Position numbers and translations under genes: made by a program
In this document: positions 1 to 64,000 of the stretch, one piece after another
How positions within the stretch are numbered: position 1 is the first letter of the stretch
How the letters are laid out: the number at the start of each line of letters is the position of its first letter
The notes under the pieces: model-generated
Database searches by the model: none
What the model was told of the DNA's origin: nothing
What the model saw: the letters and a program-made list of their open reading frames with translations, nothing else
From: Alkalimarinus coralli
GTDB taxonomy: Bacteria; Pseudomonadota; Gammaproteobacteria; Pseudomonadales; Oleiphilaceae
Direction: 5' to 3'
Length of the DNA: 64,000 bases
Assembly (NCBI RefSeq): GCF_023650515.1
Contig: NZ_CP096016.1
Coordinates: forward strand, 1,636,001 to 1,700,000

Positions 1-196
1 GGTGATTGTAGCCATGAATTGCGCACCACCATGAAGACATGCCATCAATCAATTCGGTTCCATCTGCCAGCTTAAGTTTGACTCCGTCGGCTGATGTGAC
101 TCGCCACAGAGGGTGATCAGCACCGATGGCGCTATAAGGGTGCCAAATATGATTTTTATCGTAATCAAGTAGCTTATCGCTGGGCGTCTCAGTCAT
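1..196 (-). CDS. bioA: Adenosylmethionine-8-amino-7-oxononanoate aminotransferase, N-terminal part (cut by window edge)
   Basis: The reverse strand encodes about 65 residues beginning [10 protein letters not shown] and running off the window start. The motif HIWHPY near residue 16 and the later [15 protein letters not shown] segment are typical of the N-terminus of BioA, the PLP enzyme that makes 7,8-diaminopelargonate in biotin synthesis, using S-adenosylmethionine as amino donor. The start is taken as the ATG at 196-194, with GGA about 8 bases upstream. In-frame ATGs at 214 and 220 are possible alternatives. Only the N-terminus is visible, so the catalytic lysine cannot be checked. Transcription is divergent from cysC. 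Confidence 0.85.
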
Positions 197-395
197 TTTG
201 GTTCCAGTAAACATGTGCATGTTTGCATAATAAAAAGGAGGCTTATACTAATAGTAATCTTATTATTTAGTCATCTTTACATACTTGTCCTTCTAAACTA
301 TTTTTGAAGTAAGGTAGTTACCTAATAAAAATAACGATCCTTTTCATACTCCATAAACTCTCGGCGTTTCTGTAATCATACTGTTTGTCTAACAG

Positions 396-1001
396 ATGGG
401 TATCGATATGAAACATATTGTATGGCACGACCACCATATATCAAAAGAAGACCGAGCAGAACAGAAAAAACAGAAGCCCTGCCTCATCTGGTTTACCGGG
501 CTAAGCGGCTCGGGTAAATCAACCGTTGCAAATGCGCTGGAACAACAACTCTATATTGATAGCCATCATACTTATCTATTAGATGGAGACAACATCCGCC
601 ATGGTTTGAGTAAAGACTTGGGTTTTTCGGACGAGGACCGTGTCGAAAATATCAGGCGAATCGGCGAAGCGTCAAAACTGTTTGTTGATGCCGGGTTGAT
701 AGTGATGACGGCCTTTATATCCCCTTTTAAAAGCGATAGAGATATCGCTCGTTCGTTAGTTGAAGAAAGTGAGTTTATAGAGATTCACATGAATACACCC
801 CTGGAGGTGTGCGAGCAACGAGACCCTAAAGGGCTGTATAAGAAAGCCAGGGCCGGAATTATTCCACACTTTACCGGGATTGATTCAGAATATGAGGCAC
901 CAGAAAACCCGGAACTCACATTAAATACGGCCGTTTACTCTACCGACGAATGCGTCATAAAGATAATTGATTTTCTAACACGGCATCACTATATTTTTTG
1001 A
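396..1001 (+). CDS. cysC: Adenylyl-sulfate kinase (APS kinase)
   Basis: Phosphorylates adenosine 5'-phosphosulfate to PAPS, the activated sulfate used for assimilation and by sulfotransferases. The 201-residue protein has the P-loop GLSGSGKST at residues 35-43, the DGDNIRHGL segment near 63-71, TAFISPF near 105 and DPKGLYKKARAG further on, all hallmarks of CysC. It is full length for the family. An ATG at 408 (MKHIVWH) is an alternative start with a better spaced GGGT. It overlaps the next gene, an anion permease, so the two are probably co-transcribed. No cysD/cysN sulfate adenylyltransferase is visible here. Its position beside an EPS locus with sulfotransferases suggests PAPS supply for polymer sulfation, which is an inference. 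Confidence 0.95.
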   Translation: MGIDMKHIVWHDHHISKEDRAEQKKQKPCLIWFTGLSGSGKSTVANALEQQLYIDSHHTYLLDGDNIRHGLSKDLGFSDEDRVENIRRIGEASKLFVDAGLIVMTAFISPFKSDRDIARSLVEESEFIEIHMNTPLEVCEQRDPKGLYKKARAGIIPHFTGIDSEYEAPENPELTLNTAVYSTDECVIKIIDFLTRHHYIF

Positions 1002-1009
1002 GCGATGTG

Positions 1010-2734
1010 ATGCCTGTCGAGCAGCTAATCGTAGCCTTAGTCTCTATTCTTTTAATACTCGGGCTTATTTTTACCAAAGTGAACCCTGCTGTACTTTTCA
1101 GCGCAGGTGGACTCTCCTATTTAGTTACAGACCTTATCGAGCTTAAACCTCTACTCAATAGCTATACACACCCTGCACTTGTCACACTGGTACTACTCAT
1201 TATTATCTCTACCGCATTTGAGCGTACCCGCATGATTAGCATGATGGTAAGAAATTGCGTCGGTGAAGGCTTTATTGGGATTTTAAAGGCACTGCTGACG
1301 ACGTCATTACTCTCTGCTTTGCTAAACAATACAGCTGTTGTAAGTGTTTTGATCAGCGGGATCAAAAATAACAGTAAACTGTCTGCTCACCGGCTACTGC
1401 TTCCAATTTCTTACGCGGCCATTATTGGTGGCACATTAACCCTCGTCGGTACTTCGACGAACCTGATTATTAATGGCTTAATGGTGGAGCAAGGCTTGCC
1501 TGGTTTTAATCTGTTTTCATTCTTTGTGCCCAGTCTTATTCTGCTCTGCTTACTCATTCCGCTAGTCGTGCTAACCGCTTACCTCTTTCTGAGTAACGAT
1601 AAAGACGTTATGCGAGATGGCAGGCGCTACTTTGTCGAGGCGAAAGTCAATGATGACTCTCCCCTGATCGGCAAGACGGTACTCGAAAATGGTATGCGAA
1701 ACCTTGAACACCTGTTTCTGATTGAAGTTATCAGGCGGGATCAACTGATTTCACCTGTTTCGCCCAACGAGTTGATTGAAGCGTCCGATATTCTTATTTT
1801 TACCGGTGAAGTAAAGAAGCTTGATGACATTATGCAACTTCCCGGCCTAACACTATTTGATGAATCAATCGAAGTGCTGCAGCGCAATCTTGTCGAGGTT
1901 GTTATTAGCCCAACGGCTAACTTTATTGGCAAGTCAATTAAAGATTGCGATTTTAGAGCCACGTTTGATGCTGCGGTTGTTGCAATCAGACGGGGTGACA
2001 AGCAGTTATCTGGTAAAATGGGCGTACATCGAATTCAACCCGGTGATTCTTTACTGCTTGCCACCGGCCATGACTTCCTGATGCGCAAAAACATATCTCA
2101 AAACTTTTATATACTCTCCAAGAACGGTGTGCCCCCTACTAATGGCTGGAAGATGTGGCTGATGGCTATTGGCTTCCCTGTTGCTATTCTGGTGGGGACA
2201 TTCACTTCTCTGTCGTTACCTGAAAGCTTGCTGCTGTTTTCCATTCTGCTTTTGGTAACCAAGATACTCAAACCGGGTAACGTCAGACGAAGGTTTCCAT
2301 TTCAGCTGATACTCGTAGTAGGGTCTGCACTAGCAATGGCTCAAGTGGCGATATCGACCGGCGCCGTCGCCAAATTAGTCGAGCTTGTATTGCTGGCTGC
2401 GCCCGGGGTAACCGTCTGGGCAGGGTTTGTTGCGGTGTATTTGCTTACGTTAGTTCTGACAGAGCTTATCACCAATAACGCCGCAGCAGCGGTGATGTTT
2501 CCCATTGCGTTGGGGTTTGCTCAAGGGTTTGACGTGTCCGTGCTGCCTTTCATCATGGCAGTTCTTTACGGTGCTAGCGCTAGTTTTCTCTCTCCTTATG
2601 GGTATCAGACCAACCTTATCGTGTATAGCGCTGGCAATTACCGGCTGATTGACTATCTGAAGGTTGGTTTACCTATTTCGGTCGCCTACAGTCTGACTGT
2701 AATCAACATTGTTCCTGAGTTTTTTCCGTTCTAA
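1010..2734 (+). CDS. SLC13/DASS-family anion permease with two RCK_C (TrkA-C) domains, probable sulfate transporter
   Basis: An integral membrane protein of about 574 residues. N-terminal membrane segments (first at about residues 5-35) are followed by a cytoplasmic insert with two TrkA-C-like repeats (about 205-290 and 290-370), then another membrane block up to the C-terminus. The motif GTSTNLIINGL in the first half and the ITNNAAAAVMFPIAL stretch in the second are the paired NT-type motifs of DASS transporters; this architecture is shared with algal and bacterial SAC1-like sulfate transporters. The ATG at 1010 is preferred; a TTG at 998 overlaps the cysC stop. Tight coupling to cysC argues for sulfate as substrate, but the family also carries dicarboxylates and other anions. 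Confidence 0.85.
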   Translation: MPVEQLIVALVSILLILGLIFTKVNPAVLFSAGGLSYLVTDLIELKPLLNSYTHPALVTLVLLIIISTAFERTRMISMMVRNCVGEGFIGILKALLTTSLLSALLNNTAVVSVLISGIKNNSKLSAHRLLLPISYAAIIGGTLTLVGTSTNLIINGLMVEQGLPGFNLFSFFVPSLILLCLLIPLVVLTAYLFLSNDKDVMRDGRRYFVEAKVNDDSPLIGKTVLENGMRNLEHLFLIEVIRRDQLISPVSPNELIEASDILIFTGEVKKLDDIMQLPGLTLFDESIEVLQRNLVEVVISPTANFIGKSIKDCDFRATFDAAVVAIRRGDKQLSGKMGVHRIQPGDSLLLATGHDFLMRKNISQNFYILSKNGVPPTNGWKMWLMAIGFPVAILVGTFTSLSLPESLLLFSILLLVTKILKPGNVRRRFPFQLILVVGSALAMAQVAISTGAVAKLVELVLLAAPGVTVWAGFVAVYLLTLVLTELITNNAAAAVMFPIALGFAQGFDVSVLPFIMAVLYGASASFLSPYGYQTNLIVYSAGNYRLIDYLKVGLPISVAYSLTVINIVPEFFPF

Positions 2735-3090
2735 CGGCACACATTATGACACCGACATTAATTGGTATAACGATAAACTTTCAATTACCTGGTTAAATGC
2801 GCAGGAATCACGAACAATAGCGACCACCTCTATCTCACGCTAAAGCGATAGTATATGAATAGTTAATATGGATACATTAAAAATACAGTGGAGGAACTGC
2901 TGACACTGGTGCGCGTGGCGCACCCTATAGTCGTGCTGAACACCCATCTTTTAAAGGGGTTGCTTGCGTAATGATCCCGGATGCTTCGTAAAATCTGATT
3001 TAATCAGATGTCTCTTAGCTTTCTTCCCTACTGAGCTTCCGTTAGGAAACCATGCAGACTACCCACACTCTTCCCATCTGACAACAGCGT
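2735..3090. other. Intergenic region between convergent genes
   Basis: These 356 bases hold no convincing gene. They contain a GC-rich perfect hairpin at 2908-2924 (7-bp arms, 3-base loop, no T-run) and a second perfect hairpin at 2993-3009 that is better placed to terminate the minus-strand gene. Nothing else is recognised. Confidence 0.6.
2993..3009 (-). terminator. Candidate terminator of the WcaJ-like gene
   Basis: The perfect inverted repeat ATCTGAT-TTA-ATCAGAT lies about 80 bases beyond the stop codon of the minus-strand phosphosugar transferase. On the minus strand it is followed by a short T-stretch (TTTTA if the overlapping T is counted). The stem is AT-rich and weak, so this is a candidate only. 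Confidence 0.4.
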
Positions 3091-4545
3091 CTAGTACGCA
3101 TCATCAGTAAATAATATAAATACAGTCTTAATTAGAATTTTTATATCCAGCCAAATTGACCAGTTGTTTATATAGGCGAAATCGTAGTTGACCCGCTTTT
3201 GCATCTGCGCCACTGTTCGGGTTTCACCTCTGCAGCCATTGGTTTGGGCAAGCCCGGTAATACCCGGTTTGATGCGGTGTCTGGCCAGATAGGCCTCAAT
3301 TTTTTTATGAAAAAAGTAGTTGTGTTCAACCGAATGAGGCCTTGGGCCTACTAGTGCCATACTGCCATTAAGCACATTAAACAACTGTGGAAGCTCATCA
3401 ATACTTGTTCTGCGAATAAAGCGGCCAATCGGCGTGACTCTGGGGTCATTGCGGGTGGCTTGTTTACAACCATCATCCTTATGGAGATACATACTTCGGA
3501 ACTTCCAGACAGTTATCACCTTTCCTTCCCAGCCATGGCGTTTTTGGTTGAAAAATACAGGGCCGGGCGACGTTATTTTGATCAGTAAGGCAACGAGCAG
3601 AAGAAGTGGTGACAAGATAATTAGCGCAATAAACGCAAGCGACCTATCGATCACCTCTTTTGCCAGCGCCTGCACCCCGCCAAGTGGCGACTCAGACAGT
3701 GATATCAGTGGCACGCCGGCAATCTCTTTGACATTCAGATTGAGCAACGTCAAGCCAAAAACATCCGGCGCCCAAATCACATCGATGTTTTTATTAAGAA
3801 GCATAAGGTTGATGGAACTCAGTGCTTGCACATGGTTCATTGGGAGCGCGATATAGACTTTTTTTATTTTATAGCGGTTTATCACCCACGAGAGGTCGTT
3901 AATGTTGCCTAATACAGGCACATCTTTTACGTCCCAGTTCTCATCAGATTCTTTACCATCTTTATCAGTAACACTCCCTTCACCGATAACGCCAACAACA
4001 TGATCTCTAAGCCAAATATTACTATTGATCTTATTCGTAAGGTGGTGCGCAAGATGGCTGGTGCCGATTACAAGCACATGAAGGTCTCCCTCCACCGCAA
4101 TAGCATGTTTCTGATACGCCTTAATGATCGAGGTTGACGCTAAATAGGTTCCGACCTGGGCTGCAAAGGCAAGCGCCGCCCAAAGTAAAAATGTATTCGC
4201 TGAAAAAGATTCTATGCTTTGGGTAATAAACCCAATCACCACGAGCAGGCATAAAACAGACACCCACGCCCTACCAAGTGTAAACAGGCTTTTTAAATGG
4301 CCTATAAAGCAGCGATACACGCCATTTTTTCGATATACCATCCACATCAGGAGCACAGTAATAACTGCTAATAGGCTATGTTCTTTGCTGAACGACTCCC
4401 CTTGGGCAACAACAACGCCATAGAGCACCAGTATCGCAACGGCATTATCAATCAGCACTTGTAGCCACACGAATAACGATATGTGGTCTTGCAATAAACG
4501 CTTTGGACGGGCATCAGAAATAGATAAGGTTTGATCGTAGTACAT
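3091..4545 (-). CDS. Undecaprenyl-phosphate sugar phosphotransferase, WcaJ/EpsB type (EPS initiation)
   Basis: Polyisoprenyl-phosphate hexose-1-phosphate transferase that loads the first sugar on undecaprenyl phosphate. The N-terminal half (about 1-130) has several membrane segments, then a CoA-binding-like Rossmann region (about 155-270), then a membrane segment and the catalytic bacterial sugar transferase domain (about 290-484). That domain carries KFRSMY, the RRTSIDELPQLFNVL helix, LVGPRP and the PGITGLAQ block. At 484 residues it matches full-length WcaJ/EpsB-type enzymes rather than the short catalytic-only forms. ATG at 4545 has AGGAAAGGG upstream. It is divergent from the lipoprotein gene across a large regulatory region. 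The specific sugar (usually glucose or galactose) cannot be read from the sequence. Confidence 0.93.
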   Translation of the reverse strand: MYYDQTLSISDARPKRLLQDHISLFVWLQVLIDNAVAILVLYGVVVAQGESFSKEHSLLAVITVLLMWMVYRKNGVYRCFIGHLKSLFTLGRAWVSVLCLLVVIGFITQSIESFSANTFLLWAALAFAAQVGTYLASTSIIKAYQKHAIAVEGDLHVLVIGTSHLAHHLTNKINSNIWLRDHVVGVIGEGSVTDKDGKESDENWDVKDVPVLGNINDLSWVINRYKIKKVYIALPMNHVQALSSINLMLLNKNIDVIWAPDVFGLTLLNLNVKEIAGVPLISLSESPLGGVQALAKEVIDRSLAFIALIILSPLLLLVALLIKITSPGPVFFNQKRHGWEGKVITVWKFRSMYLHKDDGCKQATRNDPRVTPIGRFIRRTSIDELPQLFNVLNGSMALVGPRPHSVEHNYFFHKKIEAYLARHRIKPGITGLAQTNGCRGETRTVAQMQKRVNYDFAYINNWSIWLDIKILIKTVFILFTDDAY

Positions 4546-4863
4546 ATCCCTTTCCTATCTTCTTTATTTTTATAGAGGGTTTCGCACGACTATTGCGCTT
4601 ACAAATACAGCGTTAAAAAATGACTCAAAATGGTGCGCTCTCCTGGGTCGACCGGGACTATATTAAATATATACTGCGCCTTTTCGTCATTTTTTGCCTT
4701 GTCTTTGTTTCGCTCATAACGCCGTGAAAAACGCTCTCGTTTTTATTAAAACTCCCTACGTTTATGCCTCCCTACGTTACAACTCCTAATGAGTTTTAAC
4801 TCCGTTTAACTATGGTTTGCGTTAGCCTATGCAGCTACGCTATTTCTGTACCAACCAAAGAAA

Positions 4864-4883
4864 ACTGTACATTTTATGATCAA
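4864..4883 (+). repeat. 20-bp EPS-locus motif, copy 1
   Basis: Sequence ACTGTACATTTTATGATCAA. It matches the copy at 5163 at 17 of 20 positions; only the central triplet differs. It also matches a looser copy at 16066 at 16 of 20. It lies about 320 bases upstream of the WcaJ-like start. A regulator binding site is the simplest reading, but the regulator is unknown. Confidence 0.5.
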
Positions 4884-5027
4884 TTATGAGTGTTTGTTGA
4901 AACCTGAAGTCAGCAAAGAGATCAGCAAATATGAACGGTTAGTAAAAAAAATCGTCGCTATCTCTTGTATGTCAGTTCGCTTAATAAAACGATCCTAAGT
5001 TGTTAAATTGTGTAAAAAATGATCTTT

Positions 5028-5043
5028 TGTGACACTCATCACA
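5028..5043. promoter_or_regulatory. Consensus CRP/Vfr binding site
   Basis: TGTGACACTCATCACA is a perfect TGTGA-N6-TCACA palindrome, the consensus of CRP and Vfr, with T-rich flanks. It lies about 480 bases before the WcaJ-like gene and about 250 before the lipoprotein gene, so it could serve either direction. The match is directly visible; occupancy is inferred. Confidence 0.65.
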
Positions 5044-5162
5044 CTTTTATTACTGTTTGATTTCACCCTTTTATAGCTGTAAAAAAAACTGACAATCGCA
5101 GAAAATACCTTCGAATCTATCGCGAATGAGTATATTAATTCACTTTATTAGCGTAAAAAATA

Positions 5163-5182
5163 ACTGTACAAAATATGATCAA
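5163..5182 (+). repeat. 20-bp EPS-locus motif, copy 2
   Basis: Sequence ACTGTACAAAATATGATCAA, about 115 bases before the lipoprotein gene start. It is nearly identical to the copy at 4864 and in the same orientation, which suggests a shared operator or promoter element. Confidence 0.5.
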
Positions 5183-5294
5183 ATCTAAGTGGATTTATAC
5201 AAAAAGTTAACTATCTTTACAGAAAGAGACGGAAGCAGATTTGGCTTGTGGGCTGGACAATTTTTAGGTTCCAAACGTTTTGATGGGTGTAGAA

Positions 5295-6668
5295 ATGAAG
5301 AAAATATTATCTCTCATCTTAGGTGTTAACGTTGCGTTTACAACGGGTTGCGCACTATTTGAGCCCACTGAAGAGTTCGACCCAAATGTTCTGCCGCCCA
5401 GTGCTGCTGGCGGTGTTACAGATGTAACATCGCAAGTTTCAACGTCTGACGACGATGCGGAACAGCGGCCTGACGGCAGAGTAGTGCTTGGTAGCAGTGA
5501 CCTGGAACTAACAACTGACCGGGATATGAAGCAAATCGTTGGCCTTAGGTTTAAGCTCAATGTGCCCCAAGGCAAACAAATACAAGATGCAACCATTCAG
5601 TTTACTGCAGACGAAACCGATACGGTCTCAACATCACTTAAAATTTATGCCGAAGCTTCCGATAATGCACCAATATTCAAGGGGGGCGACAACAATATCA
5701 GCAATCGTAAGAAAACGAGCAACTCAGTAAATTGGACACCACCTGCCTGGAATAATAGAAGCGAGTCAGGATCGGGTCAGCGAACCCCATCCTTGGCAAG
5801 CATTACACAGGAAGTGATTGATAGACCCGGCTGGAAAAGCGGCAACTACATTGTCTATATCATTACGGGCTCAGGAACCCGTACTGCAGAATCATATAAC
5901 GGCAGCACCAGTGGCGCGCCAAAGTTAATGGTAACGTATTCTGATAAAGTGGTTGAGCCCGACCCCACCCCTCCCCCAGAGGAATCTCCTTTAGAGTTTG
6001 GTTATACCGGGAAAGCATACGACCCTTTAGTCAAACCCGTTTATGACCTTGGCTATAGAGATGGTTTTGCGAGTGTAGACTCTGATAAAGATGGGCTGCC
6101 CGATAGCTGGGAGATTGCATACGGGTTAGACCCTTCAAATGCATCAGATTCAGCATCTGACCCCGATCAGGATCTGCTCACTGCGCGAGAAGAGTTTTAT
6201 GCCGCGACCAACCCTAAAGACCCTGACAGTGACGGCGATGGTATGCCCGATGGCTACGAGGTTATTTATTCGCTCAATCCATTAGATTCTGCGGACTCGT
6301 TAACTGATATGGATGGCGATGGATATACCAACCTGGATGAGTATTTAAAGCAGACAGACCCAAGTAACCCGCTTGAGTACCCAGTCATCACCCCCGTTAC
6401 CTACAGTGTTAACGTGGTATGGGAGGCACCCAGCGCAAGAACAGATGGCACGACGCTTTCTGAGGATGAAATAGCCAGTTTCACTATCTATTATGGAACA
6501 TCACAGGGCTCGCTAAGCAATAGTGTGATTGTCGATGATCCAACATTAAGAAGCTATAAATTGGAAATGAATAATTATGGTGACTACTTCTTTACCGTTA
6601 CGGCTACGGACACAAATGGGACTGAGAGTGATCCTTCGGAAGTTGCCAGTATTACGATTGCTCCATAA
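5295..6668 (+). CDS. Surface lipoprotein with DNRLRE/CBM-like, thrombospondin type 3 (Ca2+) and fibronectin III-like domains
   Basis: Starting at ATG 5295, the 457-residue product opens with MKKILSLILGVNVAFTTGC, a lipoprotein signal with cleavage before Cys19. Upstream in-frame TTG 5280 and ATG 5283 are less likely starts. Residues about 55-220 resemble the beta-sandwich DNRLRE/CBM96-type domains of secreted carbohydrate-binding proteins. After a proline-rich linker there are three acidic DxDxDGxxD loops (DSDKDGLPD, DSDGDGMPD, DMDGDGYTN), typical thrombospondin type 3 calcium sites. The C-terminal 90 residues look like a fibronectin III fold ending in TATDTNGTESDPS. A role in binding or anchoring the EPS at the cell surface fits its position, but is inferred. 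The first domain assignment is the weakest. Confidence 0.75.
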   Translation: MKKILSLILGVNVAFTTGCALFEPTEEFDPNVLPPSAAGGVTDVTSQVSTSDDDAEQRPDGRVVLGSSDLELTTDRDMKQIVGLRFKLNVPQGKQIQDATIQFTADETDTVSTSLKIYAEASDNAPIFKGGDNNISNRKKTSNSVNWTPPAWNNRSESGSGQRTPSLASITQEVIDRPGWKSGNYIVYIITGSGTRTAESYNGSTSGAPKLMVTYSDKVVEPDPTPPPEESPLEFGYTGKAYDPLVKPVYDLGYRDGFASVDSDKDGLPDSWEIAYGLDPSNASDSASDPDQDLLTAREEFYAATNPKDPDSDGDGMPDGYEVIYSLNPLDSADSLTDMDGDGYTNLDEYLKQTDPSNPLEYPVITPVTYSVNVVWEAPSARTDGTTLSEDEIASFTIYYGTSQGSLSNSVIVDDPTLRSYKLEMNNYGDYFFTVTATDTNGTESDPSEVASITIAP

Positions 6669-6720
6669 GCAATTGGATGGGCTCTAACTAGTTAGGCTCC
6701 ATAAATATAAAAAAAGGGAA

Positions 6721-6758
6721 AAGCAGCTCTGAATACTGATCCCATTTTAGGGCTGCTT
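6721..6758 (+). terminator. Candidate rho-independent terminator after the lipoprotein gene
   Basis: AAGCAGCTCT at 6721-6730 pairs with AGGGCTGCTT at 6749-6758 (nine Watson-Crick pairs plus one G-T), about 50 bases after the stop codon. It is followed within a few bases by GTTGTTTTTA. The loop is 18 bases, so this is plausible but not ideal. Confidence 0.5.
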
Positions 6759-6882
6759 ACGTTGTTTTTATAACCAACAAACAGCCCCTTCTAAAAAAAT
6801 AATAATGATTAAAAGGCACTCGGAATTATCAGTTTTTGAATCCTCTGTTTGATCAGAATAATTATTCAACGAGGATTAAAAA

Positions 6883-8196
6883 ATGAAAATAAGCGTTATG
6901 GGTTTGGGTTACGTTGGGTCTGTATCAGCAGCTTGCCTTACTCGAAATGGCCACACTGTCATTGGTGTAGATACTAACCAAACCAAAGTTGATTTAATTA
7001 ACAGTGGGTTGACGCCTATAATTGAAAAAGATGTTGGTGAGATCATCAGGTCAAGTGTCAATGATGGCCTACTTTCAGCAACCACCAAAACAACGGATGC
7101 TGTCAGAGACACTGAGCTTTCAATAATCTGCGTCGGCACGCCCAGTATGCTAAATGGTAACCTCGATCTTTCATATGTGCGGCGGGTATGCGAAGAGATT
7201 GGGACGGCACTCCAGGATAAAAAACAATATCACACCGTTGTGGTTCGCAGTACGATGCTGCCCGGATCAATGCGCGATATTGTTATTCCCACCTTGGAAA
7301 ATGCCTCTGGCAAACACGCAGGCAAAGACTTTGGAATATGCATCAACCCCGAGTTTCTTAGAGAAGGGACTGCCATTTATGACTTTTATCACCCTCCTAA
7401 AACGGTCATTGGCTCAAGTGATAAGAAGACCTGTCAAATTGTATCTTCTCTTTATGAAGGGCTTGAGGCGCCATTGATTCAAACAGACCTGGCTACCGCA
7501 GAGATGGTCAAGTATACGGATAATGTTTGGCATGCGCTTAAGATCGGCTTTGCCAATGAGATTGGTTTAATCAGCAAAGCGGTAGGCATTGACGGTCATA
7601 AAGTAATGGATATTTTTTGTAGTGACCGTAAGCTCAACCTATCGTCAAACTATCTTAAACCAGGCTTCGCATTTGGCGGCTCATGCCTGCCAAAGGACGT
7701 GCGAGCCCTCGCCTACAAAAGTAAAAACCTGGATCTCACGCTCCCCATTATCAACTCAATTCTCCATGACAACGAGCGCCATATACGGCGCGGTGTGGAT
7801 ATGATCACGTCTAAAGGACATAGACGAGTGGGCATTTTGGGTATTAGCTTTAAGGCAGGAACTGATGATTTGAGAGAGAGCCCCGTCGTTGAAGTTATCG
7901 AGAGTTTACTGGGAAAGGGGTATGACCTAAAACTCTATGACTACAACGTCAATTTGGCCACCATCAGTGGTGCAAACAAAGATTATATACTCAATAAAAT
8001 CCCACATATCTCTCGACTCATGGTTGACTCCATGGATGAAGTTATGGAGCACGCAGAAACCGTTGTTATCGGCAACAATGCTCAGGAGTTCTGTCAGGTT
8101 CTGGGCAAAACACGGCCAGATCAGGTCGTCGTCGATTTTGTGCGTATATCTGATACTCGAAGCCAAGAGGGTAAGTACGATGGCATCTGCTGGTAA
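6883..8196 (+). CDS. algD: GDP-mannose 6-dehydrogenase (AlgD-like)
   Basis: Oxidises GDP-mannose to GDP-mannuronate with two NAD+, giving the uronic acid precursor for a polymer. The 437-residue protein is the size of AlgD (436). It has the NAD-binding GLGYVG at 7-12, the NPEFLREGTAIYDFYHPPKTVIG-type block at 155-177, Lys210 in EMVKY, and the catalytic Cys268 in FGGSCLPKD; the Lys and Cys numbers coincide with AlgD. A UDP-glucose dehydrogenase is the alternative, but the FYHPPKTVIG block and spacing favour GDP-mannose. AGGATTAAAA precedes the ATG. The stop overlaps the start of the following glycosyltransferase. No alg polymer-synthesis genes are nearby, so alginate itself is not implied. Confidence 0.88.
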   Translation: MKISVMGLGYVGSVSAACLTRNGHTVIGVDTNQTKVDLINSGLTPIIEKDVGEIIRSSVNDGLLSATTKTTDAVRDTELSIICVGTPSMLNGNLDLSYVRRVCEEIGTALQDKKQYHTVVVRSTMLPGSMRDIVIPTLENASGKHAGKDFGICINPEFLREGTAIYDFYHPPKTVIGSSDKKTCQIVSSLYEGLEAPLIQTDLATAEMVKYTDNVWHALKIGFANEIGLISKAVGIDGHKVMDIFCSDRKLNLSSNYLKPGFAFGGSCLPKDVRALAYKSKNLDLTLPIINSILHDNERHIRRGVDMITSKGHRRVGILGISFKAGTDDLRESPVVEVIESLLGKGYDLKLYDYNVNLATISGANKDYILNKIPHISRLMVDSMDEVMEHAETVVIGNNAQEFCQVLGKTRPDQVVVDFVRISDTRSQEGKYDGICW

Positions 8197-9379
8197 AATA
8201 TCTCGTGTCCTCATTATCGTTGAGAATCTCCCCCTCCCCTTTGATCGCCGAGTATGGCAGGAAGCCACCACATTAAGGGACTCCGGGTATCAAGTGTCGA
8301 TTATATGCCCGACAGGTAAGGGGTATGAGAAACGCTACGAAGTTATTGACGGCATCCATATCTATCGGCACCCACTGCCTTTTGAGGCTGACGGCGCATT
8401 AGGCTATTTGTGCGAATACTCAACCGCACTGTTCTGGGAGTTTGTATTGGCCTGGCGGGTGCTGTTCACGAGAGGGTTTGATGTAATCCATGCCTGTAAC
8501 CCACCTGACCTGATATTTATCGTGGCACTATTTTTTAAGCTGTTAGGCAAAAAATTTGTCTTTGATCATCACGATATTAACCCTGAGCTATACGAAGCAA
8601 AATTTGGAAAACGCGATTTCTTTTACCGACTAATGTTGTTTTTTGAACGATTGACTTACCGTACAGCAGACATATCGATCGCAACCAACAATTCGTACAA
8701 ACAGATAGCCGTTAAACGGGGAGGTATGCCCGAAGACAAAGTGTTTGTGGTCAGAAGCGGGCCAAGTCTCGACCGCTTAAAAATAATACCACCTGTTGAG
8801 TCGCTTAAAAAAGGCAGGCGATACCTGATTGGATACGTTGGCGTGATGGGTAAGCAGGAAGGTATTGATCTCTTATTGGAATCGCTCGCTTATATCGTTC
8901 ACACCCGAAAGCGTGATGATATTCATCTCGGGCTTATTGGTGGAGGCACGGAGATTGAAAACCTAAAACGTTTAGCGGTAGAACTTCGAGTCGACGATTA
9001 TGTAACGTTCACAGGTCGTGTGCCGGATAGTGAACTGCTTGAAATGCTAAATACGGCAGATATCTGTGTTAACCCGGATATCGCTAATGAAATGAATGAT
9101 AAGTCGACCATGAATAAAATTATGGAGTATATGGCGCTTGGTAAACCCATCGTTCAGTTTGATTTAACCGAAGGTCGGGTTTCTGCGCAGCAAGCGTCGT
9201 TATATGCCAATAAAAATGACCCTATAGATTTAGCGAACAAAATTGTTCAACTACTCGAAAACGATGAATTAAGAACTACAATGGGTCAGTATGGACAAAA
9301 CAGGGTCAAACAAGAACTTGAATGGGAGCATGAAGTCCCCAAACTATTGGCGGCTTACCAGGCCGTAGAAGCCACTTAG
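8180..9379 (+). CDS. Glycosyltransferase family 4 protein
   Basis: The 399-residue product from ATG 8180 begins MASAGKISRVLIIVENLPLPFDRRVW, a common GT4 opening in EPS loci. The N-terminal Rossmann domain carries the DHHDINPELY segment, and the C-terminal domain carries GYVGVMGKQEG, IGGGTE and the donor-site region ending in KIMEYMALGKPIVQFD. The frame stays open upstream to 7937, but that part overlaps algD; AGAGGG about 9 bases before 8180 supports the shorter start. It is translationally coupled to the GDP-mannose dehydrogenase, which hints at but does not prove use of its product. It acts at the inner membrane on lipid-linked sugar. Confidence 0.92.
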   Translation: MASAGKISRVLIIVENLPLPFDRRVWQEATTLRDSGYQVSIICPTGKGYEKRYEVIDGIHIYRHPLPFEADGALGYLCEYSTALFWEFVLAWRVLFTRGFDVIHACNPPDLIFIVALFFKLLGKKFVFDHHDINPELYEAKFGKRDFFYRLMLFFERLTYRTADISIATNNSYKQIAVKRGGMPEDKVFVVRSGPSLDRLKIIPPVESLKKGRRYLIGYVGVMGKQEGIDLLLESLAYIVHTRKRDDIHLGLIGGGTEIENLKRLAVELRVDDYVTFTGRVPDSELLEMLNTADICVNPDIANEMNDKSTMNKIMEYMALGKPIVQFDLTEGRVSAQQASLYANKNDPIDLANKIVQLLENDELRTTMGQYGQNRVKQELEWEHEVPKLLAAYQAVEAT

Positions 9380-9421
9380 TACCTCTTGATACCAATGGAA
9401 GTCAATACGTGTAGGTGAACC

Positions 9422-10588
9422 ATGAATAGAAGGAGCTTTTTAGGGTATTTAGCTGCATTGTCAGGCCCCATGGTTCTGCCTCTCTCAATCACCAGTTGTA
9501 GAATATTCGGCCCAGACAAACACCTGCTCTATCTACCAAAAGGCTTCACTGCGCGTGTCGTTGCAGTGTCAGGCGAAAAACCAGTCGAAAATTCATCAAT
9601 TGAATGGCATTCATTACCTGATGGCGGCGCTACGTTTCCAAAGCATGATGGCTGGATATATGTGTCAAATAGCGAAATAAAAGATGGCGAAGGCGGTGTA
9701 AGCGCGCTTTCTTTTAATCATAGAGGGCAAATTGTCGATGCTTACTCGATTCTGAGTAACACGTCCAGGAACTGTAATGGCGGCGTAACCCCTTGGGGTA
9801 CGTGGCTATCGTGCGAAGAAGTACCTGAAGGTCAAGTGTTGGAAACAGACCCCTATGGCAAGCAGCCGCCTAGGGTGCTGCCTGCATTGGGAACATTTAG
9901 ACACGAGGCCGTGGCTTTTGATACCGATAGAAACGTGGTCTACCTAACCGAAGACTATAAAGACGATGGAAGGTTATACCGTTATCTACCCAATGGCTTA
10001 GACGAAAATAACCACCTGAATTTACACGATGGCTTGTTACAAGTAGCAAGGTTGGAAAACAATCAACTGGTTTGGCTCGATATCAAAGACCCTTCAGCCG
10101 AAAGCGCTGAAACCCGCTTCCAGCAGCCAACTAGCACTCAGTTTAAAGGTGCAGAAGGTATTGTCTATAACAATCACTGTATCTATTTCACGACTAGAAA
10201 CAGTGGTCAAGTATGGAAATATGACGTTAGAACAACCGACATCAGTGTTATCTATTCGGCATTGGAGGATCAGCCCGAAACCCTGTCGGGGATTGATGAT
10301 ATAACGGTTATGCCATTTGGCCAGCTACTGGTTGCAGAAGACAGGGGGAACATGCAAATTGTGGCGCTAGATCACTATGGCGCTGCAACCCCCATTATCA
10401 AGGTTGCCGGCCATGCAGGGTCAGAAATTACCGGGCTGGCATTTACGCCAGACTTTAAGCGCCTATACTTTAGCTCTCAGCGAGGCCCCGCAGGCCACCG
10501 ACATCAAGGTGTTACCTTTGAGGTCAGCGGGCCATTCACTGACCCCACATGGCCTATATCTCCTTATGAGATTGCCATTGAAGTTTAG
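9422..10588 (+). CDS. PhoX/DUF839-family exported lipoprotein with Tat-type signal
   Basis: A 388-residue protein starting MNRRSFLGYLAAL, a twin-arginine-type signal, with a lipobox LSITSC ending at Cys26. The mature part shows the PhoX-like beta-propeller features: NCNGGVTPWGTWLSCEE, GTFRHEAVAFD and YLTEDYKDDG in the first half, and GAEGIVYNNHCIYFTTR and the LLVAEDRG segment later. PhoX proteins are Ca2+/Fe3+ phosphatases; shorter DUF839 proteins such as this have uncertain activity. It is 43 bases after the GT4 gene and probably in the same transcript. A phosphatase or structural role in EPS export are both open. Confidence 0.8.
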   Translation: MNRRSFLGYLAALSGPMVLPLSITSCRIFGPDKHLLYLPKGFTARVVAVSGEKPVENSSIEWHSLPDGGATFPKHDGWIYVSNSEIKDGEGGVSALSFNHRGQIVDAYSILSNTSRNCNGGVTPWGTWLSCEEVPEGQVLETDPYGKQPPRVLPALGTFRHEAVAFDTDRNVVYLTEDYKDDGRLYRYLPNGLDENNHLNLHDGLLQVARLENNQLVWLDIKDPSAESAETRFQQPTSTQFKGAEGIVYNNHCIYFTTRNSGQVWKYDVRTTDISVIYSALEDQPETLSGIDDITVMPFGQLLVAEDRGNMQIVALDHYGAATPIIKVAGHAGSEITGLAFTPDFKRLYFSSQRGPAGHRHQGVTFEVSGPFTDPTWPISPYEIAIEV

Positions 10589-10883
10589 TAATAGACGTGT
10601 AGATTGTTTTTTTCTAATTTATACGTACTACTCCCATTTCTATTGACCAAGACGCAGAATTCATGCTAGTGTCTTAAACATGATGAATATATATTCAATA
10701 CTTCTTACTCCCCAGTACTTGTCTTATACGGCCCGAGTTGCTCGTGCCTTACTCACTTTCGGCGGCTAGTTTTCTGCTGGTCGCCAAAGCACATTCTTTA
10801 TTTACTTTAACTTTCTACAAGGTGTTCGGTTAGCACAAAACCGAGCTTCTTTCTTACTGTTAATAAGACGCTCAAGGTACATC
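10589..10883. promoter_or_regulatory. rnk leader/intergenic region
   Basis: A gene-free stretch before rnk with several short hairpins: CGAGTTGCTCG near 10734, GGCG...CGCC around 10762-10787, and TCGGTT...AACCGA at 10826-10844 followed by a pyrimidine-rich run. The last could be a weak terminator or attenuator in the rnk 5' leader. No known riboswitch is recognised. Confidence 0.35.
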
Positions 10884-11282
10884 ATGATAAAGCACTCAAA
10901 CCGTGTCTATATATCTCAACAAGACTACAATACTATTTCGTCGCTAATTTCAAGCTCAAAAGACTTTGATAACTTATCCATCGAGTTGCTTGACGAAGAG
11001 CTGCGTAACGCAGAACTTTTTGAAAATCCCGCCGCCATGCCAAAAAATGTCGTAATGGTGTATTCAATTGTAAATTACACAAGCCTGGTGTCAGGAGAAC
11101 ATCACGTGGTTCAGATTGTGCCGCCCCAAGAGGTTAATATAGACCTTAAACGCGTATCAATCTTATCCCCTGTTGGAAGCGCTTTGATTGGTTTGCGAGA
11201 AGGCAATCAAATTCAGTGGCCGATGCCAAGCGGTCAGGTTGAAACATTACGGATCGATATCGTTGAACAAAGAAGCAAATAG
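10884..11282 (+). CDS. rnk: Nucleoside diphosphate kinase regulator Rnk (GreA/GreB-like C-terminal domain)
   Basis: A 132-residue cytoplasmic protein with the Rnk layout: a short N-terminal coiled region (about 1-45) and the GreA/GreB C-terminal FKBP-like fold (about 50-130), with SILSPVGSALIGLREGNQIQWPMP as the signature (about residues 92-115). Rnk binds RNA polymerase and in Pseudomonas affects nucleoside diphosphate kinase levels and alginate production. Its location inside an EPS locus near an AlgD-like gene is therefore suggestive of a nucleotide-sugar supply role, but this is inference. A structured leader precedes it. Confidence 0.9.
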   Translation: MIKHSNRVYISQQDYNTISSLISSSKDFDNLSIELLDEELRNAELFENPAAMPKNVVMVYSIVNYTSLVSGEHHVVQIVPPQEVNIDLKRVSILSPVGSALIGLREGNQIQWPMPSGQVETLRIDIVEQRSK

Positions 11283-11340
11283 TCCATATGCATTGCAAAT
11301 ATCAAACATCCTATAATACAGAAACTAAGAAGGCACTATA

Positions 11341-12105
11341 ATGCTATCATTCTCTCCCGACCCAGTATTGCTCACTCGATCTCTACGAGAAGCATCTGGG
11401 TTCTCCAAACAATTGCGCAGTCATCAATGGCGCATTATTGGCTGCCCAATGATTCAGGTTATCGAACACCCGAAGCACGTAAATTTGGACTATCTTTCAG
11501 GCTATTATGACTGGATTATTTTCAATTCACGATTCTCAGTGCATATTTTATTCGAGTCTCTCAAAAAACAAGGAATACTCAACTACTTTATGAAGGCAAA
11601 AAAAGTCTGTGCAGTGGGGCCTGCTACCGCTAAAATTGTTGAAAAATATGGTTTTACTGTTGATTTGATGCCGGATGTATTTGCTGCAAAAGGTATTGTA
11701 GATAGCTTTAGGAGGAAGGGGATTACACGCCAACAGGTTCTGTTAACAATGGGTGATCGATCTGATGATTGGCTGATGAATCAGCTAGATGCTCTTGGAA
11801 ATCAAGTTACTCCAGTGACAGTATACAAAAATCAAAAGCCTCCCACTTTACCCAATTATGTTCGTGATAGCATTGCTTCAGGCAGCATCTCATGTATCGC
11901 GGTGACATCACCATCTGCAATGTTCAATTTACTTTCTTTTCCTGAACTCACTGAACATCATAACAGTTTGAAGTCGATTCCTATCGCTAGTATTGGCCCA
12001 AAAACCAGCATTGCCTGTGAAGAACTAGGGTTTAACATCTTGCTGGAAAGCCCTCAACATACCTTGATAGGCTTAGCCAACACTATTACCAGTCAGTATC
12101 ATTAA
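11341..12105 (+). CDS. HemD-like uroporphyrinogen-III synthase family protein
   Basis: A 254-residue protein with the two-domain HemD pattern: PVLLTRSLREASGFSKQL at the N-terminus, DWIIFNSRFSVHILFESL near residue 58, VCAVGPATAKIVEKYGF near 90, VTSPSAMFNLLSF near 188 and PIASIGPKTSIACEELGF near 215. HemD closes the tetrapyrrole ring to uroporphyrinogen III. It is not next to hemC, hemX or hemY as usual, and sits in an EPS locus 58 bases after rnk. It may be a second copy or a repurposed paralogue, so no gene symbol is assigned. AGAAGG precedes the ATG. Confidence 0.75.
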   Translation: MLSFSPDPVLLTRSLREASGFSKQLRSHQWRIIGCPMIQVIEHPKHVNLDYLSGYYDWIIFNSRFSVHILFESLKKQGILNYFMKAKKVCAVGPATAKIVEKYGFTVDLMPDVFAAKGIVDSFRRKGITRQQVLLTMGDRSDDWLMNQLDALGNQVTPVTVYKNQKPPTLPNYVRDSIASGSISCIAVTSPSAMFNLLSFPELTEHHNSLKSIPIASIGPKTSIACEELGFNILLESPQHTLIGLANTITSQYH

Positions 12106-12110
12106 TTACC

Positions 12111-12160
12111 GTCGAACTTGGTGTTCTCTTTTAAAAATGTAGGAAATACCAAGTTCCGAC
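12111..12160. repeat. Long inverted repeat between convergent genes
   Basis: GTCGAACTTGGT at 12111-12122 pairs with ACCAAGTTCCGAC at 12148-12160, a 12-bp stem with one bulged base and a 25-base AT-rich loop. It begins a few bases after the HemD-like stop and lies between convergent genes. There is no T-run in either direction, so it may be an mRNA 3' stabiliser or bidirectional terminator, or a small repeat element. Confidence 0.5.
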
Positions 12161-12291
12161 TTGACGCAACCCCAAACCCCTTATGCAGAAGTACCTTTTA
12201 ATGGCGTAGAAGACTGCTCTAAAAAGTCATGACTACAATTGCCTCTGCTGCAATTGCAATCGAAAACATAAACATCACTCCCACCACTTAT

Positions 12292-14349
12292 CTATAACAA
12301 GATAAGTGTCTTGATTTCCGTGGTCCCAGTGATCGTACCGCTACACTTGAGGGTGCTCGAAGGGACTTTTTTGCCGTACTGCCTCGACACCCAACCTAAT
12401 GGGGGAAGCTCCTCTCCTCTATGCAAGCTGGTTATCACATTCTTGCCATTGATCGAAATGCCTATTTTCCTATCCTGGTTGCTCGCGATGTAGGCAGAGG
12501 TTGATACGCCCTCCTTGGTGGTCGTGCTCATTCTGGTGTTTTTTTCAACAATACAGTGCTCATCAAAATTCCAGAAAAGATCAACCCTGTGTTCTTTGTT
12601 GCACTCAAGCCGATCGACAACATCTATGCGGTTAGCCACTTTATTAAACGTAATGGTTCTAATATGAGTAACCGGGTCATCTAACCGCTGATAACCATTA
12701 TGTTGACCGGTAAAAATGTCTTTGCTATCGCCACTCTCCCACTGGCTGCAGTCTGCCTCAGCTTTGTGAGTCCACATAAAGTTGCCACCACTAACCGATT
12801 GGCTAACCCCGTCGACGCGTACGGTATTATGTGCTGATGTGCCTCTAAAATACTCCCGCCATTTTTTCTTGGTATGATACGCATAAGTGCCAGGGTCAAC
12901 TAAAAACTCCAGCCCGCCGTAATTAAGCACAAGCGACAGCGCATCTGCATGGCCATGGGCTGCAATGCCCTGGTAACCTAAGGGGCCACAGTCAATGATG
13001 ACCTTCACTTCATTAGTCATACCCGACCGGTGAGTCATAATGTAGTAACCACTATCGGGAAACGATGTAATCTCTAAGTCCCGCTGTACTCTTCCGAAAC
13101 GTTTTGAGCTTTTTATCCATGTCAGCATGGTTTTATTTGCAGCGCTGGCATATTTTTCTCTATCAATGAGCCAGCGGCATTGGTCATCTACTTGGCCACC
13201 CATCGACGCAAAATCATCTCTATCGAATAGAATCGAGCCGATACCTAGCAGCGACCGATAAGGGTTCCATTGGGGCTCCTGCGACAGCCGGACGACATAG
13301 CCATCGTCTGCGTCCCCAATCATGGGCACATTCCCTTCTCGATCCATCATTGCAGCGATAAATTCAATCATTCTTTCTATCGTTCTCCAGTAATTTTCTG
13401 AGAACTTATAGCCTGTTTTGTTAGCAGCAACACCACATATCAACAAAAACTGCAGTACAAATTGTTGATAGGACGTGGTCTGCTCCCGGTCTCCTCCGTC
13501 AGGCGCAATCTGGTTCTCGACTTCTTGTTCAATGATTTTTTGCGCGCTTTCAATGAGTGGTTCATTGTCTTTCCAGTACGGCCAGGTAAGTGCAGCCACA
13601 AAGACACCCGAGGCTTCGCCCATCAAATGATTATTAGCAGAAGAAAAGCGTGAGTAGTGGCCGGTTATAAATCTAGTGTGCTGATAGATCGATGCGAGCC
13701 AGTCATGTAAAAACGTTTTACCTGAACTCCCAGAAAACAAAGTCGACTCAGTCCCGCCAATGAGCTGCCAGACCACACTCCAGTTAATTAACCGAATGCC
13801 TAGCTCTAACGAGCTACTCCAATGTACCCCCATCATATAAGGGCACTGCTCAAACCATGATGAAAGTTGTACTTTGATCGCTTCAAGGTACTTATCATCC
13901 CCTGAGACTGCGTATGCCTGAGCAATGGTTACGAGGTGAAGATGTCTGCTGGGTTCCCACAAATATTTTATATCGCCGACTAACGCTTCATTTCGATAAT
14001 CAAGGGTTTTACCAAAGGTCAGAGGCGATAGATGTTCAGAACGGGGATTTTTATTCCATACTGGTGGGTGACCAACATATATGTGACTACATTCAAAAAT
14101 AGATAAATAGCCGCTTAAAATGAGGTCTGCCGATTTGCAATAGTCACTAGAAAGCGCATCAGGCATATTAAGCCAAACGCAGGCCTTATTGGTTATTTCA
14201 GCGTTGGGGACATCCTTATCCAGGAACAGACCTGACTTCTGCAATTGTGCATACAGCGTATTGTGCACCCGGTGAACCAGCTCTGGAGGCGTCATACAAC
14301 TCAGACGGTTCCAGTACCATTGTGACTTTTTGATAAGTGCTGCCGACAT
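12292..14349 (-). CDS. Heparinase II/III family protein (putative polysaccharide lyase of the EPS locus)
   Basis: A 685-residue protein. The N-terminal (alpha/alpha) toroid (about 60-400) includes YLWEPSRHLHLVTIAQAY and the SSANNHLMGEASG segment. The C-terminal beta-sandwich (about 410-685) has the characteristic HGHADALSLVLNYGG motif near residue 462, followed by the VDPGTYAYH and SAHNTVRVDG blocks of the Heparinase II/III domain. Such proteins eliminate uronic acid-containing polysaccharides and are common in EPS loci, where they trim, edit or release polymer. No clear N-terminal signal peptide is seen, which is usual for EPS-locus members. AGGG lies 8 bases before the ATG. The true substrate is unknown. 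Confidence 0.9.
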   Translation of the reverse strand: MSAALIKKSQWYWNRLSCMTPPELVHRVHNTLYAQLQKSGLFLDKDVPNAEITNKACVWLNMPDALSSDYCKSADLILSGYLSIFECSHIYVGHPPVWNKNPRSEHLSPLTFGKTLDYRNEALVGDIKYLWEPSRHLHLVTIAQAYAVSGDDKYLEAIKVQLSSWFEQCPYMMGVHWSSSLELGIRLINWSVVWQLIGGTESTLFSGSSGKTFLHDWLASIYQHTRFITGHYSRFSSANNHLMGEASGVFVAALTWPYWKDNEPLIESAQKIIEQEVENQIAPDGGDREQTTSYQQFVLQFLLICGVAANKTGYKFSENYWRTIERMIEFIAAMMDREGNVPMIGDADDGYVVRLSQEPQWNPYRSLLGIGSILFDRDDFASMGGQVDDQCRWLIDREKYASAANKTMLTWIKSSKRFGRVQRDLEITSFPDSGYYIMTHRSGMTNEVKVIIDCGPLGYQGIAAHGHADALSLVLNYGGLEFLVDPGTYAYHTKKKWREYFRGTSAHNTVRVDGVSQSVSGGNFMWTHKAEADCSQWESGDSKDIFTGQHNGYQRLDDPVTHIRTITFNKVANRIDVVDRLECNKEHRVDLFWNFDEHCIVEKNTRMSTTTKEGVSTSAYIASNQDRKIGISINGKNVITSLHRGEELPPLGWVSRQYGKKVPSSTLKCSGTITGTTEIKTLILL

Positions 14350-14857
14350 AGGTTTACCCTACCTGATTAAGATAAACAAAATGCCGATTTGAGATTTATA
14401 TCACCTGTTGCTACGACGCTTTTTTTAGCTATCGTTTTGGGCAAAGCCCGTCGCTTTAGGCCAAACCTAGCACCTTAGTCAGATCCAGGCTGCAACTATA
14501 CTAAGTCGCCCTATCGTTATTGTTATCGAGCTGCATTAAGTCTAGATCAACAAGATTAAAGAACAAGATAACTGATTAAAAAATTGGCCATAATTATTTG
14601 GCATTCTCTAGACAGAAACAGAATTACAACTATATTTAGGGAACAATAAAAATACGCATTAATCTCATTTTGAGATTTTTCTACGCCTAAGTGTTATCTC
14701 GGACATATCTTGTTTCTTTGTAATAAAGCGACTGAGGTGGTTGGTTATGCCTAGGCTGTGTGCACTTGTAATCCCCTCCTTGAAAATTATTCCAAGTTAT
14801 ACGATTACCGCTTTATCTTACTGTTTTTTAATAATTTAACTCTGAGGTATAGGTGCC
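14350..14857. promoter_or_regulatory. Divergent intergenic region (heparinase / glycosyltransferase)
   Basis: About 508 AT-rich bases with no gene. A perfect palindrome AATCTCA-TTT-TGAGATT at 14661-14677, followed by T residues, is the most notable element and could be an operator or weak terminator. Promoters for both flanking genes must lie here, but no consensus is clear. Confidence 0.45.
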
Positions 14858-15973
14858 GTGGTCGAAACAAAGAAAGTACTTATCTTCATGCCGATGTCCA
14901 ACTGGGGTGGCGGCGTAGTTGAATACGTGGCCAGCTTAAAGTCCACACTCAATCAGTCCATTAAGTTTGAAGATTTCTATATAGGTAGAAGAACCGCAAA
15001 ACTTGCGGGTGCTTTCTCTGCCGTTTTAACAACACTTAGCGATGTGCTTCGTCTGATCCGAAAACTGATTAACTCCAAATACGATGTGGTTCACATTAAC
15101 CCCTCTTTTGATAAACGCTCCCTTGTGAGGGACGGCCTTTTTCTTCTCGTGTTAAGACTAATGAGAGTTAAACAATCTTTGGTATTCATTCATGGTTGGA
15201 ACAATAGTGAGCTTATAAAAGTTAAGCGCAGCAAACTACGCACGTTTCTACTTAATCAGACATTTGGTAAAGCCGCCGTGGTATCCGTGTTGGCAGAAGA
15301 CTTTAAGCGAGAGTTGGTTTCATTGGGTATAGATCGAGAGAAGATTATTGTCTCAACCACAATGTATAACAATGAAGTAACGAACAACCAGACAGACTCA
15401 AACGAACTATCGCCCCGCCTGTATAACGATAAGTTTAAGATTCTTTTTATGTCCCGCTTTGTTAAAGAGAAAGGTCTCTTCGAGCTACTAGAGGCGTTCG
15501 AACAAATCATTGCCGAGAACACTGACTACGAACTCATACTTGCGGGTGATGGCCCTATTCGGACGGAAATAGAACACTGGATTAGCGCTCACAATATGTC
15601 TGAATATATCGATTTGACGGGATATCTACACGGAGAAAAAAAAGCCCAACTACTTCAAAGCTCAGACCTGTTTATTCTGCCGACATACCATGGTGAAGGT
15701 TGCCCGGTAGCCATACTGGAAGCCATGGCTGCAGGCCTGCCCATTCTTGCGACCCCTGTAGGAGCCATTCCAGAGCTGTTGCAATGCACCTATCAGCAAA
15801 TACCAAAACACGTATCGGCCAGTAATATTAAGGCTAGCATATTGCGCGTATCTCAGGATCGGATACGCCTGAAACAGCTTGGCGAGATGAATAAAGAGAG
15901 AGCCACCGAGAATTATTCTGCACCCATTGTTGGCCGTAAAATGAAGCAAATATATGACCAGTTATCCGCCTGA
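14858..15973 (+). CDS. Glycosyltransferase family 4 protein
   Basis: A 371-residue GT-B protein starting at GTG 14858. The N-terminus has a glycine-rich acceptor loop (NWGGGVVEYVASL, about 14-26). The C-terminal domain shows FKILFMSRFVKEKGLFELLEAF near 195, LAGDGP near 226 and HGEGCPVAILEAMAAGLPILATPVGAIPELL around 275-305, the EX7E-type donor motif of GT4 enzymes. It transfers a nucleotide-activated sugar to the growing lipid-linked repeat unit. It is preceded by a long divergent promoter region and followed by the beta-helix gene with its own candidate motif. Confidence 0.92.
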   Translation: MVETKKVLIFMPMSNWGGGVVEYVASLKSTLNQSIKFEDFYIGRRTAKLAGAFSAVLTTLSDVLRLIRKLINSKYDVVHINPSFDKRSLVRDGLFLLVLRLMRVKQSLVFIHGWNNSELIKVKRSKLRTFLLNQTFGKAAVVSVLAEDFKRELVSLGIDREKIIVSTTMYNNEVTNNQTDSNELSPRLYNDKFKILFMSRFVKEKGLFELLEAFEQIIAENTDYELILAGDGPIRTEIEHWISAHNMSEYIDLTGYLHGEKKAQLLQSSDLFILPTYHGEGCPVAILEAMAAGLPILATPVGAIPELLQCTYQQIPKHVSASNIKASILRVSQDRIRLKQLGEMNKERATENYSAPIVGRKMKQIYDQLSA

Positions 15974-16065
15974 CTAACCGCGATTATGTTAAATATTTTA
16001 ACCAACAATAAGACAGACGAAATATCACTTAAAAAAATGACGGAGGTGTAACATGTACTATACTT

Positions 16066-16085
16066 TCTGTATAATTTTTGATCAA
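16066..16085 (+). repeat. 20-bp EPS-locus motif, copy 3 (degenerate)
   Basis: Sequence TCTGTATAATTTTTGATCAA, matching the copy at 4864 at 16 of 20 positions, in the same orientation and just upstream (about 65-85 bases) of the beta-helix gene start. Sharing between promoters about 11 kb apart supports a locus-specific regulator. Confidence 0.4.
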
Positions 16086-16148
16086 TAATATAACCATGTG
16101 AAGGGTGTATTGATAGCTATAGCTCGTTTAATCAAGAGGTATGCGGTG

Positions 16149-17882
16149 ATGATTAACAGATTTAACATTGGTGTGCTTATACTCGTAAGCCTGCCTGCAT
16201 TTGCAGAAGACTATTATGTCCATCCAAGTGGCGGAGAAGGAAGCGGCAGCAAGAGTGACCCATGGAGCCTTAGCTACGCAAACGCTCAACTTAGACCTGG
16301 CGATAAAGCCATCCTGAGAGGGGGTAATTACAAAAATGAGCAGATCGCCCCTTCCCGCTCTGGAACCTCGGAATCCCAACGCATTATTTATCAAGCATAC
16401 CCCTCTGAAACCCCTGAATTCAGACCAACGAAATCAATTAACTCGCCTATGTCCCTGGTCGGCAAAAAATATATAACCATCGACGGAATAGATGCTGATG
16501 GAGGTGGAATCTATGAAGATAGTAAATACAACCAGTGGATACTCTTTGACGGAACCACCCATGTTATTTTGAAAAACTCGAAGCTCATGCGGTCTAAGGG
16601 ATATTCGGCGTTTCGGTTTATCAATAATTCAGATTACAACCAAATCCTTAACAATCACGTTGAATATAATGGTGTATGGAATGTTAAACCATGGAAGGGC
16701 GAATATGATGACTCCGGCAGTATGATGTGGATAAAGTCAGGCAATGACCACAACCTTATTCAGGGAAATGTATTTAAGAGATCTGGCCATGACTTAGGGC
16801 TCATAGAAGGAAGTTACAATGTGATTAGGGATAACTACTATGACAACTTTTGGGAAGTCTACGACGGCTCATCGTTTTCCTTTAAAAAAGGCGATATCAA
16901 GTCTGGTGATAAGGTGGGTAACCGAGCCATTGAGTTAAGGAAAGGCAAAAGGAACTTGGTTGAAAATAATATCTTTGCCAATATTCCTGAATCAGTAGAC
17001 CAGGCAGACGTGGGAATTACAAAAATTGGCGGTACATACCAGATCGTCAGAAGAAATTTCTTTATTAACTCTACCAGCCAGGGTGCAGCAATGCGCTCGG
17101 TTCTATTTAAGTCATCTCCAATCATCCAGTACAACAAGATATACAACAATACGTATTACAACATTGGGGGGCCTGCTTGGGAAGTAGCCTCATTTGACTC
17201 TCAATACAGCGCGCCCAAAAACAATGTGTTCAAAAATAACATTGTTTTTAAGGCCAGAAACAGGCCAACATCCAGCGGTAGAGATGTAGAGATTTACTTT
17301 GATAAAAGCCTCAAGGGCTATTACGGAGACCCCCACTTAGGCAATATTGTTGCTCACAACTGCATCGCCTATGACGAAAATGCCTCCAATCAGCAGGTTT
17401 TCAGTGGTGCTGATTCCCGGTCTTCGCTCGATAACTACGAAGACAATCACCCTAAAACATTTTTTAAGAATGTTCAGCAACAACCTGATTTTGTGAATAA
17501 ATCCCCTAGTTCGAGAGAACATTTTATGTTGTCTGATGGAAGCCGGTGCATTGATCAGGCGGGTGATTTGACCACCACACGATCCAAGGGTTCAGGTACA
17601 GTCGTCCCCGTTGATGATGCGAGTTATTTTAGTGACGGGAACGGCATTGTAGACGGTGATGTGATCGCTGTAGGCACGGAGCGCGTGACGGTAAAAGGCA
17701 TCGATATCAGCAGAAATGAAATCACCTTGGATCGAAGTATTTCCTGGTCAGACGGTGCAGGCGTTAACCTCGCTGTCTCTGATTATAAACTGGATATTGG
17801 AGCGCTTGAGCTTGAGGAGAAAGGTACCTCTACATCTCCACCTAAGCATCCAAAGATCGTTAATATAGATAGAGTTCAGTAG
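16149..17882 (+). CDS. Secreted right-handed parallel beta-helix protein (polysaccharide lyase/epimerase-like)
   Basis: From ATG 16149 the product is 577 residues with a signal peptide MINRFNIGVLILVSLPAFA cleaved before EDYYVHP. AAGAGGT lies 9 bases upstream; the GTG at 16098 would bury the signal, so it is not preferred. The start of the mature protein (YYVHPSGGEGSGS, DPWSL, GDKAILRGGNY) is typical of beta-helix proteins in EPS loci. Many short N/G-rich coils follow (LILN, NLIQGN, NVIRDN, NLVENN), as in PL6 chondroitinase-B/alginate lyases and C5-epimerases. The last 100 residues form a separate beta-rich tail. It probably binds, trims or epimerises the EPS in the periplasm or outside; the activity is unproven. 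Confidence 0.82.
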   Translation: MINRFNIGVLILVSLPAFAEDYYVHPSGGEGSGSKSDPWSLSYANAQLRPGDKAILRGGNYKNEQIAPSRSGTSESQRIIYQAYPSETPEFRPTKSINSPMSLVGKKYITIDGIDADGGGIYEDSKYNQWILFDGTTHVILKNSKLMRSKGYSAFRFINNSDYNQILNNHVEYNGVWNVKPWKGEYDDSGSMMWIKSGNDHNLIQGNVFKRSGHDLGLIEGSYNVIRDNYYDNFWEVYDGSSFSFKKGDIKSGDKVGNRAIELRKGKRNLVENNIFANIPESVDQADVGITKIGGTYQIVRRNFFINSTSQGAAMRSVLFKSSPIIQYNKIYNNTYYNIGGPAWEVASFDSQYSAPKNNVFKNNIVFKARNRPTSSGRDVEIYFDKSLKGYYGDPHLGNIVAHNCIAYDENASNQQVFSGADSRSSLDNYEDNHPKTFFKNVQQQPDFVNKSPSSREHFMLSDGSRCIDQAGDLTTTRSKGSGTVVPVDDASYFSDGNGIVDGDVIAVGTERVTVKGIDISRNEITLDRSISWSDGAGVNLAVSDYKLDIGALELEEKGTSTSPPKHPKIVNIDRVQ

Positions 17883-18021
17883 CGCCTTTTGACAAAAAGG
17901 GTACCGAATAATAGCGTACAAGGAGGTATGCGTTCGTTCTACCTGACTCTCGCAAACTATCACTTGTAGTAGCTCACTATTTCCAGCCAATCCTGATTTT
18001 AGTCGGTGAGCAATATGTTAG

Positions 18022-18888
18022 CTACCAAGACAATCGTTTATTAAGACTAGAGGTGTACTCTCCCTTTTTCTTCCAGAGTGCTCGTGGAGTGCAAAGCAAA
18101 GAGCGTAAGAAGTATTTAATGGATTTATAATACTGGTTTTCTTTATACGCCACTTCGAAGAACCGTAAATACCCTCTCGCGTATACCATCCTTTTATCTC
18201 GTGCACTCAGCGTGGCAATATCGTTTTCAAAGGTTCGCCAAAAGCGCGATATCCCCTGAATAACCGCCCGCATTGATGCATCACCGGAGTAGTGTTTTCT
18301 AAACAATGGCTCGTTCACTATATCAATACTGCCTTCTTTCATAAGCCTGATAACCAGTTCGATATCCTGATGGCGCATAAACGACGGATCAAAACCGTGT
18401 ATTTTATGAAAAACGTCGGCCTTTATTAGAAGTGCTGACGAGCTGACAATGCTGGCTTCTCCGCAAAACACTTCGCGAATAAATTGACCAGTATGGTTTT
18501 CGCCTAACACTTCAAGCTTATCGTTATGGGCTTTGCAGTAAACAGCTACACAGTTGTTAAGTTCAGAGTTTTCTATCTGCCTGACCTGGCTTAGTAGCTT
18601 ACTGGAATACCATTCGTCATCAGCATCAAGAAAAGCGATGTAATCTCCCGATGCGGCATTGGCGCCTGAGTTCCTGGCAGCTGACCCTCCGCTATTTTTC
18701 AAGTGCCTTATAAGCATGGCTTTATCTGAATAAAGTTCATTGAGTAGCGCCCAGGTGCCATCACTGGAGTGGTCATCGACCACAATAACCTCTGTATTTG
18801 GGTAGCTTTGACACAAGGCGCTATCTACAGTTTGCTGTATGGTATTTACACCGTTATATACCGGGATAACGATACTCACTTTTTTCAT
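18022..18888 (-). CDS. Glycosyltransferase family 2 protein
   Basis: A 288-residue GT-A enzyme with the N-terminal VSIVIPVYNGVNTIQQTVDSAL, VIVVDDHSSDGT (residues about 34-45) and FLDADDEW (DxD, about 88-95) motifs of GT2. The GFDPSFMRHQDIELVIRL block near 170 is the usual acceptor-side region. It is the last gene of a minus-strand operon (sulfotransferase, GT4, polymerase-like, GT2), 161 bases after the polymerase gene. AGGTG precedes the ATG. Donor sugar unknown. Confidence 0.93.
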   Translation of the reverse strand: MKKVSIVIPVYNGVNTIQQTVDSALCQSYPNTEVIVVDDHSSDGTWALLNELYSDKAMLIRHLKNSGGSAARNSGANAASGDYIAFLDADDEWYSSKLLSQVRQIENSELNNCVAVYCKAHNDKLEVLGENHTGQFIREVFCGEASIVSSSALLIKADVFHKIHGFDPSFMRHQDIELVIRLMKEGSIDIVNEPLFRKHYSGDASMRAVIQGISRFWRTFENDIATLSARDKRMVYARGYLRFFEVAYKENQYYKSIKYFLRSLLCTPRALWKKKGEYTSSLNKRLSW

Positions 18889-19049
18889 ATAACACCTGTT
18901 GCTTTTCTGCTCCCAGAGGCTTCAGGATGCCTGAGACCTAGAAAGGTCAATGCCGTGCTAACGAACATTCTGGTATTAGTCAGGGCTATGTCAGTTTATG
19001 ACTGCACTAGTGTAGTTCTATACCAGTGTGGGTCTAAACCAACTTGGAT

Positions 19050-20339
19050 CTATGCCGTTTTTGGCTCACCTGTAAAGCCATATTGCAAATACCGTCTACG
19101 CGATGCAATAACCCCTGAAAAGTACGCGACCAGATAGATAATTACATTTTCTACCAGGATATTTTTGTACATAAGCGAAACCGTAAAAATGACCATCACT
19201 GCCGCCCAGCCAATAGCAAAGTCACCCGATATCGTTTCAGATTTCGAAAGATAAATAGCATCAGAGAAAACAAAATAGCAGCCACACAGAATTAGTATTA
19301 ACCCGATAAGGCCTGTCTCCCAAATTAGATAGCCTATCGACGTAATATTAACGCCATACCGAACATGAGACTCGCTGTATTCACCTGAGAACTTTTCAGA
19401 AAACGAAGGAGCCACATTGCCGATACCCAACCCGAAGAAAAGTTTAGGTATGTTCTGACTCATATGGTTTAGCGCAATAACAATGCTGTCAAACTTACCG
19501 ATGGTTGTTACATCACCCTCGGTATTCTGCTTATACAGATATTTTTGCATCTTCCCTTCAGTCACAAAGTTAATAATATTTTGTTCTTTTTCTTCTTTGG
19601 GCTGGTGATATAGAGCGACAAATCCGCCAATTAGAAGGCTACTGATGCAAATCATCGGTAATATATTTTTAATTCTTGAGCGATTACTAATCATGGCAAA
19701 AAACATCGGTACAAATAACGCGATAGGCAGTAGGAAAAGCGTTCCTTTTGTCTCGTTAATAACCGTGGGCAAGAATAAAAACAAGGATAAAATGGCTAGC
19801 CACCGTAAGGGAATTCGGTTCTTGAAATAAAAACCAACAAGAATGGCAATCGAAGAAATCAACAGTATTGATAATATTGATGAGATACCGACCGTCCCGG
19901 ACACTACATCGCCGGTTAACTTGTTCGGGTACTGAATATAGCGCTGAAAATAGGCAAGCGGAACCTGTATCAACAATATGATAAGCACTACTTTAAATTG
20001 AACGCTAAGCTCTTTATCGGTTGAATAAAACAGTGCCGGCAAAAGGAAAAACGGTACAAACTTAAAGTGGTTTCTTATACCCGCAACAATAGCGCCGGGC
20101 TCAACATCGTTTAGTACAACCCCAATCACCGCCAGTAAGCAGAACAGTATAAAAATGAAGATATATTTGGCACTGATAAAAATCTGTTTACTGCGTACCC
20201 ACTCAAAGATGATAAGTACGGTAGCCAGACCTGATAGCAGCTCAGGAACTAACGCAATAGCACGCCCAGCCCCTGTTTGTGAGGCGATATAGTCAAAAAA
20301 GAATACTGCAATAATCAATGCATATACTAAACGTTGCAT
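19050..20339 (-). CDS. O-antigen ligase/polymerase-like membrane protein (Wzy family)
   Basis: A 429-residue, highly hydrophobic protein with about ten to twelve membrane segments and one larger periplasmic loop before the last third (FFGLGIGNVAPSFSEKFSGEYSE, near residues 300-325), the pattern of Wzy/WaaL proteins. It would polymerise undecaprenyl-linked repeat units in the periplasm. The neighbouring flippase, glycosyltransferases and Wzz-like gene support a Wzx/Wzy-dependent pathway. AGAGGTAACGCGT precedes the ATG. Sequence divergence in this family is high, so a ligase role is not excluded. Confidence 0.85.
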   Translation of the reverse strand: MQRLVYALIIAVFFFDYIASQTGAGRAIALVPELLSGLATVLIIFEWVRSKQIFISAKYIFIFILFCLLAVIGVVLNDVEPGAIVAGIRNHFKFVPFFLLPALFYSTDKELSVQFKVVLIILLIQVPLAYFQRYIQYPNKLTGDVVSGTVGISSILSILLISSIAILVGFYFKNRIPLRWLAILSLFLFLPTVINETKGTLFLLPIALFVPMFFAMISNRSRIKNILPMICISSLLIGGFVALYHQPKEEKEQNIINFVTEGKMQKYLYKQNTEGDVTTIGKFDSIVIALNHMSQNIPKLFFGLGIGNVAPSFSEKFSGEYSESHVRYGVNITSIGYLIWETGLIGLILILCGCYFVFSDAIYLSKSETISGDFAIGWAAVMVIFTVSLMYKNILVENVIIYLVAYFSGVIASRRRYLQYGFTGEPKTA

Positions 20340-20372
20340 ACGCGTTACCTCTATCAGCAGGTTGCTTCATCC

Positions 20373-21608
20373 TTATGGTGTATGACACAGGTTAAGGTAG
20401 GTTTCCTCTAATTTGTCTGCGATCACGTTATAACTGCGCTTTTCCAATACATATTGCCGGGCGTTACGCCCCATTTCTTGTGCTGTATCGGGGTTGTTAA
20501 GCAGATAAACAATCGCTTCAGAAAACTTGTTTTCATCATAAGGCACGCATATTCCACCACCACTTTCTGCTATAACGAGACGCTGTTCGGGGTGGTCGTT
20601 TGCTACCACCGCAGCCCCCATTGCCATATATTCAATGAGCTTCGTTGGCGAAGTCGAGTTCAGAATGGGCGTTGGAAAAAAGGGAGATAAACAGACATCT
20701 GACTCTTTCACATAGGCCAGCGCCTGCTCTCTTGGCAAAAAGCCGGTGAACACAACGTCGTTAGAGACTCCGAGTCTTGCTGCTTCAAACTCAAGCAATT
20801 TGCGGTCAGATGGGTCGTCTCCATCGCCAACGAAATAGAGCATAGAATGGGGTAATACGTCTCTAACCTTTGCGAAAACACTCACCACAAATTCAAGTTT
20901 TCGTGTTTTGTTTAAGGTGCCAAGATAGACGATTGCAAACCGGCTTTTATCAACCAAACAGTCTTCTGTGGCTGGCGTTACGCTGACATTCTCAACAGAC
21001 ACCCCCATGGGTACGGCTGTGAGTTTTTCTAAAGGAACGCCCTCTTCAGCGACATCACTCTTCATCTTCTCACTCTGCACAAAAATGTGATCCGCATAAC
21101 GACCAATCATGTGATAGAGGACAAATTTAAGAACTTGCCCCTGAATGTAGCTGTAAACAGGGTAGCGGGCTGTCCCCTCTTTTACGTTCAGAAGCGCCTC
21201 TTCTGGATAAGGGAACGACAACCAGAAAAAGAATCGTGTGCCATAAATTTTTGAAGCCACCAAACCAATGAGCGCAGAAATAAATTTATCTTTTACCTGA
21301 ATAAAATCGTACCGCTCTTTGTTCGCCAAACTGAATAAACGCAGGTCATTAAGAATTCCAAAGCAGTGCTTTTTCACTCGAGCCAATCTGGTGGTGCCAT
21401 TGTTAGTACGGCCTACCCAAACGTCTCCGCCGCTCCAGCGCGTTGAATATGCAGAACGGCAGTCGTTGCCAGATTGCAGTAGCCAATCAATCTCATGGCC
21501 CTTTGAAACCATTTTATCGCCAAATAAGTCGGCAACATCCACTCGAAACGTCGGATACTTATCCTTAGAGATAAACAGCATTTTGAACTTCTGATTTTTA
21601 GTGTCCAT
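20373..21608 (-). CDS. Glycosyltransferase family 4 protein
   Basis: From ATG 21608 about 411 residues. The GT-B core shows LFISKDKYPTFRVDVADLFGDKM at the N-terminus and, in the C-terminal domain, AIVYLGTLNKTRKLEFVVSVFAKV, VGDGDD, and LNSTSPTKLIEYMAMGAAVVANDHPEQRLV. TAGGTGG lies six bases before this ATG; the frame also has an upstream GTG at 21617 that directly abuts the preceding stop. It lies between the sulfotransferase and the polymerase-like gene in the same operon. Donor sugar unknown. Confidence 0.9.
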   Translation of the reverse strand: MDTKNQKFKMLFISKDKYPTFRVDVADLFGDKMVSKGHEIDWLLQSGNDCRSAYSTRWSGGDVWVGRTNNGTTRLARVKKHCFGILNDLRLFSLANKERYDFIQVKDKFISALIGLVASKIYGTRFFFWLSFPYPEEALLNVKEGTARYPVYSYIQGQVLKFVLYHMIGRYADHIFVQSEKMKSDVAEEGVPLEKLTAVPMGVSVENVSVTPATEDCLVDKSRFAIVYLGTLNKTRKLEFVVSVFAKVRDVLPHSMLYFVGDGDDPSDRKLLEFEAARLGVSNDVVFTGFLPREQALAYVKESDVCLSPFFPTPILNSTSPTKLIEYMAMGAAVVANDHPEQRLVIAESGGGICVPYDENKFSEAIVYLLNNPDTAQEMGRNARQYVLEKRSYNVIADKLEETYLNLCHTP

Positions 21609-21617
21609 TTTGACCAC

Positions 21618-22397
21618 CTAAGCGTTAAACGCATATGACCTTGCACGCTGGTATATAGGCGTGCAAAGTTGATCGATGACATCACGTTGTTTCCGGGATA
21701 GCTTGTCCGACTTACTCATACTTTTTGAGCTTAAAATATTGCTATAACTGGCTTTGTAATCGAGGCCAATAAAATCGTACACTCGCATAAGTGCACTCTT
21801 TTTATCCCGAATCATGTTGTCGTAATCAATGACCAGCAGCCGGTCATTCAGTTCTTTGTCGATATCAAAAAGCTGCGAGACCTTTCCGTTATATGCCAGA
21901 CAGGCCCTCTTAACCTTAGGAATCGTAAAGTGACCAAAACGATTAAACGTTGTCAGTTCCTGAGGTGATAAATACTGTGTGCCACAGGCTTCAAAAAGCT
22001 CATTAAAGGCAAAGCGACGCCAGTTATAAAGAATGGAGCATACGACTGAATGAGGGTTTCTAACCACCCAGATCAGTTTAAAGCGCTCGTTATGCGAGAA
22101 GTATTCTGGGTAGCTCTCATTTAAATAAGTGGTTTGAAAACAATAGCGACCAGCGCGTGTTGTTGAATGATAACCAGACAAAATAAGGGCTGCATCAAGC
22201 TCACTATCTCGGCCAGTCACAAAATTAACCATACCGTTGCTGGCGGTAATCAAGTTCGAAAGCACGGTTGTGCCTGAGCGCTGGCAGCCAGACACCAAAA
22301 CGGCATCAGGAAAATCACCAAGATTTTTGAGTAAACGGGCGCCTTCTTTACGTCTTATATGGCGGGCAAACTTCGGCCAGGTATGAATAGCTTTCAT
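21618..22397 (-). CDS. PAPS-dependent sulfotransferase family protein
   Basis: A 259-residue protein with the 5'-phosphosulfate-binding loop SGCQRSGTTVLSNL (about residues 36-49) and the 3'-phosphate-binding segment LIWVVRNPHSVVCSIL (about 107-122), plus a conserved DYDNMIRDKKSALMRVYDFIGLDY region. This is the Sulfotransfer_1/3-type fold used for carbohydrate sulfation. It is first in a four-gene operon with two glycosyltransferases and the polymerase-like gene, so polymer or repeat-unit sulfation is the natural inference. Some bacterial members act on other acceptors. Confidence 0.85.
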   Translation of the reverse strand: MKAIHTWPKFARHIRRKEGARLLKNLGDFPDAVLVSGCQRSGTTVLSNLITASNGMVNFVTGRDSELDAALILSGYHSTTRAGRYCFQTTYLNESYPEYFSHNERFKLIWVVRNPHSVVCSILYNWRRFAFNELFEACGTQYLSPQELTTFNRFGHFTIPKVKRACLAYNGKVSQLFDIDKELNDRLLVIDYDNMIRDKKSALMRVYDFIGLDYKASYSNILSSKSMSKSDKLSRKQRDVIDQLCTPIYQRARSYAFNA

Positions 22398-22874
22398 GTA
22401 ATGTCTTCATCAACCAATGATTAGTTTGATACTCCCCTTACCAACCAATACAGAGGGTATGGTGAGACCTACAACCAAAAATTCCGGGTGTTGAATTCAA
22501 CAATTAGCCGAGGTGGTTTCTTATTATTAGGTACTGATTTTTAGATTGACTACTTCAATTTTTGCTTCTTACGCCATCTGCTTTATTAAGCAATGGTGCA
22601 TTTTCTTTTAACTACAACTCCAGCGATAACGCTATCGCACATGGTTGTTCCATTCGCTACTGGCATGATAACCAACAGGAACACCTCATAGCGTTACGGC
22701 TACACTTCCAGATTAGTCCATATTTGACTGTACATCAAATAACCTACATTAAAACCCTATTCCACACCCAAACGCAACGGAGACAACTGGGCGAAACCTT
22801 AACCCGCTCATTAAAACAGAGCCCATAGCTGTCACCCTAGCGGCATTTGCTGCTATAATTACGAACCTCACAAA
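22398..22874. other. Intergenic region with gene remnant
   Basis: The region has a short hairpin at about 22624-22639 and a degraded copy of part of the neighbouring orphan gene (22739-22818, separate entry). An open frame at 22562-22828 is produced by reading that remnant in the wrong direction and is not called. Confidence 0.5.
22739..22818 (-). pseudogene. Degraded, frameshifted copy of part of the 23779-24771 gene
   Basis: On the minus strand 22818-22739 reads FNERVKVSPS, then after a one-base insertion VSVAFGCGIGF, then NVGY. This parallels FSELIKVSPSVSVAFGVGLGLDFNVGY encoded at about 24522-24442. DNA identity is high across CAAACGCAACGGAGAC and flanking bases, while a frameshift, a small deletion and a downstream stop destroy the frame. 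It is the remnant of a second copy of the same gene family, in the same orientation as the intact copy. Confidence 0.7.
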
Positions 22875-22910
22875 TTGAAAACGGATTTCAATTATTCAAG
22901 GAAGACATGG

Positions 22911-23771
22911 ATGAATCCCTCCCTTAAAGCCATCGCGCTGCTATCTACAGCACTCCTTACCGCCTGTACCTCAACCGAAGACAAAGTGAAAGACCTGCTA
23001 CAGCGTCATATGGACGCCTTTGTGTTTGTAGAGGGTGGATCATTTATGATGGGGAACCCGGGATTAGGTTGGGCTTTAGGAGCAGACGCCTATCCAGCCC
23101 ATAAAGTCACGCTGGATAGTTTTTCTATTCAGAAGTATGAAGTGACTCAAGGGGATATGGACCTGTTTATGGAGGTGACAGGGTACACATCTAATTATGA
23201 GCTTTATAAGCAAACTCGAGACATGGCTCCCGACAGGTTCTCTAAAGAACTACCAGCTGTTGTGACTTGGGATGATGCCATGGCTTTCTGCAATTGGATA
23301 GGTATCAGCACAAAAAAGACTATAGGGCTTCCTACAGAAGCTCAATGGGAATATGCGGCTCGCTCAAGAGGAAAAATGTATCGCTTTGCCACTGATACTG
23401 GTGAAGCAGTTGCAGATATAAACATGGCACCAGCGTCAAAGTTAGACTTAATTAACCCAAAGTCTCTGCCCCACCCTCCTGGGCACTTTCCCGCTAACCC
23501 GCTAGGCTTATATGATATGTCTGGCAATGCAATCGAATGGGTATCAGACAACTATCAACCAGACTTTTACTTATATTCACCGGAATACAACCCCAAAGGG
23601 CCCGCGAAAGGAAAAGAGCACGACCCTGCACAAACAAACATACACCCACAAAAAGTCCTGCGAGGAGGGAGGTTTTATGACTTTTGGGGCAATACAACCG
23701 TTTCTCGCATGAGCGGGCCAAAAAACCTCCTAGGGCTAGACACTGGGTTTAGGTGTATGAAAAAAGATTAA
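22911..23771 (+). CDS. Formylglycine-generating enzyme (SUMF1/EgtB/PvdO)-like lipoprotein
   Basis: From ATG 22911 (AAGGAAG upstream) the product is 286 residues with a lipoprotein signal MNPSLKAIALLSTALLTAC. The mature part is a full SUMF1/FGE-sulfatase domain: FVEGGSFMMGN, FSIQKYEVTQGDMDLFM, PAVVTWDDAMAFCNWIG, GLPTEAQWEYAARSRG, NPLGLYDMSGNAIEWVSDNY and a C-terminal VLRGGRFYD...GFRCM. Most lipoprotein members lack sulfatase-activating cysteines and have unknown roles. Here it sits head-on against an orphan minus-strand gene. Although the EPS may be sulfated, no sulfatase is in the window, so a sulfatase-activating role is not supported. Confidence 0.85.
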   Translation: MNPSLKAIALLSTALLTACTSTEDKVKDLLQRHMDAFVFVEGGSFMMGNPGLGWALGADAYPAHKVTLDSFSIQKYEVTQGDMDLFMEVTGYTSNYELYKQTRDMAPDRFSKELPAVVTWDDAMAFCNWIGISTKKTIGLPTEAQWEYAARSRGKMYRFATDTGEAVADINMAPASKLDLINPKSLPHPPGHFPANPLGLYDMSGNAIEWVSDNYQPDFYLYSPEYNPKGPAKGKEHDPAQTNIHPQKVLRGGRFYDFWGNTTVSRMSGPKNLLGLDTGFRCMKKD

Positions 23772-23778
23772 TCTGCGG

Positions 23779-24771
23779 TTATTCTAAAAAAGCAGAAGTT
23801 CCCCCTCTATTTTGAAGCCAGATACGGGCCTTGCTTTTTTGTTTAGATTGAAAAAGTAAGTAATCAAAGATTTTCTTAAAGTTCTTAATGAGTATATCTG
23901 AGCGCCCTTTGCTTTCTTCCCCACCCATCAAACGTAGTATCTCTATAAGTTCTCTTTCAGAGCGGATACTTTCTAACAACCTCATGCAGGCTGCCGCTTG
24001 AAGCTCATCATCAAGCAAAAGACTACCAGCTTCAAAAAGATATGTATTGGAAACCCGATTCAATACTCTGGCCTTTGCTATTGGTGTCATATAGGAGACT
24101 CTTTCCGTGCCAGACAATATTCTACGACACTCATCTTTAACTGTTTTTTGTGCCAAAGAAACCTTTTTCCAATAAGTTGATAACTCTAACTCCGTCATCG
24201 ACACTAAAGACTCAAGCGTTCTATCTAGATTTAAATACAGCTCCGTAATCTTCGATATCATGTCAAACGCAGCCTCAGACAGCCACTCCAAAAACCGAAA
24301 ATCCGACGCCTCCAGCGCATGCCGTACAAACTTAATCAGCTCAACGACCTGCTCTACACTTAACTCTGCTGCCACACCACCCGCCCCGCCAGGGCCACAC
24401 ACCAACTGAGCGCTCAACTCAGCAACAAACTTGCCTCGGGAATACCCGACATTGAAATCCAGCCCTAACCCTACACCAAACGCAACGGAGACGCTGGGCG
24501 AGACCTTTATCAGCTCGCTAAAATCAGCTAGTGTTGGCTGAACGACCCTGCCAGATTGCTGCCTGCTTTGGCTCACAGGTTTCGCCCACTCGATTTTAAG
24601 CTCTGCTTCATTCTTTAGCATGCCTCCAGCAAACACGTTACCGTTCATCTCGCCGCCAACACTCAGATCGCCAGGCTTTGTTTGTACCAGTAATTTAGTC
24701 GATAACATGGCGCACGCAGGTGGTGCAATGCCAGGCATTTTCTTTGGATTTTCTTTACAGAGAGAGGTCAT
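23779..24771 (-). CDS. Orphan protein of unknown function, resembling part of a larger effector-type protein
   Basis: A 330-residue protein with a good ribosome site (AAGGATG, 7 bases from the ATG), so it is likely expressed as such. Residues about 95-145 are unusual: a glycine-rich amphipathic stretch (SVAFGVGLGLDFNVGYSRGKFVAELSAQLVCGPGGAGG), followed by helical VEQVVELIKFVRHALEASDFRFLEW. The second half is helical and charged. No signal peptide or known catalytic motif is seen. The glycine-rich/helical block reminds me of C-terminal regions of large type VI-associated proteins, but I cannot confirm this. A broken second copy of this block lies at 22739-22818, which suggests a shuffled, multi-copy cassette, with the lipoprotein between. 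Confidence 0.55.
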   Translation of the reverse strand: MTSLCKENPKKMPGIAPPACAMLSTKLLVQTKPGDLSVGGEMNGNVFAGGMLKNEAELKIEWAKPVSQSRQQSGRVVQPTLADFSELIKVSPSVSVAFGVGLGLDFNVGYSRGKFVAELSAQLVCGPGGAGGVAAELSVEQVVELIKFVRHALEASDFRFLEWLSEAAFDMISKITELYLNLDRTLESLVSMTELELSTYWKKVSLAQKTVKDECRRILSGTERVSYMTPIAKARVLNRVSNTYLFEAGSLLLDDELQAAACMRLLESIRSERELIEILRLMGGEESKGRSDILIKNFKKIFDYLLFQSKQKSKARIWLQNRGGTSAFLE

Positions 24772-25251
24772 TTAGCATCCTTGCTGAGTGGTCAATATTG
24801 TTGGGGTTGGGGGTTAGCCCATGGTTATTCATAGACTGGTTAATATTGTATTTATTTCATTACCATTCATCCTGATTGGTAATGGCAGATTATAGATTAT
24901 AAGGGCCGTAAAAGTAACCGATACTGGATTAAGTAAAGCGTCTATTGAGATGATATAAACATATTGGCGTATTGATTCTTTGCAACAAAATATGCATTTG
25001 AACAGGCATTTTGCTGAAACCCCATTTGCCATTTTGGGAAATTACAGCGCAATACAGTGGTTACCGGTGAAAAACACCATAATACCAAGATAAACAGCCC
25101 TTACAGTATATTTGAACTAGACTATAAGCATCACAACAACAATAACTTTTATAAAAACAACGGCAATTTATTGATTCAGTTTCGTTTTAATTTCCAAGTA
25201 AAGCCCACTTAGTCGTATCGCTACGCTGCAACCGTTGCAAGGCTGTATAAG
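24772..25251. other. AT-rich intergenic region
   Basis: About 480 bases between the divergent orphan gene and the flippase. No gene, motif match or repeat is convincing; promoters for both genes presumably lie here. Its higher AT content than the flanking genes fits a junction of transferred segments. Confidence 0.4.
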
Positions 25252-26718
25252 ATGAGTATCAAAAAAAAAGCTATAAAGGGTGCTGGCTGGTTTGCTCTGC
25301 AAAGGGCTATTGAACAGGTTATTCATTTTGTCGTATTTCTTATTCTCGCGAGGCTGCTCAGCCCGGAAGCATTCGGTACGGTTGCACTGGCTATCGCCGT
25401 CATGCACTTTATTGAGATATTTCTCGACCAGGGCTTTACCAGCGCGATCATTCAGCGAGATAAGCTTGATGAGAAGCACCTAAACTCTGCATTTTGGTCA
25501 AATCTTTGTATGGGGTTATTGCTAACCGGTATAGCAATGGCCAGTAGTGATGCGATTGCTGACATCTTCAAACAACCTATTCTATCCCCCATTATCTGGT
25601 GTTTAACGTTATCACTGATTCTCGGCTCTCTTAGTACCGTTCAACAAGCTATCCTTCGCCGGGATCTCGACTTCAAATCGTTAGCCATTCGAAATTTAAT
25701 CGCATCCGCCGCTGGCGGTGTGGTAGGTATCGTAATGGCGGTATCGGGCTTTGGGGTGTGGAGCCTGGTTGGCAAACAAATAGCAGAGTACGTTGTGAAA
25801 ATAGTCGTATTATGGCGTGTTTGTGACTGGAGACCAAAACGAGAGTTTTCATTTCAGCATTTCAAAGAGCTTTTTAACTTTGGCATTCATGTCACCGGCA
25901 TTCACTTTTTAGGGTTTATTTATAACCACTCTGCCACACTGCTTATTGGCTTTTTCCTTGGAGCAAAGTCTTTGGGTTATTATGTGATTGCCGCCCGAAT
26001 CATTAAAATACTCAAGCGTTTACTGTCAACCACAATCGGCAATGTGGGATTACCCGCCTTTTCTCGTTTACAGAATGAACCTGACCGGGTTATCAGTGCG
26101 TTTTATAGTTTCACCCGGTTTACCGCGCTTTTTGTTATTCCTGCGTTCGTCGGTATTATCTACCTGGCACCAGACTTTCTCACCACAGTCTTTGGTAACC
26201 GCTGGCAAAACAGCATTGTGGTGCTCCAGCTGCTAGCCATATTTGCCATCATAGATTCTTTGAGGTCACCTATGGCGACACTGATTATGGGCCTGGGTAA
26301 GGCCAATTGGCGCTTACAGCTACAATTTGCAGAGTCGCTTGGTGTTATTATTGGCATTTACATCGCGCATTTTTGGGGTATCAATGCCATTGCCATGGCT
26401 TTCGTCGTGGTGTCTACCTGTGTATTTCCCTTCTGGTATATCAAGGTCGAACAGCTTGTAGATGTCTCCATTAAGCAGTTTGTAATTGAGTGTTTACCGC
26501 CAATAGTATGCACGCTTGTGATGTTAATCCCTGTTTACCTAATACAGCAATGGGATACACCCATGCCCGAAAAAATCAGACTGCTATTAGCGATATTGGG
26601 GGCTATTGTTGCGTACTTTGCCGCACTTCGTATCGTGTCACCGAATACGTTTGAGCAGCTCGAAAAAATTGTCAAATCATTCACTAAAAAGAAACCCACT
26701 AAAGCAAAAATCGCTTAG
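25252..26718 (+). CDS. Wzx/MOP-type polysaccharide flippase (lipopolysaccharide biosynthesis protein)
   Basis: A 488-residue membrane protein with about 12-14 membrane segments and the PST/MOP opening KKAIKGAGWFALQRAIEQVIHFVVFLILARLLSPEAFG (about 4-41). ILRRDLDFKSLAIRN near residue 137 and the LLIGFFLGAKSLGYYVIAARI region near 225 are common in the WzxC/TuaB branch. It would flip the undecaprenyl-linked repeat unit across the inner membrane before Wzy polymerisation. The C-terminus ends in a lysine-rich tail. It stands alone on the plus strand, with a large inverted repeat downstream. Confidence 0.93.
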   Translation: MSIKKKAIKGAGWFALQRAIEQVIHFVVFLILARLLSPEAFGTVALAIAVMHFIEIFLDQGFTSAIIQRDKLDEKHLNSAFWSNLCMGLLLTGIAMASSDAIADIFKQPILSPIIWCLTLSLILGSLSTVQQAILRRDLDFKSLAIRNLIASAAGGVVGIVMAVSGFGVWSLVGKQIAEYVVKIVVLWRVCDWRPKREFSFQHFKELFNFGIHVTGIHFLGFIYNHSATLLIGFFLGAKSLGYYVIAARIIKILKRLLSTTIGNVGLPAFSRLQNEPDRVISAFYSFTRFTALFVIPAFVGIIYLAPDFLTTVFGNRWQNSIVVLQLLAIFAIIDSLRSPMATLIMGLGKANWRLQLQFAESLGVIIGIYIAHFWGINAIAMAFVVVSTCVFPFWYIKVEQLVDVSIKQFVIECLPPIVCTLVMLIPVYLIQQWDTPMPEKIRLLLAILGAIVAYFAALRIVSPNTFEQLEKIVKSFTKKKPTKAKIA

Positions 26719-26771
26719 AGGTATCAACAGTGCAGTTAAACTGTTACTTATCTGCTTGTTAAAGTTCATTT

Positions 26772-26850
26772 TATCGGGCGGGGGCTCCCTTACTTCTATG
26801 TAGCCACACATTTTGCCATAGTCTTTGTATGAGGAAGCCCCGCGCCCGAT
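26772..26850. repeat. Long GC-rich inverted repeat downstream of the flippase
   Basis: ATCGGGCGGGGGCTCCC at 26772-26788 pairs almost fully with GGAAGCCCCGCGCCCGAT at 26833-26850, leaving a 44-base loop. The arms are far more GC-rich than the surroundings. It could terminate the flippase transcript, or be the ends of a small mobile or REP-like element between the flippase and the toxin-antitoxin operon. Confidence 0.5.
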
Positions 26851-26934
26851 TCTATGTTCATCAGAAAACTAGAAACTTTGAGATACCAACCCTTCAGATA
26901 TGGAATAAATTATTTCTTAAGGGTTCTAAAATAA

Positions 26935-26956
26935 ATAGACCATATACCTAGTCTAT
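26935..26956. promoter_or_regulatory. Toxin-antitoxin operator, copy 1
   Basis: A 22-base imperfect palindrome with outer arms ATAGAC...GTCTAT and a TATAC core. It is repeated at 26972 with the same half-sites. Paired palindromes before a Phd-type antitoxin are typical autoregulatory operators. Confidence 0.6.
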
Positions 26957-26971
26957 AGTTGATTTTTCGCA

Positions 26972-26993
26972 TTAGACTTATATACTGGTCTAT
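26972..26993. promoter_or_regulatory. Toxin-antitoxin operator, copy 2
   Basis: TTAGAC...GTCTAT with the same TATAC core as the copy 37 bases upstream. It ends nine bases before the ribosome binding site AGGAG, so binding here would block transcription of the antitoxin-toxin pair. Confidence 0.6.
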
Positions 26994-27013
26994 ATGGTTT
27001 TAGGAGATTGATT

Positions 27014-27253
27014 ATGCTTAATGAAATTGGCTCATATGAAGCAAAAACAAAGCTGCCAGAAATATTGCGTCGAGTAGAAGCGGGGGAAGCTTTTACTATT
27101 ACCAATCGGGGTAAAGCGGTAGCAGATGTAGTCCCTAGTCGTGCAAGCAGTAAGAATCGCACGTTGTTAGCTATTGATAATATTCTTAGCGCCAAAAAGC
27201 ACAGCGTTACCGACGGTGAGTTGAACGAGCTGAAGGAAACTGGCCGAAAATGA
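27014..27253 (+). CDS. Phd/YefM-family antitoxin (type II)
   Basis: From ATG 27014 (AGGAG 7 bases upstream) a 79-residue protein with the typical N-terminal fold MLNEIGSYEAKTKLPEILRRVEAGEAFTITNRGKAVADVVPS, which binds DNA and autorepresses, and a flexible C-terminal tail that would neutralise the toxin. An upstream TTG at 27008 is less likely. The stop overlaps the toxin start (ATGA), and two palindromic operators lie just upstream. Confidence 0.92.
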   Translation: MLNEIGSYEAKTKLPEILRRVEAGEAFTITNRGKAVADVVPSRASSKNRTLLAIDNILSAKKHSVTDGELNELKETGRK

Positions 27254-27675
27254 GTAGGTTTGTTCTAGATAACTCTGTAGCAATGAGATGGCATCTTGAG
27301 AGCCCTAAGCAGTCTGACCAGGATTATGCTGAAGCTGTCTTAAAAAGTTTGGCTGATGCTGACGCTTTGGTTCCTAATCTTTGGCACTTGGAAGCTACTA
27401 ATGTGTTGTTAGGTGCAGAGAAACGTAAGGATACGACCACTGGCGAGGTAGAGGCTTTTATCACTCAGCTTGAGAGCTTGCCGCTCTTTGTTGATCCGCT
27501 AACGTCACATCAATCCTTCTCTCGAACGATTGCCCTTGCAAGGGCATATAACCTAAGCAGCTATGACGCCGCATATCTGGAGCTAGCGATCAGAGAAGGC
27601 CTATCAATTGCTACTCTGGATAAAGACTTACGCAAAGCAGCTAAGAAAGCTGATGTAATTATATATTTAGATTAA
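27250..27675 (+). CDS. PIN-domain toxin (VapC-like ribonuclease)
   Basis: A 141-residue PIN-domain endoribonuclease partner of the upstream antitoxin. The acidic active-site set is visible: Asp7 in FVLDNS, the Glu in HLEATNVL near 48, the Asp of NLSSYDAAYLELA near 101 and Asp in IATLDKDLRKAA near 120. Members cleave tRNA or rRNA to arrest growth. The four-base overlap with the antitoxin shows translational coupling. Its insertion in the EPS locus could stabilise the region or be a sign of past transfer. Confidence 0.92.
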   Translation: MSRFVLDNSVAMRWHLESPKQSDQDYAEAVLKSLADADALVPNLWHLEATNVLLGAEKRKDTTTGEVEAFITQLESLPLFVDPLTSHQSFSRTIALARAYNLSSYDAAYLELAIREGLSIATLDKDLRKAAKKADVIIYLD

Positions 27676-27692
27676 AACAACATGAGTGAACT

Positions 27693-27794
27693 ATGCAACA
27701 AACGCGGCAAGACTTCTCAGACTAAGTTGCTGAGATCTGCGAAAGTATGGAGTTGAAACCAGAAGAAATTCTGGAAGCAATTGGCAACACATGA
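27693..27794 (+). pseudogene. Small ORF remnant with an internal stop
   Basis: Just after the toxin, a frame reads MQQTRQDFSD, a TAA at 27723-27725, then VAEICESMELKPEEILEAIGNT and a stop. The second part looks protein-like (amphipathic, acidic helix), so this may be a decayed small gene. Too short to assign. Confidence 0.3.
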
Positions 27795-27848
27795 TCCCGT
27801 TCGCGCCTCGCTGCATACAAGGCTACATCTTGAAGTAAAAGCCGATTA

Positions 27849-28718
27849 TTAGTTCGAAAGCCAGGGCGAAAGGTCTTGCTGTATAAGCTCTTGGGTTTTT
27901 AATACATCTGTTCTGTAGTAATGAGATAGCCGCTCTTTCAGGCTGTCTGGCATTGACGCATATTTTTCGATATTACCCCGTCTGGCTGCATAAAGCTTGC
28001 CTCGCAATTTGTCAGGCATTAGCGCTTTGTACATCTTATTAACAAGCTTATTGTTGCGATAAACGTTATGTGCAAAGGCCATGAAGCCACTTTTGGGCAC
28101 GCCCCCGAGATTATGTTTAACCTGGGTATTGGGGGTAAACGCGCTATCCACGTTCAAAAAACGGTAAAGACTTTGCGCCTCTTTCGTTGCATCTCTAATC
28201 AAGTCATCAAACAGAATTATTTTTATTTGAGAGGCATCAAACAGGCTGAGATAGAGTTTTAATTTATCGTAAATTAGCGCATTGTGTAGCAACAGGCTTT
28301 GACTATCGAATAACTCCTTTTCAATATCTCCGCTCGCTCGACCGTCTCTTACCTCCATATTATATGCCGAGTAGAGCTTATCTACGGGGTTTCTTATAGA
28401 CAGAATCAGTTTTGCGTGGGGAATAATCCGGTGTATTTTGTGGGCCGCAAAAGCACTGTTGATGTATCTGGGAGAGGCTTCTCCGATGGCTGTTTCATTC
28501 TTCACTTTACTAAATTGGTGTTTATACGCGTCCATTGAGCGTATCGGGTAAACCCGGTCGGGCTTTTTTATATGCTCAGGGTTAGATTTGTCATAAGCAA
28601 AGTATCTGAGCTCCTTGAGTTCAGGCATAAACACATCAGGGTGTTCTTTAAGGTAGTGATAAAGGGATGTTGTGCCCGCTTTAGCACAGCCAATAATAAT
28701 AAAGTTAGGCAAATTCAT
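27849..28718 (-). CDS. PAPS-dependent sulfotransferase domain protein
   Basis: A 289-residue cytoplasmic protein with the 5'-phosphosulfate loop FIIIGCAKAGTTSLYHYL (about residues 6-23), ELRYFAYD near 36, and the 3'-phosphate-binding LILSIRNPVDKLYSAYNM (about 101-118), the classic Sulfotransfer_1 arrangement as in heparan N-deacetylase/sulfotransferase-like bacterial proteins. LYRFLNVD and the basic C-terminal region are also typical. It is the last gene of a nine-gene operon for sugar synthesis and transfer. Transfer of sulfate to the EPS or a lipid-linked precursor is inferred. Confidence 0.92.
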   Translation of the reverse strand: MNLPNFIIIGCAKAGTTSLYHYLKEHPDVFMPELKELRYFAYDKSNPEHIKKPDRVYPIRSMDAYKHQFSKVKNETAIGEASPRYINSAFAAHKIHRIIPHAKLILSIRNPVDKLYSAYNMEVRDGRASGDIEKELFDSQSLLLHNALIYDKLKLYLSLFDASQIKIILFDDLIRDATKEAQSLYRFLNVDSAFTPNTQVKHNLGGVPKSGFMAFAHNVYRNNKLVNKMYKALMPDKLRGKLYAARRGNIEKYASMPDSLKERLSHYYRTDVLKTQELIQQDLSPWLSN

Positions 28719-28790
28719 ATTGTTTTCCCTAGGTCATTCCGCCGGTTTTCCAACAAATCTAACTCGCAAATTTACCAAACGACAAAAAGC

Positions 28791-29705
28791 CTATTGTTTA
28801 ACCAAGTCCCATGCCAGTAGCCGGTAATGTCTGATGCACCATCGCATGACAGACCGGTAGCAAAAAATGCGTTCTACGAGTCCCAGGTTAGACTTCGAGT
28901 CTGCAATGCTGGCATAGAACTCTTTTAGTAGACGCCAGTGGGGGAATGACCGCTCGCCTTTCTTTTTGGGGTCAAACCAGGCAGAACGCCCCTTACGGCT
29001 GGGGAAGCTGACGCCCGTTGATTGTGCGGGATGATGCCTGAACGAGAATAAGTAGCGAGGTATGCCATATATACGCCCCAATAGGGCCAGCTCCGCTGAC
29101 AATATGCGATCTGATGACGAGTAAGGCCCTAACAAGTGAGTTTTTCTCATGGCTTCGGTGCGCACTACACCAAAAACAACCAGATTGGGCGGGTAACGCC
29201 AGCTTGCTGCAAATCTTAAATGGGGTTGCTTGTGATTAAGGTTTTCGCTTATCGGCACTTGCCGAATAATATGGTTTTCCGCGTCAATAATTTTTGATCC
29301 TGAGTAACAAAGGACTACATCTGGGTTTTCATCCAATATAGTTATCGATTCTTCGACTAATGTCTGGTCTAACAGGTCGTCGTGCGCGGCCCATTTAAAA
29401 TACTCTCCTCGGGCGACATGAACGACATGGTTAAAATTCCAAGACGCTCCCCTATTCTCTTCGTACCGCTCATATCGAATACGGCTGTCTTTATTCGCAT
29501 ATTTTCGGCAAATCGCTTCGGTTCCATCTGTTGATCCATTGTCTGAAATTATCAGTTCAAAATCCCTATACGACTGGCTAAGAATGCTCTTTAATGACTG
29601 CTCAAGATAGTTTTCACCGTTATAGACAGGCAAACCTATAGAAAGCCTGGGAACCGTGTGCTCAGGGCTATTTTTTATAAAAATACTTTCGACCAGATTT
29701 GTCAT
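28791..29705 (-). CDS. Glycosyltransferase family 2 protein
   Basis: From ATG 29705 (GGAGAG upstream) about 304 residues; the frame also opens at 29741. The GT2 core is clear: LSIGLPVYNGENYLEQSLKSIL, FELIISDNGSTDGTEAICRKYA and WAAHDDLL (DxD-type, near residue 100). The second half is divergent and basic, ending WCIRHYRLLAWDLVKQ. It lies in the nucleotide-sugar operon between the kinase-like and sulfotransferase genes. Acts at the cytoplasmic membrane face; donor unknown. Confidence 0.92.
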   Translation of the reverse strand: MTNLVESIFIKNSPEHTVPRLSIGLPVYNGENYLEQSLKSILSQSYRDFELIISDNGSTDGTEAICRKYANKDSRIRYERYEENRGASWNFNHVVHVARGEYFKWAAHDDLLDQTLVEESITILDENPDVVLCYSGSKIIDAENHIIRQVPISENLNHKQPHLRFAASWRYPPNLVVFGVVRTEAMRKTHLLGPYSSSDRILSAELALLGRIYGIPRYLFSFRHHPAQSTGVSFPSRKGRSAWFDPKKKGERSFPHWRLLKEFYASIADSKSNLGLVERIFCYRSVMRWCIRHYRLLAWDLVKQ

Positions 29706-29773
29706 AACACTCTCTCCACTATTCGTGACCAGAGAAACCAATTTTTAGCGCATCGCTTTTAAACATATAGTTT

Positions 29774-30910
29774 TTAAACACATGACAACTTGCCATATGC
29801 GCGCAACACTTCGTTCAAGGCATTATCAATAAACGATACCGCCCATCCGGGTCTGCCCAATGTTTCGCCTTTGGAACCTAACAACTGGGCAGCCACGTAA
29901 GACGCATTGTTGATCCCCCTTTCCAGTCGGCACCACTCGAATAGAAGGTAATGCTCTTTCTCTGTTAGGTAGTTGTCGACACCCAGCAACGAGGTGCTAT
30001 GTTGGTAGTGGCGAATTATTCGAGTAACCGTTTCATTGCCTGCTGAAGGAAACAGCGAGACAAAATCAGCATGGGGATAACCAACACCTGCCCACTCCCA
30101 GTCAAGAAACTTAATACTACTTTTGTTTTTTTTGTGGATCATGACATTTGCGGGGTTGCAGTCGCCGTGGATAAGACTTAACGGGTGCATTTCACGAATG
30201 CCTTCGCGACTATGGACGCTGGCGATTTTGTGCCACAAATCAAGTACTTTAACGACTTGTTCGCTACTGCTGTTCTGGCTGTAGCGGTTAAGACTATTAA
30301 GGCTGTATTCCTCAAGTAGCTTGGAAAACGTTTGGTTGTATTGCAGCAGTGCTTTTTTGTCTTCAGCAGTACAGGAGCGGTTGAGGGCATCATATAACAG
30401 AGGCAATACGTCAACCGTCTTGAAGAATGCCTGCCTCCCTGCAAACGACCCAACACCGCGATACTGGTTACTCAAGTCTTCCAACAGGTAGTGGTATTGC
30501 ACCCCCGGTTGAATCTCTTTATTAAGATATACATTTGGAATAAAGACGTTTAGCAAACTGTCTTTTTTGTTATAAATTAGGCACTCAGGAGGCCCTGGGC
30601 GAAGAGGAAACCCATCTAAAGCAGGGATATCTCGCCGCCCATAGATCGCATTCTTAAATATAAGGCTTTTTTTTCGCCCGGCGTTGAGTTGCAGGTAAAG
30701 CCGAAAAGCCCCTGCATCTTTCCAACCAGACAGATGAGAAAAGCGCGTGCCCTGTAATGCTTCTCCCCACGTCTGTTTAGCAACCTCGTCCACGGTATCA
30801 AACGAAAGACCTTCTGGTAGCCCCGGCTTAATGTCAGGCTTGGTTTTTCGTTTAGTTAACCATCTCCACCGGGATGCGATAATATTTTTTATCCGTTTAA
30901 CTGTAACCAT
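29774..30910 (-). CDS. Aminoglycoside/choline phosphotransferase-like kinase
   Basis: A 378-residue protein whose C-terminal half carries the APH/choline kinase signature: LIHGDCNPANVMI (Brenner HGDxxxxN motif, near residue 243) and IKFLDWEWAGVGYPHADFVSLF (metal-binding DxE-type, near 265). The N-terminal half is basic and divergent. Such kinases in polysaccharide loci phosphorylate sugars, ethanolamine or choline. Here it may phosphorylate a repeat-unit sugar or a precursor for polymer decoration; resistance to a drug is not implied. Same operon as the flanking glycosyltransferase and capsule-type protein. Confidence 0.8.
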   Translation of the reverse strand: MVTVKRIKNIIASRWRWLTKRKTKPDIKPGLPEGLSFDTVDEVAKQTWGEALQGTRFSHLSGWKDAGAFRLYLQLNAGRKKSLIFKNAIYGRRDIPALDGFPLRPGPPECLIYNKKDSLLNVFIPNVYLNKEIQPGVQYHYLLEDLSNQYRGVGSFAGRQAFFKTVDVLPLLYDALNRSCTAEDKKALLQYNQTFSKLLEEYSLNSLNRYSQNSSSEQVVKVLDLWHKIASVHSREGIREMHPLSLIHGDCNPANVMIHKKNKSSIKFLDWEWAGVGYPHADFVSLFPSAGNETVTRIIRHYQHSTSLLGVDNYLTEKEHYLLFEWCRLERGINNASYVAAQLLGSKGETLGRPGWAVSFIDNALNEVLRAYGKLSCV

Positions 30911-30989
30911 GGTCGAATATTCCCGATTACATACGCTAATTTCCTTCAGGGTTAACCGCTAATGCCTTTAGCTTCATAGAATTATTAGC

Positions 30990-31934
30990 TTAATGAACCA
31001 AACTCAACGGCTGAGTCTCTTCCCATCGCTTACGGAAGTTCTGTAGCTCTTCTTCACTGTAAAAATGGCGATACCATTTTGAGTTATACATCATGTCTAT
31101 ATAGGCAGCCGGGAACTTAACATTGCTCTTAAACTCTTTATAAACACTGTTATACCACTTATCCTTACCTTCGTTGTCACTCACGATATGGAAGTCATCC
31201 AACCCCAAAAACTCTTTAAACGCCTTTGTTGCACAGTGATTGAGATTCTCCAATCTAACAATCATCACCTCATAACCCTTTCCGTTATATATTTTGTAAC
31301 CGGTGTCCTTGGGAAACTCTGTAGCCAGAAAATCAATATCAAAAACCTGTTTAAGTTCCATATCAAACCAGGTTAACGGCACATCATGGAGGTGATGCTC
31401 CAGGTAATGGGCTTTTAACTTCTCAATACAACCCGGCGCATTGGCCTGACATATGGTCAGCAATTCTTTGGGCCACCAAATAAAATTATGAAAGAAAGAC
31501 GACACATTGGTCGCAATGGGGTCGCGTAACGGCACGACAATTTTGATGTTTTTTCCTTTTTCTAACGCATTCCTGATGTAACGAGCTTGAGCCTTACGTT
31601 TGTATATCAGAAATTTATGTTTCTCGGGAAATTTATCCCAGCTTCCATAAGCGCGCTCAAATATCTGGCCATAGTACTGCTCACCTTCTTTACAGACACA
31701 ATGTGCTTTATCGACTCGCAGATGATGTTGGGGTCTTGCAGCAGCCAGTGAGTTTGTAAGCGAGCGTGATCCCACCTTTCCCATTGCCAATACGAACAAA
31801 TCTCCGTTTGCGCTATGGGTTCTTCTCGCTTCTTTAAAATATCTAAAGCTGGAACGAGCATTGTAATACGTTTGCTCGGCTAGTTTACGCACATCACCCT
31901 GTGTATCGATCAGTTTGGCTGTCCAGGCATTCAT
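30990..31934 (-). CDS. Putative capsular polysaccharide synthesis protein (PF10364-like, sulfotransferase-fold)
   Basis: A 314-residue protein with a P-loop-like FVLAMGKVGSRSLTNSLAAA (about residues 47-66), a second conserved IKIVVPLRDPIATNVSSFFHNF (about 134-155), and a C-terminal YNSKWYRHFYSEEEL block reminiscent of the NKWY motif of the putative capsular polysaccharide synthesis family. The order of these blocks equals the two PAPS-binding motifs of sulfotransferases, so it may be a third, divergent sulfotransferase. The function is not established. Same operon as the methyltransferases and APH-like kinase. Confidence 0.75.
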   Translation of the reverse strand: MNAWTAKLIDTQGDVRKLAEQTYYNARSSFRYFKEARRTHSANGDLFVLAMGKVGSRSLTNSLAAARPQHHLRVDKAHCVCKEGEQYYGQIFERAYGSWDKFPEKHKFLIYKRKAQARYIRNALEKGKNIKIVVPLRDPIATNVSSFFHNFIWWPKELLTICQANAPGCIEKLKAHYLEHHLHDVPLTWFDMELKQVFDIDFLATEFPKDTGYKIYNGKGYEVMIVRLENLNHCATKAFKEFLGLDDFHIVSDNEGKDKWYNSVYKEFKSNVKFPAAYIDMMYNSKWYRHFYSEEELQNFRKRWEETQPLSLVH

Positions 31935-31982
31935 TTTCCCAACCTCTCTCTTTTATAATGGGTTACGCAGCATGGTGAGTAC

Positions 31983-33209
31983 TCAGGCTGTAATAACCTC
32001 CGGTTTGATATTCAACTTGCTGATGTCCCGTTGAATTTCGTTTTTATAAAGTGGGTTCATAACAATCACGATATGTGGTTGATAGTGTTTTAAAAAGTCC
32101 GGTGAAACCACCTCGTGACCTGTTCCCGCTGTAAACTTGCCACACTTATTGGGATTGATATCAACCACATAACTAACTTCATCATCTACATTCAGAATAT
32201 TTAAAAAAGTCACACCTTTTGAACCGCAGCCCCAAACAACAACCTTTAGGTTTTCATCTTTGAAATCACTCAGTCTTTTGCTCCAGTCACCTAACTTAGA
32301 GCGATAGCTAATATTGAAGTGACTGGCTGACTCGAGGTATCTGTCAAGATCAAACACTGAAGCTGAGCCACTTACCAAAACCCCGTCGCTTGCAGACTGA
32401 TGACTATTCTTCTCGAAAGCCTGCTCTGGCTCTACCTCGATAGCCAGGTACTGATTACCAAAAACGGTTGCAATACGGTTCATCTTAAAACCGCTTTTTG
32501 TAAAAGCTTCTTCACAGGATGTCTTACAAAAGTAACCACAATGTTCGTAAATAAGGTCCCATATCGCTACTTCATTAAACGTATAATTCATATCAGGGAC
32601 TTCAAAATAGAGGGCGACACCTGTTTTGCCGTTAATCGCCCTACGTATCGTTTCCAAAAACGCTACAGGGTTAGCAACGTGTTCAATGGCATGGCGGCAA
32701 CAGATAAAGTCGGCATCAAGATCGCCGTACTTTGGACTAAAATAATCCTTGATAATTTCGAAGTTAGAAGATGGCTGCTGAGTGCTGTCACTCGCCTTAT
32801 AGCTAGGGTCAAACCCAATGCCTTTATTGTTCCCCAACGTACACAACAGGCTGATAAAATCCCCTTTACCGCAGGCGATTTCGATAACCGTTTTATTGTT
32901 CAAACGATAGCGAGTGACCAACTGCTCCGCTAACTGCTCTGCAAATGACTGAAAGCTTGTAGAGTAATGCAACGAGCAATCATAGTCGTCGGTATACTTA
33001 ACCAGATCTGGCTCAAATGCGGAGTTATGAACATGACCACATTGACCGCACAGTTCGAGCCTTAAATCCCCTTTTTTTGCCCCCAATGCTTTGGGGCGCT
33101 CCGAGAGCAGAACGTTGCAAAACACTGGAATCCCCTTTATTTCTGCACAGCGACTCAGGTCGGAAGAGTCGCAAACGGGGCATTTTTCTGTTGTTGCTTG
33201 GCTTATCAT
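31983..33209 (-). CDS. Zinc-ribbon class I SAM methyltransferase, probable sugar C-methyltransferase type (copy 1)
   Basis: A 408-residue protein of the three-part layout: an N-terminal Cys4 zinc site (CPVCDSSD near 10 and CGQCGHVHNS near 53), a Rossmann SAM domain (VIEIACGKGDFISLLCTLG, GIGFDPS and CCRHAIEHVANP, about 108-205), and a C-terminal domain with VVVWGCGSKGVTFLNIL. This layout is typical of nucleotide-sugar C-methyltransferases (Methyltransf_13/14). It is a close paralogue of the next upstream gene (33223-34416), with 13 bases between. It would modify a deoxy- or keto-sugar of the repeat unit; exact position unknown. Confidence 0.87.
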   Translation of the reverse strand: MISQATTEKCPVCDSSDLSRCAEIKGIPVFCNVLLSERPKALGAKKGDLRLELCGQCGHVHNSAFEPDLVKYTDDYDCSLHYSTSFQSFAEQLAEQLVTRYRLNNKTVIEIACGKGDFISLLCTLGNNKGIGFDPSYKASDSTQQPSSNFEIIKDYFSPKYGDLDADFICCRHAIEHVANPVAFLETIRRAINGKTGVALYFEVPDMNYTFNEVAIWDLIYEHCGYFCKTSCEEAFTKSGFKMNRIATVFGNQYLAIEVEPEQAFEKNSHQSASDGVLVSGSASVFDLDRYLESASHFNISYRSKLGDWSKRLSDFKDENLKVVVWGCGSKGVTFLNILNVDDEVSYVVDINPNKCGKFTAGTGHEVVSPDFLKHYQPHIVIVMNPLYKNEIQRDISKLNIKPEVITA

Positions 33210-33222
33210 TAATACGGCCCGT

Positions 33223-34416
33223 TTATAAGGTCAAAACTTCAGCCGAAACGGCTAGAGTTTTGAGTTCTTTTTCTATTTCTTGTTTATAAATCGCGTTCAT
33301 AACAATCACTGTATCTGGTTGATACTCTGTAAGTGCGTTGGGCATGACAATTTTATGGCCGGTTCCAGCCATAAAGTAACCGTCTTTATATGGATTAATA
33401 TCTACCACCAATTCAATTTCATCGGTAACACCCAACGTCGTTAAGAACGACACGGCCTTTGAACCTGAACCCCACAATACCAATTTTTTGTTTTGCTTAT
33501 GGTGCGAAGCCAACACCGATTTCCAGTAGTCGAGTTTCTCTTCCAATAAAGCAGGAAATTGAGTAATCATCTGCTTAAGCGAGGCGATTTCATCTTCCGT
33601 CTGGAAACCTGCACAACAGTTTTCTCCAATGTCATTCAGCGTGGGCTTTGCTTCAATGGCCAGGTACTGATCATCATATTCGGTGGTGACATCGAGCACA
33701 TCGAACCCGCACAACGTAAATAACGTTGCCAGTGATGCCTTGGTAAAGTATGAGCAGTGCTCATAGTAGATGTCCTCAAAGGCGCAACTTTCTATAATCC
33801 GCTCTGCATTAGGGATTTGAAAAAACACGGTCGTATCAACGCGATCAGCAATAGACCGCCTTACGGTTTTAACAAATTTGGCTGTCTCAGATATATGTTC
33901 GAGGGTCATTTTGCAGCAGAGAAAGTCACCGTGATAATTGGTGTATTTCTCGGAGTAGAAGTCTTTTATAAATGTAATCTGATTTTTGCTGGCAGGGTCT
34001 ATCCGCTCTTCAGAAAAGCCAGGGTCAAAGCCAACCCCGGTATTGTTTCCCAACTCACATAACAGGATTAGAAACTCCCCTTTACCGCAACCGATTTCAA
34101 TGACTCGCTTATTTTTCAACTGGTGCTTTTCTATTAATCGTTCAGCCAACATCTTATGAAACTGGTTGAACGTCTCAGAAAAACCCTGCGTCTCTTCATA
34201 ACGCCCGGAGTATTCTGTTAGCTTTGGATCAAATGATGTATTGGAAATAAAACCACACTGATTGCAATGGCCCAAGGTAATATGCCCTTTGGGATACGAT
34301 ACCGCTTCTTCCTTTGATTTTAGTAGTATGCAGCTATTTGTGGGTACTTCGTATGCTTCATGAAATACGTTCATGGTGCCTGTTTCGCAGTTAGGGCATG
34401 AATGATAAGTATTCAT
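33223..34416 (-). CDS. Zinc-ribbon class I SAM methyltransferase, probable sugar C-methyltransferase type (copy 2)
   Basis: A 397-residue paralogue of the following gene. It shares the N-terminal Cys pairs (CPNCETG, CNQCGFISN), VIEIGCGKGEFLILLCELGNNTGVGFDPGF, CCKMTLEHI and the C-terminal LVLWGSGSKAVSFLTTLG plus DINPYKDGYFMAGTGHK. Tandem duplication followed by divergence is the simplest origin. One copy may have changed specificity, or each may methylate a different sugar. Located between the third methyltransferase and copy 1 in the same operon. Confidence 0.87.
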   Translation of the reverse strand: MNTYHSCPNCETGTMNVFHEAYEVPTNSCILLKSKEEAVSYPKGHITLGHCNQCGFISNTSFDPKLTEYSGRYEETQGFSETFNQFHKMLAERLIEKHQLKNKRVIEIGCGKGEFLILLCELGNNTGVGFDPGFSEERIDPASKNQITFIKDFYSEKYTNYHGDFLCCKMTLEHISETAKFVKTVRRSIADRVDTTVFFQIPNAERIIESCAFEDIYYEHCSYFTKASLATLFTLCGFDVLDVTTEYDDQYLAIEAKPTLNDIGENCCAGFQTEDEIASLKQMITQFPALLEEKLDYWKSVLASHHKQNKKLVLWGSGSKAVSFLTTLGVTDEIELVVDINPYKDGYFMAGTGHKIVMPNALTEYQPDTVIVMNAIYKQEIEKELKTLAVSAEVLTL

Positions 34417-34454
34417 AATGAACCTGCTCGTTCGGTTAATTTACAACTGAGTGA

Positions 34455-35681
34455 CTAAATGATTTTTGGTTCGGGGATTGGCACGATAAACTTGCCCCCC
34501 TTCTCTGTGTACTCTCTCTGTTGACTCAGTATTTCGTCTGTAAAGTTCCAAGGTAAAATAAGCGTGTAGTCAGGCATTTTTTCCAGCAAGGCCTCTGGCG
34601 CATAAATAGGAATGTGCTGTCCTGGCATATATAAGCCTTGCTTATGGGTATTTTTGTCAACCACGAAGTCGATCAAATCTGTGCCGATCTTGGCTGTATT
34701 GATCAACGTGCTCCCCTTTGCTGCTGCTCCGTATGCGGCGATACTGCTTCCCCCGGACTTAAGTTTATGCAGTAATGCATTGAGAGACTCAACGACATGG
34801 TTAACCCTTTTGGAAAAATCCTGGTAATACCCTATTTGGTCAACTCCTGAACGATGCTCTAGCTCCAGCAGTTCAGTCACCGAAGACTCAACCTCTTTTT
34901 GCTTGCCTACAAACAGCCTCAACGAACCGCCATGAATAGATAAGCGAACCACTCTGTTCAAGGATAAGTGATGTTGTGAGAAAAGGTGGTTTAATGCCGT
35001 CACCGAAAAGTAGCAGAGGTGTTCGTGATACATTGTGTCGAACTCGCAGTGGTCAACAAGATCTTTTACATAAGGCGCTTCTATAACAGCCACACCATTG
35101 TCTTTTAATAACTGCGCAATACCGGCGACAAAGTTGTTTAGATCAGCGACATGCGCCAGCACATTATTAGCGTGGATCACATCGGCCTTTTTCCCTTCTG
35201 CGACCAACCTCGTAGACAGTGCCTTAGAAAAGAAATCATTCAGGGTTTCAACACCTATTTTTTCAGCTTCTCTAGCCGGACCTTCTGCTGGGTCGATTCC
35301 CAGCACCTGAATACCATGGTTTACATAGTTCTTAAGTAGATAACCATCATTGCTGGCAAGTTCTACTGCCAGGCTCTCCGAGCCCAACCCCCTTTCCGCA
35401 ATAATCGCTTCAACATTTTCTTTGGAGTGTTTGAGGAGGTGCTCTGAGAAAGACGAATAGTATGGATAGTCTTCACAGAAAAGAACCGATGGTGGAACCG
35501 TTTCCATTATCTGTAGCAAGCTACAGTTTGGACAGAAGCCCACTTCAAGAGGAAAAACCGGATCTTTCTCTGACAATTGGCTTGGTTTAACCAGCCTGTC
35601 AGCAAGAGGCGTGTGGCCAAGGTCAAGTACCGGCTTTATGTCGGAACCCCCGCATATTCTGCATTCGGTGATTCTGCTCAT
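34455..35681 (-). CDS. Nucleotide-sugar C-methyltransferase (TylCIII/TcaB9-like)
   Basis: A 408-residue protein of the classic sugar C-methyltransferase family: zinc site CRICGGSDIKPVLDLGHTPLADRL and CPNCSLLQ, SAM site VELASNDGYLLKNYVNHGIQVLGIDPA (about 115-140), the catalytic-region FDTMYHEHLCYFSVTAL, and a C-terminal IAAYGAAAKGSTLIN. Members add a methyl group at C3 of NDP-4-keto-deoxyhexoses. It is more distant from the other two methyltransferases. Together with the cytidylyltransferase it points to a CDP-linked, C-methyl-branched sugar, which is inferred from context. Confidence 0.92.
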   Translation of the reverse strand: MSRITECRICGGSDIKPVLDLGHTPLADRLVKPSQLSEKDPVFPLEVGFCPNCSLLQIMETVPPSVLFCEDYPYYSSFSEHLLKHSKENVEAIIAERGLGSESLAVELASNDGYLLKNYVNHGIQVLGIDPAEGPAREAEKIGVETLNDFFSKALSTRLVAEGKKADVIHANNVLAHVADLNNFVAGIAQLLKDNGVAVIEAPYVKDLVDHCEFDTMYHEHLCYFSVTALNHLFSQHHLSLNRVVRLSIHGGSLRLFVGKQKEVESSVTELLELEHRSGVDQIGYYQDFSKRVNHVVESLNALLHKLKSGGSSIAAYGAAAKGSTLINTAKIGTDLIDFVVDKNTHKQGLYMPGQHIPIYAPEALLEKMPDYTLILPWNFTDEILSQQREYTEKGGKFIVPIPEPKII

Positions 35682-35734
35682 TTTCTATTTCCTCTTTTTT
35701 TAGTCTCTCAATCGTAACAAGCCCATTTTGAGTT

Positions 35735-36790
35735 TTAATTTGCTACTAACCTGCTATGTTCAGGCAACACCCAACGCAAGTTATTATCAAGCAGGCCTTC
35801 TTCAATTAGCTGTTTTACATGCGCAATTCGCTTAAACTTAAATCCTTCGAATTCGTCTAGCGTTAACCCTACTTCTCGATAAGCCTCATAGAGTTGAACC
35901 ACACCGCGCAGTGCTGTCCATTGAGGTTTAAAACCATGGAGCGTGGTAGCAATTGAGTCACAATCAACTCGGTAGCAGCGTTTGTCTGGGCCTGCATCAT
36001 CCGCAAAGTCAATTTCACAATCAGGAACAACTGATTTAACCAACTCAGCCAGCTCTCTCATTCTGTAATTCTCGGTGGTTAACCCGACGTTAAACGCTCT
36101 ATTGTGGACGGATTCAATGGGCGCGGTTAACGCAGCAATATAGGCTCTAGCAATATCTTCAACATGAACCAGTGGTCGCCATGGCGTACCATCACTTTTA
36201 AGATGTACTCGACCGGTAGTAAACGCCCATGCCGTCAAGTTATTTAATACCAGGTCAAACCTGAGCCGGGGCGATACCCCATAAGCCGTTGAGGCTCTGA
36301 GAAAGGTGGGTGAAAATTTGTCACTTGCCATCGGTGCAAGCGCTAGCTCTACTGCAACTTTTGATTCACCATAAGGTGTAACAGGGTTAAATGCCGCAGC
36401 CTCATTAAGAAAGTTGTCACCTGATGCGCCATAGTTACTACATGAAGAAGCGAAAATGAATCGCTGTACACCCGCTTGTTTTGCAAGCGCCGCCAGGTTA
36501 ATTGATGCTTTTTCATTGATATCTTGCGTGAGTGATGGTTGGTAATCCCCTAATGGATCATTTGATAACCCGGCCAAGTGAACAATTGAGTCGATTCCAT
36601 CAAGGTCAGATAACTCAACATCTCGTATGTCTTTTTCAATTTGATCAACAGGCGTCAGGTCGCCTATAAATGTACAACGCCGGTATAGGTCAGAGTCCAA
36701 ACCGACCACGTCAAAACCGTGGTTTATAAGCATGGGGACGAGTACCGAACCAATATATCCATTATTTCCGGTGACTAAGACTCTCATCAT
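35735..36790 (-). CDS. NAD-dependent epimerase/dehydratase (extended SDR)
   Basis: A 351-residue extended SDR with the nucleotide-binding VLVTGNNGYIGSVLVPML at the N-terminus, HLAGLSNDPLGDY, FASSCSNYG (active-site Ser region) and YGESK (YxxxK), then RASTAYGVSPRLRFDLVLNNL and PLVHVEDIARAY. Directly adjacent to rfbF, so it probably acts on the CDP-sugar or a later intermediate as epimerase, reductase or dehydratase. It does not look like the CDP-glucose 4,6-dehydratase RfbG, so its step in the pathway is open. Confidence 0.88.
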   Translation of the reverse strand: MMRVLVTGNNGYIGSVLVPMLINHGFDVVGLDSDLYRRCTFIGDLTPVDQIEKDIRDVELSDLDGIDSIVHLAGLSNDPLGDYQPSLTQDINEKASINLAALAKQAGVQRFIFASSCSNYGASGDNFLNEAAAFNPVTPYGESKVAVELALAPMASDKFSPTFLRASTAYGVSPRLRFDLVLNNLTAWAFTTGRVHLKSDGTPWRPLVHVEDIARAYIAALTAPIESVHNRAFNVGLTTENYRMRELAELVKSVVPDCEIDFADDAGPDKRCYRVDCDSIATTLHGFKPQWTALRGVVQLYEAYREVGLTLDEFEGFKFKRIAHVKQLIEEGLLDNNLRWVLPEHSRLVAN

Positions 36791-37561
36791 TTAGCTCCAG
36801 GATTTCCAAGGTGGGTTAGGTTGAGACCAGAGGCTTTCGAGCGACTTTTTGTCTCTTACGGTATCCATGCACTGCCAGAAACCATGATGTTTATAGGCCA
36901 TAAGCTGTCCATCACTGGCCAGCCCCTCTAAAGGTTCTAGCTCCCATTGAGTTGCATCGCCTTCAACATAGTCAAATACTTCGGGCTCCAGTACAAAGAA
37001 GGCGCCATTAATCCACCCTTCTGCCGTTTGGGGTTTCTCCTGAAACTGACAAACTTGGTCGCCTTTAAAGCTTAGGTGGCCGAATCTTGCGGGTGGGCGC
37101 ACCGCCGTTAATGTTGCGAACTTACCGTGCGATTTATGAAACTTCAGCAATTCGTCAAGGTCGATATCTGAAACGCCATCACCCCATGTGAGCATAAACG
37201 TTTCGTTACCCACCCACTCTTTCAGGCGCTTGATTCTGCCACCGGTTGCCGTCCCTTGCCCGGTATCAACAAGATCTACAATCCAGTCAGGTGTATCAGG
37301 CGAGTGGAGTTCGACATCTCCTGTTGCCATTCTGACAGTCATGTTTGAGTTCAAAGGACAATAGTCTGTCATCCAGCGCTTGATATATTCACCGCGATAA
37401 CCCAGCGCTATAACAAACTCTTTAAAGTTGTACTGGTAGTAATGCTTCATGATGTGCCAAAGGATTGGCTGGGAACCAATGGTAACCATTGGCTTTGGTT
37501 TGAGTTCGGTTTCTTCGCCTAAGCGAGTCCCCAAACCACCTGCAAGTATCGCAACTTTCAT
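36791..37561 (-). CDS. rfbF: Glucose-1-phosphate cytidylyltransferase
   Basis: A 256-residue nucleotidyltransferase with the RfbF pattern: KVAILAGGLGTRLGEETELKPKPMVTIG (pyrophosphorylase loop), PILWHIMKHYYQYNFKEFVIALGYRGEYIKRW, MLTWGDGVSDID (metal-binding Asp) and WINGAFFVLEPEVFDY. It makes CDP-glucose from CTP and glucose-1-phosphate, the entry to CDP-dideoxy- and branched sugars. It heads the nine-gene minus-strand operon. The next enzyme, CDP-glucose 4,6-dehydratase, is not found in the window. Confidence 0.95.
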   Translation of the reverse strand: MKVAILAGGLGTRLGEETELKPKPMVTIGSQPILWHIMKHYYQYNFKEFVIALGYRGEYIKRWMTDYCPLNSNMTVRMATGDVELHSPDTPDWIVDLVDTGQGTATGGRIKRLKEWVGNETFMLTWGDGVSDIDLDELLKFHKSHGKFATLTAVRPPARFGHLSFKGDQVCQFQEKPQTAEGWINGAFFVLEPEVFDYVEGDATQWELEPLEGLASDGQLMAYKHHGFWQCMDTVRDKKSLESLWSQPNPPWKSWS

Positions 37562-38034
37562 CTTGTTATCTCCAGCTGATTCTCAAACAACGACAAATGA
37601 CGTAACCGTTTGAGCGCGACCATGCCTACCGTATGTTGTGCTATGGCTAGGCGTAATACTGCGATTCAAAAACAAGGAGTTTACAAGGCGACCAATTTGT
37701 AGCGGTTATTCCATTAACTCAATCAATTATTTTATATCTGAAAAATAACGCGTTCAGTTTTTAGTTTCCTTAAGCTAAAAAGTAGAGTTTAAACGGATAT
37801 ACCGCCAGTGATTGGAGTTGATGATTTTATAATTTTATTTTCTATAAAAAATGCTGTTAATAGCGAGCTTAAGTTTAGTTATTTAAATCAGCAAATTAGC
37901 GCTATTGAGATGAGTCGTTCCAAATGCTGGTCAATATTTGCGCAACGTTATGATTAGTCCTACCCTGAGTTACATAAAGTAATTTTTTGTAACGCTCTTA
38001 ATAACAACATCCATGAATAAGACAGGTACGGAAA
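37562..38034. promoter_or_regulatory. Divergent promoter region of the sugar-synthesis and export operons
   Basis: About 473 AT-rich bases between two divergent operons, with no gene. An inverted repeat GTTAC...GTAAC lies at about 37972-37993, about 40 bases before the Wza-like start. No CRP-type palindrome or copy of the 20-bp motif is seen. The region must carry both promoters. Confidence 0.45.
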
Positions 38035-38715
38035 ATGAACTCTCTAACCGCCAAACCAAATCGTACGCCTTCGCGCAGCCATGTAGTTAACAGGCTTTCC
38101 TTGTGTTTTAAAATCATCTTAGTCTCATTCATGACGATAGCGATTTCAGCCTGCGCATCAAATAAATCAATGAACAAGGCTAATAAGCAAGCGTCTGCAC
38201 CTGCCGCCAATGGAGCAATGCCTACACACAGCTCAACCTACCTGATCGGCCCGGAAGATGTCTTGAAAATATCGGTATGGAAGGAGCCTGAGCTAGACCG
38301 CGAAGTTGTTGTCAGACCCGATGGAGGCATCTCATTTCCGTTGGTTGGGGATGTACAGGTTAGAGACAAAACCATCAATGAAGTTAAAAAAATGGTCAGT
38401 AAGAAAATTAGCAAATACATACCTAAGGCTGAAGTGTCTGTCTCATTAGTCAGGGCCTCAAGCTACAAAATTTACGTGCTGGGTAAAGTCAACAAACCTG
38501 GCCAATATGTGTTGGGTAGCTACGTCGATGTACTTCAAGCACTTTCGATCGCTAATGGCCTAACACCGTACGCAGCATCTGACAATATTAAGATACTGAG
38601 ACGAATAGAAGGGGTTGAGAGGGCTTTTCCATTTGAGTATTCGTCTGCCAGTGCGGGCACCAAACTGGGCCAAAATATCATTTTAAAAAGTGGAGATGTC
38701 GTTTTAGTGCCATAG
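38035..38715 (+). CDS. Wza-like polysaccharide export lipoprotein (OPX family)
   Basis: A 226-residue lipoprotein: basic N-terminus, hydrophobic segment and lipobox AISAC (Cys about 41). The mature part has a polysaccharide export PES domain (YLIGPEDVLKISVWKEPELDREVVVRPDGGISFPLVGDV, about 68-107) and a SLBB-type domain (YKIYVLGKVNKPGQYVLGSYVDVLQAL, about 144-170), ending at VVLVP. It is short, lacking Wza's C-terminal membrane helix, as in the PEP-CTERM-associated EPS export subfamily. It would form the outer-membrane/periplasmic end of the export channel. First gene of the export operon. Confidence 0.92.
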   Translation: MNSLTAKPNRTPSRSHVVNRLSLCFKIILVSFMTIAISACASNKSMNKANKQASAPAANGAMPTHSSTYLIGPEDVLKISVWKEPELDREVVVRPDGGISFPLVGDVQVRDKTINEVKKMVSKKISKYIPKAEVSVSLVRASSYKIYVLGKVNKPGQYVLGSYVDVLQALSIANGLTPYAASDNIKILRRIEGVERAFPFEYSSASAGTKLGQNIILKSGDVVLVP

Positions 38716-38770
38716 GGTTTCCATAACAATAATTTGTCGAAGCGATAAGTTGCTAACGTGAGTGGTAAAA

Positions 38771-39985
38771 ATGAGGTGGAATATGGAGTTCCCGAGTAGC
38801 ATGCGACGAGTTACCAAAGTTGCGTTGTGGGCGTTGTTAGCGCTATCCGTCTCCTTAAGGGCGAATGCAGGCCTTAAAGAACTCACCCCACTCGCTCAGG
38901 TTGAAACAATATACGACGATAACATCAGATTAGATGATGACCCGGTAGAGGCGGTCGAGACGACCACATCATTAGGTGGAAAAGGTGTCTACAAAGATGA
39001 CATTTCTCTGTTAAGTGGAGATATCAGGTGGGATAACGTGAGCTACCAGAAGGGCGAAGGCCTCGATAGCCGTAATGACTATAAAGTTAAATTAAGAGGA
39101 CGACGCGATTACGAACGGCATCTCTGGCAGTTAGATGCAATTGGCATTCAGGACTCAACGGCGAAAGACATAACTATAGATGATGAGGCGGATATTCCCA
39201 GCGATGATGAAGATATTGGCAGTGATGTGGGGTTTATACGCGATGATGTTACCCGTAACCGTTACTACCTAATCCCTTCCTGGTCATATGATTTAACAGA
39301 AACAAGTGACGTTGGGATGAGATATAAATACTCTGACCTCCAGTATGAGAATAACAGCAACACCAATTTGGTCGATGCGTTTAGCCATAATTTAACAGGT
39401 TACTACTCATTCAAAACCAGCGAGGTAAATGAAGTTACACCAAGTATTGGGGTCAATCATTACGAATCGGAAGATGACGAGAATTATGACTTTTTAATCG
39501 GTTCAGTGGCAAATGAAAGGCTATATGGAGAGCGTTTCACCTCCTACGCTTCGGTCGGTGTATATTATGTTGATGGCGAGAAACGTGATATTTCAGAAAC
39601 AGATACCGGCCTGCTATACGAAGTATCCGGCGTGTATTCACTGGATTCATTAGCGGTAAATGCATCCGCTGAAAGAGTCCTTGCCCCCGGAGATTTTGGC
39701 AATATCGTTGCGAAAGATCGATATATCATTGGCTTAACGGGCGAAATCGACCCCAAGTGGGGTTACGAATTAAGCGCGCTGTATTACAGAAACAGATCCA
39801 TAGTAAAAGAAATTGCGAACAGCAATCGTCGCTATACAACTATAAGAACCTCGCTTTATTGGCATATAACAGAATCAATCGATCTCGATTTCGGTTACCG
39901 ATTTCGAAAAGAAAAAGAACTCACTGAAGCGGACAGTAATGCACTCTTTATTTCCGTGCGCTATATGAGTGATTTTAGAATGTAA
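38771..39985 (+). CDS. Outer-membrane beta-barrel protein of the EPS export operon
   Basis: From ATG 38771 about 404 residues, with a signal peptide ending near LRANA|GLKELTPLA; an in-frame GTG at 38762 and ATG at 38783 are alternative starts. The mature protein is made of alternating beta strands typical of a barrel (YLIPSWSYDLTETSDVGMRYKYSDLQYEN, YYSFKTSEVNEVTPSIGVNHYE), has many acidic loops, and ends in a strand with terminal aromatic-rich ISVRYMSDFRM. Similar proteins accompany EPS export genes in PEP-CTERM-type loci. It may be the outer-membrane pore that pairs with the short Wza-like lipoprotein. Confidence 0.8.
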   Translation: MRWNMEFPSSMRRVTKVALWALLALSVSLRANAGLKELTPLAQVETIYDDNIRLDDDPVEAVETTTSLGGKGVYKDDISLLSGDIRWDNVSYQKGEGLDSRNDYKVKLRGRRDYERHLWQLDAIGIQDSTAKDITIDDEADIPSDDEDIGSDVGFIRDDVTRNRYYLIPSWSYDLTETSDVGMRYKYSDLQYENNSNTNLVDAFSHNLTGYYSFKTSEVNEVTPSIGVNHYESEDDENYDFLIGSVANERLYGERFTSYASVGVYYVDGEKRDISETDTGLLYEVSGVYSLDSLAVNASAERVLAPGDFGNIVAKDRYIIGLTGEIDPKWGYELSALYYRNRSIVKEIANSNRRYTTIRTSLYWHITESIDLDFGYRFRKEKELTEADSNALFISVRYMSDFRM

Positions 39986-40006
39986 TTTGCTAATTGAGGT
40001 GTCATT

Positions 40007-41764
40007 GTGGAATCCAATGGAATACAAGGTTCGTTCAACCTGGAAGAATACCTTAATGCGTTTAAACGAAGAAAGTGGATTTTAATCAACACAAGCGCTG
40101 TTATATTTGCACTTGCGCTCATCGTAAGCAGTTTTATCCCTCCTGTTTACCGGTCTGAAGCTTCAATATTGGTAGAACAGCCTGATGTGCCAGCAGATCT
40201 ACTTGAAAGCACGGTTACAGGATATGTTATTGACCGGATTGAAGTGTTTAAAAAACGTTTGTTAACCCAAGAAAACCTATGGGAACTGGCTAAGAAGCTC
40301 TCCATTGTAGAAGACGACGCCAGCACAATTGATCGGGCGGTCACCTTTAACATTAAAGAGTCGATATCCATCGATGTGGTTGATATACAGTCGACCACAT
40401 CAAAAACAAACCGTCCACGCGTCACCACCATCGCAATTACGGTCGGATTTGCCGCAGAAACACCAGAATTATCCCAGCTTGGGGCAAACAAAGTTACGGA
40501 GCTTATTTTAGAAACCCATAGTAAAGAGCGACGAGTCGAAGCGGAAAAGGTCACACGCTTTCTTCAGGATCAACTTGAAAAACATGCCGCGCAGGTTACC
40601 GAGTTTGAAAATAAGCTAGCTGAGTTCAAACAGCAAAATATTACAGAGCTGCCCGACCGAGTAAGCATCAATCTCGCACTGTTTCAAAAAACAGACGCAC
40701 AAATTGATAGTGAAAGTGCAATTATGAGGGATCTTGAATTAAGAAGGTCAGCGTTAGTCGATCAGCTCGCCTCCATGCAAACCGCACTTCCTTCTGTTAC
40801 ATCAGACGGAAAAACCGTTCCACTTCTGCAACAACTTAACACCTTAAAGGCGGAAAAAAGGCAGGCAGAGTCCGTGTATGGGCCTGACCACCCAGATATC
40901 GTCAAGCTGGGTAACGAGATCGCAGCGCTTGAAAGCCAGGTAGGGAACCTGACTCAAATCGACAAACAGGCTGAGCAGCTGGCACAAATGAAGCGAGAAC
41001 TGGCTGAGTTGAGTGCTCGTTACTCCCCTCAACACCCGGACATAATAAGGCTTAAAGAAAAAATATCCGACTTTAAGTTAGTCAGAAGCGAAGGGAACTA
41101 CGATGAAGCGTTATCGGCATCCAATATTATGGACTCGCCTGACGTGGCCAGAATAAAGAGTGAATTAAAGGCCGCGATTACAAACTTGAGAGCCTCAAAA
41201 GCGCGTATGGCTGAGCTACAAAACGATTTGGCTGAATACCAAAAACGAATTTTTAACTCACCTGTCGTCGAGAAAGAGTACCTGTCACTCGAACGAGCAT
41301 ATAGAGAGAAATTAAAAACATACGAAGAAGTTAAAGCAAAACTCGTAAAAGCTGAAATTGCCGAGTCGGTTGAAAAGGATCAAAAAGGAGAACGCCTGAC
41401 CCTTTTAGAGTACGCACAGTTACCCCAAAGCCCTGATAAGTCGAACAAACTGGGGATCGTCCTTCTTGGTGGTTTCCTCGCGTTTGTTGGCGGTATTGGA
41501 GCCGCTTCTGGTGCAGAGCTAACCGATCATTCGATTCATGGTGCGCACGATGTTATCGCTATCATGGAAGCACCACCTCTGGTTAGCATTCCGGTGATCA
41601 ACGAAGACAAGTTCTCTACTGAACAAAAAAGTTCTCGCGCCCCCTACTTTATAGTGCTCTTTGTTTTACTGGTCGCTGGGTATATCTATGTTCAGGCAAC
41701 ATCCAGCGTAGAAGAGCCAGAGGTTCAAAAAGAAAGCGCTGTCATAAATAGTCAAAGCGAATAG
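40007..41764 (+). CDS. Wzz/GumC-like chain-length determinant and EPS co-polymerase
   Basis: A 585-residue inner-membrane protein starting at GTG 40007 (GAGGT upstream). It has a first membrane segment near 34-50, a Wzz domain, long periplasmic coiled coils (about 165-450) with two copies of a Y(G/S)PxHPDI motif, the FNSPVVEKEYLSLERAYREKLKTYEEVKAKL block, then membrane segments near 475-500 and 545-560. No kinase domain is attached; the kinase is the next gene. It sets chain length and couples polymerase to export. Resembles the GumC/EpsF-type subgroup of PEP-CTERM-associated loci. Confidence 0.9.
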   Translation: MESNGIQGSFNLEEYLNAFKRRKWILINTSAVIFALALIVSSFIPPVYRSEASILVEQPDVPADLLESTVTGYVIDRIEVFKKRLLTQENLWELAKKLSIVEDDASTIDRAVTFNIKESISIDVVDIQSTTSKTNRPRVTTIAITVGFAAETPELSQLGANKVTELILETHSKERRVEAEKVTRFLQDQLEKHAAQVTEFENKLAEFKQQNITELPDRVSINLALFQKTDAQIDSESAIMRDLELRRSALVDQLASMQTALPSVTSDGKTVPLLQQLNTLKAEKRQAESVYGPDHPDIVKLGNEIAALESQVGNLTQIDKQAEQLAQMKRELAELSARYSPQHPDIIRLKEKISDFKLVRSEGNYDEALSASNIMDSPDVARIKSELKAAITNLRASKARMAELQNDLAEYQKRIFNSPVVEKEYLSLERAYREKLKTYEEVKAKLVKAEIAESVEKDQKGERLTLLEYAQLPQSPDKSNKLGIVLLGGFLAFVGGIGAASGAELTDHSIHGAHDVIAIMEAPPLVSIPVINEDKFSTEQKSSRAPYFIVLFVLLVAGYIYVQATSSVEEPEVQKESAVINSQSE

Positions 41765-41776
41765 AAGGAATGAGTT

Positions 41777-42604
41777 ATGGATCGCATTGCTCAAGCACTT
41801 AAACTTGCTAAAGAAGAACATACGTTAGACATGCCAAAAAGTCGTGCTAACGTCTCACCAGCTACCGGCTATAGTGGCGCAGAAGGAGACCCGCTTTCTC
41901 CAGAGTCTGCACCAGTAAAAACCATTGAAATCCCAGAAGACTTTTTGCGTAAACAGAAAGTTATCAGCAGCTACTGGGAAGAACCGATTGCCGATGCATT
42001 CAGGCTGTTAAGGACAAGAATACTTCAGCGAATGAGTCAGAATGGCTGGAAAAGTTTAGGGATCACCAGCGTTGAACCCAAGAACGGCAAGTCACTGACG
42101 ACCATTAACCTGGGTATTGCGATTGCCAAAGAACCCGGCCAATCGGTTATTGTTGTGGATACTGATTTCAGACGGCCCAGCACTCACCAGTACTTTGGCA
42201 TAGAGCCTGAAAAAGGCATAGAGGACTTTTTGCTTAATGGTGCAGCCGTTGAGTCCTTGCTATTTAGCCCGGGCATTGAAGACTTTGCGGTACTCCCCTG
42301 CTCCGAAAAAATTCGGGGAGGCCCGGAATTACTTAAGTCACCTAAAATGCTCGAACTTGTAACAACGTTGAGAAGGCTGCACCCAAACCATATTATTATT
42401 TATGATTTGCCCCCTATTCTCATAGGTGACGATGCAATCGCATTCTCTACATTTGTTGATGCAATGTTATTAGTGGTCGAAGATGGCGTTACTCAGGATA
42501 AATCACTAAAACAGGCAAAAGAGTTGCTTTCGGGTGTTAACTTAATAGGGACCGTTTTGAATAAAGCGCCAGGGAACGGCTCCAATTATAAAGACTATTA
42601 TTGA
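41777..42604 (+). CDS. Bacterial tyrosine kinase (BY-kinase), Wzc C-terminal/CpsD type
   Basis: A 275-residue ParA-like ATPase with a deviant Walker A (EPKNGKSLTTINL, near 101-113), Walker A' VVDTDFRRPS (near 130), and Walker B IIYDLPPILIGDDAI near 210. The C-terminus ends NYKDYY, a short tyrosine cluster for autophosphorylation. It partners the preceding Wzz-like protein in a split Wzc arrangement, controlling polymer length through phosphorylation cycles. It is 12 bases downstream of that gene. Matches the PEP-CTERM-associated tyrosine kinase group. Confidence 0.9.
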   Translation: MDRIAQALKLAKEEHTLDMPKSRANVSPATGYSGAEGDPLSPESAPVKTIEIPEDFLRKQKVISSYWEEPIADAFRLLRTRILQRMSQNGWKSLGITSVEPKNGKSLTTINLGIAIAKEPGQSVIVVDTDFRRPSTHQYFGIEPEKGIEDFLLNGAAVESLLFSPGIEDFAVLPCSEKIRGGPELLKSPKMLELVTTLRRLHPNHIIIYDLPPILIGDDAIAFSTFVDAMLLVVEDGVTQDKSLKQAKELLSGVNLIGTVLNKAPGNGSNYKDYY

Positions 42605-42695
42605 GGCAAAACAGAGTTATAGAATGAACCACTACTACTCTCTAAAGCCTCTGAACTAATTTGGCCTGTCATAATGCAGACCAGGAGTTTGGGAA

Positions 42696-43544
42696 ATGTA
42701 CAATCAATATTACCATTTTAGAGATAAGCCCTTCTGCATTTCGCCCGATCCCGATTTTCTTTTTCTAACTCAAAAACATAAAAAGGCATTAATGCTGATG
42801 CGCTACGCCTTGGCAACTCAAGCCGGGTTTGCGGTTATAACGGGGGAAGTAGGTTCAGGGAAAACGACATTGATTTCAAAAGTGATCTCCCAGGACTCGC
42901 CGAACCTGACCATTGGTGTTGTCAACAATACGCAATGTACTGACGCGCTCGAGTTACTTCAGTGGATTTTATTTGCCTTTAACCTCGACTACTCCGGTAA
43001 AAGTCATGTTGAACTCTACGATACGTTCACAAAGTTTTTAATCAAAGAGTACTCTGAAGGGCGTAATGTTGCGATTATTATCGATGAGGCACAACACCTT
43101 GGAATGAAACTGCTAGAGCAAGTCAGGCTGTTGTCGAACCTCAACTCAGGCAAACATACCGCATTACAGTTTTTGATTGTGGGACAGCCAGAACTTAGAG
43201 ATCAGTTGGCGAAACCTGAGTTTCAACAGTTTACGCAACGGGTTATTGTCGACTACCACCTCGGCGCTTTAAACTTTATGGAAACAACAGGGTACATACG
43301 CCATCGGCTGTTAACAGTAGGCGGTAGCCCCTCTTTGTTTTGTGAAGAAGGGATGCACCTGATATGGGAACACAGCGGCGGTGTGCCCAGGATCATTAAT
43401 GTGCTTTGTGATCTATCGCTGGTATACGGATATTCGGCGCAGCTGAAAGATAAAATTTATCCGTGCATTATTAAAGAAGTACTTCATGATAAAGGTATGG
43501 AAATTCCAACCCTGAAACAGGTGCAGAAAGAAGGCTCCATGTAA
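42696..43544 (+). CDS. AAA ATPase of the ExeA/GspA type, EPS-locus subfamily
   Basis: A 282-residue AAA ATPase starting MYNQYYHFRDKPFCISPDPDFLFLTQKHKKAL, the shared N-terminus of the ExeA family. It has Walker A GEVGSGKTTL (near 51-60), Walker B VAIIIDEAQHL (near 127-137), and the sensor region FLIVGQPELRDQL. It lacks the peptidoglycan-binding and membrane parts of ExeA, so it resembles the short ATPases found in EPS/PEP-CTERM loci. The role is not known, possibly assembly of the export complex. Last gene of the export operon. Confidence 0.9.
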   Translation: MYNQYYHFRDKPFCISPDPDFLFLTQKHKKALMLMRYALATQAGFAVITGEVGSGKTTLISKVISQDSPNLTIGVVNNTQCTDALELLQWILFAFNLDYSGKSHVELYDTFTKFLIKEYSEGRNVAIIIDEAQHLGMKLLEQVRLLSNLNSGKHTALQFLIVGQPELRDQLAKPEFQQFTQRVIVDYHLGALNFMETTGYIRHRLLTVGGSPSLFCEEGMHLIWEHSGGVPRIINVLCDLSLVYGYSAQLKDKIYPCIIKEVLHDKGMEIPTLKQVQKEGSM

Positions 43545-43553
43545 CGAGCCTTC
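43530..43553 (+). terminator. Hairpin at the end of the export operon
   Basis: GAAGGCTC at 43530-43537 pairs perfectly with GAGCCTTC at 43546-43553, with the TAA stop codon in the eight-base loop. There is no T-run, so it may act as a bidirectional barrier or 3' stabiliser between convergent genes. Confidence 0.5.
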
Positions 43554-43578
43554 CATCCAGGGAGATTTCATCCACGTT

Positions 43579-44931
43579 CTATGCGGGTTCTCTCATCGTA
43601 ACGAACTCTTCAGCGGCCGTTGGATGTATACCGATGGTCTCATCAAAATGAGCCTTGGTGGCACCCGCTTTGATAGCAATGGCTATACCTTGCATGATTT
43701 CGCCCGCTTCAGGCCCTACCATATGGGCACCGACAACTCGATCACTCTTTACGTCAACAATCATTTTCATAAAGGTTCGTTCGTTTCGGCCAGAAAGTGT
43801 ATGTTTCATTGGGCGGAACTCTGACTTGTAAATATCCACCTCTCCAAACCGTTCACGCGCCTGAGTTTCAGTTAACCCGACCGTCCCTATCGTTGGCTGG
43901 CAAAACACCGCTGTCGGTATGTTTTCGTAATCCATATCAATGGGCTTGCCAGCAAATAGGTTTCGTGCGAGCGCCATTCCTTCTGCAAGGGCAACGGGCG
44001 TAAGCTGATACCCACCTTTTACATCACCCACTGCGAAAATATTTTTGACCGTTGTAGCAAAATTACTGTCGACCTTAATATTGCCCGCTTCATTGACTTC
44101 GACTTCGGTATTTTCAATGCCAATATCTTGCGTATGCGCTTTTCGCCCGGTTGCTGCGAGCACTAAACCAGTATTGATAGTGCAGCCATCTTCAAGAGCG
44201 ACACTATACGCCTCTCCAGCTTTCGTAATTGAGCGGATGTTATTGTTGAAAACAAGCTTAACGCCTTTTTTCTCAATCTCATCTTTGGCAAATAAGCGTA
44301 TGTCTTCATCAAACCCGCGCAGAAACAGCTCTCCTCGATATACCAGTGTTGTATCGACTCCTAAGCCATTTAGAATCCCCGCCAGCTCTACAGCAATATA
44401 ACCGCCGCCCAGTACGATGGCAGATTTTGGTAATTCGGGTAAGAAGAAAAATTCATTCGACGTAATCGCATGCTCTGAGCCTTCAAACTCTGGTACATAC
44501 GGCCAACTCCCTGTCGCGATAGCAATATATTTTGCGGTATAAGTCACCTCTCCAATCGCAACGGTATGGTTGTCAACAAAGCGTGCGCGTCCGTTATGAA
44601 CGGTAACGCCTGCACCTTCAAGTAAATTATTATAAATTCCATTTAACCGATTGATTTCATTTGTTTTATTATCTCTAAGGGTATTCCAATCGAAATTAAG
44701 ATTGCCGCTATTCGTCCAGCCAAAACCTGCACCATCCTCCAGGTCTTCGGCAACGTGTGATGAGTACACAAACAGTTTCTTAGGCACACAACCCACATTA
44801 ACACACGTACCACCCATATAACGGTCTTCTGCAACCGCGACTTTAGCACCCAGGCCAGAGGCAATGCGTGAGAGGCGAACACCTCCTGAACCTGCACCAA
44901 TGACAAACAGGTCATAATCGTATTCAGACAT
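43579..44931 (-). CDS. gor: Glutathione-disulfide reductase
   Basis: A 450-residue flavoprotein that reduces GSSG with NADPH. FAD site DLFVIGAGSGGVRLSRIA (about 7-24); redox-active CVNVGCVPKKL with Cys43 and Cys48; NAD(P) site AIVLGGGYIAVELAGIL near 175; second FAD motif IFAVGDVKGG near 305; and the C-terminal dimer-interface FDETIGIHPTAAEEFVTMR with the catalytic His. Length equals the E. coli enzyme. It is convergent with the EPS export operon and 42 bases downstream of the GNAT gene on the minus strand. Confidence 0.96.
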   Translation of the reverse strand: MSEYDYDLFVIGAGSGGVRLSRIASGLGAKVAVAEDRYMGGTCVNVGCVPKKLFVYSSHVAEDLEDGAGFGWTNSGNLNFDWNTLRDNKTNEINRLNGIYNNLLEGAGVTVHNGRARFVDNHTVAIGEVTYTAKYIAIATGSWPYVPEFEGSEHAITSNEFFFLPELPKSAIVLGGGYIAVELAGILNGLGVDTTLVYRGELFLRGFDEDIRLFAKDEIEKKGVKLVFNNNIRSITKAGEAYSVALEDGCTINTGLVLAATGRKAHTQDIGIENTEVEVNEAGNIKVDSNFATTVKNIFAVGDVKGGYQLTPVALAEGMALARNLFAGKPIDMDYENIPTAVFCQPTIGTVGLTETQARERFGEVDIYKSEFRPMKHTLSGRNERTFMKMIVDVKSDRVVGAHMVGPEAGEIMQGIAIAIKAGATKAHFDETIGIHPTAAEEFVTMREPA

Positions 44932-44973
44932 ATTGAGGAACTTCCTAAGTTTCAGTTTGCTACGAGATAAGTA

Positions 44974-45612
44974 TTAAACCGGGCAGCTACGGGGTTTAAA
45001 TAAAACAGTCTCGGTAAATTCACCCAGTTGAATTTCACCCACTTTGTTGTAGCCCATAGACTCATAAAATTTGAGGTAGCGGGTATTGCCTGTATCGAGA
45101 CCAATACCACATGAACGAGGATTTTCGCTACAGAGTTTTTCTACCGCGCTAAGCAACATCCGCCCATACCCCTTTCTTTGGTGAGAAGCGTCTACGCCCA
45201 TTAATGGCAGTTCATGATGCTCAGTCCCTGGGAGGGCATCTTTTACTTGCGTATGGTATTCAATATAACGACGTGTGGAGCTTAGACCCGCAGTCAACAT
45301 CATTCTGATACGCCAGTTAAACTGCTCTGCCAGATTAAGTCTTACCGTGGGGCTACCCACTAGCGCTATACCCACTAGCTTATTATCCACACTGAGCCCT
45401 ATTACATCCTGTCCATTAGCAAAATGGAGATCGATCAATTCCCTGATCGTGGCACGCACTCTCTGATCATATCCGGCACGAGACGAGTCGAATAAATATT
45501 TAAATGTTGGCTCATCACGGTATGCGTGATAAAGAATTACCTTTGCTTCTGTCGTTGCAGCAGGGTCAAGTCTTACAACTTCTACCTGTTCACATTCCGC
45601 AGTGTCTGTCAT
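44974..45612 (-). CDS. GNAT-family N-acetyltransferase
   Basis: A 212-residue GNAT protein. The acetyl-CoA binding motif A is HHELPLMGVDASHQRKGYGRMLLSAVEKL (about 133-160, R/QxxGxG/A pattern), followed by GIGLDTGNTRYLKFYESMGYNKVG, the motif B region. Substrate unknown; close relatives act on small molecules, not on protein N-termini. Transcribed towards gor, away from the T2SS operon end with only 35 bases between. Confidence 0.88.
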   Translation of the reverse strand: MTDTAECEQVEVVRLDPAATTEAKVILYHAYRDEPTFKYLFDSSRAGYDQRVRATIRELIDLHFANGQDVIGLSVDNKLVGIALVGSPTVRLNLAEQFNWRIRMMLTAGLSSTRRYIEYHTQVKDALPGTEHHELPLMGVDASHQRKGYGRMLLSAVEKLCSENPRSCGIGLDTGNTRYLKFYESMGYNKVGEIQLGEFTETVLFKPRSCPV

Positions 45613-45647
45613 TATTGTTCCTCCGGCATTGGCTTATAGCGAATCTG

Positions 45648-46172
45648 CTAACCTTTCAGCGTTAACCGAACGTTAACCAGTCCACCTTTCTCGTCCTTGT
45701 CTAAAGAAACCTGTGATACCTTAATGTTATAAGCTGTATCCAGATCCCTTAGCCAAACTATGATCGTGTTAAATGGTACTTTTTCTAACCAGACTCTGAC
45801 CTTTCGGTCACCTGATGGTTCGAATCTCTTTAACTTTATTTTATGTTTTTGCGCGTTAGCACTCACCGTTGAGACTAATGTCTGGCTATCCATAATTTGC
45901 GATGAATTGCTTCCTGAGCTCGATGCGAGTGACTTGGCAATGCCCTTATTCGCATTAACCCAGCTTAAAAGCTCTTTGCTACTTGTCAGGTTGGCGGCTT
46001 GGTCTTTAGCATAATTATGAGCAGGAGACCAGACAAGGAAATAGAGCACAGCCAGTGCAAGCGCAATAGACAGCACTAATAATGCCTGCTGATCCCCTTT
46101 GGGCAGCGAGCCCAATTGTCGTGTCGCTGAAACAACTGCTGGCGTATTTTTAATTTTGTTTATAATTGACAT
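45648..46172 (-). CDS. gspM: Type II secretion system protein M
   Basis: A 174-residue bitopic protein with a short cytoplasmic N-terminus, one membrane segment (ALLVLSIALALAVLYFLVW, about 30-48) and a periplasmic ferredoxin-like domain. GspM links GspL to the inner-membrane platform. It is the last gene of the operon, 2 bases after gspL. No gspN or gspO follows. The call rests on size, topology and position as much as on sequence. Confidence 0.88.
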   Translation of the reverse strand: MSIINKIKNTPAVVSATRQLGSLPKGDQQALLVLSIALALAVLYFLVWSPAHNYAKDQAANLTSSKELLSWVNANKGIAKSLASSSGSNSSQIMDSQTLVSTVSANAQKHKIKLKRFEPSGDRKVRVWLEKVPFNTIIVWLRDLDTAYNIKVSQVSLDKDEKGGLVNVRLTLKG

Positions 46173-46174
46173 CG

Positions 46175-47473
46175 TTAACTGCCCGTGACGCTTAAGCGCC
46201 CTCTTACACTATTTTGCTCATTAATTGCAGAACTGATTTTTGCACCTAGCCCTGCATCAGTCAGGCTATTTTTTAGCTGGTCAAGTTGTTGAAAGGAGCT
46301 GGCTCTTAGTTCAATGGTAAGCTCCTGACGCTGGTCGCTGTAGTTCACGCTCTTAAATTCGACAGCCTGGTTATTGGGCAACTTTGAGTATTGGTATCCG
46401 GTTTCACTCAATAATGCCAGAAAATCCACACTCCCTTGAGCGCTACTCGCTGAATTAAGCTTACCTTGAAGCGTTCGTCTAAGATTGTTAACCGAAACTC
46501 TTCGTTCACCTGGGAATAACTTTTTATACTCCTGCAATGCCTGTTGCTGATATTTTTCAGCTTCCTGCTGGTAGTAATAACCTTTACCAATATCAACGCC
46601 AACCTGTAAAACGAACCAGATGGCGGCTACGGCGGCTACAGCTTTCCATTTCTTTAATGAAGGCGCTGCTGCGCTAGCTATTTTAAAGTCGCCTTGGCAG
46701 AGGTTTATGCCTTTAGTACCTTGTTGAAACCAGGATTCGCATAAGAGGTCGATCATGGGGACATTCAAGTCATGGCTAACCCACTCAAAGCCTTCTGTCT
46801 GCTGGAGTTCTGCCATGACCAATTTAAGTGAGTCGAGCTGGCTCGGTGGTATATAACAACTAACTTGCTTCTTATGTTCGTCAGCAGGTTCATCATCCAA
46901 TAATACAGACTCAAAATAGCTGACCAAGTTAAATAACTTAACGCGGCTTACGGTGCCTGGTTTTATATCGACCAACGCCCAATCATCTTCGAAGCCGATG
47001 ACCGCATCTACTCCCTGTAACGGCAGCAGTGAAGCATCGCTATAGATCGCGCTAACAGGGTAACCCGTATTGGTTAACGCCTCGAAGTAGGATTCAAACC
47101 GTTTATAGTTGATTACTTCGACCGCATAGCTGCCGTTACTTAACTTTTCACCCAATGCGATATGAACACTATCAATATCTTCTGCCAGCTGCTCTTCAAC
47201 GGCAAACGGTAACGCCTGCTGAACGAACCGAGATTGTTTACCCGGTATTGAGACCTGAGTCGAGTTGATCATATTGGCGGGGATCAGCCCGATTATCTGG
47301 ATTTCATCAATCGAGTTTTGATCAAGCAGTTGCTGAACGTCATCGAACTGCGCCGCTACACCACCCGCTAACTTTTGCCCGCCAAGCGCATAGAGCGCCC
47401 ATTGAAAGTCCGACAGCGTTTGTTCTTCAGTTTCGGGCAACGACAGTGCTCGAATAAACAACTTGTTTGGCAT
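46175..47473 (-). CDS. gspL: Type II secretion system protein L
   Basis: A 432-residue protein with a cytoplasmic actin-like N-terminal domain (about 1-260, IPGKQSRFVQQALPFAVEEQLAEDIDSVHIALG is typical), one membrane segment near 275-292 (AVAAVAAIWFVLQVGVDIG) and a periplasmic ferredoxin-like domain. The N-terminal part recruits the ATPase GspE to the inner-membrane platform. The gene lies 80 bases after gspK and directly before gspM. Confidence 0.92.
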   Translation of the reverse strand: MPNKLFIRALSLPETEEQTLSDFQWALYALGGQKLAGGVAAQFDDVQQLLDQNSIDEIQIIGLIPANMINSTQVSIPGKQSRFVQQALPFAVEEQLAEDIDSVHIALGEKLSNGSYAVEVINYKRFESYFEALTNTGYPVSAIYSDASLLPLQGVDAVIGFEDDWALVDIKPGTVSRVKLFNLVSYFESVLLDDEPADEHKKQVSCYIPPSQLDSLKLVMAELQQTEGFEWVSHDLNVPMIDLLCESWFQQGTKGINLCQGDFKIASAAAPSLKKWKAVAAVAAIWFVLQVGVDIGKGYYYQQEAEKYQQQALQEYKKLFPGERRVSVNNLRRTLQGKLNSASSAQGSVDFLALLSETGYQYSKLPNNQAVEFKSVNYSDQRQELTIELRASSFQQLDQLKNSLTDAGLGAKISSAINEQNSVRGRLSVTGS

Positions 47474-47552
47474 TATTGCTCTCTTTATATCCCTGAAATC
47501 TTTTCGGGTTTATTACATTTAGGTCAGTTGCCGCTAATAACCGTGTGACGAG

Positions 47553-48569
47553 TTACTGAGTTAGCACCTCTATCGGCTTAGTAATAATATACTTTCGGCC
47601 TTGATCACGCGACATTAGCGTCATTTCCCCTTTACTATTCTCACGGTAAAGTACCGAAACCAACCGGCTTACTCGATCACCCAAGGTTATTTTTGATGAT
47701 ACCTGAAAAAATTCAGTATTAATTGACAAAGGGCCTTCGAGGTTTAAACCCGCGTACTCGGGCAGCGCTTTAAATTCGTTAATGTCTTTAAATGGTTCGT
47801 TATCTCTATGACTAATTATAGATGCACCTTCTGCTTCGGATAACGTTTTTTCTTTTGGTAGTGACCGTATTATTTCCGGTGTACAGGTATTAACATTGAT
47901 TCCGTTCACGCCTACCGGCAACGCGGTAACATGAGGTAGGAGCTTTTGGTATATCTCTTCAGTAACTCCATCTACCAACATCAACTCAGACACCGAATGA
48001 AACGGTTGGTTACTTGTTCTATAGGGTTTTTCTTTAATCAGGTACTCGCCTTCTTCTGCCCCATCGGCACCATCAATTTCGTTATTGGCATCTATCCAGT
48101 CGATCAATTTCTCAACCTTTAGTTCGGGATATCCCAGAACGATAAACAGGTTATTAAACCGGTCTATTGCGACTTGGTTTTTAGAGCCATTTGAATTCAC
48201 CAGGCTATTGATATTTAACTTGCTTTGCAGGTCATCAAGTTGTGCCTCAATAACAGCAGAATCGACAGGTAAGCTAACGGCGTAAGTCCAATTTTCTTTC
48301 AGGTCATCTGCATACACGCCTTCTTTTTTATCTTCTTCCCAGTCCGCAAACAAAATCTCGCGGGCATACTGTTCAGCACTTAATGCGTATTCATAACCCT
48401 GACTCTGCATTAGGGTATTTGCCGCTTTTTTAATAAATAGACTTTGCCTGGATATCATGCCACTGGCTAAAATCGTTACCAACGTGGCTACAAACAGCAC
48501 CATCATAAGGGCAACGCCTTTTTGGCGTAGAGGTAGCGCACGGGTGATGATTTTGCTCTTAGCTTGCAA
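47553..48569 (-). CDS. gspK: Type II secretion minor pseudopilin K
   Basis: A 338-residue minor pseudopilin. The prepilin-type leader reads RQKGVALMMVLFVATLVTIL with cleavage after Gly18 and no Glu at position +5, as usual for GspK. The large alpha-helical insert domain includes LQSKLNINSLV and GINVNTCTPEIIRSLP, the conserved GspK motifs. It caps the pseudopilus tip with GspI and GspJ. It begins 80 bases after the gspJ stop. Confidence 0.93.
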   Translation of the reverse strand: MQAKSKIITRALPLRQKGVALMMVLFVATLVTILASGMISRQSLFIKKAANTLMQSQGYEYALSAEQYAREILFADWEEDKKEGVYADDLKENWTYAVSLPVDSAVIEAQLDDLQSKLNINSLVNSNGSKNQVAIDRFNNLFIVLGYPELKVEKLIDWIDANNEIDGADGAEEGEYLIKEKPYRTSNQPFHSVSELMLVDGVTEEIYQKLLPHVTALPVGVNGINVNTCTPEIIRSLPKEKTLSEAEGASIISHRDNEPFKDINEFKALPEYAGLNLEGPLSINTEFFQVSSKITLGDRVSRLVSVLYRENSKGEMTLMSRDQGRKYIITKPIEVLTQ

Positions 48570-48649
48570 TGCGTTTAACCCATTGGGAGAGATGGCTTAA
48601 GTAACTACTCATTGACATTAGATCAAATTGCCTCTTCTTGGTTACTGTT

Positions 48650-49420
48650 TTATTGATTATTGTCAGTCTGGTTGCTGTTGTTTCCATTCTCAGAACCGTT
48701 TCCACCCGTTCCTTCATTTCCGTCACTGCCATTGCCAGAGCCAGAGCCATTGCCAGAGCCACTGCCAGAGCCACTAGCTGATAAGTCGATATACTGTGGC
48801 ATATCATACAGCCTGACTAAAGAGCCAAAGTAGCGATGCTCAATGGTAATTTCTACGGCTTTAGGTAATAGGTTATTCTCAATATTTTGCCCAGTGCCTG
48901 CCGCTTGCTGTTCGGGCCAGCTATCAATCCACTGGTTGTCGCTCTTCATAAATCGCAGGGAGATAGTGTCTATATCGTCCATCAAAACCTGAAACACACT
49001 TTCGCTATCCTGCGCGCGATCCAATACCGTCCAGTAATGGCGCAGCAACTCCCCATCTACCAGCTCGTATGCAACGCGTTGAAGGTCGCTTCTAGCATCA
49101 CCCATGGGGTTGCGCCATCCCGCCCGAGTAAATTCAACCAGGTAGAGCTGATTTCTGTTGGTCAATGCAGGCTGAACATCGCCGTACTCGTCTCTAATGG
49201 CTCTCGTCGTTAGTTGCTGAATATCTCTAGACAAAATCAGCATCAGCTTATGGAGCTTCTCGAATCGCTCACTGTTATTTTGAGTAATGTTCTGGGCTCT
49301 AATTGTGCCACTCATTAGCTGCCACGTGCCCAACCCTATCAGGGCTGTAATGCCGATTGCAATCAGCACCTCAAGTAACGTAAATCCGCTCTGTTTGTGT
49401 GACCTGTTGAAATTAGTCAT
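48650..49420 (-). CDS. gspJ: Type II secretion minor pseudopilin J, with Gly/Ser/Asn low-complexity tail
   Basis: A 256-residue pseudopilin with leader HKQSG|FTLLEVLIAIGITALIGLGTWQLMSGTIRAQN (cleavage after Gly12, Glu+5 present) and the GspJ core, with VAYELVDGELLRHYW and the EITIEHRYFGSLVRLYD region. The last about 45 residues are unusual: repeated SGSGSGNGS-like units followed by an NGNNSNQTDNNQ tail, encoded by short imperfect repeats near 48715-48780. Family members normally end soon after the core, so this tail looks like a recent repeat expansion. Its start overlaps the end of gspI by one base. Confidence 0.93.
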   Translation of the reverse strand: MTNFNRSHKQSGFTLLEVLIAIGITALIGLGTWQLMSGTIRAQNITQNNSERFEKLHKLMLILSRDIQQLTTRAIRDEYGDVQPALTNRNQLYLVEFTRAGWRNPMGDARSDLQRVAYELVDGELLRHYWTVLDRAQDSESVFQVLMDDIDTISLRFMKSDNQWIDSWPEQQAAGTGQNIENNLLPKAVEITIEHRYFGSLVRLYDMPQYIDLSASGSGSGSGNGSGSGNGSDGNEGTGGNGSENGNNSNQTDNNQ

Positions 49421-49851
49421 TAATGGAGACCAGCGTACCCAGAAAACGTCAGCACTTGATTTCCTTCTTCAAACTGATCATCGCTTAGTTTATGAAAGAT
49501 CACTAAATCAACTCGATTCACAAAAGGGTTTTCGGTCTTAGTAACTTTTGAAACTAATTTCCAATGCTCATTTGCAAATTCTATATCTTGTTTAGACTCT
49601 CTTGCCTGAGGTAACCCTTCACTTAAACGAACTTCTGCCATTTTATTTTCGGCGATCCAGTTAGCCATCATTTTAAGCCTTATTCGTTCATACTGTGCAA
49701 TATTTTGCGAAGTAGCTTTTAAGATCACTGCAGCCACAAAGACAAATATTGTTACTGCTACCATCACCTCTAGCAGTGTAAACCCTTTTGTTTTGCTGAA
49801 AGTCTTTTTACTGCCATAGCCAGCAACACATCCCTTCTTATACTTAGCCAT
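49420..49851 (-). CDS. gspI: Type II secretion minor pseudopilin I
   Basis: About 143 residues from ATG 49851 (a GTG at 49857 is also possible). The leader is long and basic, ending SKTKG|FTLLEVMVAVTIFVFVAAVILKATSQNIAQ with Glu+5. AENKMAEVRL is the conserved GspI segment. With GspJ and GspK it forms the pseudopilus tip. The start overlaps the end of gspH. Confidence 0.93.
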   Translation of the reverse strand: MAKYKKGCVAGYGSKKTFSKTKGFTLLEVMVAVTIFVFVAAVILKATSQNIAQYERIRLKMMANWIAENKMAEVRLSEGLPQARESKQDIEFANEHWKLVSKVTKTENPFVNRVDLVIFHKLSDDQFEEGNQVLTFSGYAGLH

Positions 49852-49853
49852 CG

Positions 49854-50417
49854 TCACTCATCTTCCCTGCCGGGCTCGATCAACTTTATATCTTCCAGCC
49901 CGTCCGATGAAATAAGATATTGGCCATCTGAGTTCTTTTCTACCTGCAGGCTTATAGTAAACGGGGTTACTTCGCCACTAGACAACAACATCATGTCTGG
50001 TTTTTTCAGGTTTTCACCCTCTTTACCTAAAATCTTATTCTCTTCACCATCTCGACGAAACTCAATCGCAAGCCACTCAGGGAACTCTCTGGGTTTCAAG
50101 ACATCAACACCAGAGTCAGACCATGTTAGTTTCTCTTCATCATACTCAAGAAACTGATAGCCCTCTTCATCAATACTAAAACCGATTTCAGTATTGGACA
50201 AAACCGCCTCGTCAGAGGCCATCCTCAATAGTGCGTGTAACCGTTCCGCTTCATTTTCAAGCTCGCGCTGCAATTTACCGCTTCCAAGCGTGAAAACAGC
50301 CACGCCGGTGAGGAGCCCTAACAGAACCATGACAACAAGTATCTCTATCAGGGTAAAGCCCCTCACATTTAACCCTGATGAGCAGCCCGCTTTGGTTTGA
50401 GTTATTGAAGTGATCAT
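49854..50417 (-). CDS. gspH: Type II secretion minor pseudopilin H
   Basis: From ATG 50417 (TTG at 50426 is less likely) 187 residues. The leader ends NVRG|FTLIEILVVMVLLGLLTGVAVFTLG with Glu+5. LENEAERLHALLRMASDEAVLSNTEIGF is the typical GspH helix and strand. It connects the tip complex to the GspG fibre. 27 bases after the gspG stop. Confidence 0.93.
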   Translation of the reverse strand: MITSITQTKAGCSSGLNVRGFTLIEILVVMVLLGLLTGVAVFTLGSGKLQRELENEAERLHALLRMASDEAVLSNTEIGFSIDEEGYQFLEYDEEKLTWSDSGVDVLKPREFPEWLAIEFRRDGEENKILGKEGENLKKPDMMLLSSGEVTPFTISLQVEKNSDGQYLISSDGLEDIKLIEPGREDE

Positions 50418-50444
50418 GATGTACAAAAATAGCCTTATAATTCG

Positions 50445-50882
50445 CTACTCTTTTACATCCCAATTACCAATATCTGCGCCTTCTTCTTCGCCCCCTTCTT
50501 TACCGTCTGAGCCTAAAGAGTAAAGATCAAAAGCGCCGTTCACGCCTGGGCTAATATATTGGTACGGATTACCCCATGGATCTACAGGGACGTTCTTCAT
50601 ATAACCATCTTTGTTCCAGTTTTTGGGTTCTGGGAAACCACTGGGTTTAGAAACCAACGCTTCCAAACCTTGTTCAGTACTCGGATAGCTAAAGTTATCG
50701 AGTTTATACAGATCAAGCGCATTCGATATTTCGCGAATTTGGGTCTCCGCCACCGTCACTCGTGCCTGCTCACCTCGACCAAGAATATTGGGTGCTACTA
50801 CCGCGACCAATAACCCTAGAATAACCATTACCACCATAATTTCGATTAAGGTAAAACCTTGTTGCTGTTTAATAGTGTTCAT
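50445..50882 (-). CDS. gspG: Type II secretion major pseudopilin G
   Basis: From ATG 50882 145 residues (a TTG start at 50897 would add five). Leader MNTIKQQQG|FTLIEIMVVMVILGLLVAVVAPNILG, with Glu+5; TEQGLEALV, GYMKNVPVDPWGNPYQYISPG and YSLGSDGKEGGE are the diagnostic GspG calcium-loop region. It forms the pseudopilus shaft. Both conserved Asp residues of the Ca site appear present. Confidence 0.97.
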   Translation of the reverse strand: MNTIKQQQGFTLIEIMVVMVILGLLVAVVAPNILGRGEQARVTVAETQIREISNALDLYKLDNFSYPSTEQGLEALVSKPSGFPEPKNWNKDGYMKNVPVDPWGNPYQYISPGVNGAFDLYSLGSDGKEGGEEEGADIGNWDVKE

Positions 50883-50927
50883 TTTATTTAATCTCAAAAA
50901 TATTATTACGAAGTATTGTTTTTAAAA

Positions 50928-52142
50928 CTATCCGACCAGATTACTCATGCTTAATATAGGCAGCATTATCGCTAACACGATAATAAGAACAACGACCCCC
51001 ATTACGAGTAGCATTAGCGGCTCGAACAACCCTACGATGGTTGAAATAAGCCCTTCAAGGTCGTTTTCCTGATTTCTTGCCGTTCTTTCCAGCATCTGGT
51101 CTAACTCACCGCTGGACTCACCACTTGCCACCATATGCAGCATCATTGGAGGAAAGTAACCCGTATTCTCAAGTGACTTGGTAAGACTTGAGCCTTCACT
51201 CACCATGACTGCGGCATCCATAATGGAAGACTTGAGGCAATCATTGGATAGCACTTCACCAGAGATTCGTATCGCTTCAACCAGCGGAACCCCACTACTA
51301 TTAAGGATGCTTAGGGTACTGGCAAAACGTGCGGTATTCATTCCCCGAGACAGCTTAGAGACAAAAGGCGTCGTGAGTATCTTTTTATGCACAGAAAACC
51401 GAAATGTATCTTTCTTCATAAAGTACTGAAAGATGACAAAAGCGATAACCAAAACGATAAAAATGTACAGCCCCCAGTTACTGAGAAAGTCACTCACCAC
51501 CAGAAGCGACTGAGTTAATGCGGGGAGTTCTTGCCCGTTATTAATAAAGACTTCAATAATATCGGGGACGACATAGGTGAGCAGAAACACGACGATAGAG
51601 ATTGCGACAACAGACAGTATGACCGGGTAAATGGCTGCCAGCTGAATTTTTTGTCTGGCCTGCTGGCGAGCTTCTGTGTAGTCGGCCAGGCGATTAAGCA
51701 CCAAATCCATGTGGCCTGCATGCTCTCCTGCAGCAACCGTCGAACGATAAAGCTTGGGGAACGCACTGGGGAATTCTGCCATACTGTCGGCGAGCGTATG
51801 CCCTTCCAAAACCTTCGCCCTGATAGCCAACATAATGCCGCGAATGCGGGGTTTATCGTTTTGATCAGCAACCGCACTCAACGCCTCTTCTATAGGAATA
51901 CCGGCTTGAATTAGCGTAGCAATTTGTCGAGTGATCAGTGCAAGGTCTTTCACACTCAGACCTTTGCCTTTAGGCGCAAACGACTTGGATCGAGTCTCTT
52001 TTTCTACCGTCGTTTCAACTGATAACGGGGTAAGCCTCTTCTCTCGTAACTGTTGACGAACCTGCCTCGCGCTATCAGCTTCGATCACCCCTTTCTTTTG
52101 ACGTCCTTTTTCATCGAGGGCTTTATATTCAAACGCAGCCAT
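50928..52142 (-). CDS. gspF: Type II secretion inner-membrane platform protein F
   Basis: A 404-residue polytopic protein with the start MAAFEYKALDEKGRQKKGVIEADSARQVRQQLREKRLTPL and two homologous T2SF domains (about 70-195 and 275-395), each followed by membrane segments. RTARNQENDLEGLISTIVGLFEPLMLLVMGVVVLIIVLAIMLPI is the standard end. It is the platform that GspE turns or pushes. Located 3 bases after gspE. Confidence 0.97.
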   Translation of the reverse strand: MAAFEYKALDEKGRQKKGVIEADSARQVRQQLREKRLTPLSVETTVEKETRSKSFAPKGKGLSVKDLALITRQIATLIQAGIPIEEALSAVADQNDKPRIRGIMLAIRAKVLEGHTLADSMAEFPSAFPKLYRSTVAAGEHAGHMDLVLNRLADYTEARQQARQKIQLAAIYPVILSVVAISIVVFLLTYVVPDIIEVFINNGQELPALTQSLLVVSDFLSNWGLYIFIVLVIAFVIFQYFMKKDTFRFSVHKKILTTPFVSKLSRGMNTARFASTLSILNSSGVPLVEAIRISGEVLSNDCLKSSIMDAAVMVSEGSSLTKSLENTGYFPPMMLHMVASGESSGELDQMLERTARNQENDLEGLISTIVGLFEPLMLLVMGVVVLIIVLAIMLPILSMSNLVG

Positions 52143-52145
52143 TCA

Positions 52146-53663
52146 TTACTCCCTATGTGTGACGCGTAGAACTTCCTCAACAGACGTAACACCTGCGAGA
52201 ATTTTTGCCACACCATCAGCATGAATACTCGGCCCGTTTTTACGAGCATGCTCTTCAAGCTCCAGCTCACCGGCTTTGCTATGAATAAGGTTGCGCATTT
52301 GATCGTCTATATCGATAACTTCATAAATGCCCATTCGCCCCCGATAACCTAAATGGTTACACTCGGTGCACCCTGTAGCCCGATATATAGTGGGCGGCGA
52401 AGATGGATCCTGCTGCAGGAATTCACATGCTTCCTTGTCTGGCTGATAAGGTTCCCGGCAGTTGGAACATAGCACTCGCACCAAACGCTGGGCAATGATA
52501 CCCACCATACTTGATGAAATAAGGAATGGCTCGACCCCCATGTCGATCAGTCGCGTAATGGCCCCAACAGCACTGTTTGTGTGCAGTGTTGATAGAACCA
52601 GGTGACCGGTCAAACTAGCCTGGACAGCAATTTCGGATGTTTCAAGGTCTCGTATTTCGCCAATCATAACGACATCAGGGTCTTGACGAAGTATTGCCCT
52701 TAACCCTCGGGAGAAGGTCATATCCACTTTATTGTTGACCTGAGTCTGACCTATCCCTGGTAAGTTATATTCAATCGGGTCTTCTACGGTCAGTATGTTT
52801 CGGCTTTTATCATTAATTTCTGACAGGCCGGCATACAGCGTTGTCGTTTTACCGGAGCCCGTTGGCCCTGTAACCAGAATAATGCCATGAGGTCTGGAGA
52901 CAAGTCCTTTAAGGATTTTAAGATCCCTTGCCGACAAGCCTAACGAGTCAAGCTTAAGTCGTCCGGCTTGTTTATCCAGTAGTCGAAGTACAATTCTTTC
53001 GCCGTTAGCTGACGGCATGGTCGATACTCGAATATCAACTTCACGCCCTCCGACACGTAATGAAATCCGGCCATCTTGAGGAATTCTTTTTTCAGCAATA
53101 TCAAGCTTAGACATTACTTTTATACGGCTGATAAGGAGTGGTGCCAAAGCACGTTTTGGCTGTACGATCTCCCGCAACACACCATCCACCCTGAAACGAA
53201 CAACAAGCTGCTTCTCGAAGGTTTCGATGTGAATATCCGATGCATTGGTTTTTACAGCTTCAGTTAAAATTGCATTGATCAAGCGGATGATCGGGGCGTC
53301 ATCTTCCTGTTCCAGCAAATCTTCAGTCTCAGGAACGGAGTCTGCGAGACTTGCGAGATCCATATCGTCCCCTAACCCTTCAACCATTTGCATCGCTTCG
53401 GCAGAATCGTTTTGGTAAGCGAATGACAATGACTCCTCAAACACCTCTTTCGAGACTTGCTCAAACCGCAACTCACCCTGCATAAAGCGGTTTAACTCAC
53501 AAAACACGCTATTGTTTAATGGCTCCAAGTGCAGAACACAGCGTTCACCAGAGTGATCCTGAGTAATCACTACAGAGTGCTTTTTAGCAAAGCCAAACGG
53601 GAGCCTTCGGTAGGTAACTTCTGGTTCAGAACGAACAAGATCTGAGCTTGTTTCGAGAGTCAA
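52146..53663 (-). CDS. gspE: Type II secretion ATPase E
   Basis: A 505-residue secretion ATPase. N-terminal domain for GspL binding (about 1-120), Walker A GPTGSGKTTT near 267, Asp box ILRQDPDVVMIGEIRD near 325-340, His box LTGHLVLSTLHTN near 352-364 and a C-terminal zinc site with CSNC and CTEC pairs (about 398-441). It energises pseudopilus assembly. First gene of the nine-gene minus-strand operon; divergent from gspC. The promoter must lie in the 268-base region between them. Confidence 0.98.
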   Translation of the reverse strand: MTLETSSDLVRSEPEVTYRRLPFGFAKKHSVVITQDHSGERCVLHLEPLNNSVFCELNRFMQGELRFEQVSKEVFEESLSFAYQNDSAEAMQMVEGLGDDMDLASLADSVPETEDLLEQEDDAPIIRLINAILTEAVKTNASDIHIETFEKQLVVRFRVDGVLREIVQPKRALAPLLISRIKVMSKLDIAEKRIPQDGRISLRVGGREVDIRVSTMPSANGERIVLRLLDKQAGRLKLDSLGLSARDLKILKGLVSRPHGIILVTGPTGSGKTTTLYAGLSEINDKSRNILTVEDPIEYNLPGIGQTQVNNKVDMTFSRGLRAILRQDPDVVMIGEIRDLETSEIAVQASLTGHLVLSTLHTNSAVGAITRLIDMGVEPFLISSSMVGIIAQRLVRVLCSNCREPYQPDKEACEFLQQDPSSPPTIYRATGCTECNHLGYRGRMGIYEVIDIDDQMRNLIHSKAGELELEEHARKNGPSIHADGVAKILAGVTSVEEVLRVTHRE

Positions 53664-53931
53664 AGCGAGCTCCTTGCGGGTAACAAATATTTAACCATGG
53701 ACATTTTTATTATAGTCATCTAAATAAAAGTAATAGCGGAATATCCGTAAAAATAAACCGAATTAATAAGGTATTAAACACATTTTGTCTGTAAATTGAC
53801 GCTAACGCAAAATTTATTTTATTAACAATACGTTAATTAAGGAAGCCTGGCAGGACAAACAAGACTATAATTATTCACATTGGCACTCTAATATAATAAA
53901 CACTCTATAAGAACAAAGGTTAGCACCTACA
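53664..53931. promoter_or_regulatory. gspE-gspC divergent promoter region
   Basis: An AT-rich region with no gene. TTGACGCTAACGCAAA at 53796-53811 differs at only two positions from the LiuR-type site at 55368-55383, and TTGACG there could also be a -35 box for gspC. This shared motif is the only recognisable signal. Confidence 0.45.
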
Positions 53932-54600
53932 GTGAACAAAATTGCGATACAACAAAAGATACCAGTCATTGTTTTATGTTTATTGATTGCGGCTATGATC
54001 GCCACATTATCTCTGCAAGCTTATAACTTTTTTGCCCCTCTCCAAAACACGTCTCAAGAAACAGTTAGTCAAACAACGGTACAGCCTGTCCAAAACACAC
54101 GTCCGCAACGGAATATCGATCAGTTTGCACTATTTGGAATCGCAAAGGATGATAGCCAGCAACCTGCGGAAGTAAAAACAGAAGATCTCCCCAAGACCAA
54201 TTTAAGGCTGCTCCTGCGGGGGGTTTCAGCATCCTCTGAACAAGGAAAAGTGAGTGCATTGATAGAAGGCCCCGATAAAGAAACCCTAAAGTACTCTATT
54301 AATGATGTTCTGCCAGGTAATGCAAAACTTCGAAGTGTTCACGATAAGCGGATTGTAATAGAGAGAAATGGCCGATTGGAAAATCTATACTTCCCTGATG
54401 ATGTCAGCATCGGGATCGTTCGCAATGATAATAACAACTCAAACGTGCGTGCGGCTCAGCAAAAAAGAACCCAGCCACTTGAAGTACCTAAAAACTTTAC
54501 CAGACCAGCCGTCAACCTGGACACCCTTAGTGAGCAACGAAAACAAGAGATAAAAAACAGGCTGGAACAGCTTAGAGAAAAGATGAAGCAGGCACCCTAA
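53932..54600 (+). CDS. gspC: Type II secretion system protein C (no PDZ domain)
   Basis: A 222-residue protein starting at GTG 53932. One membrane segment (about residues 12-31), a linker, then the HR domain: NIDQFALFGI near 60, LPKTNLRLLLRGVSAS near 86, SALIEGPDKETLKYSINDVLPGNAKLRSVHDKRIVIERNGRLENL. The last 50 residues are charged and coiled, with no PDZ domain, unlike longer GspC proteins. GspC normally connects the platform to the secretin GspD; no gspD follows here. It is followed after 48 bases by a LapG-like gene. Confidence 0.9.
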   Translation: MNKIAIQQKIPVIVLCLLIAAMIATLSLQAYNFFAPLQNTSQETVSQTTVQPVQNTRPQRNIDQFALFGIAKDDSQQPAEVKTEDLPKTNLRLLLRGVSASSEQGKVSALIEGPDKETLKYSINDVLPGNAKLRSVHDKRIVIERNGRLENLYFPDDVSIGIVRNDNNNSNVRAAQQKRTQPLEVPKNFTRPAVNLDTLSEQRKQEIKNRLEQLREKMKQAP

Positions 54601-54648
54601 CCAATAAACCTTGCCTGAAATAAAAATAACACAAACCAGATTAAACCA

Positions 54649-55311
54649 ATGCTGTTATCACAAACGCTAAACAGTCATTTTCGTAATCCGCTGATACTGG
54701 CTTTTTCTCTCAGTATTTCAGCACTCTATGCGTTTGAGTTAAGCGATAAACTACTAGGCTTTATCGAAAGCAAATATGGTCAATCTGCCAGAAGCCGGCT
54801 TGAGTTATGGCAGAAACTCGCGACCACTCCCTCTCAGCTTTCTGAGGCGGACAAGTTAAACCAGGTTAACCGTTTCTTTAACACTGCAAAGTTTAAGTCT
54901 GACCTGCAACATTGGGGGCAAGAGGACTACTGGGCGACACCTGTAGAGCTTCTTGCAACCAATGGAGGCGACTGCGAAGACTATTCCATCGCTAAATACT
55001 TTACACTGAAGACAATGGGCATCCCGGTAGATAAACTCCGCATTACCTACGTCAAAGCCATTCGCCTGAACCAAGCGCATATGGTACTTGCTTACTATGA
55101 AACGCCCAGTGCTGAACCACTCATACTCGATAACCTCATAGCAGACATCAAACCTGCCTCAAAGCGCACAGATTTAGTCCCCGTTTATAGCTTTAATGGT
55201 GATGGCCTATGGCTGTCTAAACAAAGAGGCCAAGGAAAAAGAATTGGCGAATCTGAAAAACTCTCTCGCTGGGTCGATCTTAACTCCAGACTACTTGATG
55301 ACTTGAAGTAG
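54649..55311 (+). CDS. Periplasmic transglutaminase-like cysteine protease (LapG/BTLCP family)
   Basis: A 220-residue protein with a signal-like hydrophobic N-terminus (ILAFSLSISALYA). A full BTLCP domain follows, with the triad visible as Cys109 in GGDCEDYS, His144 in AHMVLAYY and Asp161 in LILDNLI, spaced as in LapG. LapG clips large biofilm adhesins from the surface unless held by the c-di-GMP receptor LapD. No lapD or large adhesin gene is in the window. It occupies the place of gspD after gspC, so a role in the T2SS context is possible but unproven. Confidence 0.88.
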   Translation: MLLSQTLNSHFRNPLILAFSLSISALYAFELSDKLLGFIESKYGQSARSRLELWQKLATTPSQLSEADKLNQVNRFFNTAKFKSDLQHWGQEDYWATPVELLATNGGDCEDYSIAKYFTLKTMGIPVDKLRITYVKAIRLNQAHMVLAYYETPSAEPLILDNLIADIKPASKRTDLVPVYSFNGDGLWLSKQRGQGKRIGESEKLSRWVDLNSRLLDDLK

Positions 55312-55367
55312 CACAGATCCAAATAACATTTCTTCATTACCAGATTAGGTATATGCCAATCGATTAG

Positions 55368-55399
55368 TTGACGTTAACGTAAACGTAATTCATTATACT
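55368..55399 (+). promoter_or_regulatory. LiuR-type operator and liu promoter
   Basis: TTGACGTTAACGTAAA at 55368-55383 contains the palindrome ACGTTAACGT and resembles the LiuR operator of gammaproteobacteria. TTGACG may be the -35 box and TATACT at 55394-55399 the -10, with a 20-base spacer like MerR-controlled promoters (CATTAT at 55391-55396 would give 17). It lies 64-95 bases before the liuR start. Confidence 0.7.
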
Positions 55400-55462
55400 C
55401 TTATTAAAGGCAATGCTTTCAATTAGCCAAAAAACTCTTTACGGATGCGATTTTAAAATACG

Positions 55463-55843
55463 ATGCCTAAGACATTTTCTATCAGTGAGCTATCAAAAGA
55501 GTTCGATGTGACAACGCGAACTATTCGGTTTTATGAGTCGGAGGGCTTGTTAGCGCCTACCCGCAACGGCCAAACAAGAGTTTACTCAGACCAGGATAGA
55601 GTTAATTTAAAGCTAATTCTAAGAGGTAAACGGCTGGGGTTTAGCCTTTCCGAGTCAAAGGAATTAATTCAGCTATATGACCCGGAGTCTGGAAACACAA
55701 AGCAGTTGAATACACTGCTTGAAAAGATAGAGCAACAACGTTCAGTACTCAGCCAGCAACTCCAAGACATAAAGTTGATGCAAGCTGAACTGGACGATGC
55801 AGAGCTTAGATGTAGAGAAGCATTTTCTAACACTGACAAATAA
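55463..55843 (+). CDS. liuR: MerR-family repressor of the leucine/isovalerate catabolic operon
   Basis: A 126-residue MerR protein: winged helix-turn-helix FSISELSKEFDVTTRTIRFYESEGLLAP (about 4-32), second helices to about 75, then a dimerisation coiled coil (LLEKIEQQRSVLSQQLQDIKLMQAELDDAE). There are no clustered metal-binding cysteines, which suits LiuR rather than a metal sensor. It is the first gene of the liu operon, 43 bases before the isovaleryl-CoA dehydrogenase, and has a palindromic site upstream. It likely represses the operon and itself until a pathway intermediate binds. Confidence 0.93.
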   Translation: MPKTFSISELSKEFDVTTRTIRFYESEGLLAPTRNGQTRVYSDQDRVNLKLILRGKRLGFSLSESKELIQLYDPESGNTKQLNTLLEKIEQQRSVLSQQLQDIKLMQAELDDAELRCREAFSNTDK

Positions 55844-55886
55844 CCTATTGACCCATCTTCAATAATAAAAACTGAGGGAATAACAC

Positions 55887-57056
55887 ATGGCAAACCAATA
55901 CAGTTCACTAAATTTTGGCCTTGGCGAAACCGTCAACATGCTAAGAGATCAGGTGAAGCAATTTGCCAACAACGAAATAGCCCCCATAGCCGCTAAAACC
56001 GATAGTGAAAATGAGTTCCCGAATGCCCTGTGGAAAAAATTCGGCGAGCTGGGTTTGCTGGGTATTACCGTCGACGAGTCTCTTGGAGGCTCAGGCATGG
56101 GGTATTTAGCCCATACGATTGCAATGGAAGAAATCAGCCGGGCCTCTGCATCAATTGGCTTGAGTTATGGGGCGCACTCAAACTTATGTGTAAACCAAAT
56201 ATATCGTAATGGCACCCCGGAGCAACAACAGAAATACCTTCCCAAATTAATATCTGGTGAGCATATCGGCGCGCTGGCAATGAGCGAACCCAATGCGGGA
56301 AGTGATGTTGTCAGTATGAAGCTTAAAGCCGAAAAGAATGGTGATAAATACATACTGAACGGCACTAAAATGTGGATCACCAACGGGCCAGATGCTAACA
56401 CCTACGTCATCTATGCAAAAACAGACATCGCTAAAGGGCCTCACGGCATCACGGCATTTATTGTTGAGCGTGACTTTCCCGGCTTTTCAAGGTCTCCCAA
56501 ACTGGACAAGTTAGGCATGCGTGGTTCAAACACCTGTGAACTGGTCTTTCAAGACTGTGAAGTGCCAGAAGAAAACATCTTGGGAGGGGAAAATAACGGC
56601 GTAAAAGTTCTTATGAGCGGACTGGATTTCGAGCGTGTCGTACTGGCAGGCGGCCCAATCGGCATCATGCAGGCCTGTATGGATATTGTTGTACCCTACA
56701 TTCATGAGCGAAAGCAGTTTAATCAGTCTATTGGTGAATTTCAGTTGATCCAGGGAAAAGTCGCCGATATGTATACCACACTGAATGCCTGCAAGGCGTA
56801 TTTATACGCTGTTGCCAACGCCTGTGACCGAGGCGAAACAACACGTAAAGATGCCGCTGGGGTTATCCTGTACTGCGCTGAAGCTGCAACAAAAATGGCG
56901 CTTGAAGCAATTCAGATACTCGGCGGTAATGGCTACATTAACGAGTTTTCCGCAGGCCGTCTGCTACGAGACGCAAAGCTGTATGAAATTGGAGCCGGGA
57001 CATCCGAAATACGACGAATGTTAATCGGGCGAGAACTCTATGTAGAGTCAAAATAA
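55887..57056 (+). CDS. liuA: Isovaleryl-CoA dehydrogenase
   Basis: A 389-residue acyl-CoA dehydrogenase that oxidises isovaleryl-CoA to 3-methylcrotonyl-CoA, reducing [23 protein letters not shown] and [20 protein letters not shown] are the FAD/substrate strands; [18 protein letters not shown] carries the Glu that serves as catalytic base in isovaleryl-CoA dehydrogenases, rather than the C-terminal Glu of other ACADs; [19 protein letters not shown] closes the protein. Context with MCC subunits and HMG-CoA lyase fixes the substrate. Confidence 0.96.
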
Positions 57057-57109
57057 CCCTTCGTCCTCGTCAAATTACAAGCAAAGCCTAACATAAAGCG
57101 GATAAGATC

Positions 57110-58717
57110 ATGGCAGTCATCAAGAGTAAAATTAACACTCACTCGGACACATTTCGCCAGCGCGAATCAGCAATGAATGCGCTGGTCAATAAGCTTGATT
57201 CGGTGGTCGATGACATCAAATCAGGTGGGGGTGAAGCCGCCCTTAAGAAGCATCTCTCAAAAGGAAAGCTCCCCCCTCGAGAACGTGTTGCAAAGTTGCT
57301 TGACCCTGGCACGCCGTTCCTCGAAATCTGTCAGCTCGCGGCGCATGAAGTTTATGATGACAAAGTCCCTGCCGCAGGCGTAATTGCTGGTATCGGAAGA
57401 GTCGAAGGGGTCGAATGTATGATCGTCGCCAATGACTCTACAGTGAAAGGTGGAACCTACTACCCTCTTTCAGTTAAAAAACATATCAGGGCCCAGACAA
57501 TTGCAGAAGAAAACGGCCTACCCTGCATATACCTTGTTGACTCAGGAGGCGCTAACCTCCCCCAGCAAGACGAAGTATTTCCTGATGCTGAACATTTCGG
57601 ACATATATTTTACAGACAAGCAAACATGTCTGCTAAAGGCATTCCCCAAATAGCCGTAGTTATGGGGCTGTGTACCGCCGGGGGCGCTTATGTCCCCGCG
57701 ATGGCTGATGAAAGCATCATGGTAAAAGAACAAAGCACGATATTCCTGGCTGGTCCTCCTCTAGTTAAAGCTGCAACAGGTGAAGAGGTCTCAGCTGAAG
57801 AGCTAGGCGGTGCCGATGTTCACTGTAAAGTATCCGGCGTTGCTGATTATTATGCACAAAATGATGAGCACGCACTTTATCTTGCCAGGCAGTGTATTAA
57901 AAACACACATCATCAAAAGCAGCCATTGGCACAAGCTGTACCACCAAAAGAACCTCTATACTCACCCGACGAGCTGGCAGGCGTGGTACCGGCTGACCTC
58001 AAAACACCATACGATGCGCGTGAGGTCATCGCCCGAATTGTCGACGGCTCAGAATTTGACGAATTCAAACAGTTCTATGGAACCACTCTGGTCTGCGGCT
58101 TTTCCCGCATTATGGGCTACCCGGTCGGAATTATCGCCAATAACGGCGTCCTGTTTTCAGAGTCCGCGCAAAAAGGTGCTCACTTTATCGAGCTATGCTG
58201 CCAACGAAATATTCCATTGGTGTTCCTGCAAAATATTACGGGCTTTATGGTTGGTAAAAAATATGAAGAAGGCGGTATAGCCAAGCACGGCGCAAAGATG
58301 GTAACCGCAGTCGCCTGTGCAAAAGTCCCCAAGTATACCGTAGTCATCGGTGGCAGCTTTGGTGCCGGAAATTATGGCATGTGTGGTCGGGCCTATAAGC
58401 CTCGCTTTTTATGGATGTGGCCTAACGCCCGCATATCAGTGATGGGCGGAGAGCAAGCGGCAGGGGTTCTCGCTCAGGTTAAAAGAGCAAACTATGAACG
58501 CAAGGGCGTAAACTGGAGCGAACAGGCTGAAAGCGAGTTTAAACAGCCAATAATTGAGCAATTTGAAGAACAGTCTGACCCGTATTACGCAAGCGCCCGA
58601 CTCTGGGATGACGGGATCATCAAACCATCCGATACCCGACGTGTACTTGGGCTTGCTATATCAGCATCATTCAACATAAAAAGTGAAGAAACCAAATTTG
58701 GCGTATTCCGAATGTAA
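57110..58717 (+). CDS. liuB: 3-Methylcrotonyl-CoA carboxylase, carboxyltransferase (beta) subunit
   Basis: A 535-residue carboxyltransferase that moves the carboxyl group from biotin to 3-methylcrotonyl-CoA. N-terminal crotonase-like half with [21 protein letters not shown] and [21 protein letters not shown]-terminal half with [47 protein letters not shown] and [38 protein letters not shown], the last typical of MCC beta rather than propionyl-CoA carboxylase. Lies between liuA and liuC. Confidence 0.97.
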
Positions 58718-58793
58718 CGTATCTGAAAGCGCAGTCAGTTTAATTCAAATTTGGCTAAGCCAATCATATTGATACTATTTCAGTGGACAAATC

Positions 58794-59657
58794 ATGAGAT
58801 CAAATACAACAACGCCGACTGACAACGCCCTTATCTACGAGGTGCACGACAATGGTGTTGCCCTGATAAAGCTTAATAGACCCAAGCTTGGAAATGCATT
58901 CGATGACAACCTTATCAAGCATCTTACAAATGCCTTCATAGATGCTGATAACAATGATTCTGTTTCGGTGATTCTACTGTGCTCCAACGGCAAACATTTT
59001 TCCGCTGGTGCAGATCTGAACTGGATGAAATCCATGGCTAACGCTAACTACGATGAAAACCTTTCAGATGCTCACAGGCTCGCAAAACTCATGTCAACGA
59101 TTAACGCATGCAGTAAACCCGTCGTTGCACGGGTTCAAGGGGCTGCTTACGGCGGTGCCATTGGGCTCATTGCCTGCTCGGACATTGCTATAGCGGAAAA
59201 TGGAGCAAGCTTTGCGTTGAGTGAAGTTAAGCTTGGTTTGAGCCCGGCAACGATAAGCCCTTATGTCATTGACGCCATTGGCGCTCGAGCCGCTCGACGC
59301 CTGTTCCTAACTGGCGAAGTATTCGACGCCAATAAGGCGCTCTCCATTGGCCTAATAAGTGAAGTTACGCCTCCCGACCTACTTATCGAAACAACTGATT
59401 CAATTATTTCATCATTGCTTAAAAACGGGCCAACAGCGATTGCGTCTACAAAAGCACTCATCGATAAAGTCAGTAGGCATGAGAACAACGAACAGTTGAC
59501 CGATTATACCTGCGAATTAATCGCAGCCTTAAGGGTGTCCGAAGAAGGACAAGAAGGATTAAGCGCATTTTTGGAAAAGCGCGCTCCAAATTGGCCACCT
59601 AGAACAAAACCATTAAACCCGAATAACATCGACTCAAACTCTATCGAGGCAGGCTAA
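58794..59657 (+). CDS. liuC: 3-Methylglutaconyl-CoA hydratase (enoyl-CoA hydratase family)
   Basis: A 287-residue crotonase-fold enzyme that hydrates 3-methylglutaconyl-CoA to HMG-CoA. Oxyanion-hole segments HFSAGADLNWMKSMA (near 63) and RVQGAAYGGAIGLIACSDIAIAE (near 108) and the SEVKLGLSPATISPYVIDAIG catalytic loop (near 142) are present; the last segment is typical for LiuC. It has a slightly longer C-terminal tail (to 287) than common 260-residue relatives. Ends three bases before liuD. Confidence 0.93.
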   Translation: MRSNTTTPTDNALIYEVHDNGVALIKLNRPKLGNAFDDNLIKHLTNAFIDADNNDSVSVILLCSNGKHFSAGADLNWMKSMANANYDENLSDAHRLAKLMSTINACSKPVVARVQGAAYGGAIGLIACSDIAIAENGASFALSEVKLGLSPATISPYVIDAIGARAARRLFLTGEVFDANKALSIGLISEVTPPDLLIETTDSIISSLLKNGPTAIASTKALIDKVSRHENNEQLTDYTCELIAALRVSEEGQEGLSAFLEKRAPNWPPRTKPLNPNNIDSNSIEAG

Positions 59658-59659
59658 CT

Positions 59660-61681
59660 ATGTTTGATAAAATACTGGTAGCAAATCGTGGTGAAATCGC
59701 CTGCCGAATTATTAATACGGCGAGCCGACTTGGGATAAAGACCGTTGCAGTATATTCTGATGCTGACCGCAATGCTCTTTTTGTCGAACTGGCAGATGAA
59801 GCTTATTATCTGGGAGGTGCTGAACCATCAGAAAGTTATCTGAAAGTGGACAAAATTATAGAGATTGCAAAAATCTCAGGTGCTCAGGCCATACACCCCG
59901 GCTATGGGTTCCTTTCTGAAAACCCTGCCTTGCCAACCCAGTGCGAAAAGAACCATATCACGTTTATTGGCCCATCAGCATCTTCGATAGAGGCGATGGG
60001 TTCGAAAAGCCAATCAAAGCTCATTATGAGCAAAGCTGGCGTTCCTCTTATTCCCGGCTACCATGGCGATGATCAATCACTCGACACGCTGATAAACGCG
60101 TCTTTGGAAGTTGGCTTTCCCCAGCTGGTTAAAGCCTCTGCTGGAGGTGGCGGTAAAGGCATGCGTATCGTTCGATCAAAAGATCAGGTCGAGCAGTCTA
60201 TAAAGGCCGCCCAGAGAGAAGCGCTCTCTTCATTTGGCGATGAGAAACTATTGATAGAGAAATATATAGAACAACCAAGGCATATTGAAGTACAAATCTT
60301 TTGTGATCAGGCAGGTCAAGGTGTTTACCTTTATGACAGAGACTGCTCTATCCAACGCCGGCATCAAAAAATAATTGAAGAGGCTCCCGCCCCAGGCCTG
60401 TCGGATAAAACGAGACAGTTAATGGGCGAAGCAGCTCTTAACTGTGCAAAAGCAATCAATTACGTCGGCGCGGGAACCGTTGAGTTCTTGTTAGACAAAA
60501 ATCAAACATTCTACTTTATGGAGATGAATACACGCCTTCAGGTCGAACACCCAGTGACCGAAATGATCACTCAAGTAGACCTCGTTGAATGGCAGCTGAA
60601 AATAGCTAGCGGAGAACCCTTACCCCTGACTCAGCAGGCAATTCCGTGTATCGGCCATGCATTCGAATCTCGAATTTATGCCGAAAGCCCAGCTAACGAT
60701 TTTTTACCCGCTACTGGTAAAATTCGCTATATGGCGCAACCTGAAGTATCGAGTGATGTGAGACTTGATACGGGTATCAGGGAAAATGACGCGATCAGCG
60801 TGTTCTACGACCCAATGATCGCTAAGCTCATCACGTGGGGGGATAGTAGACAAAGCGCTGCAAGAAAGATGAATCTGGCACTAAATAACTTCCATATTGC
60901 CGGTATAGATACAAACTGCGACTTCCTGAAGCGTGTCACCTCACATAAAGCCTTTTTAGAGCAAGATATCACAACCGAATTTATCGAAGCTCACCGAGAC
61001 TCACTGTTTGAGTCTGTTTTACCGACAGTTGATGATCTCTTAACCGCGGCAACACTTTACATATATTCGATAACTGAGCACCTTTCGGATTCAGGTTACC
61101 CAAATAATCCTTATAGCCCTTGGGATAACACCGATTTTTGGAACTTAAATGGCACACAAGCTCATACATTCAGTTTGAACTATGAAAATACTTCCTATGC
61201 ATTTCAGGTCTCAAAAGGGCAGTCTGAACAACTTTCTTTTGTATATGACGGCAAGACATACCAGGTCACCTATTCGATAAACGCAAATAAGATAACGACA
61301 CTGATAGACGGAACAAAAACATCCAGTGAGTTTTTTCTTTCCCAAGAGCAGGTCAACCTATTCAAACAAGGTTACAGCTTAGTATTCACCTTTCCCATTG
61401 CAAAACAGCATTACGAAGAACAGCAACCTGAAGGGTCTTTGGTTGCCCCCATACATGGCAAGATTGTTAGCGTTGAGACCGACGCTGGCATCCAAGTCGA
61501 GAAAGGTGCCCCACTAATTATCATTGAGGCGATGAAAATGGAGCATACAATTACTGCACCTGAACCTGGTACCGTCAATGCAGTTTACTGCTCTGCTGGC
61601 GATATCGTTGATGCAGACCAACAGCTAATCGAATTCGAGCCTCTCACCACAACTTGCGAGGCGGATAGTGATGACAGCTGA
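59660..61681 (+). CDS. liuD: 3-Methylcrotonyl-CoA carboxylase, biotin-containing (alpha) subunit
   Basis: A 673-residue protein: biotin carboxylase N-domain (FDKILVANRGEIACRIINTASRLG), ATP-grasp with KASAGGGGKGMRIV near 155, catalytic region MEMNTRLQVEHPVTEMIT near 290, a BT-type linker domain, and C-terminal biotinyl domain with the acceptor lysine in EAMKMEHTI near 626. It carboxylates biotin with ATP and bicarbonate and passes it to liuB. Overlaps the start of liuE by 11 bases, so translation is coupled. Confidence 0.97.
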   Translation: MFDKILVANRGEIACRIINTASRLGIKTVAVYSDADRNALFVELADEAYYLGGAEPSESYLKVDKIIEIAKISGAQAIHPGYGFLSENPALPTQCEKNHITFIGPSASSIEAMGSKSQSKLIMSKAGVPLIPGYHGDDQSLDTLINASLEVGFPQLVKASAGGGGKGMRIVRSKDQVEQSIKAAQREALSSFGDEKLLIEKYIEQPRHIEVQIFCDQAGQGVYLYDRDCSIQRRHQKIIEEAPAPGLSDKTRQLMGEAALNCAKAINYVGAGTVEFLLDKNQTFYFMEMNTRLQVEHPVTEMITQVDLVEWQLKIASGEPLPLTQQAIPCIGHAFESRIYAESPANDFLPATGKIRYMAQPEVSSDVRLDTGIRENDAISVFYDPMIAKLITWGDSRQSAARKMNLALNNFHIAGIDTNCDFLKRVTSHKAFLEQDITTEFIEAHRDSLFESVLPTVDDLLTAATLYIYSITEHLSDSGYPNNPYSPWDNTDFWNLNGTQAHTFSLNYENTSYAFQVSKGQSEQLSFVYDGKTYQVTYSINANKITTLIDGTKTSSEFFLSQEQVNLFKQGYSLVFTFPIAKQHYEEQQPEGSLVAPIHGKIVSVETDAGIQVEKGAPLIIIEAMKMEHTITAPEPGTVNAVYCSAGDIVDADQQLIEFEPLTTTCEADSDDS

Positions 61682-62561
61682 CTCAGTAAGAATAGTCGAG
61701 GTTGGGCCAAGAGATGGCCTGCAAAATGAACCGTCATCGCTGTCAGTTGAGCAAAAGGTTCAATTTATAGACATGCTCTCGGAAACCGGTCTAACGCATA
61801 TTGAGGCAGGAAGTTTTGTATCTCCTAAGTGGGTTCCACAGATGGCATCCAGCGACAAAGTCTTTCGAGCTATAAGGCGCTCGCCTGCCGTTACCTACTC
61901 GGCGTTAACGCCAAACGTTAAAGGCCTGCAGCTGGCGTTGGCCGCAAAAGCCGACGAAGTTGCTATATTTACCGCTGCGTCAGAGGCATTTTGCCAAAAG
62001 AATATCAATTGCTCGATTGAAGAGAGTATCGAAAGATTCCTACCTCTGATAGAAGAGGCCACTAAACATAATATCAATGTCAGAGGTTACGTCTCATGCA
62101 TTATGGGCTGCCCTTACGACGGCGATATAGACCATAAACAGGTTTTAGCTGTTACGAAAAAGCTCATCGAAGCAGGCTGCTATGAGGTCTCTCTAGGCGA
62201 TACCATAGGCGTTGGGACGGCTAATAAAGTGACAGCGCTTATTCGTGAATTAAAACAAGAGTTTAACGAGAACCAGCTAGCAGTTCACTTTCATGATACA
62301 TATGGCCAGGCGCTCACAAACATCTATGCCTCTCTGGACCAGGGCATTAGAACAGTTGATGCATCAGTCGCAGGGCTCGGTGGCTGCCCCTACGCCAAAG
62401 GCGCATCTGGAAATGTCGCCACCGAAGATGTCGTATATATGCTTAGCGGATTAGGCATGCGAACTGGCGTTAACCTTGAAAAGTTAATCAAGGCTGGTCG
62501 CTATATATGCCATGAACTCAATCGCCCGAATGGCTCAAAAGTTGCGTTCGCATCACACTAG
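61671..62561 (+). CDS. liuE: Hydroxymethylglutaryl-CoA lyase
   Basis: From ATG 61671 (GAGG nine bases upstream; a GTG at 61668 is adjacent) 296 residues. TIM-barrel enzyme splitting HMG-CoA into acetyl-CoA and acetoacetate. VEVGPRDGLQNEP near the N-terminus, HIEAGSFVSPKWVPQMA near 45, VSLGDTIGVG, VHFHDTYGQALTN (metal-binding His pair) and the active-site loop GLGGCPYAKGASGNVATEDVVYML are all present. Last step of the leucine pathway proper. Confidence 0.97.
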   Translation: MTADSVRIVEVGPRDGLQNEPSSLSVEQKVQFIDMLSETGLTHIEAGSFVSPKWVPQMASSDKVFRAIRRSPAVTYSALTPNVKGLQLALAAKADEVAIFTAASEAFCQKNINCSIEESIERFLPLIEEATKHNINVRGYVSCIMGCPYDGDIDHKQVLAVTKKLIEAGCYEVSLGDTIGVGTANKVTALIRELKQEFNENQLAVHFHDTYGQALTNIYASLDQGIRTVDASVAGLGGCPYAKGASGNVATEDVVYMLSGLGMRTGVNLEKLIKAGRYICHELNRPNGSKVAFASH

Positions 62562-62580
62562 CAAAGAAGAGAACAGTAAA

Positions 62581-64000
62581 ATGAATAACTTACTTTGGGA
62601 GCCAGATACAGCGCGTATTAACAGCGCAACCATCACTCAGTTCCAGAGATTTTTAGCTGAGAGATATAGTATTACGTTTAAGACTTACCCGGAATTTCAT
62701 AAATGGAGCATTGACTGTAAAGAACAGTTTTGGAGCGGTCTTGTTGCGTTTTACGATATCAAAGGTGACTTTAGCTCAAGCAATGTTTTTCTTGAAGATA
62801 ACGTGTTCAGCCGCTGCCAGTGGTTTCCAGACTCGACCCTCAACTTTGCTGAAAACCTGCTCAGTAAGCGGAACGGCGACTTAGCAATCATTGAACGCAA
62901 TGAAAACGACGAACGCCGCGCCATAAGCTATTCATCACTTTACAACGAAGTAGAGCGAGTTTCGGCATCAATGCGCGAACTTGGCATAACAAAAGGTGAT
63001 AGGGTCGCCGGGTTTCTGCCAAATTGCTATGAAGCGATTGCAGCCATGCTTGCCACCGCGAGCATTGGTGCTGTTTGGTCGTCGTGCTCACCTGATTTTG
63101 GCATCAATGGCGTAATTGACCGGCTAGGCCAGATCAAACCAAAGCTATTATTCGCGACCAATGGCTACTTCTATTCCGGAAAGCGCATTAGCACAACAGA
63201 AAGGGTCAAAAGCGTTACTAAACGCCTTTCAGGCCTCGAGCACTTGGTTATTGTAGAAACACTTAACAGCGAGCCAATGCTGGACTACGGCATTGCAACT
63301 ACACGTTGGGACGACTTTTCCCCAGTAAAACCAACTCCCCTTTCATTTACACAGACTAAATTTTCTGACCCGCTATACATTATGTACTCATCGGGAACAA
63401 CAGGCGTGCCCAAGTGCATTATCCATAGCGCCGGGGGCACACTGTTGCAGCATGTTAAAGAGCTATCTCTGCATACTGATATAACTGAAAGCGATAATAT
63501 ATTCTACTACACAACCTGTGGCTGGATGATGTGGAATTGGCTGGTCAGCTCGCTGTCTCTCGGCGCAACAATTACCTTGTTTGATGGCTCTCCATTCCAC
63601 CCTTCTCCAAGTGTTCTGTTTGATATAGCCGAACAAGAAAATATAACGGTATTTGGTGCTAGCGCAAAATACTACTCTGCATGCGAAAAGGCGGGGCTCA
63701 ACCCAAAATCAACACATCGCCTGGGTGCTCTAAAATCACTTCTATCAACCGGCTCTCCTCTTGCGCACGAAACATTTGATTACCTATATGACAAAGTAAA
63801 GTCTGATATTTGTCTTTCGAGCATATCAGGAGGGACTGATATTATCTCTTGTTTTGCCCTTGGAAACCCAACACTCCCCGTCTATAGAGGCGAGCTGCAA
63901 TGCATAGGCCTTGGGATGGATGTTTCGTTTTACAATGAGAGTGGACAAGCACTGCCCGAAGGTAAAGGTGAGTTAGTTTGTAAAACCCCCTTCCCTTCAA
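62581..64000 (+). CDS. Acetoacetyl-CoA synthetase (C-terminus cut by window edge)
   Basis: The frame from ATG 62581 runs open to the window end (473 residues of about 650). It begins LLWEPDTARINSATITQFQRFLAERY, the N-terminal ACAS domain; FPDSTLNFAENLL near 82, AIGAVWSSCSPDFG-like substrate region near 170, and the AMP-binding P-loop YIMYSSGTTGVPKCIIHSAGG near 264 identify an acyl-CoA synthetase of the acetoacetyl-CoA type. It would reactivate the acetoacetate released by liuE. Twenty bases after liuE, so probably the last gene of the operon. Confidence 0.93.
   Translation, partial: MNNLLWEPDTARINSATITQFQRFLAERYSITFKTYPEFHKWSIDCKEQFWSGLVAFYDIKGDFSSSNVFLEDNVFSRCQWFPDSTLNFAENLLSKRNGDLAIIERNENDERRAISYSSLYNEVERVSASMRELGITKGDRVAGFLPNCYEAIAAMLATASIGAVWSSCSPDFGINGVIDRLGQIKPKLLFATNGYFYSGKRISTTERVKSVTKRLSGLEHLVIVETLNSEPMLDYGIATTRWDDFSPVKPTPLSFTQTKFSDPLYIMYSSGTTGVPKCIIHSAGGTLLQHVKELSLHTDITESDNIFYYTTCGWMMWNWLVSSLSLGATITLFDGSPFHPSPSVLFDIAEQENITVFGASAKYYSACEKAGLNPKSTHRLGALKSLLSTGSPLAHETFDYLYDKVKSDICLSSISGGTDIISCFALGNPTLPVYRGELQCIGLGMDVSFYNESGQALPEGKGELVCKTPFPS

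Follow-up and report, generated by a model that had tools for sequence, protein, structure and literature searches.

A locus of Alkalimarinus coralli very probably directs the synthesis of a sulfated, probably mannuronate-containing exopolysaccharide (EPS) by the Wzx/Wzy route, as judged from its gene content. The locus spans positions 396-43544 of the window, a stretch of 64,000 nt (GCF_023650515.1, NZ_CP096016.1, 1,636,001-1,700,000) to which all coordinates refer, and its left edge is formed by cysC and an SLC13-type permease gene (Table 1). A preliminary description had placed the ORFs correctly but closed the locus at 38034, which is too early, as the genes at 38035-43544 are included. 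An initiating transferase, a flippase, a co-polymerase and an export protein are present, as in Wzx/Wzy EPS loci, together with the hallmarks of sulfated-polysaccharide clusters: a PAPS-synthesis gene (cysC) within the cluster and sulfotransferase genes among the glycosyltransferases. Enzyme families, motifs, gene order and co-occurrence were obtained with sequence tools; substrates, the order of the steps and sulfate on the product are inferred.

Table 1. Predicted features of the EPS locus (window coordinates) and the matches on which the assignments rest.
Position	Strand	Predicted product	Evidence
396-1001	+	CysC, adenylyl-sulfate (APS) kinase, PAPS-forming	Pfam APS_kinase 8.7e-70; NCBIfam apsK 277.5 bits (cut-off 138.7)
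998-2734	+	SLC13/DASS-type permease with TrkA_C domains	CitMHS 7.1e-39, TrkA_C 3.4e-21
3091-4545	-	Initiating undecaprenyl-phosphate glucose phosphotransferase (WcaJ-like)	TIGR03023 457.8 bits (cut-off 410.75)
6883-8196	+	AlgD-like GDP-mannose 6-dehydrogenase (GDP-mannuronate)	PDB 1mfz E 5.1e-157, full length
7937-9379 (mechanical start)	+	GT4-type glycosyltransferase	Glyco_trans_1_4 1.4e-23
12292-14349	-	Heparinase II/III-like polysaccharide lyase	Hepar_II_III_C 2.6e-49, Hepar_II_III_N, Alginate_lyase 8.9e-10; PDB heparinase III
14858-15973	+	GT4-type glycosyltransferase	Glycos_transf_1 3.2e-30
16098-17882	+	Secreted protein, possibly beta-helix polysaccharide lyase	Alginate lyase 7o7a in the PDB, weak match (E 0.0062)
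18022-18888	-	GT2 glycosyltransferase	Glycos_transf_2 2e-33
19050-20339	-	Candidate Wzy polymerase (inferred)	11 hydrophobic segments, simple hydropathy count
20373-21617	-	GT4-type glycosyltransferase	Glyco_trans_1_4 2.7e-20
21618-22397	-	Sulfotransferase 1	Sulfotransfer_1 1.5e-11, over cut-off; motifs GCQRSGTT, RNPHSVVCS
25252-26718	+	Wzx-type flippase	Polysacc_synt_3 3.8e-91
27849-28718	-	Sulfotransferase 2	Sulfotransfer_3 2.2e-17, Sulfotransfer_1 7.2e-15
28791-29741	-	GT2 glycosyltransferase	Glycos_transf_2 7.7e-30
29774-30910	-	APH/choline-kinase-like kinase, putative	APH 1.1e-09
30990-31934	-	Putative sulfotransferase 3, PF10364 NKWYS family	NKWYS 8.4e-29; PAPS motifs; hhalign
31983-33209	-	C-methyltransferase-like	Methyltransf_14 1.8e-14
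33223-34416	-	C-methyltransferase-like	Methyltransf_14 1.8e-15
34455-35681	-	Sugar C-methyltransferase with zinc-binding domain	Methyltransf_14 1.4e-59, Methyltransf_13 2.7e-23
35735-36790	-	NDP-sugar epimerase/dehydratase	Epimerase 2.5e-43
36791-37561	-	Glucose-1-phosphate cytidylyltransferase (RfbF)	TIGR02623 359.6 bits (cut-off 300.25)
38035-38715	+	Outer-membrane polysaccharide export protein (Wza-like)	Poly_export 3.5e-24
38762-39985	+	Probable outer-membrane barrel protein	Sequence; gene lies between those for export and co-polymerase
40007-41764	+	Polysaccharide co-polymerase (Wzz-type)	Wzz 1.6e-08; XrtA chain-length determinant below cut-off
41777-42604	+	Tyrosine autokinase domain, Wzc-type system	TIGR03018 1.2e-42, below cut-off
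42696-43544	+	XrtA-associated-type ATPase	TIGR03015 263.9 bits, below cut-off 324.5

Both proteins previously described as clear PAPS-type sulfotransferases match Pfam Sulfotransfer models. The best solved relative of sulfotransferase 2 is the sulfotransferase 3rnl (E 1.1e-45), followed by heparan sulfate 3-O-sulfotransferases (3-OST-1, 4.7e-09); a sequence search of the PDB gave no convincing solved relative for sulfotransferase 1. The newest element of the locus is the proposal that the third candidate belongs to a family of PAPS sulfotransferases, PF10364 (NKWYS), which occurs in many bacterial phyla and is annotated in Pfam as a putative capsular polysaccharide synthesis protein with no activity given. 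The two-motif layout noted earlier for this protein is supported by its PAPS motifs and by profile similarity. Its 5'-phosphosulfate-binding loop reads MGKVGS (residue 51), and its 3'-phosphate-binding motif starts the segment LRDPIATNVSS (from residue 136). Across ten sequences found through Pfam, with the motif not used in the search and two divergent relatives excluded, Gly52, Gly55, Ser56, Arg137 and Pro139 are invariant and Lys53, Asp138 and Ser145 are conserved in at least 90%; both motifs are also kept in a wider set of 60 sequences, retrieved with a pattern that included the 5' loop.

A non-sulfotransferase P-loop protein at 30990-31934, for example a kinase or a structural capsule-synthesis protein, is an unlikely alternative, although the protein matches no Sulfotransfer model at E <= 0.01. 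A structural search for a PAPS fold, proposed at the outset, likewise gave no significant match: with the AlphaFold2 model (pLDDT 89.9) as query and no positive control, nothing in the PDB reached E <= 0.001 in Foldseek, and the estrogen sulfotransferases at ranks 2 and 3 (E 0.24-0.34, TM ~0.3) stood beside unrelated proteins. However, both motifs persist in relatives found without them as well as in the wider set, and hhalign aligns NKWYS with sulfotransferases at a probability of 96.9 (E 1.3e-10) versus 10.5 (E 0.003) for the APS-kinase control, each E value being for one comparison. In addition, 11 of the 60 NKWYS members match Sulfotransfer_2 at E <= 0.01, all five ORFs weakly matched by the NKWYS profile in 17 stretches of relatives are also sulfotransferase-profile matches, and PAPS-synthesis genes adjoin NKWYS in 4/77 loci, all four from Bacillota. 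NKWYS proteins are likely to be PAPS-dependent polysaccharide sulfotransferases, and the polymer of the window would then be a sulfated, mannuronate-containing, branched-sugar EPS served by three kinds of sulfotransferase and a dedicated cysC-SLC13 pair.

The coupling of cysC to the permease gene is confirmed by the start of the latter (998) 4 bases inside the former (end 1001), and the permease is likely to import sulfate. It had been considered that cysC might mostly lie next to unrelated genes; instead, among the 30 best SLC13 loci, window included, 25 have cysC next to the permease gene, and cysC tracks sulfotransferases. The A. coralli CysH passes the APS-reductase model (279.6 bits, cut-off 235.3), fails the PAPS-reductase equivalog (156.8 bits, cut-off 254.2) and carries a CC pair at 116 and CEPC at 205. 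With a CysH that scores in this way as an APS reductase, A. coralli should be able to make cysteine without cysC; the PAPS-type CysH that would make cysC part of housekeeping assimilation is not indicated by these scores. A dedication of PAPS from the window cysC to sulfation is supported. In the whole genome (4.83 Mb), two cysC and four PF00685 stretches were found, each of the latter 18-28 kb from a cysC.

Among 121 genomes of the bacterial family (PF00685 at E <= 1e-5, cysC at E <= 1e-40), 47 have both, three a sulfotransferase only, 16 cysC only and 55 neither; cysC is present in 47/50 sulfotransferase genomes versus 16/71 others (Fisher p 3.9e-16, uncorrected for kinship). A sulfotransferase lies within 35 kb of 28 of the 70 cysC (1.9 expected), and all 28 near pairs fall among the 52 cysC of sulfotransferase-bearing genomes. 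In 24 of the 47 genomes having both, no cysC stood on the same contig as a sulfotransferase at 50 kb or less, and neither gene was matched in the four congeners at the survey thresholds.

A reading of cysC-SLC13 as an ordinary module for sulfate assimilation, placed beside an EPS locus by chance and with the sulfotransferases using general PAPS, is quite improbable. Such a module would fit the 16 of 63 cysC genomes in which PF00685 was not matched at E <= 1e-5. Among seven of these 16, inspected over 20 kb around cysC at E <= 1e-3, SLC13 adjoins cysC in five stretches, six lack a sulfotransferase or NKWYS near cysC (one weak match, 3e-5) and 3/109 ORFs carry CysN-type GTPase domains; because of those six stretches, cysC-SLC13 alone is no proof of sulfation. 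The module is nevertheless difficult to reconcile with a CysH that should make cysC dispensable for cysteine, with the 58 of 121 genomes, all four congeners included, that lack a cysC match at E <= 1e-40, with the tracking of sulfotransferases by cysC across the family and with the polysaccharide genes that surround the pair even where sulfotransferases are absent. The earlier claim that PAPS supply and sulfotransferases share one EPS locus is supported by cysC co-occurrence, co-location and the APS-type CysH.

The AlgD-like protein was correctly recognized: GDP-mannose dehydrogenase 1mfz is far ahead of the runner-up in the PDB (1.1e-69), and in NCBIfam only the general model TIGR03026 passes its cut-off. 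This similarity favours a polymer with mannuronic acid over a glycosaminoglycan. The uronic acid of the preliminary description is therefore retained, but the suggested likeness to glycosaminoglycans rests on little because AlgD points to mannuronic acid; of an alternating hexosamine and uronic acid, only the uronic-acid precursor enzyme is seen in the locus. AlgD is also a component of the alginate operon, where polymerisation is synthase-dependent (Alg8/Alg44 with PilZ); the scanned locus ORFs of the window gave no match to PilZ or alginate-assembly families. The heparinase-like protein has the expected heparinase II/III domains, while the proposed beta-helix protein retains a weak resemblance to alginate lyase and has no Pfam match. 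Pfam matched neither the candidate Wzy nor, together with NCBIfam, the probable barrel protein. The real start of the glycosyltransferase at 7937-9379 is probably later, because the ORF overlaps algD.

In the proposed pathway, sulfate would enter through the SLC13 permease and be converted to APS by ATP sulfurylase, with CysD encoded elsewhere in the genome, outside the EPS locus, and CysN assumed. The window CysC would phosphorylate APS to PAPS, serving sulfation and not cysteine because cysteine sulfur leaves APS via the APS-type CysH. At the cytoplasmic face the WcaJ-like enzyme would place glucose-1-phosphate on undecaprenyl phosphate, and five GT2/GT4 transferases would lengthen the repeat with sugars that include AlgD-dependent mannuronic acid and a CDP-derived branched sugar made by RfbF, the epimerase and the C-methyltransferases. 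The lipid-linked repeat would be sulfated by the three PAPS sulfotransferases, one of them NKWYS, flipped by Wzx and polymerised by the 19050-20339 protein; the co-polymerase, kinase and export proteins of 38035-43544 would control length and secretion, and the heparinase-like protein may trim the polymer. Although the acceptor cannot be read from a Pfam sulfotransferase domain and rhizobia are described as sulfating Nod factor and lipopolysaccharide (PMC6192434), sulfotransferases directed at some other target (a Nod-factor-like lipid, glycolipid or protein), with the EPS itself unsulfated, are very improbable, since all three genes are encoded on the minus strand, amid genes of the locus for glycosyltransferases, methyltransferases and sugar nucleotides, and a Synechocystis Wzx/Wzy cluster with two sulfotransferases accompanies a sulfated EPS (PMC8205485). 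One sulfotransferase of the locus could use a lipid or protein.

If correct, the bacterial sulfated polymers with a genetic description would gain an EPS of the Wzx/Wzy type with probable mannuronic acid, and PF10364 would gain a testable enzymatic role. It would also suggest that an accessory cysC, often SLC13-paired, is a usable genome marker of such loci in this family. Polysaccharide sulfotransferases are of interest for producing glycosaminoglycan-like polymers (PMC11641403, PMC4189415).

The view that such loci are uncommon and poorly described in gammaproteobacteria does not hold: PF00685 occurs in 50 of the 121 family genomes, and two gammaproteobacterial loci for sulfated capsules that include PAPS genes have been published, making this an already known kind (PMC11641403, PMC11766843). 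In Vibrio sp. KMM 8419, whose sulfated capsule structure was solved by NMR in a study that names the combination of PAPS genes and sulfotransferases a hallmark, one locus holds a second PAPS set (cysC, cysN, cysD) and three sulfotransferase genes; it differs in its ABC (Kps) export, its rhamnose-glucose polymer and its own cysND, whereas the A. coralli locus has only cysC (PMC11641403). Cobetia marina KMM 1449 similarly has sulfotransferases in a polysaccharide cluster that also contains cysNC, cysD, cysQ and a gene for a sulfate permease, but has ABC (Kps) export and a rhamnose-mannose polymer with glycerophosphate, and the portion of the article considered here does not describe the cluster as Wzx/Wzy EPS (PMC11766843). 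The synechan xss cluster of Synechocystis PCC 6803, with eight glycosyltransferases and two sulfotransferases, is of the Wzx/Wzy EPS type and its product is shown to be sulfated; it differs in its sugars, and the main text, as far as considered here, mentions neither AlgD, heparinase-like or NKWYS genes nor the term 'PAPS' (PMC8205485). In the rhizobial NodPQ/NodH system, PAPS-synthesis genes likewise serve sulfation while CysH prefers APS, but the acceptors are Nod factor and lipopolysaccharide, and NodPQ forms an entire complex for sulfate activation in addition to CysDN (PMC6192434).

All ORFs named in the preliminary description were recovered where it had placed them; its extent (396-38034) was too small, and the right end is moved to 43544, since the machine is completed by Wza-like, Wzz-like, autokinase and ATPase genes. 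The left edge is cysC, and the next genes to the left, read from the sequence, are presumably those of a bioA-like aminotransferase and an HD-GYP-like protein; to the right lie a pyridine-nucleotide-disulphide oxidoreductase gene (lpd) and then a type II secretion cluster. The PhoX-like, GreA/GreB and HemD-like genes that separate the AlgD and glycosyltransferase genes from the heparinase-like gene are odd in an EPS locus. The TSP3 repeats of the probable lipoprotein are of the calcium-binding type. A beta-helix protein had also been proposed, and this assignment drew some support, no more than weak. The FGE-like protein was considered as a sulfatase activator for polymer turnover and rejected; it is left out of the model because it is lipoprotein-like and the only PF00884 match of the genome lies ∼2.8 Mb away, with no sulfatase nearby.

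Features of the EPS locus (396-43544) and the basis of their assignment
Feature	Position	Match or remark
cysC, clear APS kinase	396-1001	Pfam; NCBIfam equivalog-domain model over cut-off
SLC13/DASS-type permease gene	998-2734	4-base overlap with cysC; two TrkA_C stretches
Probable secreted lipoprotein, beside AlgD gene	5280-6668	Bacterial TSP3 repeats
AlgD-like gene	6883-8196	Solved structures
PhoX-like, GreA/GreB C-terminal and HemD-like genes	9422-12105	
Proposed beta-helix protein	16098-17882	
Sulfotransferase	21618-22397	Pfam curated cut-off passed
FGE-sulfatase-domain gene	22875-23771	
ORF of 330 aa, minus strand	23779-24771	No match in Pfam or NCBIfam
Toxin-like PIN-domain protein	27250-27675	
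Sulfotransferase	27849-28718	Pfam curated cut-off passed
NKWYS protein	30990-31934	PF10364, sole Pfam match
Wza-like, Wzz-like, autokinase and ATPase genes	38035-43544	
WcaJ-like initiating transferase	inside locus	NCBIfam
GT2/GT4 transferases (n = 5)	inside locus	
Wzx flippase	inside locus	
RfbF, epimerase and three C-methyltransferase-like genes	inside locus	
APH-like kinase	inside locus	
Heparinase II/III-like protein	inside locus	

The central proposal of the preliminary description, that the locus would combine a sulfated EPS with a PAPS supply dedicated to it, is well supported. The alternative, that cysC serves cysteine assimilation, turns on the substrate of CysH. The genome search gave two cysC genes, two PF01507 proteins, one CysD and one CysH. 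The last scores over the cut-off of the thioredoxin-dependent APS-reductase model (279.6 bits versus 235.3) and below that of the PAPS-reductase equivalog (156.8 bits versus 254.2); it also passes the general models TIGR00434 (cysH) and NF002537 (phosphoadenylyl-sulfate reductase). It carries the CC and CxxC cysteines that mark the iron-sulfur, APS-using type, which takes APS directly, so that cysC should be spare for assimilation. PAPS is also a substrate of some iron-sulfur CysH enzymes, which makes this argument strong but not final.

The second cysC is found elsewhere in the genome, at a distance of 18-19 kb from two further sulfotransferase stretches. It is flanked by rmlD on one side and by a type II secretion/MSHA-like system on the other (L044:13242-17709 and L045:3022-5283, two stretches of that region); the GspE-type ATPase of this system carries an MshE-like c-di-GMP-binding domain. 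A 1081-aa ORF in the same region (L045:13096-16341), in which two GT2 domains accompany a weak sulfotransferase domain (residues ∼147-220), is possibly a single-chain sulfating glycosyltransferase.

The two Pfam sulfotransferases of the locus were compared with solved structures. The closest to 27849-28718 is 3rnl, a named sulfotransferase, followed by heparan sulfate 3-O-sulfotransferases. For 21618-22397 the sequence search gave no convincing relative of known structure: engineered proteins rank first, and sulfotransferases appear only at E 0.08 and above.

Co-occurrence was surveyed in 121 genomes of the family including A. coralli (cysC at E <= 1e-40, PF00685 at E <= 1e-5). cysC is present in 63 and PF00685 sulfotransferases in 50; 47 genomes have both, 16 cysC only, three a sulfotransferase only (two of these being less complete, at 85% and 83%) and 55 neither (Fisher p 3.9e-16, without kinship correction). 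Four congeners examined have neither at these thresholds. A sulfotransferase lies on the same contig within 10, 20 and 35 kb of 14, 24 and 28 of 70 cysC genes, respectively, with 0.6, 1.1 and 1.9 expected for the 52 cysC genes of sulfotransferase-bearing genomes. Of the 30 best SLC13 loci, the window included, 25 have cysC next to SLC13; all 24 pairs measured outside the window share a strand, cysC coming first in 23, where the gap ranges from -61 to 148 bases, and the remaining pair being reversed at 580 (mechanically assigned starts).

The 20 kb around cysC were inspected in seven of the 16 cysC genomes lacking PF00685 and in ten of the 23 with a cysC-sulfotransferase pair within 35 kb. In unfiltered frames the sulfotransferase profile matched in all ten paired genomes, which had been chosen for having one, and in one of the seven others (G043, E 3e-5); NKWYS was not found in these frames in any of the seven. 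SLC13 stands beside cysC in five of the seven. A domain scan of their 109 ORFs of at least 180 aa gives counts that are too low since the ORF filter lost genes (APS_kinase in four filtered ORFs versus seven cysC present), and its 25 commonest families include Polysacc_synt_2 and Epimerase (at least eight each), Glycos_transf_2 (at least six), and Bac_transf and Wzz (at least three each). These sulfotransferase-poor regions are rich in polysaccharide genes; thus, the association of the cysC-SLC13 pair with polysaccharide loci is broader than its association with detected sulfotransferases.

The third candidate, the NKWYS protein, belongs to PF10364, the part of the finding that merits specialist attention; among 369 genomes of the class, A. 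coralli included, 11 have this family. The Pfam model spans the C-terminal half only, and both PAPS-binding motifs lie outside it. Nine of 11 relatives were aligned; the two weakest, one at a contig end, were left out, and these retain RxP but match GKVGS inexactly. The ten resulting sequences, all found with the Pfam model, share G52, G55, S56, R137 and P139 without exception, and K53, D138 and S145 are at least 90% conserved. Extending the scan yielded 77 named loci (from the best 80 of 133 stretches) in cyanobacteria, Bacillota, Planctomycetota, Chloroflexota, vibrios including V. diabolicus, and others, with phyla taken from record titles. Regular expressions found the 5' motif in 77 and the 3' motif in 68 of 79 candidate relatives, 59 of which entered a wide alignment. 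In the alignment of 60 members M51-G-K-V-G-S56, R137 and P139 never vary and S145 is at least 90% conserved; the 5' loop was the search pattern for this set, so that the 3' motif alone counts as independently observed.

The NKWYS profile aligned with a profile built from 19 sulfotransferases, motif on motif (probability 96.9, E 1.3e-10), versus a probability of 10.5 (E 0.003) for a control of 19 APS kinases. At E <= 0.01, 11 of the 60 members matched Sulfotransfer_2, four Sulfotransfer_1 and one Sulfotransfer_3, none better than 5e-05, and on 17 stretches of relatives the NKWYS profile found five ORFs (E 2e-4 to 9e-4), all of them sulfotransferase-profile matches. A PDB profile search placed heparan sulfate 3-O-sulfotransferases best (E 0.003, over the RDP segment). 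Against a sulfotransferase reading, Foldseek with a confident model of 30990-31934 (pLDDT 89.9), run without a positive control, gave no match at E <= 0.001, TtuA (0.047) preceding estrogen sulfotransferases (0.24 and 0.34, TM ∼0.3). A literature search, mostly outside subscription journals, found no paper under the family name.

cysC shares a stretch with NKWYS in four of the 77 loci (1.23 Mb in all; best 80 of 133 stretches), versus 0.17 expected from the cysC density of the A. coralli family (P 3e-5) or 0.41 at one per 3 Mb (P 8e-4). Gracilibacillus kekensis has in a row NKWYS, a sulfotransferase, a CysD-type gene, cysNC, SLC13 and an inositol-phosphatase-family gene; Salinibacillus carries a pair of NKWYS genes, with SLC13, cysC and an inositol-phosphatase-family gene two ORFs beyond; and in Vulcanibacillus and Alkalicoccus, NKWYS has CysD-type and cysN(C) genes next to it or in its vicinity. 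All four are Bacillota, and the loci may therefore not be mutually independent. NKWYS and SLC13 occur together in three Grimontia loci. In V. diabolicus two NKWYS-family genes lie close together with a glycosyltransferase-like ORF (stretch L157:9947-13877).

The AlgD-like identity of 6883-8196 was confirmed: its best solved relative is the GDP-mannose dehydrogenase 1mfz (E 5.1e-157, full length), the runner-up reaching E 1.1e-69. UDP-glucose dehydrogenase, the first reading from NCBIfam, was rejected, as GDP-mannose dehydrogenase leads the solved structures by some 87 orders of magnitude. The gene is the only close copy in the genome, the next matches being 33% and 28% identical. The suggested analogy to glycosaminoglycans is weak, and mannuronic acid in the polymer would be a better guess.

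The locus is accessory. In one congener (G020) the right flank is collinear from lpd onward (∼72% DNA identity), and a search of 60 kb there with 36 proteins encoded by the locus, lpd and the left flank recovered just lpd and a portion of the locus-end ATPase. This truncated ATPase copy, next to lpd (L176:12661-13278 of that genome), covers 205 of 282 residues at 92% identity and has stops within its frame, and the locus was probably lost or replaced there.

Literature searches found no paper on sulfated exopolysaccharide sulfotransferases of Marinobacter, none joining sulfated exopolysaccharide, sulfotransferase and cysC, and nothing relevant on an SLC13 sulfate transporter with cysC. From the portions available of each source, the classic dedicated PAPS supply is NodPQ (PMC6192434), marine bacteria with sulfated EPS, Alteromonas infernus among them, are listed in a review (PMC4189415), and Kiritimatiellae have sulfotransferases in a putative cluster (PMC7356697). 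Synechan, the EPS of Synechocystis, is sulfated and of the Wzx/Wzy type, with two sulfotransferases; those who described it stated in 2021 that they were aware of no sulfotransferase in the EPS clusters of other bacteria (PMC8205485), a statement superseded by the later Vibrio (PMC11641403) and Cobetia (PMC11766843) papers. The supposed rarity of such a pathway in gammaproteobacteria is not upheld. As described in the accessible text of those two papers, Vibrio sp. KMM 8419 and Cobetia marina KMM 1449 have sulfated capsules established by NMR, and each locus contains both PAPS genes and sulfotransferases, that of C. marina differing from that of the Vibrio in additionally having a sulfate permease and cysQ.
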